In this document: in pieces, positions 1-64,000 of the stretch
Layout of the letters: each line of letters opens with the position of its first letter
Numbering within the stretch: the first letter of the stretch is position 1
Source: Xestospongia bergquistia
Taxonomy: Eukaryota > Porifera > Demospongiae > Haplosclerida > Petrosiidae
Direction: 5' to 3'
DNA length: 64,000 bases
Assembly (NCBI GenBank): GCA_963965975.1
Contig: OZ014412.1
Location: 622,501 to 686,500, forward strand
Made by a program: the position numbers and the translations under genes
Notes under the pieces: model-generated
The model's input: only the letters and a program-made list of their open reading frames with translations
The model's database searches: none
What the model was told of the DNA's origin: nothing

Positions 1-210
1 GTTACCTTGTCGCCAGAAATTAGTAATGGATGTAAGTATCATAATAGCATGACAAATTAAATTTTTTTTGATGTAAATAAAAGATCACGTGTGTGCGTGA
101 ACATAGAGTTCTTTTCTTAAGAGAAAATTTATTGGCAAATCTGTAAAGTTAGAATTATATCTACATTAAGTTATAAAAGATTAATAAATTATGCAATAGT
201 TTATCTAGCA

Positions 211-1392
211 ATGGACTACAGAAACAGCTCATCTTCTTCCACTAATCAAGAGCCTCAGGCTATACATACGGTAGCTAAGAAACCTGGTAAGGAGGTTAAA
301 TTGATGCCACAAACCAAATATGTAATTGAAAAGGCAAAGCAGAAAGAGGAAAGGAAGCACATTTAGAGAGAGAGAGAGAGAGAGGATCATAGAATATACA
401 GCAGAGGCTATGGGTGTATCAGTAAGAAGTGTGCATGACATTTATAATGAACATATTTCTGAAGAGGGTAAATTACTGACTCCTGTTACACAATATATAC
501 ACAACATATACGGTATGTGTGAATCCAGACTCCTTTAATAACGAAGTAATACGATGTACTGTTCATAGCTTTTATTATATCCCACTTTGACTATTGTCTT
601 AGCTAAATAAAAGTTGATAGAGTTTTTAGAGGTGGTAGGTTTTGTCTATGGCTGGTTCTGTGAGAGTTGGGGTTTTCATACAAGAAAAGGGACAATAAAA
701 AATACATATATGAACAATGTAATAAACTGGAACAAAGACATACATACCTGTTAATGATAGACAAACTAAGAAATGGCAACAAGACAATAATCTATACTGA
801 TGAGATGTGGATAAATGCACATCACTGTAAAGAACATATTTGGGTAGATGTTGATGGTAAAGGAGGATGGAATGTGCCAAGTGGAAAGGTCAACGATTGA
901 TTGTGATTCATGCTGGTGGAGCAGAGGTTGGGTTCCTATTATAGACTTGGTTTTTAGATCTAATACAAACTCAGCAGACTATCATGACGAAATGAACTAA
1001 GAATACTTTATAGAATATTTTACATTATAGCAACTTCTGAACATCCGCCTACATCCATAACAGTTTTAGACAACGCTTCGTACCATAATAAACAAAAGGA
1101 AAACCTCCAACAACTGCAAACAGAAATTTAAAGATGATATTAAAAGATGGTTAGACAAACACAACATAGAATATGATGACAAGGACATTAAAAAGACATT
1201 ACTAGAAAAAGTAAAACAACACAAACCAGGATGACTTTTTTACTAATAAACCAGCACATACACATGGACATACAGTATTAAGGTTACCATTAGCCTATTG
1301 TGAACCCAATCCAATAGAGTTAGTATGGACTTCTGTTAAAGACTATGTAGAAAAACATAATAAGACACAGCTTACCAGACATTGAACAGATT
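211..1392 (+). pseudogene. Degraded IS630/Tc1-mariner-like DDE transposase
   Basis: Transposase remnant read in several frames. An ATG at 211 opens about 50 codons that stop just before an (AG)10 tract at 365-384; the next segment, in another frame, contains a helix-turn-helix-like stretch (EAMGVSVRSVHDIY) typical of DNA-binding ends. Three catalytic blocks follow: TDEMW near 797, LDNASYHN near 1065, and CEPNPIELVW near 1300, which match the D, D and E blocks of the IS630/Tc1-mariner DDE fold. Stops and frame changes between blocks (for example TGA at 898) make it inactive. Slippage in the AG tract may explain the first frame break. Terminal repeats were not found, and the left end may lie outside the window. 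Family assignment is by motif only. Confidence 0.7.
365..384. repeat. (AG)10 microsatellite inside transposase relic
   Basis: Twenty bases of pure AG repeat at the point where the transposase reading frame changes. Confidence 0.9.
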
Positions 1393-2019
1393 ACACCTGA
1401 TGGATTTACATACACAACAACTGTCATGTGGAGGAATTTTGTAGACATGTTATAGATATAGAAAATGACTACTTTGAAAAAAAATGGACTTATTGAGGTC
1501 ACAATAGAAAATTCATAATTGAACTTGGTAAAGATAATAGTGATATGATACAACAATAACACTGACAATGACATGATTAACAAGATGACAGACAATTAAT
1601 AGATGAAGCACTAAAAAATAACAGAACCTACACAAACATTACTCACTTTTACATCTAAAATGTATTTCTTAACGTACTTGATTTCTCTTTCCAAGCAGTA
1701 GCTATTTTATTGATTAACAAAATTCACGATATCACATTCCTCGTGGTCAATGGCATATCCAATACTTTGCTGTACAACAAATCGACGTCAAAAGAACTGG
1801 ATGATCGTCAGGAGATCATTTGACTTTGAAATTTGTATTCGGTCGAGTTATTACAAAGTTATGATAATTTTTACTAGTAAGGTGAACTCGAATAGACTTT
1901 AGTAATAAACAGCATTAAAATATTGTCAAAAGGTATGATTCAACAAATGTAATTTTGTAGGCAATTTATTGTACATACTCCTGTCAACCAATAATACATT
2001 AGTAAAATAATCTTGTATG
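1393..2019. other. No gene seen; possible transposon 3' flank
   Basis: AT-rich sequence without a convincing open frame. A short stretch around 1830-1900 has some self-similarity, but no clear terminal inverted repeat could be paired with the start of the window. Confidence 0.4.
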
Positions 2020-2480
2020 AGCATTTCTGTCAGCATTCTATCCACTATACCAGTTATAATAGTTGTGACAATTATTGTGACTGTGGTCATCATTATTATT
2101 ATAGAGCTCGAAATTTCAACAAAGTATATATGTTCTCTTCATGCACAGTATACTAAGGTGACATTGTAGATTGTGACTCATAAACTACCAGTGAAAAAAC
2201 AATACCTAATTATGTTAGATAGATTAACTTGATAGAAAAGATGTTCAACTCCATTTTATATATTGTTCATCAATGTGTTCTATATTACATGATTGAATGG
2301 GCTTTGGATAGATGTATTCTTATTTACTGACTCAAGAATTTCAGACTGGTATTAAATAATATGTCAGTCTTTGTGTTATTGATTCATAATCACAGACCTG
2401 CCAACTTTTTAATCATAAATAATAGGGGAAATAAATATCAATATTTTCTTACTCTATTATCTATGATTTCAATGCTTACA
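2020..2480 (+). pseudogene. Relic of receptor transmembrane exon and 3' region
   Basis: Plus-strand remnant related to the last exons and downstream sequence of the receptor at 12957-14974. The part at about 2030-2140 matches the transmembrane-coding exon (thymine-rich Ile/Val codons, then the tail-start context TCAACAAAGTATATA). The part at 2270-2407 matches the sequence downstream of that gene's stop (ATTACATGATTGAATGGGC and GTGTTATTGA...CACAGACCTGCCAAC). No open frame survives. It is useful as an outgroup: it lacks the small transposon found at 15160-15630, so it shows the empty site. Confidence 0.7.
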
Positions 2481-2882
2481 TAGTAATGACCTATCAAAAT
2501 AGTCCATGCAGATTAATAATATATATAAGGAGAGAGCATAGTAGTAACTTTAATTCAGGTAATGACAACAAATTAGTTGTTCTCTTAGCTATAAATAATT
2601 ATTTTCTATGTACATGCTACGTTTCTAACATTATAACATGAGGAATTTATAAAATAAAGACAATGGTATATAATTATCATAAACATGAAGAAATATTTTA
2701 CCAATTGTCTATATAATTATTAGTATCATCATAATCAGTAAAACATATTATATAAACTGAAAACTTAGAAAATATATATATATATATATATATACTATAC
2801 AGTGATAAGATGCACTCTAGCTAGTGTAACATAGATAACACAAATAGTAGATTTATTACATGAAACAGAAAGTTCTATTGCA

Positions 2883-3116
2883 TTAGCTCCATGCCAAGCA
2901 AACAATGAAATGAAATGCATAGCCAATAAAATTCTTCTCAGTTTTGAGAGGGTCTTGTTTTTTTTGAGTAAATCCTATGTTTGTAATAGCTGTTGTAGAT
3001 ATAGAAAATGACATATCATTGACTCTAAAGACAATATCTTCAGCAACAGCTTCACAGGAAAAACTAACTGTTGAGTTGAGAGTAGTATTCACTGACTGAG
3101 GATTAACTGTAATCTC
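2883..3116 (-). pseudogene. Orphan Ig-like exon relic of the receptor family
   Basis: Minus-strand exon-like segment. It begins after a TATAG acceptor with the family signature (ITV.P.SVNTTLNSTVSF.CEAVA) seen in the Ig exon of the neighbouring receptors, then diverges after about 35 codons and loses the second half of the domain, including the NNNTNISC block. No signal exon, FN3 exon or downstream exon is next to it. A 20-bp piece of its 5' end is repeated in tandem at about 3101-3139. Probably a stranded fragment of a lost paralogue. Confidence 0.65.
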
Positions 3117-4859
3117 TATATAGGATTAACTGTAATCTCTAAAAATTTTTAGATGTGATTAGATTTTCCTAATTATCTCTACTCATATTGGTATAAATTG
3201 CATTGTGTCAAGCTCAAAGGGACCCTTGTCATATAGTTTACATATTCATATATAACAAGTGTACATTGATTATGTTTTATCAGGTGATATGAAGTCACTA
3301 CATTATAGTTTTGTGTGACTTAGGACTTGTCAGCAGTGCCATCACAGATTTAAAATTATGGTCTTTATGTTTGAATAAATTTGAGAAGATACTTAAGTAA
3401 AATATCTATACAATTGACACAGCTAGAGCATGGACAACTAAATAGTGTTATAACTATAATTATAAAAATATATGAACTTAAAATATAAAAACATAATTTG
3501 TGGTGAACTACAATCTCCTCCTCATTATATAGTCTTCTCTCATGTTTGTATCTGAGAGTATGATGGACAATCACTAGTAGATTAGCTAACATGATTTATA
3601 TACAATAAGATATACATGATTTAATTTATTTATAAGTGACAATTAAGATATAACCGCTTCCAAGAAGAGATTACTATAGTTAAAATAACAGTTGAAGTAG
3701 GAGTTACCACAGAAAAAAGTAGTTATCTAATAATATTACTACATTTACATCATAATTTCCTGGAACATTTCCAAATAGTTTGAATTTTTAGGTACATAAT
3801 ATCTAATGACAAGTACATATACATTGTTGTTATAATAATGTACTGGAACTGTGTACTACTTTAATACATGACAATATATTGAGAATAAATTAACTTGAGC
3901 TGATTGTGTCACCTGTTCTATCATGATATTCTCCCTATATTTACTTAATGTTATTGATTTACATGTTTACTTAATTGATTAAAGCAGTATTTAGATAAAA
4001 AGCATAAATATTCAAAGAATTGAAGGGTACTTGTTAAATAATAATTATTAACTGGAGTAGTAATTAATAACATATATAATCCTCCAATATTTCACTTTTT
4101 TTCTGAGGTAACAATAACCAAATAAGAGTCATAATAATATGTCACTCTTTGTGTTATTGATTCATAATCACAGACCTGCCAACGTTTGAAATGACTATCA
4201 CTACTGTGGTCTTCCACAATAGTAAAATGGCTGGCAAGGAGGTTTCCAGTTGTAGTTACTTGTCCATCATTAGCTAGTGTGTGGTTTACTATAATGTTAA
4301 ACAGTCATTTCATATGGAGAATATACAACATTGAAATTTGTAGGAAATCAATACTTCTTTTCTAACTATCTTTTTTGTCATACAAACTCATTATGACTAG
4401 CTGTCTTTTGATAAAAAGAGATGTCCAAATTTTTGAATATGTTGATAAACAACTGTTTTGTACTCAATAAAATGAAAATTATATATAATCTCTTGATCTT
4501 ATTATCATTTGATCATTTTTGAATGAGATATTTACAGTCTCTACAAATACATTGGAAAATCTAGATCATCCCTAAGTAGGCATTGCTACTGTGTAACTGA
4601 TATGATTCCAGTTCATATAATCTAAACATGTATATGTATACTAACATGCCAATACTATACCAATCTGAGCAGGTGTCTGATCATTATTAATATATTTATA
4701 TTAAAGTAAAAATCCAAATAATTTTAAAAAATACTGAAGAATATTCAGATTGTCCATTAATGTAAATATTATAACTATTGGTAAGTAATAGTATAACAGC
4801 ATAATGATATCATATTATAAAAATATGTTATATGATATACATAATTACTGTCACAATAG
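3117..4859. other. Intergenic; diverged 3'-flank repeats of the receptor cluster
   Basis: No gene supported. Segments near 3160-3400 resemble sequences at 8876-9660 and 33980-34260, including a TTTGAATAAA context that could be an old polyadenylation region. At 4135-4183 there is another copy of the block ending CACAGACCTGCCAAC, also seen at about 2363, 15105 and 25320. The rest is AT-rich without visible structure. Confidence 0.5.
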
Positions 4860-7800
4860 TCAGACTGGGGTCACATAAAAACATTTTGTAACTTTCTCAA
4901 CATGATATTTTGCCTGTTCACCGGTAGATGTTAGTCCTCCAGTGATCTTTTCATTATTGAACATATTTTTGATAGTATCTGATGTCTTGTTAGTATTAGC
5001 TAGTATAGGAGGTAGTATATCATCATCTTGTACATTAGCTGGTATTATAGTAACACTAGGTATTGATGGCTCTATATCATCATAAGATGGAGGATGTTGT
5101 TCTTTTATTGGAGGGATATGAAGTATATCAGCATATACTACTTTATCACTAGATGGGGAAGGAGCTTGAGGTCGCTTTTCAGAAAATTTCTGCAGTTCTT
5201 GATAAACAACCTTTTCTTTTTTCTATGAAGATTATAATAATATAATTATATTAATGTATGTCAATAATTAACCTTATCATCATGATCACGAGCTTCTGTT
5301 AATTCATGAGTCCTATTTCTCTCAAAAGATGTTTTAGATAGACTTTGATCTCTCTATAACATTAGTAATATCAATATTATGTATGATATTAACTTACTAA
5401 TGGTCTATTAACTAAATAAACTCTATATTTTCCTAAGAAAAGATATATTAATAGTATTGTAGAGTGTATAAAAATTTACTTTTCCATTTATAGACTCCAA
5501 CTACTACAATGAAGATAATGATAATAATGAAAAGTACAACTAATGGAACTACAGTAGCAACAATTATAACTAAATAAATAATAAAGATATAAAAACTATG
5601 AAACAAATGTTTGTCTTACTAGGAAAAGCTTCACTTGTTATCATTCCACCAGCAGTATGAGATGATGTCATTGTTATAACTATATATCAGTAAACAATGA
5701 ACACACTGTGTTAAATATAAACTTACTTGTAGTAGATATATCAGGTATTATAATATCTCTTAATATTATAGCTGGTAATATTGATGTTAGTGGTATATCA
5801 TTCTCCACATCATGTACATAGACTGTATAATTACCAGCTGGGAGATTATAAATACAACTTTGTACAGTAAGATCACTTGGACTGTTTTTAACAAATGTTT
5901 TGTTCATTGAAGTCACTCCAATCACACTAACATAACATGACTTAGCAGATGGAGCAGATGAAAATACACACTCCACACATATAGAATTATCATTAGGGTA
6001 AGCAGTAGCATATATAACATCATATGTACCTATATCATATAATAATATCAATATATTACATAATATCACTATCTCTTACTTAAAGTATGTATCAATGGAT
6101 CAGTGTGTCCAGCATTATTACTGAAGATAATAGAGAGACTACAGAGTTGATGTTGAGGGGCTGACAGATTATCTGTTATGTTCATAGATTGACTTGAATA
6201 TTCTACCAGATATATTTTATTAAATATAACTACATCATCACATTGTACAATGACTGTAGCATTCTCTGGAGCTTCAGATGAACATTCCAGAATAATCTAC
6301 AGTAACTATGATAATCATATAGTAACCACTATTGGATAGACTCACTGGTATATTAAACATCAAGTTGACTTCATTATTTATATAGGACAGAATAGTAAAT
6401 GTAGTATTTTCTTTAGCAGATCTTGGAGCTAAAATGACATCATAAAAAAAACACACATATTAGTTATTTTAACAAACCTCTTTGAAAAGAGAAGGTACTA
6501 TTGTTATGTTCTCCTTCACCCAGTTCATTTATACCATATATGGTATATGTATATCGATGACGAAATAAATCCTGATCTTCATACTTGTATTCATTTCCAT
6601 TAATAGATACATTTTGTAATAACATCTTGTTGACATGATCATATATCAGTAGTATATAGTAAGATATCTGGACTCTATTGTTTACATTAGGATGATCCCA
6701 TCTGATAGTAATAGTAGTACAGTTGTCAAGTGATGAAGAAATATTGAGAACAGAAGTAAGAAAACCTGTCTCATACAAGAGATAATACACACACACAACA
6801 TAACATGTGATATATAACTTACCAAATAGAAATACATTGATAGTATGATCAAACTGTCCAGCTGGATTACTAAGCGTTACCTCAACAAGATATGTCCTCA
6901 AGTTAACAGGTGATGATATATTAACTATTATCAATTGATTATTAACTGAAGACAGTGTCACATCATAAGATAATGTTTGTTGTAAAACATCATTAGAGTC
7001 CTTGATATTTATTGTAACATTAGTAGGATACTCACCAATACATAGACCACTGACCTAAAAGAGATAACATCACAAAAAGGAAATGTAATTTATTATAACT
7101 ATATAAACTGACTATACTAATGAAACCTAACAATATAATGTGGTATATCTTAATATTCTAATAATATAATTCTACATTATAGTATAGTCAGACTATAATT
7201 GTTATATTATCAAGAACACTTGTTGTCTACAAACTAACATTGATAAACACTTGAAATAAAACATTATCTCCATCTACTGTTGGTATAACTGATACTGGAA
7301 TAGTTTGAGGAACTGAAATATAACAGAAATGTAACATCACTGTATAACATAATATGTTACCTCTAGCAATATAGAACGTGACATTATTACTATCTCCTAT
7401 ACCAGCTCCATTAATACCAGAGACATAAACAGTAGCTACATTACAAGCTTCTAGCATGTACTCAGTAGTATTAACTGTGTCTATAAGTCTTCCTTGATCA
7501 TCATTGATGTTATATCCAGTGATAGGTACATTATCCAATGTATATGGTGCAGACCACATCAGTAACACACTAGATCCATTGAGAACTGTAGCAGTTAGAT
7601 CTTTAACAGGAGCTAGTAAACCTACATCAATATATCATAATAATATGACATCTATAACATTAGCTCACCTTGTATTCTTAATACAGCAATGTTACTGTAT
7701 AGATTCAATGGAGAGCCATATGCTTTACATGATATATTAGTGTTGTTATTATCTTTTAATGCTTTTGCTAATAATCCTCTTCTCAGTTTACCATGACTAA

Positions 7801-8120
7801 GAGTATGTGCAGATTGTTGAATAAATCCTTTGCTTAAAACATCTTGTCTATCTGCTGAATTATTGTTTACTTTAAAGTCAATCAGATGAACAACAGTGAT
7901 CACTGATTCGCCAATAACTCTAAAGATAGTTTCATCAGCAACTGCTTCACAAGTAAAAGTAATTGTTGAATTAAGAGTGGTATTGACTGACTGAGGATGA
8001 ACTGTAAAATCTGTGTAATGTTGTAGTAATCATGATGATTAAAAAATAAGCATGAAACTTACCAACTGCATTTACAGCTGAAATAATTGACATAATAACA
8101 GTGAGTAATATACAAGTCAT
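4860..8120 (-). CDS. Ig/FN3 type I receptor with tandem ITIM-like tail (828 aa)
   Basis: Spliced from 14 exons: 8120-8063, 8010-7669, 7621-7361, 7312-7239, 7054-6823, 6765-6478, 6428-6346, 6296-6080, 6029-5727, 5679-5620, 5569-5480, 5432-5398, 5353-5273, 5222-4860. The coding sum is 2487 nt with phases agreeing at every GT-AG join. Order: signal peptide (1-19), divergent Ig-like domain (20-133), FN3 (134-220), split FN3-like (221-322), FN3 (323-418), second split FN3-like (419-518), four-cysteine membrane-proximal domain (519-619), linker, transmembrane helix (about 640-666), 160-residue tail. The tail has VVYQEL (713-718), VVYADI (736-741) and PPSY (752-755). The Ig exon carries a 16-codon insertion relative to its paralogues. 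The C-terminal 25 residues do not match the sister gene. Probably a cell-surface receptor that recruits SH2 proteins; ligand unknown. Confidence 0.85.
5124..5210 (-). other. Tandem ITIM-like motifs in the cytoplasmic tail
   Basis: Two hexapeptides, VVYQEL and VVYADI, fit the ITIM consensus (V/I/L/S)xYxx(V/I/L). The tyrosines (Tyr715 and Tyr738) are 23 residues apart, a spacing suited to tandem SH2 domains of SHP-type phosphatases. Both lie on the cytoplasmic side of the predicted helix. Function is inferred from the consensus. Confidence 0.75.
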
Positions 8121-8214
8121 CTTGTTGACTACTATTATAATAAGAAAAAAATTCAAAACTAGTACTATATAGGATGTTATGCTATTTTGTATTACACACA
8201 CATATATAATGTGT

Positions 8215-8225
8215 ATATGTATATA

Positions 8226-8277
<52 letters not shown>
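8215..8277. repeat. (TA)n microsatellite, left of foldback element
   Basis: Long AT dinucleotide run with few interruptions directly upstream of a palindromic insertion. Confidence 0.9.
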
Positions 8278-8278
<1 letters not shown>

Positions 8279-8332
8279 TGAAGTATCTAAGTCTGTTGAA
8301 GAGTGCTCAATGTCGTTTAGACAGAGCGGGTT

Positions 8333-8470
8333 AGAACAGAATTAAAGGACAAAAGAACAGGGCTCTCACTGTGCTGCTGTTACTCCGAGCTGTCTGACGA
8401 TCGCATAACGCGTGAAACTCGGAGTAACAGCAGCACAGCAAGAGCCCTGTTCTTTTGTCCTTTAATTCTG

Positions 8471-8474
<4 letters not shown>
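8333..8474. mobile_element. Palindromic foldback element (57-bp arms)
   Basis: Arms at 8333-8389 and 8418-8474 are reverse complements at 55 of 57 positions, separated by a 28-bp spacer. Arms and spacer are more GC-rich than the surroundings. The element sits between two TA runs, so a target duplication cannot be read. One arm plus the spacer, in the opposite sense, recurs at 40335-40416, which shows it is a dispersed repeat and not a chance hairpin. Probably a non-autonomous MITE. Confidence 0.8.

Positions 8475-8527
<53 letters not shown>
8475..8527. repeat. (TA)n microsatellite, right of foldback element
   Basis: Almost pure AT dinucleotide run following the palindrome; it may be target sequence split by the insertion. 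Confidence 0.9.
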
Positions 8528-8537
<10 letters not shown>

Positions 8538-11500
8538 TACATATGTATATATAAATATATAAAGCTAAACAGCTAAATACATCATTATAAGAACCAAACT
8601 GACACTCTATGAACACTATATAGTAGTAGATGTATAGAGACTAGAATGTGTGATGTTTTCATTTAATGTAGTATATATTATAATAATTGTACTGACCTTT
8701 CTTTATGAATAATATTTAATTTTTGTATAATACAGTACACTTGTTGCTACTATAGTATTATCATGATTCACACATGACATGTATAGTTGTGATAAGAAAT
8801 TATTGGCATACTAACTTATTGGGCTTTATCATAATTCACACATGACAGTTTTGATAAAATAGCTGATGTCACTGGATTTCCTAATTATCTCTAGTCAGAT
8901 ATTACATATTTTGGTACAAACTTATATAGTTACAATATATAATACTCAGTTCTGTTATTGTATCTCTTCTTTTAAATTATTGAATGTTCTATATTGATAA
9001 GTCAATAGTATGTAAACAAATATTGTCAGTTAATTACAATACTACAGAAATTCCCCATAATAAATTGTGCACTCCCTCACAGATTAGAATAAATGAGGTG
9101 TTTGCGTACACAATATTGTTTGCATATATTTTGCACAATATAGTAATTTTATATGATATTAATTTAAGGATGGATTAAATTGTTGTATAAGGAGGGAGTA
9201 TACAGTTGTCACTACTTCAATCATAATGTTACTCATTGCAGTTATAACAAGAAATTATTGCTTGGGTCAGTAACAAATAGTCACTTTATGAGCTACCAAT
9301 CATCTGGTATTTTCAAGAAGTGTAGTGTGAAACTGGTTCTACACAAGTAGTTAATTGATGATATTACAAACAGATTTAGATATCATGAGATTCCTAATTT
9401 TCTTTTTATGGTGAATGTTACATTTTGATACAAGCTACATATATAACAAACATTGTATCAAAAATTGTATCATGGCTCAAGACATCCTTTCACCTTTATC
9501 ATGTATCTTTTTATTTCCTATTTAACAAATTTCAAAGAGAATAAGTCTTGATTAGGTTTTATTTGAGATAATTATATGTTAGTTGTTTGTGACTAAGTTC
9601 TTGGCTATCAGTGCCATCCTGTATTCACATGTTTTATATGATTGAATAAAGCTGATTAAATTTGTTAGATCATTTACACATTTCAATTGTTGCATTATTT
9701 AAAGATACTTCTATGTAGTTTTCAAGTGTAAGAGATGTCACTGTAACTCCATTATGCTAGTGGCTTTGATAACTTTTAGATTTTCTCAGAATCAGACGTT
9801 TGTTAGCTTGAAGTTGATTGCTATTGTGGCACTTCATATTATAATTTTATATGTATTGTTTAAATTCATCCTTACCTTACAAGTAGACTGCTGAAGTTGG
9901 CCTCACGTTAAGCCTTCCTGACATCCTTGTGGTTTATTGGTTTTGCGTGGGTGTAATCAACGGGTGGAGCTGTTATAATATTTTTGATTTTCTTTTTAAT
10001 TTAAAGATTAATAATATATATACATATTATTATTTAATTAAAAAGACCTGAAGATGCTTGAGCAATACCCTTAACAATATAATTGTTGTATATAACATAA
10101 GAATACATACTATTACTGAACTGGTTATAATAAAAGTCAATACTGAAGTCATAAATTATTACAATAGCAATATGAACCATACCTACTTGTATATCAATAG
10201 AAACTTAATAAATTAAAAAAACATTGAATTATATCTTTAAAGTTATTATTGTAGAACTTATTACCTAGATTGTGACAATAGAGATTATAATTCAGACAAA
10301 CAATTATCAATTAATAATAATGAAAGTCTATTTACTTTATGATATGAAAAAGTCAAATATTCTATTCAATTTTACAACAAACTGGACATCTTCTCTTTTG
10401 TATCAATACCTCTTAACATTTGAATGCTCCACACTAGTAAGTGTTGTTTTTCACTTTTCTGTCATTATTGTACAAAACACTAGTGTACTACATTTACTTT
10501 TACAACAGTCACAATTAATCTTGTTCTTAGCCTACTCTACTCCATGGTAAAGGATAGTCTGGTACCTTTGCTTAATGTTCTTGGGATAAGAAGTCTAAAT
10601 TGATAAAATAAAGATGTTTATTGTCCATTTCCTGTTTCCTTCAAGTCTTAAAATAGTAACATTTAGATGTCAGGTTATGATAACTATTTCATTTGCCAAA
10701 ATTGAAATGGAGTAATTTCAACAGACATAGTAATAAAAGTGTACATATTATTACCTATCCCAAAAAAATGGAGAAAGATACCAGACTACCTTCACAGTGG
10801 GTCATACATAGTCATAGTAAACTGATGAAACTAGGTCATACAGTATTGTATTAGTACATACAAGATATATGTAAAAATAGTTAATATTGTCAACCACAAA
10901 CCTTTTTATACCATCCTTAACAATTTTAACAAAATACATGTGAATATGATTAATACAATTGACCACAAACCTCAGTAGGCAAGTAATAATATTTTTTCAA
11001 CTTTTGTTGGGTAAAGCACCACAAAACTCTTATTTAAAGTCAATAGCTTGAACTAGTAACCTAAAGAATGTCACATACACAGCAGTAGCTAACCATCATC
11101 AACAGCTCTTATGAGCATACTTACAGGGTAGGATTTTTTACCTATCATGAATTTGAATGTGGTCAATGGAAGTCATTTTAATTATTGCCTCATTTTGTAC
11201 ATATTAGAAGGACTTCAAGTATCTAGTAGCTAATGTGATCATCAACACATCCTTTTAATTCTTTTATAATAAGTGCAGCCATTGGTAAATCAGGAGACAA
11301 TTCCATGTCACATACTTAATATACTATACTTCTTGAAATAAATCTGCATACAATTCTAACAAAGTATGTTTTTAAAATTCTATTCACAGTAAAGATGGCA
11401 GTGTTTTATATTTATGTTGATTCTGATTGTAATTGAATTTGTGCTATTTTTAATAATCAATTTAATTTTGAAGTTAAATATAAACACATGTAAAAATGTA

Positions 11501-12956
11501 ATATATAACTGTTCATTATAATATTATTTCAGGAAAAAATGACTTTAAATTTATGGAGTGGAATATCATCCAATTAAGCTTGTATTATGTGTCTGACAAA
11601 ATGATTTTTCTGTTTTTGCTAAAATAAAATCTCTAATTTTAATAGTTACAATACCAGTATTTATTGTTGAACTATATCATACAATGAACATTAACAATCA
11701 TCTTTCAGCAAATGTTATCAGGAAATCTTCAATCACATCTGTGATCCTACTTTCAAAACCTTTTTTATAAGTAAACAATATCATCTCATCATTATGTTGG
11801 TGACTATAATAACATGTACATTTTTAGATTAAAAATTAACTAATGTATGAATCTACAAAGTGTTGTTAAGAATAGACAAAATAGTATGTTAATTTCCTAT
11901 TTTCAATGTAACAATTCATATAATTGGTGTGGTGATGCATTATTTATTATGTATTGTTACTTTTGTTATTTTGACATTATACTATTTAGTGTATATTATG
12001 TACTATAATGTATAAATTATATAGTCAGCATTGCATTGACAAACATTTAAAAGTAAAACATTTTGAAATTATAAAATATGACGAGGAATCAATGATAATG
12101 CAAAACATGAAATAAACAAGGTAGAAATAAACACACATATCAATGTATTAAAATTCCTACATAATTACCTAATCAATATGACACGATGAGCTATTCAGAT
12201 TTCTATATATTGTAGGAAAGAGTATATTGTATTTTTATTGAAATTGTACTATAAAGCTTCTAGCTAAATTATGACAAAGATAGATGTCTTACTATTTGAA
12301 AAAAGACTTGATATAGGTGCTCAAATATGCCTAATATTATAGAGCTATTTTAAAATCATCATCATGTTTAAATTGAATGCAGCAGCCATTTTTCTGGTGG
12401 GATCTCTACATATTTTGAGCATTACTGTGCCTAATGATAATTATAATGATCCAGAGAACATATGTACAGAATAGAACAATGTTGAATAGTATTTGTCAAT
12501 ATACCTCATTACATGGGTAGAGTCAGAAAATTCATCCACCCACTAATAATCACTTATTAACTAGTTAACATTATTCATAGTGGGAGTTGATCTAAGCATA
12601 CTTTGTGGCACACTATTGCATAAAGTACTGACCACTAAAACAAATTAGGTTTACATAACTATTACATTTACTTGTAGTTACTATTACATTGGAATGTATG
12701 GAATCTGAGGATAGTACCACAATGTCTATATACTTAGTAGCAGTCACTTTTGAGAAATTAAAGACTATAACTTTTAAAGTTCTCAACATAACGTTTGTCC
12801 AATTATCCTGAAGAAAATCTCAAGAAAATTCTAAATAATATTTTCTAAACAGTTAATTGCTAAAAAAGCTATTTGACAATTCTTCGTTAAAACATTGTGG
12901 TACTGCCCACATTCCACATATTTCAATGTTATGCTCAGTTCTGTCTTTATGCAAAG
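8528..12956. other. Long intergenic region upstream of plus-strand receptor
   Basis: No convincing gene. From about 9181 to 10700 it is a diverged copy of 33801-36475, including a GAATAAAGCTGATTAAATT block (about 9640) that may be an old polyadenylation site. Positions 10101-10108 are the unoccupied counterpart of the transposon target at 34724-34731. From 10701 the sequence is shared almost perfectly with 20911 onward. Open frames here are short and not supported by homology. Confidence 0.5.
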
Positions 12957-14974
12957 ATGTCTGCCTTTGTCATCCTTGCAGTCTGTTTAATAAGTAGATG
13001 TTCTTCAACTACAAGTGAACTAATGACATCATAACCTTGTCAATAATGTATTGTTCTTGTTATACAGAGATTACTGTTCATCCTCAGTCAGTCAATACCA
13101 CTCTTAACTCAACAGTTAGTTTTACTTGTGAAGCTGTTGCTGATCTGATTGACTTTCAAGTAAATGATAGTTCAGCAGATACATCAGATGTTGTAAACAA
13201 AGGCTTTATTCAACAATCTGCACATGCTCTCAATAGTGGTAAAGTAAGAAGAGTGTTATTAGCTGAAGCATTAGAAGACAATAACAATACTAATATATCA
13301 TGTAAAGCATATGGCTCTCCATTGAATGTATACAGTAACATTTCTGTATTAAGAATACAAGGTAAGCTAATGTTATAGATGTCATATTATTATGATATAT
13401 TGATGTAGGTTTACTAGCTCCTGTTAAAGATCTAACTGCTACAGTTCTCAATGGATCTAGTGTGTTACTGTTGTGGTCTGCACCATATACATTGGATAAT
13501 GTACCTATCACTGGATATAACATCAATGATGATCAAGGAACACTTCTAGATACAGTTAATACTACTGAATACTTCCTTACATCTAGTAATGATGATCCAT
13601 GTAATGTAACTACTGTATATGTCTCTGGTATTAATGGAGCTGGTATAGGAGATAGTAATAATGTCATGTACTATATTGCTAGAGGTATAGCTTTTTTTTA
13701 GAAAAATAATTTACTTTTCATTTTACAAGTTAGCTCCCAAGAGTGGCTCTATACACTTATTATTGCTCATACAAACAACAGTCTATGATATGACAATATC
13801 AATACAAATATTTGTTAATGTAAGTACACCATCATAATAATAACAGTGAAAATAAACTGAATGTCATTATAATATATACAGGTGAGTCACCTTTGTCCTG
13901 GAGAGTATCCTACTAGTGTAGATATTATAATAAAGAATTCTACTGGTCATATAGTACATAGTCTCAATAATGGTACATTGTCTTTTATTACTGGACACCA
14001 GTTTGTTGTCAATGAGTATATTATATTGTCTAGTAAAGTTAATATACCTATATCAACTGAGGTTACATTCAGTAATCTTGATGGAGAATTTAATATATTA
14101 ACAGATGTGGAGTTCAGTAAGTCTATATAATTATTATCTCCTGTTTATTAATTGTTTGTTTTATTATAGTAACTTCAGTTAATATCAGTGTTAATAATAA
14201 CAGTATTTGTATCCAATGTTATTATATTAATAACACTACTAAATTAGGATGTCAAGTGGATCTAGTCAATGATAGTAAAGTACTTTATAGAGTCCAATTA
14301 TTAAAGAATTCAACTACTAACAAAGCTAATGATTGTATAGTAAATATATCAAGTGGTTACTATGACCTCTATACATATGATATTAATGAGAATAGTACAA
14401 TAAATACTGTTCCTATTGATATCATATATCAAGTATTTGTACCTACTGGGTTGATACTTAGACCCTCTGTAGTCGTATCTACTATTAACACACTCCCTTT
14501 AATACTACCATCATCATCAACAATAACAACAACAACAACAACAACAACAATGCTACCTTCATGTAAGTATTGTCTTGTGTCACTGATAACTATATATATT
14601 TCATTTTAGTTCAGTCTAATCTTAGTTCTAGTAAGACTCTTATCATTATTATATCAACCACTACATCAGTTATAATATTTGTGACAGCAATTTTGGCTGT
14701 AGTCATCATCATCATTATTATTATAGCTATCAAGAGATCTCAACAAAGTATATATAGCCCTATATATGATATCTTGATGTACAGTATATTTGTATTAGGT
14801 CACAATATAAATGTCAATGATATGAACACACAACAAAATGAAGCTTATGATGTTATTGGACAGTTTAGAGTAAATATGTCTGAAAATATGTCTTATGGAG
14901 ATATTACAACTCATAGACTACCAGTAAAAAACAATAACATCTATGATTATATTAGAAATAGTAACTTGATATAA
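9181..14974 (+). repeat. Older paralogous block (partner 33801-39452)
   Basis: Runs of clear similarity to 33801-39452 include TGTTGTATAAGGAGGGAGTA at the left edge, the region around 10560-10850, the upstream region 11640-12956 and the whole receptor gene. The two blocks differ by substitutions and large indels, including a 1166-bp transposon present only in the partner. This duplication is clearly older than the 10.2-kb tandem one. Confidence 0.75.
12957..14974 (+). CDS. Ig/FN3 type I receptor, copy A (551 aa)
   Basis: Eight exons: 12957-13014, 13068-13361, 13409-13684, 13734-13819, 13882-14116, 14170-14562, 14610-14747, 14799-14974; coding sum 1656 nt, phases consistent. Order: signal peptide (1-19), divergent Ig-like domain with CEAVAD and NNNTNISC cysteine contexts but no obvious core Trp (20-117), FN3 (118-209), split FN3-like domain containing HLCPGEYPT (210-316), four-cysteine membrane-proximal domain starting near SICIQC plus a poly-Thr stalk from an ACA repeat (317-447), Ile/Val-rich transmembrane helix (about 458-489), short tail. 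The tail has YDVI, YGDI and YDYI, all YxxI sites, but none with the hydrophobic -2 residue of a strict ITIM. The last intron (51 bp) is in frame, so it could be retained. Probable surface receptor. Confidence 0.85.
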
Positions 14975-15159
14975 AAACATTCACTTTCATTTCATTTATT
15001 GTTCAGTAATATGTTCTATATTACATGATTGAATGGGCTTTGGGTGGACATGAGGTATGTTGTGATTCACTGACTCAAGAATGTGTGGCTGATTTAAAAT
15101 ATGTCACTCTTTGTGTTATTGAGTAATAATCACAGACCTGCCAACCATGATATCACAGA

Positions 15160-15630
15160 TAGGCTTGTCCACTTTATGCTCATAAAATTGAGCATTATGC
15201 TTTTAAGCAATGCTTGAAAAACAGCTATTATGCTTTTAGTAAAATAAATTATGCTTGAAACTTGGCCCTATTATTCTCACATTATGCTGGAAATCAGTAC
15301 AGATGAAAAAACTTTTAATGTAGAAAACACTTAAAATGAATAGTAAATAGATAATTATCTTTTGTTATATTGCATCATTAATGAAGCTTCAATATAATCT
15401 TGAAGGCTGAATTGCTGACGATCACTAAATGAGTTCTGTAGCAACGAAAAACCCTTTCAGCAGCAGCTGAACTGGGTAGCACCAACAAAATGGTTTTACA
15501 CAAAATATTTTTTTATAGGAAATGGTACATATTATTCTCTAATTATTCCCTATTATGCTGGCATAATTCTACTATGCCAGCTCCTACCTATTATGCTCAA
15601 AATTATGCTCTCATGATGTGGACATTACCA
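15160..15630. mobile_element. Non-autonomous hAT-like element with TTATGCT repeats, copy A
   Basis: Flanked by ATCACAGA at 15152-15159 and 15631-15638 (the direct repeat can be extended to ATCACAGATA). The ends are imperfect inverted repeats sharing TGTCCAC, followed on both sides by many copies of TTATGCT or AGCATAA. The diverged relic at 2400-2480 runs straight across the site without the insert. Eight-base duplication and subterminal repeats suggest the hAT superfamily. No transposase inside. Confidence 0.7.
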
Positions 15631-15967
15631 ATCACAGATAATAAATATCAATATTTAATTACTCCATTATTCATGATTTCACCTTCAATGTTTTCTTTGG
15701 AGAGTAATTTTATTTCATCTCTTGAATCTACTATTTGTAACAACTATATTACACTAGCTAGAGTGTATGTTACCAAAGTATATAGTCTATATATATTATC
15801 ATTGTTATCAGTTGATATAATAGGTTTATATGATCTCATTTCTTTTAATACTGTGTTAATAATGATAACAAACCATATAAATACAACTATATTATATATA
15901 TATGTAATACAAAAGATTTATTCTTTTAAGTATGATATGGCAATATCATACTTTTCAGATATGGCAA

Positions 15968-16237
15968 TTACATTGTTATTATCTGCATGTCAACAAGATC
16001 AACTTGACCACAAGAGTTGAATTCGCTGGAAAGAATAGGCTTGACAACAACACCTGTAGTCTTGGGACGTTTCCTCTTCTCTTGACATACAACACAGTAG
16101 GACTTGAAGAGTTCAATAGCATCTGTTGTGATGTTGGCATACTTTTGCCTAAGATGTTTCAGATTCCTGTCACGACCACAGTGGCCAGTTGCAATGTGAG
16201 CTTTGCTGATGATGTTGTAGGTGCTATTACAACACAT
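15968..16237 (-). pseudogene. Integrase zinc-binding fragment (GIN/Ginger type), copy A
   Basis: An 89-codon open frame with an H-x4-H ... C-x2-C pattern (HIATGH ... CVVC) and a following GVVVKPILSSEFNSCGQVDL stretch. This resembles the HHCC domain and start of the catalytic core of the integrase-like proteins in Ginger transposons and their domesticated relatives (KRBA2/SCAND3 type). The catalytic core is missing, so it is a fragment. No flanking repeats could be matched. Confidence 0.65.
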
Positions 16238-16484
16238 TAAAGGAAGTGTGAACTGCTCTGAACTATGTATGATAAATCCTCAGAGTAGTCATCAAAGCTA
16301 TGGTATTATTTCCAGTTGAATTACTGTTTCATCAAAGATGTCTCATTGTGGTGATTGTCCATGAAAATCTGTAATAAAGAATTGTGTACAGATATTAAAA
16401 CTAATCGTATATTTATGAATAAACTTCCTTACAATACTTAAACAATGCTGAATTTCTACCAATATATCACATTCAGTGATTTTG

Positions 16485-16620
16485 CGAAATAACAAGAGCC
16501 TCATTTCAGTGATTTCATGAAATCACTAGGGTTTTTAGTGAATTTATGAACTCCCTAAGTGAAATAGTGATTTCACAAACTCCCTGAAAGTTTCAGGGAT
16601 TTCACAAAATCCCTATTTAG
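16485..16620. repeat. Cluster of short palindromic AGTGATTTCA motifs, copy A
   Basis: Repeated AGTGATTTCA / TGAAATCACT and CAGGGATTTCACAAAATCCC variants in both orientations, giving several overlapping small hairpins. Unknown origin; possibly a degraded foldback element. The copy at 26700-26835 is the same by duplication. Confidence 0.6.
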
Positions 16621-17154
16621 ACAATCTTACTGTAACATATATAAATTAACACTATATATACATACCTTGATAATGATCTTTTGTTGAATTTTATACCAGA
16701 CAGCTGAATTAAAAGCAAAGACAATTACTTTGTGTATTTATTGATCATTATTGTACACAATATCAATCATGTTTGCCATAAAATATATTTTTAAAAAAAC
16801 TTGCTCTATTTGATATAACTCATAGCAGTTAATTAGAATAATAAATATCATTATATTATAGACATACAAAAACAAGAACATACCATCTCAAGTTAAAATA
16901 TGATATTTTAATATTTTCTACAAAATGGGCACTAATATGTCACATGATATAAGATGACATATGACATCATATAATTGTCTGGGTAAGGAGCTTCATTGTC
17001 TAAGAAAGTCAATTTTTAGTTAATGAGTTATCATAATAGACTTTTTATAGTGATATTAAAATTATTTTATAGTTGTTTTTTTGCTAATCACTTTAATGAT
17101 TACATCATAGCAACACACATAGCAACTATATAAAGTAAATATAGGCACACCTGT

Positions 17155-17475
17155 ACTTCAGCTCAAAAAAAGTATATATCTCACAATGTAGTATTGAATA
17201 TCATATATAGATACTCAAATATACTTAAGAATATAATGGCTGAGTTAAAAATAGTTATGGGAGACATAAATTACACACAGATACGTTAGTGTATTTATAC
17301 ACAGAGCATTACATTAACAACAATACTTCCTTTATACTTCAGTTCAAAAAAAATATATATCTCACAATGTAAGTATTGAATAGATCATACATAGATACTC
17401 AAATATACTTAAACATATAATGGCTAAGTTAAAAACAGTTATGGGAAATATACATTACACATGATATGTCAGTGT
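17155..17475. repeat. Local tandem duplication of about 180 bp, copy A
   Basis: Two similar units start at about 17155 and 17335. Each contains TATATATCTCACAATGTA, GATACTCAAATATACTTAA and an ATAATGGCT.AGTTAAAAA block, with scattered differences. A copy is present at 27370-27690. Confidence 0.75.
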
Positions 17476-18219
17476 ATTAACAACACTACTTCCTGTTAAT
17501 ACATATAGACATAAGCTTTCAAGATTATAGTATAATTATATACTTATTATATTATTTTACCTGTTTCTCTTCAACACTTATTACTTCATTGATGAAGATG
17601 ATCTCCTATTCTATGTGTCTCTTAACTGATCTGTTTTTCTTATGTAATAGCCTCAGACAGTAACCTGGATCCATAAGAAAAGAATGGACTTTAAAATCAT
17701 CATGGGAAGGAGAGAGAACAAGAAGAGACATCTTTATCACACACTTCAGCAGCAATAATAATACGACTATGACCTACAAAAGACAACAGAGTTAATTAAT
17801 AATAGTTACATTAATGATAAAAACAATAAAGCATCACAAGACAGATTGAACACATTGTAGAATGTGATAAGAACATTCACAAAAAATATAGCAGACTAAT
17901 ACAAATGAGATACATTGATAGAATTTATACGAAGAAGCTATAAGACCAGATAGTTATAAAGGGAAGACAATTACTTATAAAGGACATTTAGTTATAAAAG
18001 AAAGACAATGTCTATTGAAGTAATAATGTACCTTCATATTAGAAGTACAAAGAAAGAATGTCATCATCATCCATATATTGAACTTCTTTACTTTTAGCAC
18101 ACTCAGATGAAGTGGACTCAATTTTGCTAATGCTATCTTCATGTTCTGTGATATTCTTGTCTTGAGCAATCAGTTAAGTCATTGTACATTATAAATGGAT
18201 TGCCATTATGGAAATAATT

Positions 18220-18633
18220 CTACATCCAATAGTTTTTATTTTGAACAGAGTCATCAGTGTCTTTAACAGCATTGACAAGACTTGTATGTGATTAATAGCC
18301 TTCTTTAGCCTTATAAGAGCATTAGTATTCTACCATTATAATATAGAGACTTTCTACAAAGTACCTTATTGGGTCAACTCCTTCTACTTCATGACCAAAC
18401 AGGTGATCCTCATGATCAAGATCACTGAATACATAAACAAGTTTACAGTTACTTTCTATAATATCAAGTCATTAAAACATTTTATAGTACTTACCATAGT
18501 GATCATACTGAGGACATATAGTGAATGATACCCACCTTCTGTCTTCAGTTATATGCTGAAGTAAATACATGAATTAGTTAGTACTACATGCAGAACATTC
18601 AGGGCATTTGCCACTTACCTTCTTTAACTTCAT
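18220..18633 (-). CDS. Small four-exon gene candidate, unknown product, copy A (75 aa)
   Basis: Exons 18633-18619, 18555-18495, 18455-18365 and 18280-18220 join in frame with GT-AG introns of 63, 39 and 84 bp, giving 75 residues and a TAG stop. The middle is acidic (VFSDLDHEDHLFGHEVEGVD). I do not recognise a family. The 39-bp intron is very short and the first exon holds only five codons. The open frame continues upstream of that ATG to a possible acceptor, so the true start may lie further upstream. Could be part of a larger transcript or not coding at all. It is identical in copy B. Confidence 0.35.
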
Positions 18634-18714
18634 ATTTAAAATAACAACTCGTGATGACGACTAATGCTATATATCATGTACCAGACAACCAGCTGCATAC
18701 AACAACTCAAATCA

Positions 18715-18772
18715 ATGGTTGAGCAGATCTTGTTAGCAATCATTATTTGCTTACTCAGCACAATCACCACAT
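18715..18772 (+). other. Orphan 58-bp signal-peptide exon, copy A
   Basis: An ATG followed by 18 codons of a typical signal sequence (MVEQILLAIIICLLSTITT) and a GT donor (GTAAAT) in phase 1. Length and phase equal those of exon 1 in three receptors in this window (8063-8120, 12957-13014, 37495-37552). No Ig exon follows closely, so it is either a relic or an alternative first exon for the Ig gene beginning at 19820. Confidence 0.5.
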
Positions 18773-19819
18773 GTAAATCATGTGACATCACACATTAGCT
18801 TTTCTGAACTTTATTGATTATATGCAATATTTTACACAAAAAATGTAACTAGCAGTCAAAAGAACAACACTTTATTCATTTCATACTGTAATACTAAACG
18901 TTGAAATATAATAATATTATTAAGAAGATAATCACTTCTTTTCAAGTTATAGTATACTAAAATTCACGGAAATATTCGGTCTTCTTTATATCGTATTGAC
19001 TTGTGGCTCGAGCTTACTTTGCAACTTGCAGTCTTTGAATTTAGAACTACTACCAGTTAAAACCTATAAGGTTAGTGAATGCGTGGGTCTCTGTTAACAA
19101 GCACACAGTACAGAACTCATGACACAGACAGGAAATTAATTTGGGAAGACGGTGAATTTACAAGTATTGTAATTGTTAGACCCTCGTTCTTGTATCTGTG
19201 ACAAACAAGTCGTTTTTTTTGAATGAAGTGTTTAATTCTAATTCTAGTAGCTAATGAATAATTAATAATCCAGATGGAGCTTGCATATAAAGGAGAAGTC
19301 AGTCATTAAAAGAGTAACTTAGTAAATAATAACAAGAACTAGTATTTCTATAACCAATCTTTATCTACAAAGATATAGGTAAGTTGTGAAGACATAAGAT
19401 ATAATAGATTTTTTGATTGTTGGTCTACTGTACCATTTTACTCCCTTTTATTACTATTAAATGTAAGTAATTATAATTCCTTTAAAAATATATTTATGAA
19501 GTTGTAGGGTTATAATAAATGCAAGCATATTATAGTTAAATGCCTTATTATTTCAATGGTCCTAGAAATATTCTATTACACAGTGCTGATCAATACTATC
19601 GTTATTTTGTTGTGTATAAATTAATTGCCTTTCCTGTTAATTACTGATAAATAGCACTGCATTGATAATATTATGCTCTATATTCTTTACCAGGACATTG
19701 CATAATCTAGTGAAAATCAGTAATCTGTTTATTTTTAAATTATTTGCATATATATTTTTCATAACTAGTCCTTTGTAATGTTTCTTGTCTTTTGTTCACA
19801 GATAACTAAAATTGCTAAT
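18773..19819. other. Probable 5' region of the Ig gene, copy A
   Basis: No coding exon seen. A GTAAGT donor at 19380 and a TTCACAG acceptor ending at 19801 fit an intron in the 5' untranslated region of the gene whose ATG is at 19820. The part at 18960-19210 is slightly richer in GC and CpG than its surroundings and may be a promoter. It is repeated in copy B at +10215. Confidence 0.4.
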
Positions 19820-20824
19820 ATGGAACAAATATTGAATGAAAGAAGACAATTCAAGTCTACATTAACCATTTTTTTCTCACTTTACTTTGTCTTGCTGCTT
19901 ACCCATCTCTCTCTAGCATCCTCTGGTAAGTAAATATATTGTAAAACACATAATTACTATCATTATTTTTGTTATATTAATGATAAATCTTGTATTTATA
20001 TATCATTTGAATAATTGTTATATTAAAGAAGAAATCCTGCATGTACCGTTGAAACATTTGGCATTAATATTTATCTTTGTTTGGTGAAAAAATTTTAATA
20101 TGAATATTTCAACCATCTTAGTAACTTATTACAATTTAAACTCTCTATAATTATACTGACTAATATTGTTATATCAGAAATAACAATAGTTGAACTTCTG
20201 TATGCATATTGTGCATGATGTGAGGCTTTATAATTTACATGTACATGTTGTTATGTCATTATGTTGTTACATTACGTCATCAGACAGTAGGAGACGTGTT
20301 AAAGTGGATGACATTTCATAGCAACATGTCTGAACCACCTGTGTTATCATTTCAAAGATAAAGATACTTTGCTCCCGAAAAATCATTTCTTATATAACAC
20401 ACTTGTCAAATCTACTTAGAACATACATGTACATGTGGATGTAGAGTATCTACATTTATAAGGACGTACCATCCTACACTAACAGTAGTGATGTTACAAA
20501 TGTACACTTGTCAGGTGCTTAGTAGAATAGTTGTACTTTGTATCTGTTGCTTTGTCAAACCTCATAGCTAAATGTTTGATTTGACTGGAACTCTTTGAAA
20601 GGGTACATATGTATTCTTGTCTTTATTCAAAATGTTTTGTAGGAAGTCACTTAAGGAATTTGTTATTTTACTGTTATTTGTGTTACTTGTGACTTGACTG
20701 ATAGTCAGACTTGTACATGCACATGTAATATGTATTTATTTTTTAATAAAGCATACTTTTGTGTTTAATTACTATCTAAAAATCACGTAGATTTAATGTG
20801 CTTGATATTTACTGGTACTTACTT

Positions 20825-20867
<43 letters not shown>

Positions 20868-20910
20868 ATTCAGCCTCAGTCAGCCTACTTGTTACAAAAC
20901 CTTATATCAA
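19820..20910 (+). pseudogene. Truncated 5' end of Ig gene, copy A
   Basis: Exon 1 (19820-19925, signal peptide) is identical to that of the full gene at 30035. Exon 2 starts after the CTATTCAG acceptor at 20873 and is cut by the duplication junction at 20910 after 37 bases. The downstream Ig exons are missing here. A transcript from this promoter could only make a full product by splicing far into copy B. Confidence 0.8.
20831..20868. repeat. (CT)n tract at intron 1 acceptor of Ig gene
   Basis: Pure CT run next to the exon 2 acceptor, acting as its pyrimidine tract; same run at 31046-31083. Confidence 0.85.
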
Positions 20911-23171
20911 ATTGAAATGGAGTAATTTCAACAGACATAGTAATAAAAGTGTACATATTATTACCTATCCCATCCCAAAAAAATGGAGAAAGATACCAGA
21001 CTACCTTCACAGTGGGTCATACATAGTCATAGTAAACTGATGAAACTAGGTCATACAGTATTGTATTAGTACATACAAGATATATGTAAAAATAGTTAAT
21101 ATTGTCAACCACAAACCTTTTTATACCATCCTTAACAATTTTAACAAAATACATGTGAATATGATTAATACAATTGACCACAAACCTCAGTAGGCAAGTA
21201 ATAATATTTTTTCAACTTTTGTTGGGTAAAGCACCACAAAACTCTTATTTAAAGTCAATAGCTTGAACTAGTAACCTAAAGAATGTCACATACACAGCAG
21301 TAGCTAACCATCATCAACAGCTCTTATGAGCATACTTACAGGGTAGGATTTTTTACCTATCATGAATTTGAATGTGGTCAATGGAAGTCATTTTAATTAT
21401 TGCCTCATTTTGTACATATTAGAAGGACTTCAAGTATCTAGTAGCTAATGTGATCATCAACACATCCTTTTAATTCTTTTATAATAAGTGCAGCCATTGG
21501 TAAATCAGGAGACAATTCCATGTCACATACTTAATATACTATACTTCTTGAAATAAATCTGCATACAATTCTAACAAAGTATGTTTTTAAAATTCTATTC
21601 ACAGTAAAGATGGCAGTGTTTTATATTTATGTTGATTCTGATTGTAATTGAATTTGTGCTATTTTTAATAATCAATTTAATTTTGAAGTTAAATATAAAC
21701 ACATGTAAAAATGTAATATATAACTGTTCATTATAATATTATTTCAGGAAAAAATGACTTTAAATTTATGGAGTGGAATATCATCCAATTAAGCTTGTAT
21801 TATGTGTCTGACAAAATGATTTTTCTGTTTTTGCTAAAATAAAATCTCTAATTTTAATAGTTACAATACCAGTATTTATTGTTGAACTATATCATACAAT
21901 GAACATTAACAATCATCTTTCAGCAAATGTTATCAGGAAATCTTCAATCACATCTGTGATCCTACTTTCAAAACCTTTTTTATAAGTAAACAATATCATC
22001 TCATCATTATGTTGGTGACTATAATAACATGTACATTTTTAGATTAAAAATTAACTAATGTATGAATCTACAAAGTGTTGTTAAGAATAGACAAAATAGT
22101 ATGTTAATTTCCTATTTTCAATGTAACAATTCATATAATTGGTGTGGTGATGCATTATTTATTATGTATTGTTACTTTTGTTATTTTGACATTATACTAT
22201 TTAGTGTATATTATGTACTATAATGTATAAATTATATAGTCAGCATTGCATTGACAAACATTTAAAAGTAAAACATTTTGAAATTATAAAATATGACGAG
22301 GAATCAATGATAATGCAAAACATGAAATAAACAAGGTAGAAATAAACACACATATCAATGTATTAAAATTCCTACATAATTACCTAATCAATATGACACG
22401 ATGAGCTATTCAGATTTCTATATATTGTAGGAAAGAGTATATTGTATTTTTATTGAAATTGTACTATAAAGCTTCTAGCTAAATTATGACAAAGATAGAT
22501 GTCTTACTATTTGAAAAAAGACTTGATATAGGTGCTCAAATATGCCTAATATTATAGAGCTATTTTAAAATCATCATCATGTTTAAATTGAATGCAGCAG
22601 CCATTTTTCTGGTGGGATCTCTACATATTTTGAGCATTACTGTGCCTAATGATAATTATAATGATCCAGAGAACATATGTACAGAATAGAACAATGTTGA
22701 ATAGTATTTGTCAATATACCTCATTACATGGGTAGAGTCAGAAAATTCATCCACCCACTAATAATCACTTATTAACTAGTTAACATTATTCATAGTGGGA
22801 GTTGATCTAAGCATACTTTGTGGCACACTATTGCATAAAGTACTGACCACTAAAACAAATTAGGTTTACATAACTATTACATTTACTTGTAGTTACTATT
22901 ACATTGGAATGTATGGAATCTGAGGATAGTACCACAATGTCTATATACTTAGTAGCAGTCACTTTTGAGAAATTAAAGACTATAACTTTTAAAGTTCTCA
23001 ACATAACGTTTGTCCAATTATCCTGAAGAAAATCTCAAGAAAATTCTAAATAATATTTTCTAAACAGTTAATTGCTAAAAAAGCTATTTGACAATTCTTC
23101 GTTAAAACATTGTGGTACTGCCCACATTCCACATATTTCAATGTTATGCTCAGTTCTGTCTTTATGCAAAG

Positions 23172-25189
23172 ATGTCTGCCTTTGTCATCCTTGCAGTCTG
23201 TTTAATAAGTAGATGTTCTTCAACTACAAGTGAACTAATGACATCATAACCTTGTCAATAATGTATTGTTCTTGTTATACAGAGATTACTGTTCATCCTC
23301 AGTCAGTCAATACCACTCTTAACTCAACAGTTAGTTTTACTTGTGAAGCTGTTGCTGATCTGATTGACTTTCAAGTAAATGATAGTTCAGCAGATACATC
23401 AGATGTTGTAAACAAAGGCTTTATTCAACAATCTGCACATGCTCTCAATAGTGGTAAAGTAAGAAGAGTGTTATTAGCTGAAGCATTAGAAGACAATAAC
23501 AATACTAATATATCATGTAAAGCATATGGCTCTCCATTGAATGTATACAGTAACATTTCTGTATTAAGAATACAAGGTAAGCTAATGTTATAGATGTCAT
23601 ATTATTATGATATATTGATGTAGGTTTACTAGCTCCTGTTAAAGATCTAACTGCTACAGTTCTCAATGGATCTAGTGTGTTACTGTTGTGGTCTGCACCA
23701 TATACATTGGATAATGTACCTATCACTGGATATAACATCAATGATGATCAAGGAACACTTCTAGATACAGTTAATACTACTGAATACTTCCTTACATCTA
23801 GTAATGATGATCCATGTAATGTAACTACTGTATATGTCTCTGGTATTAATGGAGCTGGTATAGGAGATAGTAATAATGTCATGTACTATATTGCTAGAGG
23901 TATAGCTTTTTTTTAGAAAAATAATTTACTTTTCATTTTACAAGTTAGCTCCCAAGAGTGGCTCTATACACTTATTATTGCTCATACAAACAACAGTCTA
24001 TGATATGACAATATCAATACAAATATTTGTTAATGTAAGTACACCATCATAATAATAACAGTGAAAATAAACTGAATGTCATTATAATATATACAGGTGA
24101 GTCACCTTTGTCCTGGAGAGTATCCTACTAGTGTAGATATTATAATAAAGAATTCTACTGGTCATATAGTACATAGTCTCAATAATGGTACATTGTCTTT
24201 TATTACTGGACACCAGTTTGTTGTCAATGAGTATATTATATTGTCTAGTAAAGTTAATATACCTATATCAACTGAGGTTACATTCAGTAATCTTGATGGA
24301 GAATTTAATATATTAACAGATGTGGAGTTCAGTAAGTCTATATAATTATTATCTCCTGTTTATTAATTGTTTGTTTTATTATAGTAACTTCAGTTAATAT
24401 CAGTGTTAATAATAACAGTATTTGTATCCAATGTTATTATATTAATAACACTACTAAATTAGGATGTCAAGTGGATCTAGTCAATGATAGTAAAGTACTT
24501 TATAGAGTCCAATTATTAAAGAATTCAACTACTAACAAAGCTAATGATTGTATAGTAAATATATCAAGTGGTTACTATGACCTCTATACATATGATATTA
24601 ATGAGAATAGTACAATAAATACTGTTCCTATTGATATCATATATCAAGTATTTGTACCTACTGGGTTGATACTTAGACCCTCTGTAGTCGTATCTACTAT
24701 TAACACACTCCCTTTAATACTACCATCATCATCAACAATAACAACAACAACAACAACAACAACAATGCTACCTTCATGTAAGTATTGTCTTGTGTCACTG
24801 ATAACTATATATATTTCATTTTAGTTCAGTCTAATCTTAGTTCTAGTAAGACTCTTATCATTATTATATCAACCACTACATCAGTTATAATATTTGTGAC
24901 AGCAATTTTGGCTGTAGTCATCATCATCATTATTATTATAGCTATCAAGAGATCTCAACAAAGTATATATAGCCCTATATATGATATCTTGATGTACAGT
25001 ATATTTGTATTAGGTCACAATATAAATGTCAATGATATGAACACACAACAAAATGAAGCTTATGATGTTATTGGACAGTTTAGAGTAAATATGTCTGAAA
25101 ATATGTCTTATGGAGATATTACAACTCATAGACTACCAGTAAAAAACAATAACATCTATGATTATATTAGAAATAGTAACTTGATATAA
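23172..25189 (+). CDS. Ig/FN3 type I receptor, copy B (551 aa)
   Basis: Same gene as at 12957-14974, shifted by 10215: exons 23172-23229, 23283-23576, 23624-23899, 23949-24034, 24097-24331, 24385-24777, 24825-24962, 25014-25189. The open segments are identical to those of copy A, so it predicts the same 551-residue receptor with signal peptide, Ig-like domain, FN3, split FN3-like domain, four-cysteine domain, poly-Thr stalk, helix and YxxI tail. The upstream 2.2 kb is also duplicated, so the promoter is probably present. It lies between the truncated and the complete copies of the Ig gene. Confidence 0.85.
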
Positions 25190-25374
25190 AAACATTCACT
25201 TTCATTTCATTTATTGTTCAGTAATATGTTCTATATTACATGATTGAATGGGCTTTGGGTGGACATGAGGTATGTTGTGATTCACTGACTCAAGAATGTG
25301 TGGCTGATTTAAAATATGTCACTCTTTGTGTTATTGAGTAATAATCACAGACCTGCCAACCATGATATCACAGA

Positions 25375-25845
25375 TAGGCTTGTCCACTTTATGCTCATAA
25401 AATTGAGCATTATGCTTTTAAGCAATGCTTGAAAAACAGCTATTATGCTTTTAGTAAAATAAATTATGCTTGAAACTTGGCCCTATTATTCTCACATTAT
25501 GCTGGAAATCAGTACAGATGAAAAAACTTTTAATGTAGAAAACACTTAAAATGAATAGTAAATAGATAATTATCTTTTGTTATATTGCATCATTAATGAA
25601 GCTTCAATATAATCTTGAAGGCTGAATTGCTGACGATCACTAAATGAGTTCTGTAGCAACGAAAAACCCTTTCAGCAGCAGCTGAACTGGGTAGCACCAA
25701 CAAAATGGTTTTACACAAAATATTTTTTTATAGGAAATGGTACATATTATTCTCTAATTATTCCCTATTATGCTGGCATAATTCTACTATGCCAGCTCCT
25801 ACCTATTATGCTCAAAATTATGCTCTCATGATGTGGACATTACCA
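25375..25845. mobile_element. Non-autonomous hAT-like element, copy B
   Basis: Duplicate of 15160-15630 carried along by the segmental duplication, including both ATCACAGA flanks. It is not an independent insertion. Confidence 0.7.
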
Positions 25846-26182
25846 ATCACAGATAATAAATATCAATATTTAATTACTCCATTATTCATGATTTCACCTT
25901 CAATGTTTTCTTTGGAGAGTAATTTTATTTCATCTCTTGAATCTACTATTTGTAACAACTATATTACACTAGCTAGAGTGTATGTTACCAAAGTATATAG
26001 TCTATATATATTATCATTGTTATCAGTTGATATAATAGGTTTATATGATCTCATTTCTTTTAATACTGTGTTAATAATGATAACAAACCATATAAATACA
26101 ACTATATTATATATATATGTAATACAAAAGATTTATTCTTTTAAGTATGATATGGCAATATCATACTTTTCAGATATGGCAA

Positions 26183-26452
26183 TTACATTGTTATTATCTG
26201 CATGTCAACAAGATCAACTTGACCACAAGAGTTGAATTCGCTGGAAAGAATAGGCTTGACAACAACACCTGTAGTCTTGGGACGTTTCCTCTTCTCTTGA
26301 CATACAACACAGTAGGACTTGAAGAGTTCAATAGCATCTGTTGTGATGTTGGCATACTTTTGCCTAAGATGTTTCAGATTCCTGTCACGACCACAGTGGC
26401 CAGTTGCAATGTGAGCTTTGCTGATGATGTTGTAGGTGCTATTACAACACAT
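26183..26452 (-). pseudogene. Integrase zinc-binding fragment, copy B
   Basis: Identical to 15968-16237: HIATGH ... CVVC zinc-binding pattern and the beginning of a Ginger-type integrase core, without the catalytic part. Confidence 0.65.
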
Positions 26453-26699
26453 TAAAGGAAGTGTGAACTGCTCTGAACTATGTATGATAAATCCTCAGAG
26501 TAGTCATCAAAGCTATGGTATTATTTCCAGTTGAATTACTGTTTCATCAAAGATGTCTCATTGTGGTGATTGTCCATGAAAATCTGTAATAAAGAATTGT
26601 GTACAGATATTAAAACTAATCGTATATTTATGAATAAACTTCCTTACAATACTTAAACAATGCTGAATTTCTACCAATATATCACATTCAGTGATTTTG

Positions 26700-26835
26700 C
26701 GAAATAACAAGAGCCTCATTTCAGTGATTTCATGAAATCACTAGGGTTTTTAGTGAATTTATGAACTCCCTAAGTGAAATAGTGATTTCACAAACTCCCT
26801 GAAAGTTTCAGGGATTTCACAAAATCCCTATTTAG
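26700..26835. repeat. Palindromic AGTGATTTCA motif cluster, copy B
   Basis: Duplicate of 16485-16620. Confidence 0.6.
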
Positions 26836-27369
26836 ACAATCTTACTGTAACATATATAAATTAACACTATATATACATACCTTGATAATGATCTTTTGTT
26901 GAATTTTATACCAGACAGCTGAATTAAAAGCAAAGACAATTACTTTGTGTATTTATTGATCATTATTGTACACAATATCAATCATGTTTGCCATAAAATA
27001 TATTTTTAAAAAAACTTGCTCTATTTGATATAACTCATAGCAGTTAATTAGAATAATAAATATCATTATATTATAGACATACAAAAACAAGAACATACCA
27101 TCTCAAGTTAAAATATGATATTTTAATATTTTCTACAAAATGGGCACTAATATGTCACATGATATAAGATGACATATGACATCATATAATTGTCTGGGTA
27201 AGGAGCTTCATTGTCTAAGAAAGTCAATTTTTAGTTAATGAGTTATCATAATAGACTTTTTATAGTGATATTAAAATTATTTTATAGTTGTTTTTTTGCT
27301 AATCACTTTAATGATTACATCATAGCAACACACATAGCAACTATATAAAGTAAATATAGGCACACCTGT

Positions 27370-27690
27370 ACTTCAGCTCAAAAAAAGTATATATCTCACA
27401 ATGTAGTATTGAATATCATATATAGATACTCAAATATACTTAAGAATATAATGGCTGAGTTAAAAATAGTTATGGGAGACATAAATTACACACAGATACG
27501 TTAGTGTATTTATACACAGAGCATTACATTAACAACAATACTTCCTTTATACTTCAGTTCAAAAAAAATATATATCTCACAATGTAAGTATTGAATAGAT
27601 CATACATAGATACTCAAATATACTTAAACATATAATGGCTAAGTTAAAAACAGTTATGGGAAATATACATTACACATGATATGTCAGTGT
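27370..27690. repeat. Local tandem duplication of about 180 bp, copy B
   Basis: Duplicate of the repeat at 17155-17475. Confidence 0.75.
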
Positions 27691-28434
27691 ATTAACAACA
27701 CTACTTCCTGTTAATACATATAGACATAAGCTTTCAAGATTATAGTATAATTATATACTTATTATATTATTTTACCTGTTTCTCTTCAACACTTATTACT
27801 TCATTGATGAAGATGATCTCCTATTCTATGTGTCTCTTAACTGATCTGTTTTTCTTATGTAATAGCCTCAGACAGTAACCTGGATCCATAAGAAAAGAAT
27901 GGACTTTAAAATCATCATGGGAAGGAGAGAGAACAAGAAGAGACATCTTTATCACACACTTCAGCAGCAATAATAATACGACTATGACCTACAAAAGACA
28001 ACAGAGTTAATTAATAATAGTTACATTAATGATAAAAACAATAAAGCATCACAAGACAGATTGAACACATTGTAGAATGTGATAAGAACATTCACAAAAA
28101 ATATAGCAGACTAATACAAATGAGATACATTGATAGAATTTATACGAAGAAGCTATAAGACCAGATAGTTATAAAGGGAAGACAATTACTTATAAAGGAC
28201 ATTTAGTTATAAAAGAAAGACAATGTCTATTGAAGTAATAATGTACCTTCATATTAGAAGTACAAAGAAAGAATGTCATCATCATCCATATATTGAACTT
28301 CTTTACTTTTAGCACACTCAGATGAAGTGGACTCAATTTTGCTAATGCTATCTTCATGTTCTGTGATATTCTTGTCTTGAGCAATCAGTTAAGTCATTGT
28401 ACATTATAAATGGATTGCCATTATGGAAATAATT

Positions 28435-28848
28435 CTACATCCAATAGTTTTTATTTTGAACAGAGTCATCAGTGTCTTTAACAGCATTGACAAGACTTGT
28501 ATGTGATTAATAGCCTTCTTTAGCCTTATAAGAGCATTAGTATTCTACCATTATAATATAGAGACTTTCTACAAAGTACCTTATTGGGTCAACTCCTTCT
28601 ACTTCATGACCAAACAGGTGATCCTCATGATCAAGATCACTGAATACATAAACAAGTTTACAGTTACTTTCTATAATATCAAGTCATTAAAACATTTTAT
28701 AGTACTTACCATAGTGATCATACTGAGGACATATAGTGAATGATACCCACCTTCTGTCTTCAGTTATATGCTGAAGTAAATACATGAATTAGTTAGTACT
28801 ACATGCAGAACATTCAGGGCATTTGCCACTTACCTTCTTTAACTTCAT
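28435..28848 (-). CDS. Small four-exon gene candidate, copy B (75 aa)
   Basis: Identical counterpart of 18220-18633; exons 28848-28834, 28770-28710, 28670-28580, 28495-28435. Same caveats: no recognised family, one very short intron, uncertain start. Confidence 0.35.
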
Positions 28849-28929
28849 ATTTAAAATAACAACTCGTGATGACGACTAATGCTATATATCATGTACCAGA
28901 CAACCAGCTGCATACAACAACTCAAATCA

Positions 28930-28987
28930 ATGGTTGAGCAGATCTTGTTAGCAATCATTATTTGCTTACTCAGCACAATCACCACAT
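28930..28987 (+). other. Orphan 58-bp signal-peptide exon, copy B
   Basis: Duplicate of 18715-18772. In this copy the complete Ig gene follows, and its phase-1 exon 2 at 31089 could accept this donor, so use as an alternative first exon is possible here. Confidence 0.5.
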
Positions 28988-30034
28988 GTAAATCATGTGA
29001 CATCACACATTAGCTTTTCTGAACTTTATTGATTATATGCAATATTTTACACAAAAAATGTAACTAGCAGTCAAAAGAACAACACTTTATTCATTTCATA
29101 CTGTAATACTAAACGTTGAAATATAATAATATTATTAAGAAGATAATCACTTCTTTTCAAGTTATAGTATACTAAAATTCACGGAAATATTCGGTCTTCT
29201 TTATATCGTATTGACTTGTGGCTCGAGCTTACTTTGCAACTTGCAGTCTTTGAATTTAGAACTACTACCAGTTAAAACCTATAAGGTTAGTGAATGCGTG
29301 GGTCTCTGTTAACAAGCACACAGTACAGAACTCATGACACAGACAGGAAATTAATTTGGGAAGACGGTGAATTTACAAGTATTGTAATTGTTAGACCCTC
29401 GTTCTTGTATCTGTGACAAACAAGTCGTTTTTTTTGAATGAAGTGTTTAATTCTAATTCTAGTAGCTAATGAATAATTAATAATCCAGATGGAGCTTGCA
29501 TATAAAGGAGAAGTCAGTCATTAAAAGAGTAACTTAGTAAATAATAACAAGAACTAGTATTTCTATAACCAATCTTTATCTACAAAGATATAGGTAAGTT
29601 GTGAAGACATAAGATATAATAGATTTTTTGATTGTTGGTCTACTGTACCATTTTACTCCCTTTTATTACTATTAAATGTAAGTAATTATAATTCCTTTAA
29701 AAATATATTTATGAAGTTGTAGGGTTATAATAAATGCAAGCATATTATAGTTAAATGCCTTATTATTTCAATGGTCCTAGAAATATTCTATTACACAGTG
29801 CTGATCAATACTATCGTTATTTTGTTGTGTATAAATTAATTGCCTTTCCTGTTAATTACTGATAAATAGCACTGCATTGATAATATTATGCTCTATATTC
29901 TTTACCAGGACATTGCATAATCTAGTGAAAATCAGTAATCTGTTTATTTTTAAATTATTTGCATATATATTTTTCATAACTAGTCCTTTGTAATGTTTCT
30001 TGTCTTTTGTTCACAGATAACTAAAATTGCTAAT

Positions 30035-31039
30035 ATGGAACAAATATTGAATGAAAGAAGACAATTCAAGTCTACATTAACCATTTTTTTCTCACTTTAC
30101 TTTGTCTTGCTGCTTACCCATCTCTCTCTAGCATCCTCTGGTAAGTAAATATATTGTAAAACACATAATTACTATCATTATTTTTGTTATATTAATGATA
30201 AATCTTGTATTTATATATCATTTGAATAATTGTTATATTAAAGAAGAAATCCTGCATGTACCGTTGAAACATTTGGCATTAATATTTATCTTTGTTTGGT
30301 GAAAAAATTTTAATATGAATATTTCAACCATCTTAGTAACTTATTACAATTTAAACTCTCTATAATTATACTGACTAATATTGTTATATCAGAAATAACA
30401 ATAGTTGAACTTCTGTATGCATATTGTGCATGATGTGAGGCTTTATAATTTACATGTACATGTTGTTATGTCATTATGTTGTTACATTACGTCATCAGAC
30501 AGTAGGAGACGTGTTAAAGTGGATGACATTTCATAGCAACATGTCTGAACCACCTGTGTTATCATTTCAAAGATAAAGATACTTTGCTCCCGAAAAATCA
30601 TTTCTTATATAACACACTTGTCAAATCTACTTAGAACATACATGTACATGTGGATGTAGAGTATCTACATTTATAAGGACGTACCATCCTACACTAACAG
30701 TAGTGATGTTACAAATGTACACTTGTCAGGTGCTTAGTAGAATAGTTGTACTTTGTATCTGTTGCTTTGTCAAACCTCATAGCTAAATGTTTGATTTGAC
30801 TGGAACTCTTTGAAAGGGTACATATGTATTCTTGTCTTTATTCAAAATGTTTTGTAGGAAGTCACTTAAGGAATTTGTTATTTTACTGTTATTTGTGTTA
30901 CTTGTGACTTGACTGATAGTCAGACTTGTACATGCACATGTAATATGTATTTATTTTTTAATAAAGCATACTTTTGTGTTTAATTACTATCTAAAAATCA
31001 CGTAGATTTAATGTGCTTGATATTTACTGGTACTTACTT

Positions 31040-31082
<43 letters not shown>

Positions 31083-33618
31083 ATTCAGCCTCAGTCAGCC
31101 TACTTGTTACAAAACCTTATATCAACGTTGAATATATGGGATGTAATCCATCTGACACTACCAATTGCTACCTGGTTAATTTCAAATTTAATAATTCCAT
31201 TGTCAGTACAAGTGGCGGAAAATATCAAATAACAAATACATCTTTTCCAGTCATCTTGAGAATCCTCAACGTAGGCCCAAGTGATGCTGGAACATATCAA
31301 TGTACATTTAAGTGCTCAGGTGTTGATGTTAGCTCCAGTGCTGTCTATCTCCCTTTTGCCTGTAAGTCAACTAACAAACCCCATTTTGACAGTCATGTGT
31401 TAGCATATGTTTATACTGTTCCCCCCAAAGTCCACTGCTCCAAGTTATATCATGTACATGTACATGTACTTACAACATACCATTAGTAGCCTTTAGACTC
31501 AATATTTACCAACAGATATACAAGTACATTGTGTATTACCACGTTTAAAGTTAACACATGTTTCCTTTTCACTTACTATAGATCCTGTAGCATTTAGTAC
31601 TCCTAACAATGTGATCTATCATGAATATATTGGTCATGATGTGACTTTGATTTGTGATGTCATCAACTACGCTGAACTTCAGTGGCAACTCACAGATAAC
31701 ACTGTCCTTAGTTCCAATAATAAATACCAATATCAGGTTAGAAACTAAAATATTAAGATTTTTTTGTTTTTATATTAACATCAATTACCACTTGATACTT
31801 TCAACAATATTATTTTCAGCTGTGTTATTTTCAGCAACATTAAATGTAACAGTATTATATCTTGATAGTACATGTACTTTGAATAAGATAATAAATTTTA
31901 TACACATTTTTACAAACTTGTAACTTTTTATAAAACATAATAACAACAATTAAAATGCAAATATATGAATATACATGTGAAAAAATTATGACCTTTTAAA
32001 GAACTACATTTTTAAATGAATTGGATTACACTTAACTATATTATTTTGTTAGGGTTCCAATCTGATGATATCTTCTCTTCAATTATCTGATGAACGTACT
32101 TATAGATGTGTTGTCGAGGATCCATTAAACTTTAGTTTTGAGATTAATGCTATCCTTAAAGTTTATAGTAAGTAATCCATACACAATTACATATATATAG
32201 AGTGCCTGCTAACATTTACTTCTTCATGTTAATGTAGCATTAATTTATGACATATGTATATGATATACCCTGTGATATGACATTTAAAGTACATGTACAA
32301 TATACGATATACATGTGCATGTAAAATGGTATTTATGTTTTGTACATGTACTTAATCACGATATTATTAATTTGTAGTTGTTTAATTTTGGTTTAGGAGC
32401 TGAAAGTGCATAATATGAAAAATTTAGGCCAACCCTAAATTTAGTGAAATTCTGTACTGTATGTTAATTATTTTTTAAATTTTTCTTAACAGTGAAACCA
32501 GTTATACAAGTGTCACATAATACTAGTGTATTAGTTTATGAGGGTAACAGTACTTACTTTACATGTAATGCAACTGGATCACCACGTCCTGTTATTATTT
32601 GGTCCAGGACCGGCAACCAGGAGACCTTAAGTATTGGTGGAAGGATCCAGAAAACAGAAGGTATATACATGTATGATACAATTTTCTTGCCCTTGTTGAA
32701 ACTGTCATGTACATGTACATGTAGATGACAAAATGTATCAATATCTCTATAATTCTATTCTAGGAATGAGTTTCAGTCCATGTTATAATATGCACACTTT
32801 CTTTCTGTGTAGTTGTGGTAAATCAGTACACACTACATAGTACTTTGACTATTAATCATGTGCAAATAGGTGATAATGGAACCTATCAATGTATAGCCTC
32901 TACTGTAAATGCAACACGATTTTCAACATTTCGTCTCAATATTTATGGTATGTATTTTAACTCTCTCATCACATGCCCATGTTATTGTTTCCCTTTTTTC
33001 TTTTCCTCTTTCCTACCTCTTGTACCTTCCCCATCAATTTTACCCCTTTTTTTCAACTTCCTTTTTCTTTTATCCCTTCCTTCCTTCCTACATCTTCTCA
33101 CTTTCCTCCCTCCGACTTCCCACTTCCTCTTTCCTATCCCTCCTCACTCACCTCCAGTCCCACCTACACCCTTCTTTTCTTTATACTCAATTGTTATTAG
33201 CTACTTCAGTGTTAATATCAGTTGGATCTTATCAAATGTAGAAGATAACACTAATTTAACTGTAAGTCAACTAGATGTGTATATCTAGTGGGTATCACTA
33301 TTTTGCTTAGTTAGATGCACTTAGTAACTGTACATGTACGTATTGCAATACATGTGCATTATGTACATGTGGAGTTGTTATTATATTCTACTATTTAATT
33401 TTAATATTTAAATGTTTTTAATAATGTCTTTTCTGTAGATATCATGGAGACTTGCTAGCAATATTGGAGATGTTCTTGGACAAGTAACTTTACCTAAAAG
33501 TGTTTCAACTTTCTTTATTTCTGGTCTCTCTTCAAATACTTCATATGTCATATCTGGTCAAATCTCTGGGATGAATCTGAGTGATTTCAAAACTATTACT
33601 ACTGAAGAATTGGGTTAG
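30035..33618 (+). CDS. Multi-Ig plus FN3 surface or secreted protein (about 411 aa)
   Basis: Exons 30035-30140 (signal peptide MEQ...LASS), 31089-31361, 31582-31736, 32053-32167, 32493-32660, 32813-32947, 33158-33261 and 33439-33613. Domain 1 (36-126) has a V-set-like end, DAGTYQC. Domain 2 (127-216) has LICDV...LQWQL and DERTYRC. Domain 3 (217-317) has FTCNATG...IIWSR and DNGTYQC, and is I-set-like. An FN3-like region (318-410) ends with TEELG. Exon 8 ends at a weak GTTAG donor; reading through gives TAG at 33618 and a secreted 411-residue protein. An AATAAA near 34243 could end this transcript. Splicing on to the phase-1 Ig exon at 37606 is the alternative and would make a larger membrane receptor. 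Its Ig domains are canonical, unlike those of its neighbours. Confidence 0.65.
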
Positions 33619-36600
33619 TATAGAGTTAGTATACACATACAGCTACAGGGAGGCTCAGCCACATCAAATACAATGGTATTTGTACACTCCCTTTAGTACA
33701 GATTATAGTACATGTGATGTTTACATGTACTATGTGTTTATATGTATATTGTACAATATAATAATTTTATACTGATATTTATTTAAAGTTAGTTTAACAT
33801 TGTTGTATAAGGAGGGAGTATACAGTTGTCACTACTTCTATACTCATGGCAGTTATAACAGTAAATTATTACTTGCATCAGTAGCAAATAGTTACTTTGT
33901 GGGCTATCAATTGTCTGGTACTTTCAAGGAATGTAGTGTGAAACTGACAAGTAGTTGATTGATGATAGTACAAACAGCTTTAGGTACAGTGAGGTTCATA
34001 TCAGTCTCTTCATTGTGAATATTACTTTTTTTGGTACAAACTGCATATATATCAAGCGTTGTATCAAACATTACATCATGGCTCAAGAGACCTTTCCATC
34101 CTGTCATGTAATTTTTTATTTCCTATACAACAAATTTCAAAGACAGTGTATACTGAGTAGGTTTTATTTGAGATAACTATATGATAGTCGCCTGTTGCTA
34201 AGTTCCTGGCTATCATCATGGATTCAAATGGTTTTCATGTTTGAATAAAGCTGATTAAATTTGTTAGATCACTTATACATTTTTAATTGTTACATTATTT
34301 GAAGATAATTCTATGTAGTTTCTAAGTATCAACAATAGAGATATGTCACTGTGATTCTATAACACTAGTGGCTTTGATCATTTTTAGGTTTTTTCAACGT
34401 TTGTTACTTTTTGTTAGCTTAGAGTTGATTAACTTTTGTGGCACCTTGCATTATAATTTTATATATACTATCTAAATTCATATTTAACTTACAAGTAGAC
34501 TCTGCTGAAATTAACCTCACATTCTCGACATCAAATACCTGACATTCTTGTGGTTTGATTTTGCGTGGGTGTTCCACATTAACAGGTGGAGCTGTTATAA
34601 TAATTTTTGATTTTCTTTTAAATTTAAAGATTAGAATCTGCATGTTATTATTTTCATTTAATTAAATAGACCAGAAGATGTTTGAGCAATAACAATAACA
34701 ATATAATTGTTGTATATAACATAGTATACATTAATGTTGTTTTAGTTTAGGTTTATATAATTTTAGTTAGTTATAGTTAGTTTTTCTACCAATGGAATAG
34801 TTTTAGTTAGTTATAGTTAGTTCTCTGCCAGTGGAATAATTTCAGTTATTTCTCTGCTTTAGAAATAATTTTAGTTAGTTATAGTTGAGAAAGTTAGTTA
34901 AATTTAATGCATTATTAGACTAAAGATACTGCTTGTTTTTCTTAAAAGTATTTCACTCTTTAAGTTTGTATCTGCCAATCGGTTTCTTCTATTACTTGAT
35001 GCATACCTAGCTTTGGAAGGAGAATCTTGTTCCATTAGTAGATCACGAAATTCCTGGTTTTCCACTAGAATTGTTGCAACATTTACACTACCAATTAATG
35101 TAGCTAACTTCTCAGTTATTTTCTAAATTATTTGTTGTAAGAAGATTTATGCAGCATCAAAAGCAAGGCTTAGTTGCCTGGTGTCGTTTTACCATTACAA
35201 GTAGCATTATTATCCTTAAGATTCTTTTCTTTCCAATAACTTCCTATAAGTATCAGCAAGACATTTGCTCAGGTAATGTTTTAATTAGTTGGATTTTTTC
35301 CTTTTATTTTATTGTCACATTCAACCTTTTTTGAGGTCTTAATCTTGCAAACATTATTGTTTGGTGCTTCATCATCTTCAAAAGTATTCCCAAACTGGGC
35401 TTGCTTTTGGTCTTCCAGTTGACATAGCAGACATAATAGAAATTTCAACTTCCTGTCTTTTTACTGTCTACTGATGTATGCCCAGCACACAGTTGTATTG
35501 TGCATTGTGATAGCTTTTTGTACAACCAAAGTGAAAGGTATACATGTGCTTATATTGAATTGTGCTATCTGTCATTATCATTTTATAACAAGTTAACATA
35601 TCACTTACTAGTGGTTTATCTTTTGTGCAAGTATGACAGTTATTTATTGAGTACAGGTATCTGTTGGTTTAGTTCGGAACTAACTATAATAGTTAGTTAT
35701 AGTTAGTTTTTGCCATTATTGCATTAACTTTAGTTAGTTTGAGTTAGTTTTCTTGGTTTCAAAAAACTTTTAGTTAGTTTTAGTTAGTTAATTGTCAGAC
35801 GAAAAAGATTTATTTAGTTATAGTTAGTTAACTAAAAGTCAAACAGACTAAACTAAAAAGGTTTTAGTTTTAGTTATTGTTAACTAAAACAACACTAGTA
35901 TACATACTATTGTGAACTGGTTATAATAGAAGTCAATAATGAAGTCATAAATTATCACAATATTAATATGAACATTACAAACAAACCTACTATTATATCA
36001 ATAGAAACATGATAAATTAAATAAATATTGAATTATATCTTCAAATTTATTGCTGTAGAACTGATTACCTAGATTGAGACAATAGAGATTATAATTCATC
36101 AAGTATCAATTAGTAATAATAAATATCTGTTACTTTTTGATATACAAAAGTCAAATATTCTATTCAATTATGCAACAAACTGGACATCTTCTCTTTTGTA
36201 TTGATGTCTCTTAATGTTTGAATGCTCCACACCAGTAAGTGTTTTTCTGTTATTATTATACAAGCACCTACGTTTACAAAAGTCTCAATTAGTACTGTCC
36301 CTAGCTTACTACACTCCATAGTAAAAGGTAATCTGGTACCTTTGCTCGATTTTCTTGGGATAGGAGGTATTAAATGATGAAATAAAGATGTTTATTTTCC
36401 ATTTCCTGTTTCCTTTATGTCTTAAAATAATATCATTTACATGTCAGGTGGTAATAACTATTTTATTTGCCAAAATTGAAATGGAATAGTTTCAATGAAC
36501 ATAATGATAAAAGTGTGCATATTAATATTAGCTACCCCAAAAAATAAAGTAAAGATACCAGACTACCTTCACAGTGGATCATACACAGTCATAGTAAGCT

Positions 36601-37494
36601 AATGAGACTAGGTATTAGCTAGCTGTATAAGTACATACAAGATACAAGTGAAAATAATTAATATTGTCAACTACAAACCTTTTATACCATCATTAACTTT
36701 TTTAATGTGTATGGGACATTCTTTCTAACGATTTGTTTGGAATAAGAATTTTGTGGTGTCTCCACCCAATAAAAGTGGAAAATGTTGAAAAAATATTATT
36801 ACTTGCCTACTAAGGTTTGGGGTTAAATGTATTAATTATATCACATGTGTTTTTAATTATAATAGTTACAATATCAGTATTTATTGTTGAACTATGTCAT
36901 ACAATAAACATTAACAATCATCTTTCAGCAAATGTTATCATGAAATGTTTAATCACATCTGTGATCCCACTTTCAAACCTTTTTATTAAGTGACCAATAA
37001 TATCTCATCATTGTGTTGGTGACTGTAGCATTAGTCTTTGTTCACATGCCATTAATTTTCTCTGTAGAATTGTCAATGTAATCATTCGTACAATTGGTGT
37101 AGTAATGCATTGTTATATTTATTATGTAATGTTACTTATTGTTTGTTACTTTATTTTGACATCATACTTTTTAGTTTATCTTATGTATTATAGAATTGAT
37201 ATAGGTGCTCAAATAAACCTAATATTATGGAGCTATTTTAAAAGCATTATAATTTATAGAAGCATCTTGACATATTTTATTTATATTTATATTTATATTT
37301 ATAGTAGCAGTCACTTTTGGGAAATTGAAGACTATAAGTCTTCAAAATAATGTTATCCTCAAGAAAATATCAAAAAATATCAAGAAAATCTAAATAATCT
37401 TTTCCAATAAGCATTGCTAAAAATGCCATTTGTTGTGGTACTACCCACATTCCATACATTTCAATGTTATATTCAGTCCTACCTTTACACAAAG
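33619..37494. other. 3' flank of Ig gene and upstream region of third receptor
   Basis: Contains a probable 3' untranslated region to about 34250 (AATAAA at about 34243), then sequence related to 9181-12956. It includes the hAT-like insertion 34732-35897. The blocks at 36476-36640 and 36850-37494 match 10701-10850 and 11640-12956, with about 600 bp missing between them relative to the partner. Confidence 0.5.
34732..35897. mobile_element. hAT-like DNA transposon, non-autonomous (1166 bp)
   Basis: Bounded by the 8-bp direct repeat GTATACAT at 34724-34731 and 35898-35905. The ends form an inverted repeat: TAATGTTGTTTTAG at the left, and the complement of the right end reads TAGTGTTGTTTTAG. Inside both ends are many copies of TTAGTTAGTTATAGTTAG, the subterminal repeats usual for hAT elements. 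The paralogous block has the empty site at 10101-10108. Short open frames in the centre show no recognisable transposase, so it is probably a deletion derivative. Confidence 0.85.
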
Positions 37495-39452
37495 ATGTCT
37501 GTCCTTGTCATCCTTACCATCTGTTTGTTAAGTAGATGTTCTTCAACTACAAGTGAACAAATGACATCATAACCTTGTTAATAGTATATTGTTCTTGTTA
37601 TACAGAGATTACAGTTCATCCTCAGTCAGTCAATACCACTCTTAACTCAACAGTTAGTTTTACATGTGAAGGTGTTGCTGATCTAATTGACTTTCAAGTA
37701 AATGATAGTTCAGCAGATACATCAGATGTTGTAAACAAAGGATTTACTCAACAATCTGCATATACTCTCAATGGTGGTAAACTGAGAAGAGTATTAATAG
37801 CTGAAGCATTAGAAGACAATAACAATACTGATATATCATGTACAGCATATGGTTCTCCAATGAATTTATGCAGTAACATTGCTGTATTAAGAATACAAGG
37901 TGAGCTAATGTTATAGATGTCATACTATTATGATATATTGATGTAGGTTTACTAGATCCTGTTAAAGATCTAACTGCTACAGTTCTCAATGGATCTAGTG
38001 TCTTACTGATGTGGTCTGCACCATATACATTGGATAATGTACCTATCACTGGATATAACATCAATGATGATCAAGGAACACTTCTAGACACAGTTAATAC
38101 TACTGAGTACATCCTGACATCTAGTAATGATGATCCATGTAATGTAACTACTGTATATGTCTCTGGTATTAATGGAGCTGGTATAGGAGATAGTAATAAT
38201 GTCATGTACTATATTGTTAGAGGTATGGCGTTTTTCAGAAAAATGATTTACTTTCACTTTAGCTCCCAAGAGTGGCTCAATGCACTTATTACTTCTGATA
38301 CAACCAACAGTCTATGATACAACAATATCAATACAAATATTTGTTAATGTAAGTACACCATCATTATAATAACAATGAAAATAAACTGAATGTCATTATA
38401 ATATATACAGGTGAGTCATCTTTGTCCTGGAGAGTATCCTACTAGTGTAGATATTATAATAAAGAATTCTACTGGTCATACAGTACATAGTCTCACTGAT
38501 GGTACATTGTCTCTTATTACTGGACACCAGTTTGTTGTCAATGAGTATATTATATTGTCTAGTAAAGTTAATATACCTATCTCAACTGAGGTTACATTCA
38601 GTAATCTTGATGGAGAATTTAATATATTAACAGATGTGGAGTACAGTAAGTGTATATATTATCTCCTGTTTATTAATTGTTTGTTTTATTATAGTAACTT
38701 CAGTTAATATCAGTGTTAATAATAACAGTATTTGTATTCAATGTTATTATATTAATAATACTACTAAATTAGGATGTCAAGTGGATCTAGTCAATGATAG
38801 TAAAGTACTTTATAGTGTCCAATTATTAAAGAATTCAACTACTAACAAAGCTAATGATTGTATAGTAAATATATCAAGTGGTTACTATGACCTCTATACA
38901 TATGATATTAATGAGAATAGTACAATAAATACTGTTCCTATTGATATCATATATCAAGTATTTGTACCTAATGAGTTGATAATTAGACCCACTGTAGTCT
39001 TATCTACTATTTACACACTCCCTACAGTACTACCATCGACAACAACAATACTACCTTCATGTAAGTATTATCTTGTCTCACTGATAACTATATATGTTTC
39101 ATTTTAGTTCAGTCTAATCTTAGTTCTACTAAGATTATTGTCGTTACTATATCTACCACTATATCAGTAATAATAGCTGTGACAATAATTGTGGTTATAA
39201 TTATCATTATTGTTATCACCACTTTCAAGAGATCTCAACAAAGTATATATATATTCTCTTTATGTACAATATAATGTTATTATATTATTAGGTCACAATA
39301 TAACTGATAATGGTATTAACACACAACAGAATGAAGCTTATGATGTTATTGGACAGTTTAATATGAACATGAGTCATAACATATCATATGAAGATGCCAC
39401 ACCTTCTCCTAATAAAACACCAGATTATGTTAATGTTTTAAAATGTGAATAA
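37495..39452 (+). CDS. Ig/FN3 type I receptor, diverged copy C (536 aa)
   Basis: Exons 37495-37552, 37606-37899, 37947-38222, 38263-38348, 38411-38645, 38695-39060, 39108-39242, 39292-39452; coding sum 1611 nt. The domain order is the same as in copies A and B: signal peptide, divergent Ig-like domain, FN3, split FN3-like domain, four-cysteine domain, helix, tail. The Ig exon has an extra cysteine (LCSN where copy A has VYSN). The poly-Thr stalk is much shorter. The transmembrane segment and tail are the most changed: the tail keeps EAYDVIGQF but ends PDYVNVLKCE instead of the IYDYIRN end of copies A and B. PDYVNV fits the YxN site bound by Grb2-type SH2 domains. The final intron is no longer a multiple of three. 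Probable functional paralogue. Confidence 0.85.
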
Positions 39453-39771
39453 GAAAAATTGAAAGATTTAATTGCTTAAATCTATTGTCTGCAAATTAAA
39501 AAAATGATCATGTGTTAAGATGTATACTGTGTTTCAACTACAAGAACATTTTCTGTGTATTCTAACTTATTAAAAAACATTCTTTGCCAAACTTTCTCCC
39601 CTTTAAGTTCATTGATCTTTGTCCTTAAAATTGTTTTAAAATGAAATTAAATATAACAATCATTTAACACACAAAGTATTAACTAACTATAACTATCTTG
39701 ATAACTATTGATCTCTCATAACAAGACTTACAATAAAGTCATATTATGTAATATATTGTAAGAGTACTTAC

Positions 39772-39825
39772 TAGCAGGATAGTTCTCAGGAGAGTCTTTT
39801 TCAACATATATGAAATGAGGCTGGT
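39772..39825 (-). pseudogene. Tail-exon relic of a minus-strand receptor
   Basis: Encodes EKDSPENYPA followed by a GTAAGTACTC donor, matching EEDSPENYHN and the same donor at 41439-41470. The upstream exons are gone. It indicates that another minus-strand receptor once stood here. Confidence 0.6.
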
Positions 39826-40247
39826 CAAGTGATGGTCATGCAATTGTGGTATGAGTTTAGATCATCTGACAAAATTGAGTTTGGAGGACATCATCATAAC
39901 ATGTACAAGATAAAGAAGTATAAATTCTGTTCACTTTAGTTTATTATTTCTAATATTGTTGGAGAAGACACTATTAAAAAAAATATTTGTAAGTGAGTTA
40001 TCAATCATGTGATGACCTTAGTAATTTATTTTAGGGGAAATTCTTTTACTGATGATTTGACCTCATATATTCAATATATTACTACAACTACTCACAGTAT
40101 CCGGAATGTGACCATCTTTCAGATTGATAATAGTAACAGAGTGTGTATTGAAGTTACTATTATTCTATAATATACTATATATTATACTATAATAATATTA
40201 GTGTTCCATATATCAATGATGAAGTAGGTGGTACAGTGTCACATCCT

Positions 40248-40315
40248 ATTGATAATTGTGGCTATAATTATCATTATTATTATTAGAACTATCAAGATAT
40301 CTCAACAAAGTATAT
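40248..40315 (+). pseudogene. Transmembrane-exon relic of a plus-strand receptor
   Basis: Ile-rich codons followed by TIKISQQS, closely matching AIKRSQQS at the end of the transmembrane exon of the receptor at 12957. No other exon is attached. Confidence 0.6.
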
Positions 40316-40334
40316 ATATATATTATATATATAT

Positions 40335-40416
40335 AACAGAATTAAAGGACAAAAGAAAGGGCTCTCGCTGTGTTGCTGTTACTCCGAGTTTCACGCGTTA
40401 TGCGATCATCAGACAG
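40335..40416. mobile_element. Half copy of the palindromic foldback element
   Basis: Contains one arm (AACAGAATTAAAGGACAAAA onward) and the inverted spacer of the element at 8333-8474, ending where the second arm should start. It also follows a TA run. Truncated or a solo-arm derivative. Confidence 0.75.
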
Positions 40417-40653
40417 GCTGTCAGTGCAGTGATCAAATGCAATTCCATGTGCACATAATCCTCCTGTCAAATAAAAACATCCCAACAAAGAATAATTAAT
40501 GTGTGTGATGTTTCTATAATATTTTAAAGGAGAGAGAACCCAACAACCTTTAACCAAAACAAAACAAAAACATTACTAATACAGAACTGAACTACAAACA
40601 GGAAATGCATGTTCTTATATACCAATAAAGCCATACAACTAACTATAACTAAG

Positions 40654-43600
40654 TTATTGCAATGTGTCATTATTATATACAGGATAATTAATAAGTAAGT
40701 AACTGGACCACATTTGTTGAGAAGCATGTTCATCAAACACAACTAATGAATTGTCACCTGAAATAGTAAATTGAATATTGTTAAAACTATCAATTTGAGT
40801 GAGTGAAAATGAATGATAGAATAAGTGAAAATAAATTATAGAATATGTGACAAACTATGTGAATTATGACTTTGAAGAATAGTAATGATGTTAAAATCGA
40901 TATAGATATAATGCGGTATATTAATAGCTCTATATTGTCTCTACTCAGCTATAGACTCTAATAATAGCTCAGTATTTATTATAGTCACTATAATTATACT
41001 GTATGTTACTATAGCCACTCAACAGTATACATAGTCCAAATATTTATAAGACATCTTGTGTTTATTGTCTACAGTACTTAACAGAATATGTAGCATTTAA
41101 ATTACAGATACCTCCAGAGATTAAACATAGAGGGAACACTGTAGTTATAAAGAGAACCATCTTGAGTATTGAGTACTACTTAAGAATTATTTATTACTAT
41201 GACGTCATGTTAATTATTTCACTCAAAAGTAAGTGGAAAATAGTTTTTGACTAAGGAATACGTTTATTATAATAACAAGTTCATTATTAATTCTGACCAA
41301 AGAGACTATTCTATTACACAGAGCAATAATAGTTACTATAAGAATGTAATAGTATTATTATCTCTTGGTAACTGATGATCTCTCATAACAAGACCTACAA
41401 TAAAGTCATATTATGTAATATATTATAAGAGTACTTACTGTTATGATAGTTCTCAGGAGAGTCTTCTTCAATATGAACAGGTAATGGTCCTTCATTATGA
41501 TATCCTATCTGGTGTTGAGGTGATACCAATATTGGCTCTACTTCACTGGTACTGGTAAGAGAAGGAGATGTTAGTCCTCTAATGATCTCTTTATCATTGG
41601 ACGTTTGTTTGGTAGTATCTGATGTCTTGTTAGTTTTCGTTGGTATAGGAGGTGGTATATCATCATCTTGTACATTAGCTGGTATTATAGTAACACTAGG
41701 TATTGATGGCTCTATATCATCATAAGATAGAGGATGTTGTTCTGTTTTTGGTGGAAAATGAAGTATATCAGAGTAAACTACTCTATCACTAGATGGGAGA
41801 TGAGCTTGAGGTCACTTTTTAGAAAATTTTTGATGATCGTGATAAACAACTTTTTCCTACCCAATAAAATAATATTATATACAATCTCTTATTATTATTA
41901 TTACTTCAATAGAAACTACACTCACTTCTACTTTAACATTCTCAGAACTCTCAGTATATGATATTAACTGAGTATTAACAATCTATAATATTAATAATAA
42001 TAGTAATATTAATAATGTATCATATAATAACTTACTGATGGTCTATTATCAGGATATGCTAATAAACTATCATCATTGTTTTTATCATTGTTTTTATTGT
42101 TTTCTATAAACAGTTTTAATACAATTTATATAACTAAATTAGCTCACTTATAATATAGTACACAATAAAAGGATGCAAATAAGAAAGTGATGATAATTAC
42201 AATTGACAATAATAAAACAGCAATAATCGGATTAACTACTAAAGAATCAAAATTAATATTAAAAAATAAAAATAATTGTCTCACTTGAAATATCAGATGA
42301 TGTTACATTGAGAGCAGTTGATGGTATAACTATTATTAACTCACTTGTAGTAGTTGGTAATATATCAGTTATTATAATATCTCTTAATATTATAGCTGGT
42401 AATATTGATGTTAGTGGTATATTATTCTCAACATCATATACATAGACTCTATAATTACCAGCTGGGAGATTATCAATACAACCTTGTACAGTAAGATCAC
42501 TTGGACTGTTTTTAACAAATGTTTTGTTCATTGAAGTCACTCCAATCACACTAACATAACATGACTTAGCAGATGGAGCAGATGAAAATACACACTCCAC
42601 ACATATAGAATTACCATTAGGGTAAGCAGTAGCATTTATAACATCATATGTACCTATATCATATAATAACATAAATATATTATATAATATCACTATCTCT
42701 TACTTAAAGTATGTATCAATGGATCACTGTGTCCAGCATTATTACTGAAGATAATAGAAAGAGTACATAATTGATGTTTAGGAGCTGACAAAGGTTGATT
42801 ATCTGTTATATTCATAAGTTGACTTGAATATTCTACCAAATATGTTGTATTAAATATAACTACATCATCACATTGTACAGTGATTGTAGTATTCTTTGGA
42901 GCTTCAGATGAACATTCCAGAATAATCTACAGTAACTATGATAATCATATAGTAACCACTATTGGATAGACTCACTGGTATATTAAACATTAAGTTGACT
43001 TCATTATTTATATAGGACAGAATAGTAAATGTAGTATTTTCTTTGGTAGATCTTGGAGCTAAAATGACATCATAAAATAAACACACATATTAGTTATTTT
43101 AACTAACCTCTTTGAAAAGAGAAGGTACTATTGTTATGTTCTCCTTCACCCAGTTCATTTATACCATATATGGTATATGTATATCGATGACGAAATAATT
43201 CCTCATCTTCATACTTGTATTCATTTCCATTAATAGATACATTTTGTAATAACATCTTGTTGACATCATCATATATCAGTAGTATATAGTAAGATATCGG
43301 GACTCTACTGTCTACATTAGGACGATCCCAACTGATAGTAATAGTAGTACAGTTGTCAAGGGATGAAGAGATATTGAGAACAGAAGTAAGAAAACCTGTC
43401 TCATACAAGAGATAATACACACACACAAAATAACATGTGATATATAACTTACCAAATGGAAATACATTGATAGTATGATCAAACTGTCCAGCTGGATTAC
43501 TAAGAGTTACCTCAACAAGATATGTCCTCAAATTAACAGGTGATGATATATTAACTATTATCAGTTGATTATTAACTAAAGAGAGTGTCACATCATGAGA

Positions 43601-43785
43601 TAATGTTATGATAAACAATTCACACTATGACTAAATATTGAAATATATTATATACTTCTAGCAATATAGTACACAACATTATTACTATCTCCTATACCAG
43701 CTCCATTAATACCAGAGACATATACAGTAGTTACATTACATGGATCATTATTACTAGATGTCAGTATGTACTCAGTAGTATTAAG
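40654..43785 (-). pseudogene. Broken paralogue of the ITIM receptor
   Basis: Closely related to the 828-aa receptor. Remaining parts, in transcript order: the second half of the FN3 exon (43785-43668), the second half of the next domain exon (about 43618-43453), FN3 (about 43396-43107), the second split FN3-like domain, the four-cysteine domain (about 42656-42346), a transmembrane exon (about 42235-42150), tail exons and a terminal exon (40757-40654) ending in TAA. Defects: no signal or Ig exon; a deletion removing the short exon and part of the next; a changed FN3 donor (AGAAGT instead of AGAGGT); and an in-frame TGA where the intact gene has CGA, between the two ITIM positions. The first ITIM is altered (VVYHDH); the second, VVYSDIL, remains past the stop. 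Its terminal exon may show the ancestral C-terminus. Confidence 0.75.
40758..41438. other. Intron or gap between tail exons of the broken receptor
   Basis: No domain seen. At 41112-41160 (minus) an ATG opens a short hydrophobic stretch (MVLFITTVFPLCLISG) before a possible GT donor; it could be a stray signal exon but has no partner. Confidence 0.3.
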
Positions 43786-45428
43786 TACACATAAATATTT
43801 AATGAACAATGTAAATGTATTTTATTTTAAATGCTGTTAATAATTTAAACATTAATATAGTAATAATACTTTAATAAAGATGTATTAGTTTGAGATGTAA
43901 TGCAATTCATGATTGGGTTGGTGCATTGACTGTAGACATGTATAGTACAAATTAACAAGCTGTGTAATACATTGCTCATTTCATTACAAGTCATTGACGT
44001 TTTGATTATATCACATTAATCAGGTGAAGTACAAATTAGTCATAATAAAATAAAACTGTTAAAAACAATTGTCATTGCTTTTAATCCAGTTTATAACATA
44101 AAAGACAGATGACTGATAGAAAGTGAGAATATTATCAATGTTTAATAACTGAGAGTTATTAACACTTTGTATCATCAAATCATACTATAAAATAGAATTG
44201 AAAAGTTCTGTTTTGTTTGGGAGAAAACTCATTTTAGAAGAACGTTCATAAGACTTATGTAAATCAATCATTATAATAAGTGATCAATTTTCATTGACAA
44301 TCCAGAGGATACATAGCCTTACATAATAACATGTGCTGTAACTAATCATATATTAGATATAAAATATTGTTTCAACAACATAGCTATATACACTGTTCAA
44401 GGTAGCAAAGAATCTTCCACTCTCAGTGTTTCATTTTTCATGTCCTGTTCTTAATTGCCACACTTATCTTTTTATTTTTTCTCTTGTTTAGTTACAAATC
44501 TATGTTATCAGACTTCATTTATTCAATAACTTTCAATAAGAAGAATTACTACTTCCTGTTTCTGGACATCTATAAAATTTAATGTCAGTAACCATTTTAA
44601 GTGGTAAGTAGATATCGTGATCACTAACTATTGTTTCCTTCAATAGAACCAATGTCAATTAATTCCAATGTGGATGTAAGAGAATGCAGAATTATGTGTG
44701 TATGTGTAGAACTGAAGTCAAGTCACTGAATTATGACTACTGATCAGGTGTCACTGTATCATGTACACTTCAAAACAAACTCTGTTTAGTACAGGTAACT
44801 ATTAGCCAGGTTTTTCCAGGTTGTATGAATTTACTTATTATTCATTATTATGATAATACACATTAATGTCCAATCAAACTTCATTTACATATGATCCTCT
44901 TAACTGATCAACTGAAGAGAAAGAAACTGATATTCTTTACCACCATCACTCAAAAAACTCTGCTTTGAGGTATGTGTTTGATCGATCTCAATGACCATTA
45001 TCATTACTATTATTAACTTTAACATTCATCTCAATAACATCTAGCACTTATATAAAGTGAAGAAACATTTATGGGCTATTAATTCATAGCAAATATAAGT
45101 ATTAATATGAATGGTTCTCTTCCTCCATGATTATTATAATAATTATAATATATATATTGTAGTTATTACATATGATACTTGTCTATATATGTTACATATA
45201 TAGACAAGTATCTGATATAATATTATTATTATCTACTATGATATAGAATATCATATAGTCACAATAGTCACATGCATGTTAGATTATAATGTTTTATTGA
45301 CTAATGCTACCACTGAAAAGTGTCACATTATAATTTGATAAAATTTTATTTATAATCTTTGAACAATTTATATATTTGATATATTATCAAACATTTGTCA
45401 AACAGAATTATTACAATAATAATTATGT
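43786..45428. other. Intergenic; former 5' region of broken receptor replaced
   Basis: No gene, no receptor exon and no recognised transposon. Similarity to the receptor family ends abruptly at about 43785. A perfect hairpin lies at 45174-45212. Confidence 0.5.
45174..45212. repeat. Perfect 18-bp inverted repeat with 3-base loop
   Basis: GATACTTGTCTATATATG, then TTA, then its exact reverse complement. It is about 220 bp downstream... in + coordinates below the stop codon of the minus-strand receptor at 45429, so it would fall in that gene's 3' flank. Confidence 0.8.
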
Positions 45429-46633
45429 TCAAATGATATTAACATAATTAGGTGTTATTGTAACAAGTTCATAAGATGTATTCTGTGTCATTGTTATCTG
45501 ATATTGTTTAGTATCTTCATATGATATATTATGTTGTATAGTTATATCATCATCAATACTATTACACTCTATAATATAATATAATTAGATTATATTACAT
45601 GCATACATCATGTACATACTGTGCATCTTCTTTATATAATAAACACCCACACAAACACTGGAGATAATTAGTATTATTAAGATACTAATGATGATCACAG
45701 TGATAACTATTATAACTAGAGAAAGAGAAGTTATATATAAATATTTAATTATAATAGCTATCTTACTAGGCGAACTTAAAGATTTGTGTACTGGCAATCC
45801 ATTAGTAAAAGATGGTATGACCAGTATTGTAGAATGGGATTGAATAGCGTGAGTGGCATCTCTAATATTGGAGGTATCTACAATATATAAATGAGATAGT
45901 AATTATTGTACATTTTAAGCTGATTTAGTTGGTTAATTAAAAGATGATATCATCAAAGATGTTTTAACTAGGAAACATTAACAATATAATATTGTTGGTA
46001 TATCATCACATTTAATTCTACTATGTAGTTAATTATATTGACAATTATAGGGGGTTATATAATTATATTACACAACTCACCATGCATAAATAAGTAACAT
46101 TCAATATATATCTTACCATTAACTGTACCAGTAGATAATATAACTGATATAGAAGTTTCTTTACCTAGAAAGAGATGGCATGGTTAATATACTGTAATTA
46201 GAAAAACCCTATTGATATTACATTGATCACTAAATAAATAAATTAAAGAGTTTATAGTAGCTCAAGTTATAATCAGTTAACATTATCTTACCATCAACTG
46301 ATGTACTAGGAGTAATAACATGTGTAGATGATAACTCTGGTACAAATATTTGTTGTATTATTTGAACAGGTATAAAATTAAAAGAATTATCACTTTCAAT
46401 ATCATAGACATAGAGATCATATAATCCTGTAACAATGTCTACACATCCACTAGATGTACTAGATGTGATAGGACTTCTTAAGAACTGCTTTTCAAGTATA
46501 ATAATATCATTTTGTAATAAGTTGATCAGACATCCTAACTCTGTAGCTCCATTAATAAAGTAACATATAATACATATAGAACCAAGATTAATATTAACTA
46601 TCACATTCTGTATACCATGAGTAGCTATAATAG

Positions 46634-46667
<34 letters not shown>

Positions 46668-48080
46668 TACTATTTTATTGTACTTACTAAACTTAACATC
46701 AGTGATTGTATTAAATGTTCCATCAAGATTACTAAGAGTAACTTCACCAATATATGTCATATCAGGACTTAATATAATAGAGTTAGTTATATTAATAGAT
46801 GGTCCACTAGTTAATACATTACTCATTATAGTATATATCACTTTACCAGTAGTAGAATTCTTTATATCTACTATAACATTAGTAGGGTATTCTCCAGGAC
46901 AAAGATGAGTTACCTAATAAAATAATATTATACAATAAGTACATATTATTAAAATTATCATAAAAGTAATGTGAGTAAACTTTTAAAATACCTACACATA
47001 CTGATACAAAATATATCAGTATATATGCATCTTATGTTAACTATTAACTATTAATACAAGCTGTTAATATTAATTTAACTGCATGTCAACTATTATATCA
47101 TGTATGAATAGAAGTGAGTATATTATGTACATTTTTCATATTATGTACATTTTTCAAATATTAAAACGTACTTAATCGATATATAATAATATGTATAATA
47201 TCTTACATTAACTGATATAATAATATGGACCATATTCTCTGATACTACTGGAATAACATTCACAGGTATTAATGAACTGTTTTGAGGTACTGTAATAGAA
47301 AGTGAAAATAAAGTTAATAAAAACGGGTATAGATACTTTGTTTATTATTAATAATATATCATAACAAATAATTAAGAACATACCTTTTGGGAAATAAAAT
47401 GACACATTAGATATGATACCATTACCAGCTGTATTAATAGCAAATACATCTACTTTTATTTCAGCACAAGGATTTGTTTCATTAGATCCACTTTGATATG
47501 ATAATTGTAGGGACTCTGTGAAATATGTCTCTATTTCATTTGTTAGTGTGTTAGTAATAGTAATATTGTAGCCATTAATATATGTATTATCAAGAGTATA
47601 TGGAGTAGACCAAGATAATGTTACTGTATTAGTACTAGTAACATTAACAGTTAGATCTCTAACACCCTCTAATAAACCTATAATGAGAAAATAAAAGTCA
47701 TGTAGTTATAAATATAGTACATGATATATACCTTGAATTAATAATAACACAGTGTTACTAATATCATCAGATAATGGTGATGTATTAATGGCAACACAAG
47801 ATATATTAGTATTATTGTTGTCTTCTCTTGGATTAACTAATAAAACTCTTCTTCTTATTGTATTATTGACAGTTTCTGTATTTTGTTCATGAAATCCTTT
47901 ACTTGCAATATTAGCATCATCAGCTGGTGTATTATTGGCATGAAAGATTATAAACTCAGCTCTAGCTATACAAGTGAAGTTAACAGGTCCTGAGTTTACA
48001 GTAGTATTCACACGTAATGGATGAATTAGTATCACTAAGAGAGGTAACATGATAATGAAAATACTATTGGATAGTGTCAT
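45429..48080 (-). CDS. Ig/FN3 type I receptor with ITSM-like tail (559 aa)
   Basis: Exons 48080-47732, 47677-47384, 47289-47207, 46913-46688, 46624-46292, 46164-46117, 45877-45767, 45715-45620, 45568-45429; coding sum 1680 nt. Signal peptide and Ig-like domain are read here as one exon (1-116). A splice inside it is also possible, since a GTAAGA and a CTCTTAG flank the signal part. Then come FN3 (117-214), a split FN3-like domain with HLCPGEYPT (215-317), the four-cysteine domain (318-428), stalk (429-481), helix (about 482-508) and a tail of about 50 residues. The tail has SYEDT, TSYELV (544-549, fits ITSM TxYxxV/I) and a terminal NYVNII (YxN). It is the most diverged intact family member here. 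Upstream 48120-48180 may hold a 5' exon. Confidence 0.8.
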
Positions 48081-49739
48081 TGTCTTACTAGCATCCTGAC
48101 TTGCAACATATCTCAAATGTAGAAAAATTACGATCACTATAACCAATACAAAGCTATAAACAAAAAATAAAAAGTACTAACATATTACATAACTTGTATT
48201 GATCTCAGAAAGTTTTATAGACAAAATTTTGTCAGTATTGACTCAACTGCAATCAAGAACCAATATTAAAAAGTAAATATTTAATCACTTCTTAACTGTA
48301 AAGATGTAGCACTAACAAATTGTAAATAATCATGACCAATCACAATGAAATGTATCTATCTAAAAAAAGTAGACTAAAATCAGAGCAGAACAGGATTTTA
48401 CCGATTACAGTCATGTGTGATACAACTGTAATAATATATGTTATGTATTAAACATACATTTTAGAAGATTAAACTAAAAGACTTACTTTTGACAACACAA
48501 ATCCATAGATTCAACTTTTACTGCACTGTCATCAATATCTTGTACTTATTCCACTATATCCTACATTGTTTATACTCATATCCTCAGTATGATCATTATA
48601 AAAATTGATTGGTTCAGTTCTCACCATATGGTTATGTAGGTTACATGTTTTTAATGCAAACTGAAAGTAACATAATACTGTCCAATATCCTATTAAGTGA
48701 TGAATTGAATGTTTCAGAAATTATTGTAAAGTTTAATATGTAGTCAATGTCTTAGGACATCAATAATCAAAACAGCATTTTGTAGTTTGAATCACTTCAT
48801 AAACATGCAGTCAATTTAATAGGACATTAATTTGTAATCAAAACTGTATTATGTTACTTTCAGTTTGAATCAAGTAGTTTTGCTACTTGCAAACTATAAA
48901 ATCAAATATTAGTTAAACCAACCAATCAGTTTTTATTTTTTACAGTAATATATATTATATGTAAGAAGCTGCTCCTCCATTTGATATGCTTGGTTGTGTG
49001 AGTAGCAAGCATCTCTGCAGAGTATGTACCTCAGATGGATAAAAGCCCTTTTTGTCATTACCTACCTTCTCAAACTCGGCTACCCAGCAAACTACCCTGT
49101 CAATGGAGACTTTGCTGGCTACAATTATATTAGGCAGATGGTCCAAGAGGAAATGACTTGGTCTCAATTTCTACTTATTCTTGGCTCTTCCGAGTCACCC
49201 TAAGTCACTCCAGAAACAGTATCAGCAACATTAGGAGGTGGTGTATATAGGTAATTGTAGGTGGCAACAGGCAGCAGAGGAATCTGCTGCATCCCTGTGA
49301 TAGCATCTCCCCTTATCCTATTACAGTCTGCCTAATTGCCCCCTTTTGTCATATTCAGTTGGTTCACTACCCACCCTTACCATAATATCCTACCACAGTC
49401 TCTTGTGGACTGTTGTCGCCTTGAAGGACATCCCTCGCACCATGTTAGGCTGACCTTGCCATTGTCTCTGGACTGCCCACCATTCCTTCTGGTCTTGTAT
49501 TACTCACCAACTACTCCCACCTACAATGCCACCACAGTAGAATGCTACACACTTGCTCATCATGGCTTGCTGAAGGTTAACATGTGTGGACTCTCATACA
49601 CCTCCACTGTTGATGTGTCATTGCAATTCTTGAATAGCCTCTCTCTATCTATCTCTCTATCTATTTTTATGTCTGATACATTGGCTGGGTTTATGAAACC
49701 TTTTTGCTCAATCACACAAGTTGTTCCAGGTCAAGTGGC
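48081..49739. other. Upstream of minus-strand receptor, then unassigned GC-richer sequence
   Basis: 48081-48950 is AT-rich intergenic sequence. From about 48955 the base composition rises and open frames appear on both strands (minus 49167-48955, plus 49336-49740), probably the 5' part of the tyrosine-recombinase element that follows. No domain in it could be named. Confidence 0.4.
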
Positions 49740-50559
49740 TCCTGACATGGCACTTTGTTAACACAACCGCAAAAGAGATTCTTCCCTTGTTGTCACAACA
49801 AGGCCTTCAACACTGTACAATATCTGGCAGCCTTATAGCACATACAAATCTCAGCTGGCCTTCCTCTGTCCCAGTGAGATATCTGTCCATGGCTGCAGGG
49901 GATTAATGGTGCCAGACCAGGGCTCCCTGCAGGGTTAGCCTTCCTATAACAGTATACATATTACACAAACTCCTAGCAATTTTGTCAGATAGGTTTAAAG
50001 GCACACAAGCAGCATGTCTTTGGTTCTTCAGCTTTATGGAGCAGGAGAGTTCTCTCTAATAATTGTTCTAGCTATCCCCTACTCTTGCCATCTGATATAG
50101 CTGTTGACTCACATATGACTCTGTCCATGTTAAAAGTTTTTTTTTGTCAGGATGATATGACAACATTTGATCAAGGAATCTCTCTTTTTCTGGGGCGTGT
50201 CAAAACTATAGCCCCTGCCTAGTGGCTGTGGTCCTCAATTATCTGGCTATCCAACCTCCATTGCATAGTCCACTTTTCATCCACAGGAATAGTCCCTCTC
50301 TTATGAGACATCTTTGTTTGCAAGGTCAAAAGAGACTCTGAGTGCAGTGGCCTGGATCAGCGAGGCTAATTCGGTCACAGTCTTTGTATTATTGGTGCAG
50401 TGACATTGGCAGCAGATCATAGGCGTATCTAGGTCTCTAAAAGTAGTAGGACTCATTAATTTTCATCATTATTAATTAGTAGTAATTAATAGTTATTAAC
50501 AATTTCAACCAAAAACAAGTTCATTTAAAGAAGGGCTATCTTAGAGTTGTTGTGCTTAC

Positions 50560-52982
50560 GAGCAAACTTTATGACGAGTTCATCCAGACAATCTCAGAGT
50601 CGAGATGACAGGCATCTTTCTATTGACAGTAAGGCTAAACTATCCAACCTTTCCTGGCACATAGTGGAGCGCAAGTACGTCTTAATACGACGAAGAGATG
50701 AAAAACTGCGTTCAACAGTTGCAGTACAAAGTCATCGCTACCATTAAGCACTCTCTCAGAAGTGGAAACGCTTCCTCTACAGGGTCTATGTCCTGCAAAA
50801 GTTAACAAGTGTCCTTTGGCTTCTTGTCCTCAGGAATTGGGTTTCTTACAAGAAAATTTTGGAAAGTCATAATTTCATTCTGTAAATTGCCAGTGGGAAG
50901 ACATTTGTGGTACTGATCAAGAAGTGGAACAAACAAGTCAGCTTTAAGAAAATTCTTTGACTTGGAATTCAGACAATTGATCGATTTCATCAAAGATACA
51001 TTGATGTCACTAAATCTGTCCCTCATTTCTGTGAGAATCACATCAATAGTGAGGAAGTATATATCTACTTTGTAGCTATCACTTGATGCTGAATTTGAAG
51101 TAGTGCTACTGCCTATTGTCTCAGTTGTCATTACATAGTCATTCATTGCAGCAGGAGGTTGGAGTAAATAGGAGTAACTATCTCTATCTCATGGTGTCTA
51201 GCAAAAGCAAGAGCTTCTTCCCAGAGTAGATTCCATGCATCATCAGTACGCAAGTTATCAAAGGTGTCAATTGTTGCTTGGATAAGGCTAGCAGGGTCCA
51301 GTGAATCCTTATGGAGCAAATCAGAAAGATTAGTAGATATCCCCATTACTTTTTTAAGATGGTAAGGCTGATTACAAATCCAAACGACTTTACCCCAGAT
51401 AGAATTCCACTGGCTTCAACAGCCTTGTTTCTGTCTGAACCATCGACTGTTTCCTGGAGAGTTTCAAGAATTGCTGAATAGGTTGCCATGAGTGCCGCAA
51501 TTGAATCATACTGACAATACCATCTGGTATCAGACAGTTTCTTCAACCTAATCTCTCTACCACCTCTAGCCTTCTCAGTTGAAAGGAAGCGTTCATGACA
51601 TTTAGATGCAGTGAAGAACACATATAGTGCTTGCAAAAGAGCAAAAAATTCAGCAGCCTCTTGTGGTATCTTAATAACTCTTGATAATCTTAACTTAATA
51701 TTCTTTTCATGCTAATATAATTATGCTAATATGTTATGGTTTTGTGGGTGTGAAACCACGTGTAGAACTTCTAGAATATTCTATGGATTCCATTTATAAA
51801 CGTGTGTACATGTGTTTTCTGTAACTTATTACTGTTCGTCAGTACATTCATTTATCAATCAGTTGTTTATATTTGAAGGTGTACTAGAACACTACACCTC
51901 TCTAACATGTTTTGCCATATCTACTAACACAAGATTCAGTCTATGAGCAGAGCAGTGGACATAAGTGGATTGAGCACACTTTTCCTTCAACAAGGTTTGA
52001 ACTCCTGAGTTACAGCCACTCATAACGGAGGCACCGTTATAACTCTGTGAAACCAAGGTCAAGACTAAAGTCAGATATTTTCTGAAGGATATAATCAGCA
52101 AGTGCTCTAGCTGTTAGTTCAGAAGCTAAGGTGTAACCACTGAACCTCTCTACAATTTTAAAACCATGGACATACCTGAATGCAATAGACAACTGTTCCC
52201 TTTTGCTTATATCTTTTGTTTCGTCAGCTAAGACTGTGAAGTACTTAGCTTCATGGATCTCTTTTTTGATGTATTCTTGAACTTCATTTGCAAGGAAGTG
52301 GATGATTTCATTTTGGAGACTTGGTGAAAGCCATGTAGCACTTTTGCTATGGTGTTTAAAACGCTGTCTGACTTCTTGGCAATGTCAAGAGATGAGGATC
52401 ATAAGTGACTTAAAATTTCATGGATTTAGTCCATCATTGCCTTCATCATGACCACAAAGAACTATTCCCTGTTGTGAACAGTATAGAATGCACTCCATCA
52501 AGGCAACTACATACTTTCTGTTTCAACAGATGATTGGGTACCCATTTGTTCCGGCTGTTCACCAATTGACCATCCTGTCACCACTCTCTTCTGGTATTCC
52601 TTCCAAGCTGTCATGAATTCAGTGTGAACATTACCAGTTGAATGATTTGTGAGCACCCCTTTCTTACCCAAGGCATGTTTCCAGTCCCTGAACCTGTTCT
52701 GAGTGAACGCATCATCTGGATTGCTATGCTGGAAAAACCTGCATGGGAAACAAAAATCAGCATCCAAGCTTTTTGAATATTCAAGCCATGGAAACTGTTG
52801 GTACCATATAGGTTGAATGCTAGACTACCTTTTCCAAAAACAGAAAGTAGATAATCAATGCTGACTGGTTGAGTAGGCTTTTCGGATTTATCTTTAGCTA
52901 TGCCTGCAGGACTATCTACTCTCTGGTTTGAGCTTGATGCTACGTAACCAATGTTTAACTTCTGGTATTGTGGGTATATCAC
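50560..52982 (-). pseudogene. hAT transposase, TTF/ZMYM1-like, interrupted
   Basis: Read right to left. A TTF-type zinc-finger region (DADFCFPCRFF near 52765) is followed by a KFTVLADET-like block with KEQLSIAFRY around 52200, then SYNGASVMSG and YVHCSAHRLNLVL (52060-51910). A solo LTR then interrupts the frame, which resumes as EAAEFFALLQ, and DTRW lies near 51535. A C-terminal hAT dimerisation segment (VERSFSSLRRIKT-like, with LRST and LALLSIE blocks) lies around 50720-50590. Stops and frameshifts separate the blocks, for example near 52507, 51346 and 50800. The sequence resembles the zinc-finger MYM-type 1 proteins found in many invertebrate genomes. It cannot make an active protein, but it still identifies the element. 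Confidence 0.8.
51662..51896. mobile_element. Solo LTR (235 bp) inside hAT transposase
   Basis: Begins TGTGGTATC and ends CACTACA, with the 5-bp duplication CCTCT at 51657-51661 and 51897-51901. Removing it together with one CCTCT copy restores the transposase frame across the site. Its sequence differs from the gypsy LTRs at 53211 and 57232, so it came from another retroelement. Strand cannot be fixed because both orientations read TG...CA. Confidence 0.8.
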
Positions 52983-53210
52983 TACCTAAACCCTGCAGAC
53001 CCTCTAGATCAACACCATGACCATTTGTATCTATACAGTACAAGAAAAGTAGAAAGAATAATTTCAAACTACTTTGTTATTAGATTTACACCTATATAGC
53101 CATCTTGATCATTTAATCCTCTAATTTCTCTGTCAATTTCTTCATTGTTGTCATTTTCACTGTAGTCTTCCTCACTCTCTTGAACATTGTATGCTTTTTT
53201 TGATGGACCT

Positions 53211-53408
53211 TGTAATGTTACTCGTAACTCAAAACAACTCTTTTACAAACAAACAACGACCTCTCTTCTTACTAAAGACACACATGATAATAAAACAAAG
53301 CTGAGCTTGCTCAAACATTACAATAACAACACAATATGAATAATCATAAGATATATACACAAGTATATGAATAACCATAAGATACCTACACAAATGCAAT
53401 CCATTACA
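53211..53408 (-). repeat. 3' LTR of gypsy element
   Basis: 198 bp, TGTAATGTTACTCG...CCATTACA on the plus strand; contains about 9 extra bases (near 53287-53305) relative to the other LTR. Confidence 0.9.
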
Positions 53409-53422
53409 TCTCCCCTCTTAAG

Positions 53423-54666
53423 CTAATAAGTAAGTCTGTCTGGGGTTATTCCTGAGCGAAAACAGGTAGTAATACTTCTAGGTCTAGTTTCCAGCTCAGT
53501 ATCAGTTGATTCTTCACTTCTGACTCTAAGGTCTCTTTGATTTCTACGAACTTGTCCAGATGGCGTATTGACTAAATAAGATCTAGGAGTATTAGCAGGT
53601 TGAACAATTTGACTGGGTACCTGCCTTCCTCCAGTATTCACCCACACTGATAAGTCATCTGGATATGGTGGTAAAGGTCTGACTCGATGACGACAGTCAT
53701 AATAATGATTTTGTTCTGCGTTGAGTATCTGGTCTAGCCTCCTGAAATTCTTAAGATATGGCCATTTAGGAATAAAGAGATGTTTAATCTGTGGAACATT
53801 AGTATGTACCCCGTGATCCATTAATAATTCAGCTGGGCTGAGTCCACACCAAGGCATAGGAGTTGCCCTGTAGGTTAAAAGAGCCAAATGAATGTCTTGT
53901 GAATTTTCCAATAGATGTTTCACTATCTTTACTGTCCTCTCAGCTAAGCCATTTGACTGAGGCTGATAGGGACTGCTTGTAACATGTACAAAGCCATACG
54001 ACTGTCTAAGCTCATTCATTTCCTCGGAACAAACTGGGGTCCATTATCGCTCATAAAGGTTAGGGGAATTCCATGCAGGGAGAAAATAGACTTTAAAGCT
54101 GCTATTACATTCGTGGAGGTTGTAGAGGTGAGCTTTTGGACTTCCACAAATCTGGAATAGTAATCCACTACCAAAAGATACGTAGTCTTCTTCAGTTCAA
54201 ACAGATCTGCTGCTACTCTTTCCCAGGGATGGCTAGGAAGAGGAATTTGTAACAATGGTTGAGTAGGAGGGGGTGTGGTCTTCAAACACTGCGGACAGGA
54301 TTTAACAAATGTTTCTACCTGTTTGGCTACACCTGGCCACCACACTGCCGAGGAGACTCTCTGACGACAACGATGAATACCTTGGTGACCATAGTGAATT
54401 TTAGAAAGGGTTTCGGCCTGTAAATTTTTGGGGACAACAATACGAGTACCAAACAACAACAAATTGTCCACAATGCTAAGTTCACTCCTCACCTTCCAAT
54501 AGCTCCTATACTTTTCTTCGATTCTATGACGGCTAGGCCATCCTTGGTTGCAGTAAGCTATAATTTGGGAACAAATAGGGTCAGCTTTTTGAGCTTGACG
54601 ATAGACCTCTAAACGATCAGGATTGACTGGTAGAGAGGAAACATGTAGAAATGATTCCATATCCAT
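53423..54666 (-). pseudogene. gypsy integrase
   Basis: HHCC zinc-binding end (HYGHQGIHRCRQR ... CPQC), then the catalytic core: ADLFEL (first D), SDNGPQF (second D) and GLAERTVKIVKH (E). One frameshift at about 54016 separates the first two thirds from the rest (53423-54019). A C-terminal tail of about 100 residues is rich in Arg and Pro. Confidence 0.85.
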
Positions 54667-55029
54667 ATTATCAAAACCACTTGAACCATGATGATGAGAG
54701 CTTGAGAGAGGGTATCTGCTGTATAAAGTAGTTTACCAGGAACATGAGAAATGGAATAATCAAATCGTGAGATGAAGTCGGAAACGCAAAATTCGAGGTG
54801 GTAAACTATCAAGATTGGCTTTTCCAAGTAATGGTATGAGAGGTTTATGGTCTGTTTCTAACCTGATATGTTTACCTAAAATGTAGTTTGAGAACTTCCT
54901 ACAGGACCATACAAGGACTAACGCTTCCTTCTCCATTTGTGAGTATTGACGTTCAGTGTCACTCATTGACCTGGATGCATAGGCAACAGCATTCCACTGG
55001 GTGTGTTGCTGTTGTTGTAGAAGGACCAC
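54609..55029 (-). pseudogene. gypsy RNase H
   Basis: Contains the RNase H landmarks VAYASRSMS, EKEALVLVWSCRKF and LETDHKPLIPLL, then SHVPGKLLYTADTLSQA in the next frame (54827-54609). Frame breaks near 55092 and 54790. Confidence 0.8.
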
Positions 55030-55091
55030 CCCTAATCCATATGTAGAAGCATCTGCACATATCTTCGTTTCAGCTGCAGGATCATATAAAG

Positions 55092-56128
55092 CTAGAAAAA
55101 CTGGTTTGTTAGCTCTTTCTTGACATTTTCAAAAGCAGTATCTTGACAGTCAGTCCAAACCCAGGCCCGCTTAGGGCTGAGGAGCTCACGAAGAGGTTGA
55201 GAAAGGTCGGACATTTGAGGGCTGAATTTCCCTAACTGATTGACCATACCCATGAATTGTCTAAGTTGGGTGAGTGTCTTAGGTGTTTCCATCTTGAGAA
55301 TAGCAGCTGTTTTACTAGGGTTTGGAGAGATTCCACATTTATTGATCTTATGACCTAAAAAATTGAGAGAGTCTTTAAAGAACTCACATTTATCCTTGTT
55401 TAGAGTCACTCCTGCTGCTAAGATCTTCTGTAATACTGAATGAAGTCTAGCATCATGTTCTTGACGATTTTTCCCAAAGATAAGGACATCATCCATATGG
55501 CAGAGCACTCCTTCTTCACTGGCTAGCATATTGCTCATCCTTCTTTGGAAGCACTCAGGAGCACTACATATACCAAAGGGTAATTGTTGAACCAAAATCT
55601 ACCAAATGGAGTTATAAATGTGGTAAGAGGTCTTGACATCTCATCCAATGGTATTTGCCAAAAGCAGCAATTAGCATCTAATTTACTAAAAACTGTAGCT
55701 CCAGCTAACTGAGCTAAGGTCTCGTCTACCGTTGGCAATGGATGTACTTCTCTCAATACCCCTTCATTGAGTGGCCTGAAGTCAACACAGATACGGACAT
55801 CCCCTGACTTTTTGGGGACCACTACCATCCCGGCGCACCAATCAGTTGGCTGATTAACTCTGGAAATGACTCCTAGAGACTCCATTCGTATTAGTTCTTC
55901 TGCGACCTTTTTCCTTAGTGGAAGGGGAACGTTTCGTGGAGTAAACAGGGAATATGTTTGAGCATCTGCCTTCATTTTGATAGCATAACTGACCTTGAAG
56001 GTACCTAGACCTGTAAACAATGCTGGATATTGATCAGTGATCCCTTGAGTAACTGTGTGTACATGAGACAACATTCCCAGAGCTTGAATGGCAAGTAGAC
56101 CAAGAAGGTTCTCTTTCAGTCCTTTCAC
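55092..56128 (-). pseudogene. gypsy reverse transcriptase
   Basis: Two overlapping open pieces (56128-55535 and 55595-55092) cover the domain: RICVDFRPLN, FSKLDANCCFWQIPL, LPFGICSAPECFQRRM and the catalytic box CHMDDVLIFG, in which the usual YVDD or YIDD reads HMDD. A frameshift near 55560 separates the pieces. It continues into the connection region LGHKI and GMVNQLGKF. Confidence 0.85.
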
Positions 56129-56140
56129 GACATAGACTAA

Positions 56141-56344
56141 CTAATCGCATAACTTTCCTTTGTATGAGAGTGATGCTAATAGCTCACCCAGAACTGACAA
56201 ACGCCTTTGGTCTGGACCACACAGACTCTTCGACAATTTCCTTAGTTTTTTCAGATTAAGTTGTGTGAGAATGTTCTCAGCTAGAACAGTAACCTTGGCA
56301 TCAGTATCTACCTTAAAGGTGACTTCTTTCCCATCAACCAACAC
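56141..56344 (-). pseudogene. gypsy aspartic protease region
   Basis: Segment with FKVDTDAKVTVL where the retropepsin motif is expected as DTGA; the central Gly is replaced by Asp. It is separated from the reverse transcriptase by a stop near 56135. Confidence 0.7.
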
Positions 56345-56404
56345 TTTACAGTTCCATGATTTTGATTGACTCTTAGAAACAACTGTGTTTAGGTAAAATC
56401 CCTT

Positions 56405-57069
56405 TTCTTCCTAATCAGATTCTAAAGAGGGTGTTACTACATTAGCAACAGACCTTGAGAAACACTGGGAGCGGCAATGCCCCTTCTTCTGGCAGGTATG
56501 ACACACAGCATCCCTGGCAGGGCAGGTCTGTCTAGAATGTGGGCCTTTGCCACACCTTGTAATTTGTGGTTAGTCCCTGACCTTTGTCTGGGGCCTCCTT
56601 TGGGTGGTACTCTGAAGGGTCTCCTTTGTTGTCCAGAGGTTTTTTTCTCCTTTAGTGTATCCACTGTCTTCACGTCTCCCTGACCACACTTTAAAATCTC
56701 TTGTTGCTCATGCACGGCCTCACGCTGCCTCACCATTTTCTTAGCTTTTTCCAGTGTCAAGTCCTCATCTATTTGCATCCGCTCTGATAACGAACTATCA
56801 CGAATACCGACCACAATTCGGTCTCGGATCATTTCTTCTTTCATGGCTGCAAAATCGCAGTTCTCTGCTAGACTGTACAAACTGGTTATAAATTGCTCAA
56901 CAGACTCCCCTTCGCTCTGACTATGCCGATTAAATCTGGCGCGCTCAAAAATGGTATTTCTTCTAACCTGGAAGAAGGCATCAAATTTAGTAAGGACTGT
57001 CGCGTACGATTTCCGATCATCCTCGGACATGTTAGTAGAAGTAAGAGTATCTTCGGCATCTTCGCCCAT
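56405..57069 (-). pseudogene. gypsy gag with CCHC knuckles, frame-shifted
   Basis: First ATG at 57069; the open frame continues upstream almost to the primer-binding site without another ATG. The retrotransposon gag core (FERARFNRHSQ, GESVEQFI, IRDRIVVGIRD) is intact. Near its end the frame shifts; two zinc knuckles, the second CHTCQKKGHCRSQC (C-x2-C-x4-H-x4-C), lie in another frame around 56550-56460. Acts in virus-like particle assembly in intact relatives. Confidence 0.8.
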
Positions 57070-57231
57070 ATAATATAATAGTGCGCTGACCTGTCTCTCA
57101 TCAGATTCACCGGAGAGACCAGAGGCTAGTCTATATTGGTCGAATCGTCGTTTCCACTTAGACCACTGATCAGGTGTCTTGAACGAGAACTGAGAAGGAG
57201 TTGAATACTGGCCATCCCACTCCTGACACCA

Positions 57232-57420
57232 TGTAATGTTACTCGTAACTCAAAACAACTCTTTTACAAACAAACAACGACCTCTCTTCTTACTAAAGAC
57301 ACACATGACAAACTGAGCATGCTCAAACATTACAATAACAACACAATATGAATAATCATAAGATACATACACAAGTATATGAATAACCATAAGATACATA
57401 CACAAATGCAATCCATTACA
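57232..57420 (-). repeat. 5' LTR of gypsy element
   Basis: 189 bp, same ends as the LTR at 53211; the primer-binding site adjoins it on the low-coordinate side. Confidence 0.9.
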
Positions 57421-57784
57421 GACCTACACCACTACTGCTACTATTACTAGAAGCTCAAAAGTCTTTAAGAGTTCTTTTCATATTGGCACTCAGTCTGACT
57501 AAGATCACAGTTCACAAAATGATCAAAACTCAAACTAAGGCAAAACTCTACAATACAGGTGCTAATTGCTAACTGTGAAGTCATACATGTGGGCTGGCAT
57601 GTGTTAGTGGTTAATCTTTGTGTAAAAAAACAGATTATGAATTTTGATAAGTTACAATTCAAAAGTAATGAATTTATTTTTGAAAAAATATAATTAATTT
57701 TGGTCTGGGCAAGTTCACCCAGGCAAGGCCCGTGCTGGCCCGGGTCTAAATACGCCTATGCAGCAGATGCTGGTGTCCCTGCTC

Positions 57785-59188
57785 TGTCATGACAATTATT
57801 ATCCTACCTATAATTTGTCCGACCGGATATAGTACTGCAGAATTATTTTATCCTAGGATAAAAGATTGCTGCACAATTTTGTCCTACCCACAAAATTTAT
57901 CCTAGGATAATAAATTGCTTGCATTATTTTATCCTAGGATCTATAAAAATATAACTTGTTATATTTTATTCTATACTAATAATATTTAAGGTTAACATTA
58001 ATTTTCATTTTACTGTAATAAACTTTTGATATTTTATCACAGTTGTCGCATAACCAAATGGAAGATCTCTTTTTAATGACCTCTTCTGAGACTTGCACAC
58101 AAACATCAATATGGTACCATTCAGAACAAGTGCTGCATTGAATCATCTTTAAATCTTTGATCTCTGGCATCCGACATTTGCAATATACTGGTATCTTTAC
58201 AATATTGGTGATTTTATGGACTTTTCGACCAACACGTCTTGTAGACATTTTGTCAGGATTTACAGTGTAGTTAAGAAATTATTATGTTATGATGACTGTA
58301 TGACATAGGTCCAAATTATGAGAGACTTCTTATTTACTGTAAAACAAGAGCTTGGATTGGAGTCTGTGACAATAGTTGTAATGGTGACAAAAATGACATA
58401 TTGGAGATACTGGGGCGAGAAAGTCAATTGCCACATGGTACCGTGGAGAATGTACTGGTATAGGATGAAGCTCATTGTTAGTAACAATTCGATTTTTGTT
58501 CATCCTCTGACATTCATCACATGTAGCAACCTACATGTGTTGATATAAGACAGCACCAAATTTTAAAAAAATTACCACTTCTTTGACATCATTCCATATA
58601 CCTTTCCACATAAATCATTCCCTGATTCGTCCTACTGTTTTCTTATGTCCCGATGTTGGATCAATGTGACATGATTTCACAATCTTTAATTGCTCACTTC
58701 GAGACTGTATGTATTTAACTATCTACAATAGTTCCAGCAACCATTGAATTGAAACTTTATTATACAAACATTTGTCATTTTACCTGCTTCTCTCTTCCAG
58801 GTTTGTAGTACAGTTTTCTATCAACTATGACAAATTTTTCTGCCTTTTTTCTAATTATTCTCTTCCTAGTTGCACTGGCTCCATATGGATATTTCTTCTC
58901 TGGCACATAAAGAAAGCTTCATCAATTAGATCGTCTCCCTCGGCCATACTTTCTTTTCTAGCTAAATCTCGACCAGTATGAATCTCTAAACAGTAAAGTG
59001 TGAATCTCTGAACAGTATATCATTTGCCAAAAATACTTTGATCAGTCATTTTGCGCGGCAAGGACTCTTTGTTCAGTTTGGAGAGATAGCGACACATGCG
59101 GATACAAAAATGCAGGGTGGGATAAAAACAACCTAGCAATTTTTGGTCCTAGGGCCAAAAATTGCGTAAGATAAAATACTGCGTGACA
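57785..59188 (-). mobile_element. Ginger-like DNA transposon, deleted
   Basis: Flanked by GCTC at 57781-57784 and 59189-59192. Ends are inverted repeats beginning TGTCATG and TGTCACG, with similarity continuing inward (TTATTATCCTAC versus TATTTTATCTTAC) and CCTAGG-centred motifs near both ends. A 4-bp target duplication, a TGT terminus and a gypsy-like integrase gene are the combination described for Ginger elements. Confidence 0.8.
57976..58945 (-). pseudogene. Ginger-type integrase transposase with PHD finger, deleted
   Basis: From an ATG at 58945 (MAEGDDLIDEAF) through KYPYGASATRKRI in another frame. An HHCC zinc-binding part follows (SCHIDPTSGH ... ATCDECQRMNKNR, about 58680-58490), then LHPIPVHSPWYHVAIDF, the start of the catalytic core, near 58420. 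The rest of the core is deleted. At 58248-57976 a continuous frame encodes a PHD finger: CKC, CSTC, HIDVC, CDNC in the C4HC3 order, after a basic N-terminal start. PHD fingers occur in some Ginger transposases. Several frameshifts; inactive. The PHD part is open with its own ATG and could still be translated. Confidence 0.7.
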
Positions 59189-59639
59189 GCTCATTTACTC
59201 CAAAGTTGGACTGCTGGAAATACAATGCCTATCAACTTTATTTTCGTTCTCTCAGGGAGTCTCTGACAGAGATATCTCAGTTACTCATTGTCTAAACTAG
59301 ATTTGTCCAATTAAACTTCTGATTCTGTTTTTTTAGTTGACAATTTCACCCATGTTGTTAATTGTTATATGTTATATCATTCTAATATTGTTCAATAAGT
59401 TTCTCCCTGGACAGAGTTCCAGGATAGGGTCATTAGTGTCAGTTCTAGAATGAATGTATGAGAAAGGTGTTATTGGGAGCTAGAGCTTTGTGTGTACACT
59501 AAAGCACTACCACCAGAGTTCACCAGTATCAGCAGATGGACCTTGGACCCTGATGCTAAGTCTGTAACAACTCATCTGATTGTAATATCCTAGGAGTAGC
59601 CAAGGCAAAAGCTTGTGCTTGCACATTTATGGCACACTG

Positions 59640-60590
59640 GTTGGCTAGTGTGCTCAACCTCCAGACACAGTCATAGCAGTGTCAAGTGCAACCCAGGTAG
59701 GAGATTAATGAGCTTTATGTATAGGTTGTATATGTTTGCAAATAATACTAAGTTTATGGCACTTTTGGAGTCTGATGACAACAGCAATAGACTTCAAGAG
59801 GATCTTGATTAATTGTCTAACTGGTGTTAGCACTGTTAGGAGTGGAAACGGTAACTCAACCTTTCTAAATGTTCAGTTATGACATTCAATTCTAATGATG
59901 TCACTCCTCACTACTTATAGACAACCACATAATTCTTCCTACTGGTAATCAGTATGACCTCTGGTAGGTCATGGACAACAACTTGTCTTGGTGTAACACT
60001 ACATGCACATCTGTAGCCAAGTTTATAAATTCTCTGAATTATATCAAAAAGGTATTTCCTGCCAATTCACCAACCAGTGTTAAGAAGTCTTTATACATCT
60101 CATTTATTTGGTCAAAATTTTTGTATTGTTCACAGCTGTGGAGACCATGGCTACATAAGGATATCATGAAGCTTGAGTAAGTTCAAAGAGAGGTACCAAA
60201 TACATTTTAAAAGATTTTTCTAATGACTACAAATCTCGCCTTATTTCTCTCATATTTTTCCTCTTATGTTTAATCTGAACTTCAAGATATTTGATTTTTG
60301 CTTATAAATCTCATATATCCACCTGACAGCTAAATTCCTTTTTCTCAATTGTCAACAAGATCATCTTCTCAAAAGAAACTCCTATCACATACAAAAGAGT
60401 CAAAGTAGCTGGTCATTTCTATTTTAAATGTATAGTTAAACTGTGGAATTCCTTACCATATCTGGATTTGTTCTTATCTATTTCAACATTAAAGAAACAA
60501 ACTTTAATTCTTTGTGGCAAAAATTTACAAATATCTTTGATCTCAACAATCCATGTTCTTTTCATTACCTGTGTCCCTGTTCTAAATAAC
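59640..60590 (+). pseudogene. Non-LTR retrotransposon reverse transcriptase, 3' fragment
   Basis: Degraded end of a CR1/Jockey-like reverse transcriptase. Landmarks in order: MFANNTKFMALLESDD (the catalytic YADDT box appears as FANNT), NRLQEDLD, LNLSKCSVMTFN, VMDNNLSW, LYISFIWSKFLYCSQLWRPW, DIMKLEQVQRE, then short downstream blocks typical of the C-terminus (around 60200-60590). At least six frame changes. No 5' part and no clear tail repeat found. It begins shortly after the tyrosine-recombinase relic. Confidence 0.7.
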
Positions 60591-60819
60591 GTACAGAACC
60601 ATACTTAATATTGACTTCACTGTCAATTAGTGGTTTTCCATCAATCGAACTTTGCTTATTAATTATTTATGTCCATCTCCTATATATTATTTTTTGGAGG
60701 CGTGTCAATTACGCGTGGAGGTTGTCATGTTGAGTAGCTGATTATAAGGGAGGGGCTGGCAACGCATGGTTGCTGCACTAACTGGTTTTTAGAGGATCTG
60801 TGATTAACTTTCCTACTGA

Positions 60820-61700
60820 ACATAGGAAAAGAAACAAATCGATTGCTCCTGTTTGTCAAAAGATTGGAAATGAATTATGTCAAACAAAAGACGACTATAG
60901 TGGTTTCAAGGAAGACTATCAGAAGACAAAACATGAGTCCCATTACTAACAAAGAAGGTAAATGATATGGAAGAACGATGTAAAAACTAAGAGAGGAGAG
61001 TGAAACACTTAGAAGATAACATGCTATTTCTATGTCTTGCAGAGTGACAAGTCTAAAGTGAAGTATCTCATAGGAATACCTTCAATGACTGTTTTAATGA
61101 TAATTTTTAAATTTAGTTGTTTTAGGAGTTGTTTTAGAAAAAAATTGAGTTATTAGTTGAGCTATTATTAACTGTTTCAAGATATTTATTGAAAACAAAG
61201 CAACTTGATTATTACCTTACCACAAACATGATTGAACTATAAGAACCATAACACAGTGAAATATTTAATTGTTATGTAACCAGAAGGAAAAATTACATAT
61301 AATAATATCTAAAGGATGCAGCGGATGGACATCTGACAACCATATCACTGAGAATTATGGATTATTAACTAATTTCTTACCTCGGTCTGGTGATTTGATT
61401 TTTGCGATTGAGGTTTTACTGTTGAAAAAAGTGCTACTATTTATTATGCAAAAGTCATGATGCCTTTATTTACCAAAGAAAAACCACAATTAAGTAAAAA
61501 TAGAAGTCATCAGTGTTCAATCTTCATCCAGGTGAATATTCATATAGGAATGGTTAGACAGAAATATACTCTTTTGCAATCAACACTACTTATGGATTTT
61601 GTGTAAGATGGAAATGGACTGATTGATTGATAAAATTAGGAAAGTAGCTTCTGCTTTGTGTAATTTATGTGAATTAATAATTACTCCTGAATGAATTATT
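60820..61700 (+). pseudogene. DDE_4-type transposase relic (Harbinger/ISL2EU-like)
   Basis: Around 61045 the stretch DKSKVKYLIGIPSMTVLMI resembles the N-terminal part of DDE_Tnp_4 proteins. At 61290-61460 IISKGCSGWTSDNHITENYG and LLTNFLPRSGDLIFA match the block around the second catalytic Asp. Further on, MPLFTKEKPQLSK and GMVRQKYTLLQSTLLMDF match the block with the final Glu, but ended by stops. Family by motif only. No inverted repeats were identified. Confidence 0.6.
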
Positions 61701-62267
61701 ATACTTCATCCTTGATAATCATCTCAATTGTAACACATAGCTATTATTAAGTCAAACAGCAATATCATAATTTTGTAAGTTAATTTAATTTCATATCAAT
61801 TCTCTTTCTGTTTCTTCATTTTTCTGCATTCTGGAAATACTGCCTTTAGGTGTTTGAGATGATGTTAACTTCCAACAAGACAAGTGAAATCGAACTATAT
61901 AGGACAATTACTTTTTTTACAAGTTATCATGTTATCTATATCACCTAACATCCTCATTACTATCACTAGTCTCATGAGATACACACATAGTTAGACTAGA
62001 ACAGATAGGCTCTTTGAAACCAACACAGACAAAATCCCAACTTTATTAACTGTTGTGCTTGATTGATGCTTCATTATGGATCCTTTATTATATGATATCC
62101 TTTCAACAAAAAGTTCTTCTTTTCACAAAACTTCACTGCATTTTTAATTGATAACAAAAACTATGATTGCATATCATATCATCAATGGTGGGGATGGCTG
62201 TCCCAAAAGCACAAGTACTACAGTAAGGTTAAACCCTCCAATTATTCTGTGTGTATAAAACACAATT

Positions 62268-62320
62268 AATATACCAATAACTTCAGAACAAAAGTTTTGT
62301 TCTGAAGTTATCGGTATATT
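62268..62320. repeat. Near-perfect inverted repeat (26-bp arms)
   Basis: Left arm 62268-62293 and right arm 62295-62320 pair at 25 of 26 positions around a single central base. It may be a miniature foldback element. Confidence 0.75.
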
Positions 62321-63147
62321 AGTTAAATTATGTAATGTGGTCACTGATGGGTTACACGTGGCCTGGTCTATCTTGTGTGTGACTTTTGAGCTATTTTTGC
62401 CCTTGAAAGTGACTTCAGATCATATCTTGTAATTTATTAGTTACGTGTCTAATATAACGTAACTGTGTTCTGCACACTGACTAATTGATTAGGCACAGGG
62501 ACATGTTGTAATAAAATATTCTTTCGTACAGATTGTATGGTGTACCCTTTGTGTCAGAAAGTTCTGATGAATATGGAAGTGGTAATGTCAGCATTATACT
62601 TAACTTTTATACTTTTACTAGACTCCAATGACCATCACCACACTCAATGCCTAAATTTCAAGCATACAGTGCATGATGCACAGCTAGTTGTTAGCCACAC
62701 CGGTACCATTATTTAATTTTGACACAGGAGCATACCATATGATTGTGATAGGGTATGGAAAGCAGCTTTGCTACCACTCTGTGCAAGGAAGAGTTATTGT
62801 AAGGTGGATGTTGTAGATTTTGTATATGAGGGAAATCTTGAATACTCACTAATTTTGTCTTGTTTACAAAGAAAGACTTGTGTATAAAATTTACTTATAC
62901 TTCCTTACTTCGTGTATGTTTCAAAAGCACAGGCAATAAATAGAGTTGATCTTTCAAAAATTAGTGTTACAAAATACAATTTAATTGGGAACTCTTGTAA
63001 AAATGTTTCATTCTCTGAAGTTATGGGAGTTCTTACCAGTTCTTTGCATCCATGCCTCTTTGAAAATATATAATAGGATTGATGATTTGTTTACTCTTTG
63101 TCTTTTGACTTGTGAACTATTTTCTGTTGTAGCAGTAAGTGACTCAC

Positions 63148-63235
63148 CTTAACAAACAGAACTACTAGCAAGACAAAACTGGTTATGGCTGGACAAATTT
63201 CCACAGCTGTGGTATAACTGTTACCATATCTTGAT
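63148..63235 (-). other. Possible transmembrane exon, copy 1
   Basis: Minus-strand open segment YGNSYTTAVEICPAITSF followed by about ten hydrophobic residues and a GTGAGT donor. It could be an exon of a membrane protein that extends beyond the window. No upstream or downstream exon recognised. Confidence 0.3.
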
Positions 63236-63664
63236 TGTATGAGTTTGAAACCTCTGATCCCTATTTTATTTAGCAAGCTTTTATTTAATGATCACTACCA
63301 CTACATGAAAACTTGCTCAATAAAGAAATATGAGGCTAACCAACATTACAGCTATGTGGCTATGGTTCTGTACTTTATTGTTTTCATTGTAATTGAATTT
63401 CCTTATTATTGTCATTGTAAATCATTGGTCTTGCACATGTGATCTTGCTGCCACAATAAATTTAATTAACAAACTATCAGGCTATGATTAATATATAGTC
63501 CACTCCCTTTCCTTATATAGTCATAAAAATCGCTGACTAAGAACAACAAAGATGATGGTTACAAATAAACAGTCAAGGTAAATGTCCCAATAGCAAAATA
63601 GTCACATCATCATGAGGTCATTTGTATTGTGAGTTATTTTCTGTTGTAACTGTAAGTGACTTAG

Positions 63665-63760
63665 CTTAAACAGAACTACTACTAATATGATAAAACTGGT
63701 TATGACTGGTTGAATTACCACACTTGTGGTATAACTGTCATCATACCTTGCACACTTTCA
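63665..63760 (-). other. Possible transmembrane exon, copy 2
   Basis: Diverged duplicate of 63148-63235: DDSYTTSVVIQPVITSF followed by hydrophobic residues. The donor reads CTAAGT instead of GTGAGT, so this copy has lost the splice site. Part of a repeated stretch of about 130 bp. Confidence 0.35.
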
Positions 63761-64000
63761 TGATAATATATAATGAAATCATCACGTGTACAATTAGTTA
63801 TTGTGGTCATGTCTTTTGATGACAGAGCTAATTAGCTGTAAACAAGTTTGACCTTTTATCTATATTTGTAATCATCAGATTATCAAATAGCTTCACCTAC
63901 TGTGTCTATAATGACTGTCAGCAAAAATCTATTTGTTTTCTCATCAAATTAACTAACCTGTAAAACACATTTTTAAAGTTTCAGTATTATGAAGTACTTG

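What the first reader, a model, noticed from the sequence alone, without database searches (positions are those of the whole stretch)
4860..48080. Multi-gene, two-strand Ig/FN3 receptor cluster with differing tails
Five closed receptor models, one broken copy and several orphan exons share ectodomain design, but their tails differ: tandem ITIM (4860-8120), YxxI sites (copies A and B), YDVI plus YVNV (copy C), TSYELV plus YVNII (45429-48080). A family that keeps its ectodomain plan while swapping signalling tails looks like an activating/inhibitory recognition complex. Previously undescribed system is possible; role in allorecognition is inference.
Basis: partly seen in the sequence, partly recalled or inferred. 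Interest (0 to 1): 0.88.

Follow-up and report, generated by a model that had tools for sequence, protein, structure and literature searches.

The report
Sponge paired-type immune receptor cluster
This stretch of a sponge chromosome is part of a large cluster of surface-receptor genes in which similar recognition domains are attached to different signalling tails, some carrying the inhibitory motifs known from vertebrate immune receptors; what they recognise is unknown.

Summary
All five receptor models close with in-phase GT-AG introns and the stated tails. Copies A and B share a 10,154-bp exact repeat, so four sequences are distinct. All named homologues are from the sponge Amphimedon.

The window is a slice of a larger complex. 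Of 65 strong matches to the first FN3 exon on contig C2, 49 lie at 441-770 kb. All listed ITIM-exon (44), short-tail (15) and ITSM-form-tail (8) matches lie on C2.

Module swapping is real. On a weakly resolved tree of the N-terminal Ig exon, tail class is as scattered as in shuffles. Three of three cross-chassis pairs share Ig+FN3 and diverge at the FN3 exon end. One pair shares all six ectodomain units but has ITIM versus ITSM-form tails. In Amphimedon, a 99%-identical Ig occurs with an ITIM tail and with a short tail.

The genome also holds seven stop-free single-ORF SHP-type phosphatases besides an apparently intron-bearing one.

Best reading: a paired-type immunoreceptor complex. Ligands, expression and the sign of the non-ITIM tails are unknown; allorecognition is untested.

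The parts
4860..8120 (-). G1: 14-exon receptor, 828 aa: signal peptide, Ig (D1), FN3 (D2), D3, FN3 (D4), D5, D6, stalk, TM, ITIM tail ('L' chassis)
   Evidence: GT-AG, phases; FN3 over cut-off; fold, on an Amphimedon homologue
7669..8010 (-). G1 Ig exon (D1)
   Evidence: 81% aa identity to copy A D1
5193..5210 (-). ITIM 1, VVYQEL
   Evidence: Y kept in 10 of 13, whole motif in 8 of 13 paralogous exons
5124..5141 (-). ITIM 2, VVYADI
   Evidence: Y and I(+3) kept in 13 of 13 paralogous exons; similar site VEYADI in Amphimedon P0004
12957..14974 (+). Copy A: 8-exon receptor, 551 aa, 'S' chassis (D1-D2-D3-D6-TM-short tail)
14846..14857 (+). Copy A YDVI; YGDI follows after 12 residues (14894-14905), then YDYI (14942-14953)
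10757..20910 (.). First unit of the exact tandem repeat (second unit 20972-31125)
   Evidence: 10,154-bp exact run
23172..25189 (+). Copy B, identical to A
37495..39452 (+). Copy C: 8-exon receptor, 536 aa, S chassis; YDVI 39339-39350, YVNV 39426-39437
41395..43800 (-). Broken L-chassis copy: D1, first half of D2, D3a and start of D3b missing, stop in the ITIM exon; VVYSDI present
45429..48080 (-). G4: divergent S-type receptor, 576 aa; ITSM-form site TSYELV 45462-45479, YVNI 45435-45446
2934..3116 (-). Orphan family Ig (D1) fragment
   Evidence: E 2.6e-15

Best explanation
A sponge multigene complex of paired-type immunoreceptors. Each receptor is built from a recognition module (N-terminal Ig D1 and FN3 D2) and an output module (D3-D6, TM, tail). 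Recognition modules are spread by gene conversion or unequal exchange among output modules of several kinds: L chassis with ITIM tail, L chassis with ITSM-form tail, and S chassis with NxxY/YxxI/YxN tail. Similar ligand-binding faces are therefore read out by different intracellular signals. Inferred steps: Src-like kinases phosphorylate the tails; ITIM tails recruit SHP-type SH2-SH2-PTP phosphatases and inhibit; other tails recruit different SH2/PTB readers, perhaps promoting a response; the cell integrates the balance. Shown here: gene structures, module sharing, motif conservation, and presence of such phosphatases and kinases in the genome. Not shown: expression, phosphorylation, ligands, signalling sign.
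For: 26 ectodomains (A and B counted apart) with all exons in phase in 264 kb. Tail labels on the D1 tree: 13 changes against a shuffled mean of 13.8, as low in 70 of 200. Cross-chassis pairs: g35 (L, ITSM-form) v g33 (S) D1 2.4%, D2 3.7%, then D3b 43%, D6 55% nt difference; G1 v copy A D1 11%, D2 5.8%, then 43% and 55%. In 3 of 3 cross-chassis pairs compared by blastn (g35/g34, G1/A, g10/g2) the homologous block ends within about 4 bp of the D2 exon end. g3 (ITSM-form) v g11 (ITIM): D1 4.0% to D6 4.4%, different tails. The ITIM exon also lies behind ectodomain exons that resemble this family only weakly, at C2:890-893 and 934-937 kb. Amphimedon P0004 (ITIM tail) and P0014 (short tail) D1 99% identical. 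Pooled D1 dS 0.31-0.35 against 0.05 in D4 and 0.03-0.04 in D6. Seven stop-free single-ORF SH2-SH2-PTP genes plus an apparently intron-bearing one; one matches SHP-2 (PTPN11), E 1.1e-153, over residues 2-509 of 520. SH2-kinase ORFs at C6:1.62 Mb, Src-like by eye.
Against: No transcripts; models are from sequence only, and outside the window signal exons were not modelled and the D6 donor was found in only 6 of the 26. The D1 tree is weak: 7 of 22 inner branches starred, 12 open; the G1/copy A grouping has 82/70 support. 6 of its 26 genes have no tail of the three classes, and g2, labelled ITIM, has neither motif. No canonical ITAM seen. D1 dN/dS below 1; N excess in its variable loops is not significant (p 0.17) and the loops were chosen after seeing variability. 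SHP also serves growth-factor signalling (general knowledge), so its expansion need not concern these receptors. Two ITIMs in one tail are not rare by chance.
Confidence: 0.7

Rival explanations
1. Allorecognition complex: the D1 modules are polymorphic self-markers or their receptors, and the balance of ITIM and non-ITIM tails decides fusion or rejection.
For: Works like Botryllus FcoR (ITIM, hemITAM and YxxI/L/V core motifs in a linked Ig receptor family; passages of PMC12065747); large linked multigene locus with the most divergent exon at the N-terminal Ig and D3a.
Against: No polymorphism data; the terms fibronectin, immunoglobulin, tyrosine and receptor occur 0 times in the main text of the Amphimedon grafting transcriptome paper PMC5450542 (term search only); D1 dN/dS below 1.
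Confidence: 0.27
2. Microbe/symbiont recognition by paired receptors: pathogen pressure spreads the same recognition face to tails of different sign, as proposed for CEACAM1/CEACAM3 and seen in Siglec-11/16.
For: Gene conversion or coevolution of ectodomains between receptors with opposing tails is described there (abstract starts of PMC5112662 and PMC5701461 in a listing); sponges are microbe-rich filter feeders (general knowledge).
Against: No ligand or induction data for these genes were found or examined.
Confidence: 0.4
3. Ordinary adhesion-molecule expansion: tails only control endocytosis or cytoskeleton (NPxY/YxxPhi), and motif differences are drift in relaxed paralogues.
For: dN/dS 0.39-1.01 across exons; 6 of 26 tree genes without a recognised tail; NxxY-type sites in short tails; Ig/FN3 folds like LAR, contactin, DCC.
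Against: Second ITIM kept in 13 of 13 exons; ITIM and short tail classes also in Amphimedon; shared recognition modules on different output modules.
Confidence: 0.2
4. Assembly artefact inflates the family (false tandem duplication).
For: A/B exact over 10,154 bp.
Against: The other copies compared differ from each other in most exons and lie in both orientations.
Confidence: 0.05

Closest known systems
Uncharacterised 'fibronectin type-III domain-containing' proteins of Amphimedon queenslandica (e.g. LOC109583147, LOC109583152)
   Different: Known only as predicted proteins; second half of the ectodomain and tails diverged; several of the database models lack a clear TM
Botryllus fester co-receptors (FcoR)
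   Same: Linked Ig receptors with ITIM, hemITAM or core YxxI/L/V tails (passages read)
   Different: FcoR have a sushi domain, not found here by Pfam; homology not tested directly
Vertebrate paired receptors CEACAM1/3, Siglec-11/16
   Same: Similar ectodomains with different tails, gene conversion between them (abstract starts in a listing)
   Different: Different phylum and domain plan (Ig-FN3); several chassis here, with the shared block ending at the FN3 exon
Hydractinia Alr family
   Same: Candidate allorecognition genes with ITAM/ITIM (secondary citation in PMC12065747)
   Different: Not compared by sequence here; no FN3 in Alr as recalled

Membership tests
Paired (activating/inhibitory) receptors, a functional class | Closely similar ligand-binding domains on different tails | tested here: met
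   (ligand binding itself inferred from the N-terminal position)
Paired (activating/inhibitory) receptors, a functional class | Inhibitory member with conserved ITIM | tested here: met
   motif and its conservation; inhibition itself not tested
Paired (activating/inhibitory) receptors, a functional class | Activating member (ITAM, or charged TM residue for an adaptor) | tested here: inconclusive
   copy A has YDVI-x12-YGDI, others ITSM-form or YxN sites, no canonical ITAM (spacing rule recalled); TM charge judged by eye
Paired (activating/inhibitory) receptors, a functional class | Shared ligand, co-expression | not testable with these tools
   no expression or binding data
Botryllus FcoR | Sushi domain in ectodomain | tested here: not met
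   Pfam at E up to 1 on G1, A and G4 (3 of the 4 distinct window proteins): none listed
Botryllus FcoR | Allelic polymorphism linked to fusibility | not testable with these tools
   one assembly
Hydractinia Alr | Sequence homology to Alr1/Alr2 | not tested
   no Alr sequence compared; no cnidarian among 17 and 30 hits, which does not exclude it
SHP (PTPN6/PTPN11) phosphatases, for the C3/C7 ORFs | SH2-SH2-PTP with catalytic Cys | tested here: met
   Pfam on 2 of the 7 ORFs, SHP-2 match of 1, HCS[AS]GIGR in 6 of 7 and QCSNGIGR in one, genome search

The most novel reading that the evidence does not exclude
This C2 complex is a sponge self/non-self locus: a mosaic paired-receptor system in which interchangeable Ig+FN3 recognition modules are read by ITIM, ITSM-form and other tyrosine tails, co-amplified with single-ORF SHP-type phosphatase genes. 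It would place ITIM-SHP paired recognition in the sponge lineage.
Probability: 0.25. Interest if true: 0.95.

Novelty: new variant of a known kind. Interest (0 to 1): 0.8.

Why it matters
Receptors with similar recognition domains and opposing tails are known from vertebrates and, recently, tunicates. A linked, mosaic ITIM receptor complex in a sponge, with amplified SHP-type phosphatases, would give the search for sponge immune or allorecognition receptors a concrete locus: C2:0.42-0.94 Mb here, and the homologous family in Amphimedon, where grafting has been studied. In the listings of my searches (each shows at most 20 papers, only 15 of 944) I saw no title or abstract start that describes such a family; subscription journals are mostly not held and bioRxiv is not.

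Tried and rejected
A second protein search, with an alignment, scored 7,988 candidates and none passed; I suspect that low-complexity words filled the list, so this is not evidence of absence. Pfam on the full-length proteins puts FN3 and a phage-J Ig-like model above cut-off in G1 only; FN3 is below cut-off in A and G4, and Ig is weak in A. The Ig assignment of D1 therefore rests on the fold of an Amphimedon homologue (mean pLDDT 57.8 overall, about 75-88 in D1). A PF15330 (SIT) label on P0022 was followed and dropped: just below its cut-off, and in what looks like a fused neighbouring gene. Foldseek gave general Ig/FN3 strings. The PF00041 genome search (150 of 2,143 candidates scored) lists mainly FN3 exons on C5, C7, C10 and elsewhere and none from this complex. 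Positive selection on D1 loops is suggestive only. Species identity was not established; 'demosponge related to Amphimedon' is inference from homologues. The D1 tree left out 7 of 33 aligned D1 exons: exact copy B and chains 17, 29, 37, 41, 43, 47, to which no tail was assigned.
Full report
What was checked. A and B are one sequence, in a 10,154-bp exact tandem repeat.

What organism. All 17 hits of G1 in a 5.8-billion-protein set are Amphimedon queenslandica (7,988 candidates scored). A search with an Amphimedon member gave 30 hits, 28 Amphimedon and 2 from metagenomes. The window's genome has 146 Mb in 21 contigs and the window lies at C2:622,501-686,500.

How big the complex is. With 100 kb on each side, family exons occur through most of the 264 kb. 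Chaining gives 59 pieces; 26 of them have every expected ectodomain exon, in phase and without stops. In those 26 the donor of D6 was sought only near the template end and found in 6; A, B and C have it further on. Genome-wide, the first FN3 exon (D2) gives 94 matches. With E below 1e-30 there are 65 on C2 (one with a stop) and 2 on C1 (both with a stop). Of the 65, 49 lie at 441-770 kb, 9 at 1.87-1.93 Mb, 5 at 2.25-2.37 Mb and 2 at 10.7 Mb (150 of 229 candidates scored, so a lower bound). The ITIM exon gives 44 matches, all on C2; the short tail 15 and the ITSM-form tail 8 (two with stops), all on C2. Matches are exon pieces, not genes.

Chassis and tails. L chassis: D1 Ig, D2 FN3, D3, D4 FN3, D5, D6, TM. 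S chassis: D1, D2, D3, D6, TM. ITIM tails occur on L (chains 5, 6, 8, 9, 11, 15, 20 and G1; not every one keeps both motifs, and chain 20 has a duplicated ITIM exon). ITSM-form tails occur on L (3, 35; TVYGLV, TAYGLV) and on G4 (TSYELV). Short tails occur on S. In chains 0, 13, 16, 28, 54, 57 I recognised none of the three tails in the roughly 1 kb read. ITIM, ITSM and ITAM patterns are recalled definitions.

Modularity. A D1 DNA tree of 26 genes (7 of 33 aligned D1 exons left out: copy B and six chains without an assigned tail) needs 13 changes of the four tail labels against a shuffled mean of 13.8; 70 of 200 shuffles are as low, so tail class is not detectably clustered by recognition domain. 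The tree is weak (7 of 22 inner branches starred, 12 open), but starred branches alone force at least 4 changes for ITIM, 4 for short and 3 for ITSM. Pairs make it concrete: g35/g33, D1 2.4% and D2 3.7% different, but D3b 43% and D6 55%; g10/g2, 8.1% and 11.0%, then 43% and 55%; G1/copy A in the window, 11% and 5.8%, then 43% and 55%. By blastn the shared block stops within about 4 bp of the D2 exon end in 3 of 3 cross-chassis pairs compared (g35/g34, G1/A, g10/g2); it starts at about the D1 exon in the last two and reaches about 0.9 kb upstream in g35/g34. In g3/g11 the D1-D6 exons are shared (3.5-9.4% different, D3a 20%) and the tails are ITSM-form and ITIM. At C2:890 and 934 kb the ITIM exon (76% and 83% identical to G1's over about 75 residues) lies behind exons on the same strand that match this family only weakly (D2 34%, E 5e-6, and D6 27%, E 0.03, at 890 kb; D6 34%, E 2.5e-4, at 934 kb); those genes were not spliced. 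In Amphimedon, P0004 (ITIM-type tail) and P0014 (short-type tail; its model has no clear TM) have D1 99% identical. So recognition and output modules recombine at two junctions, after D2 and after D6. Gene conversion and unequal crossing-over are not told apart here.

Rates. Pooled synonymous divergence is 0.31-0.35 in D1 and 0.30-0.43 in D3a, against 0.03-0.10 in D2, 0.04-0.06 in D3b, 0.05 in D4, 0.11-0.15 in D5 and 0.03-0.04 in D6: the N-terminal Ig and D3a are old or diversified, most membrane-proximal parts homogenised or recent. dN/dS is 0.66-0.75 in D1 and 0.39-1.01 elsewhere. For 7 close pairs D1 gives 0.59, below D2 (0.88) and D3b (0.85). Variability inside D1 falls in three stretches (residues 33-45, 51-59, 81-91), the last after the second Cys. 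N/S there is 1.16 (excess p 0.17) against 0.53 in the framework, but the stretches were chosen by variability, so this is only a lead.

Readers of the tails. SH2 search of the genome: 81 matches. At C3:1.265-1.284 Mb (five), C3:0.916 Mb (one) and C7:8.318 Mb (one) there are seven single-ORF SH2-SH2-PTP genes matched over the whole query without stops. The C3 array also holds one interrupted copy and phosphatase fragments. A copy spread over several ORFs, so apparently with introns, is at C6:199.6-202 kb. One array member matches SHP-2 (PTPN11) over residues 2-509 of 520 (E 1.1e-153), and Pfam finds two SH2 and a phosphatase domain in the two ORFs scanned. That the single-ORF copies are retrocopies is inference. 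Two array ORFs have HCSSGIGR and QCSNGIGR in place of HCSAGIGR. Two SH2-kinase ORFs, Src-like by eye, were read at C6:1.62 Mb.

How it most likely works. Shown: shared recognition modules on different tails, a conserved second ITIM, several SHP-type genes. Inferred: phosphorylated ITIM tails recruit SHP and inhibit; other tails give a different, perhaps positive, signal; the response follows the balance. Ligands are unknown; microbe recognition and allorecognition both fit.

Literature. Botryllus FcoR are the nearest working analogue (passages of PMC12065747). CEACAM and Siglec pairs were seen as abstract starts in a listing. PMC5041008, PMC9505182, PMC6208332, PMC4704026 and PMC8242945 were seen as passages. 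The sponge passages speak of Ig and FN3 domains in general (more enriched in the Amphimedon genome; more abundant in LMA than HMA sponges, cited), not of this family. PMC5450542 and PMC12018476 were seen as passages.

The recognition module was narrowed to D1+D2, since the 5' flank is shared in one pair only; dS ranges, identities at 890/934 kb, tree support and left-out rows were corrected.

Noticed in passing
C3:1265445-1283513 and 916203-917690, C7:8318058-8319539, C6:199.6-202 kb (loci L031-L034, L036): Seven stop-free single-ORF SHP-type (SH2-SH2-PTP) genes, one interrupted copy and fragments, and one copy apparently with introns.
   Followed up: partly
C6:1.62-1.70 Mb (locus L035): Ten SH2 matches in long ORFs; the two ORFs read at 1.62 Mb look like Src-type kinases by eye.
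   Followed up: partly
window 52037-57249 (-): Mobile elements: DUF4371 fragment (hAT-type, recalled), then integrase-, RT- and weakly gag-like ORFs; GC 38-40% at 48-60 kb against 26-31% in the receptor part.
   Followed up: partly
window 31100-33600 (+): Separate Ig gene exons (Ig_3/I-set); a truncated start of it is repeated at 20.8 kb by the tandem duplication.
   Followed up: partly
C2:617.1-617.6 kb (locus L018): Neighbour gene (chain 20) with a duplicated ITIM exon: VVYEDL, VVYADI, a decayed IIYEKP, VVYADI, and VQDDDIPPPIP repeats.
   Followed up: partly
window 57976-58278 (-): PHD-finger ORF (E 6.9e-7).
   Followed up: no
G000 C9:1.99-2.15 Mb, C5:0.47-0.78 Mb, C10:0.97-1.08 Mb: Repeated tyrosine-phosphatase-like exon matches, perhaps receptor PTP arrays.
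   Followed up: no
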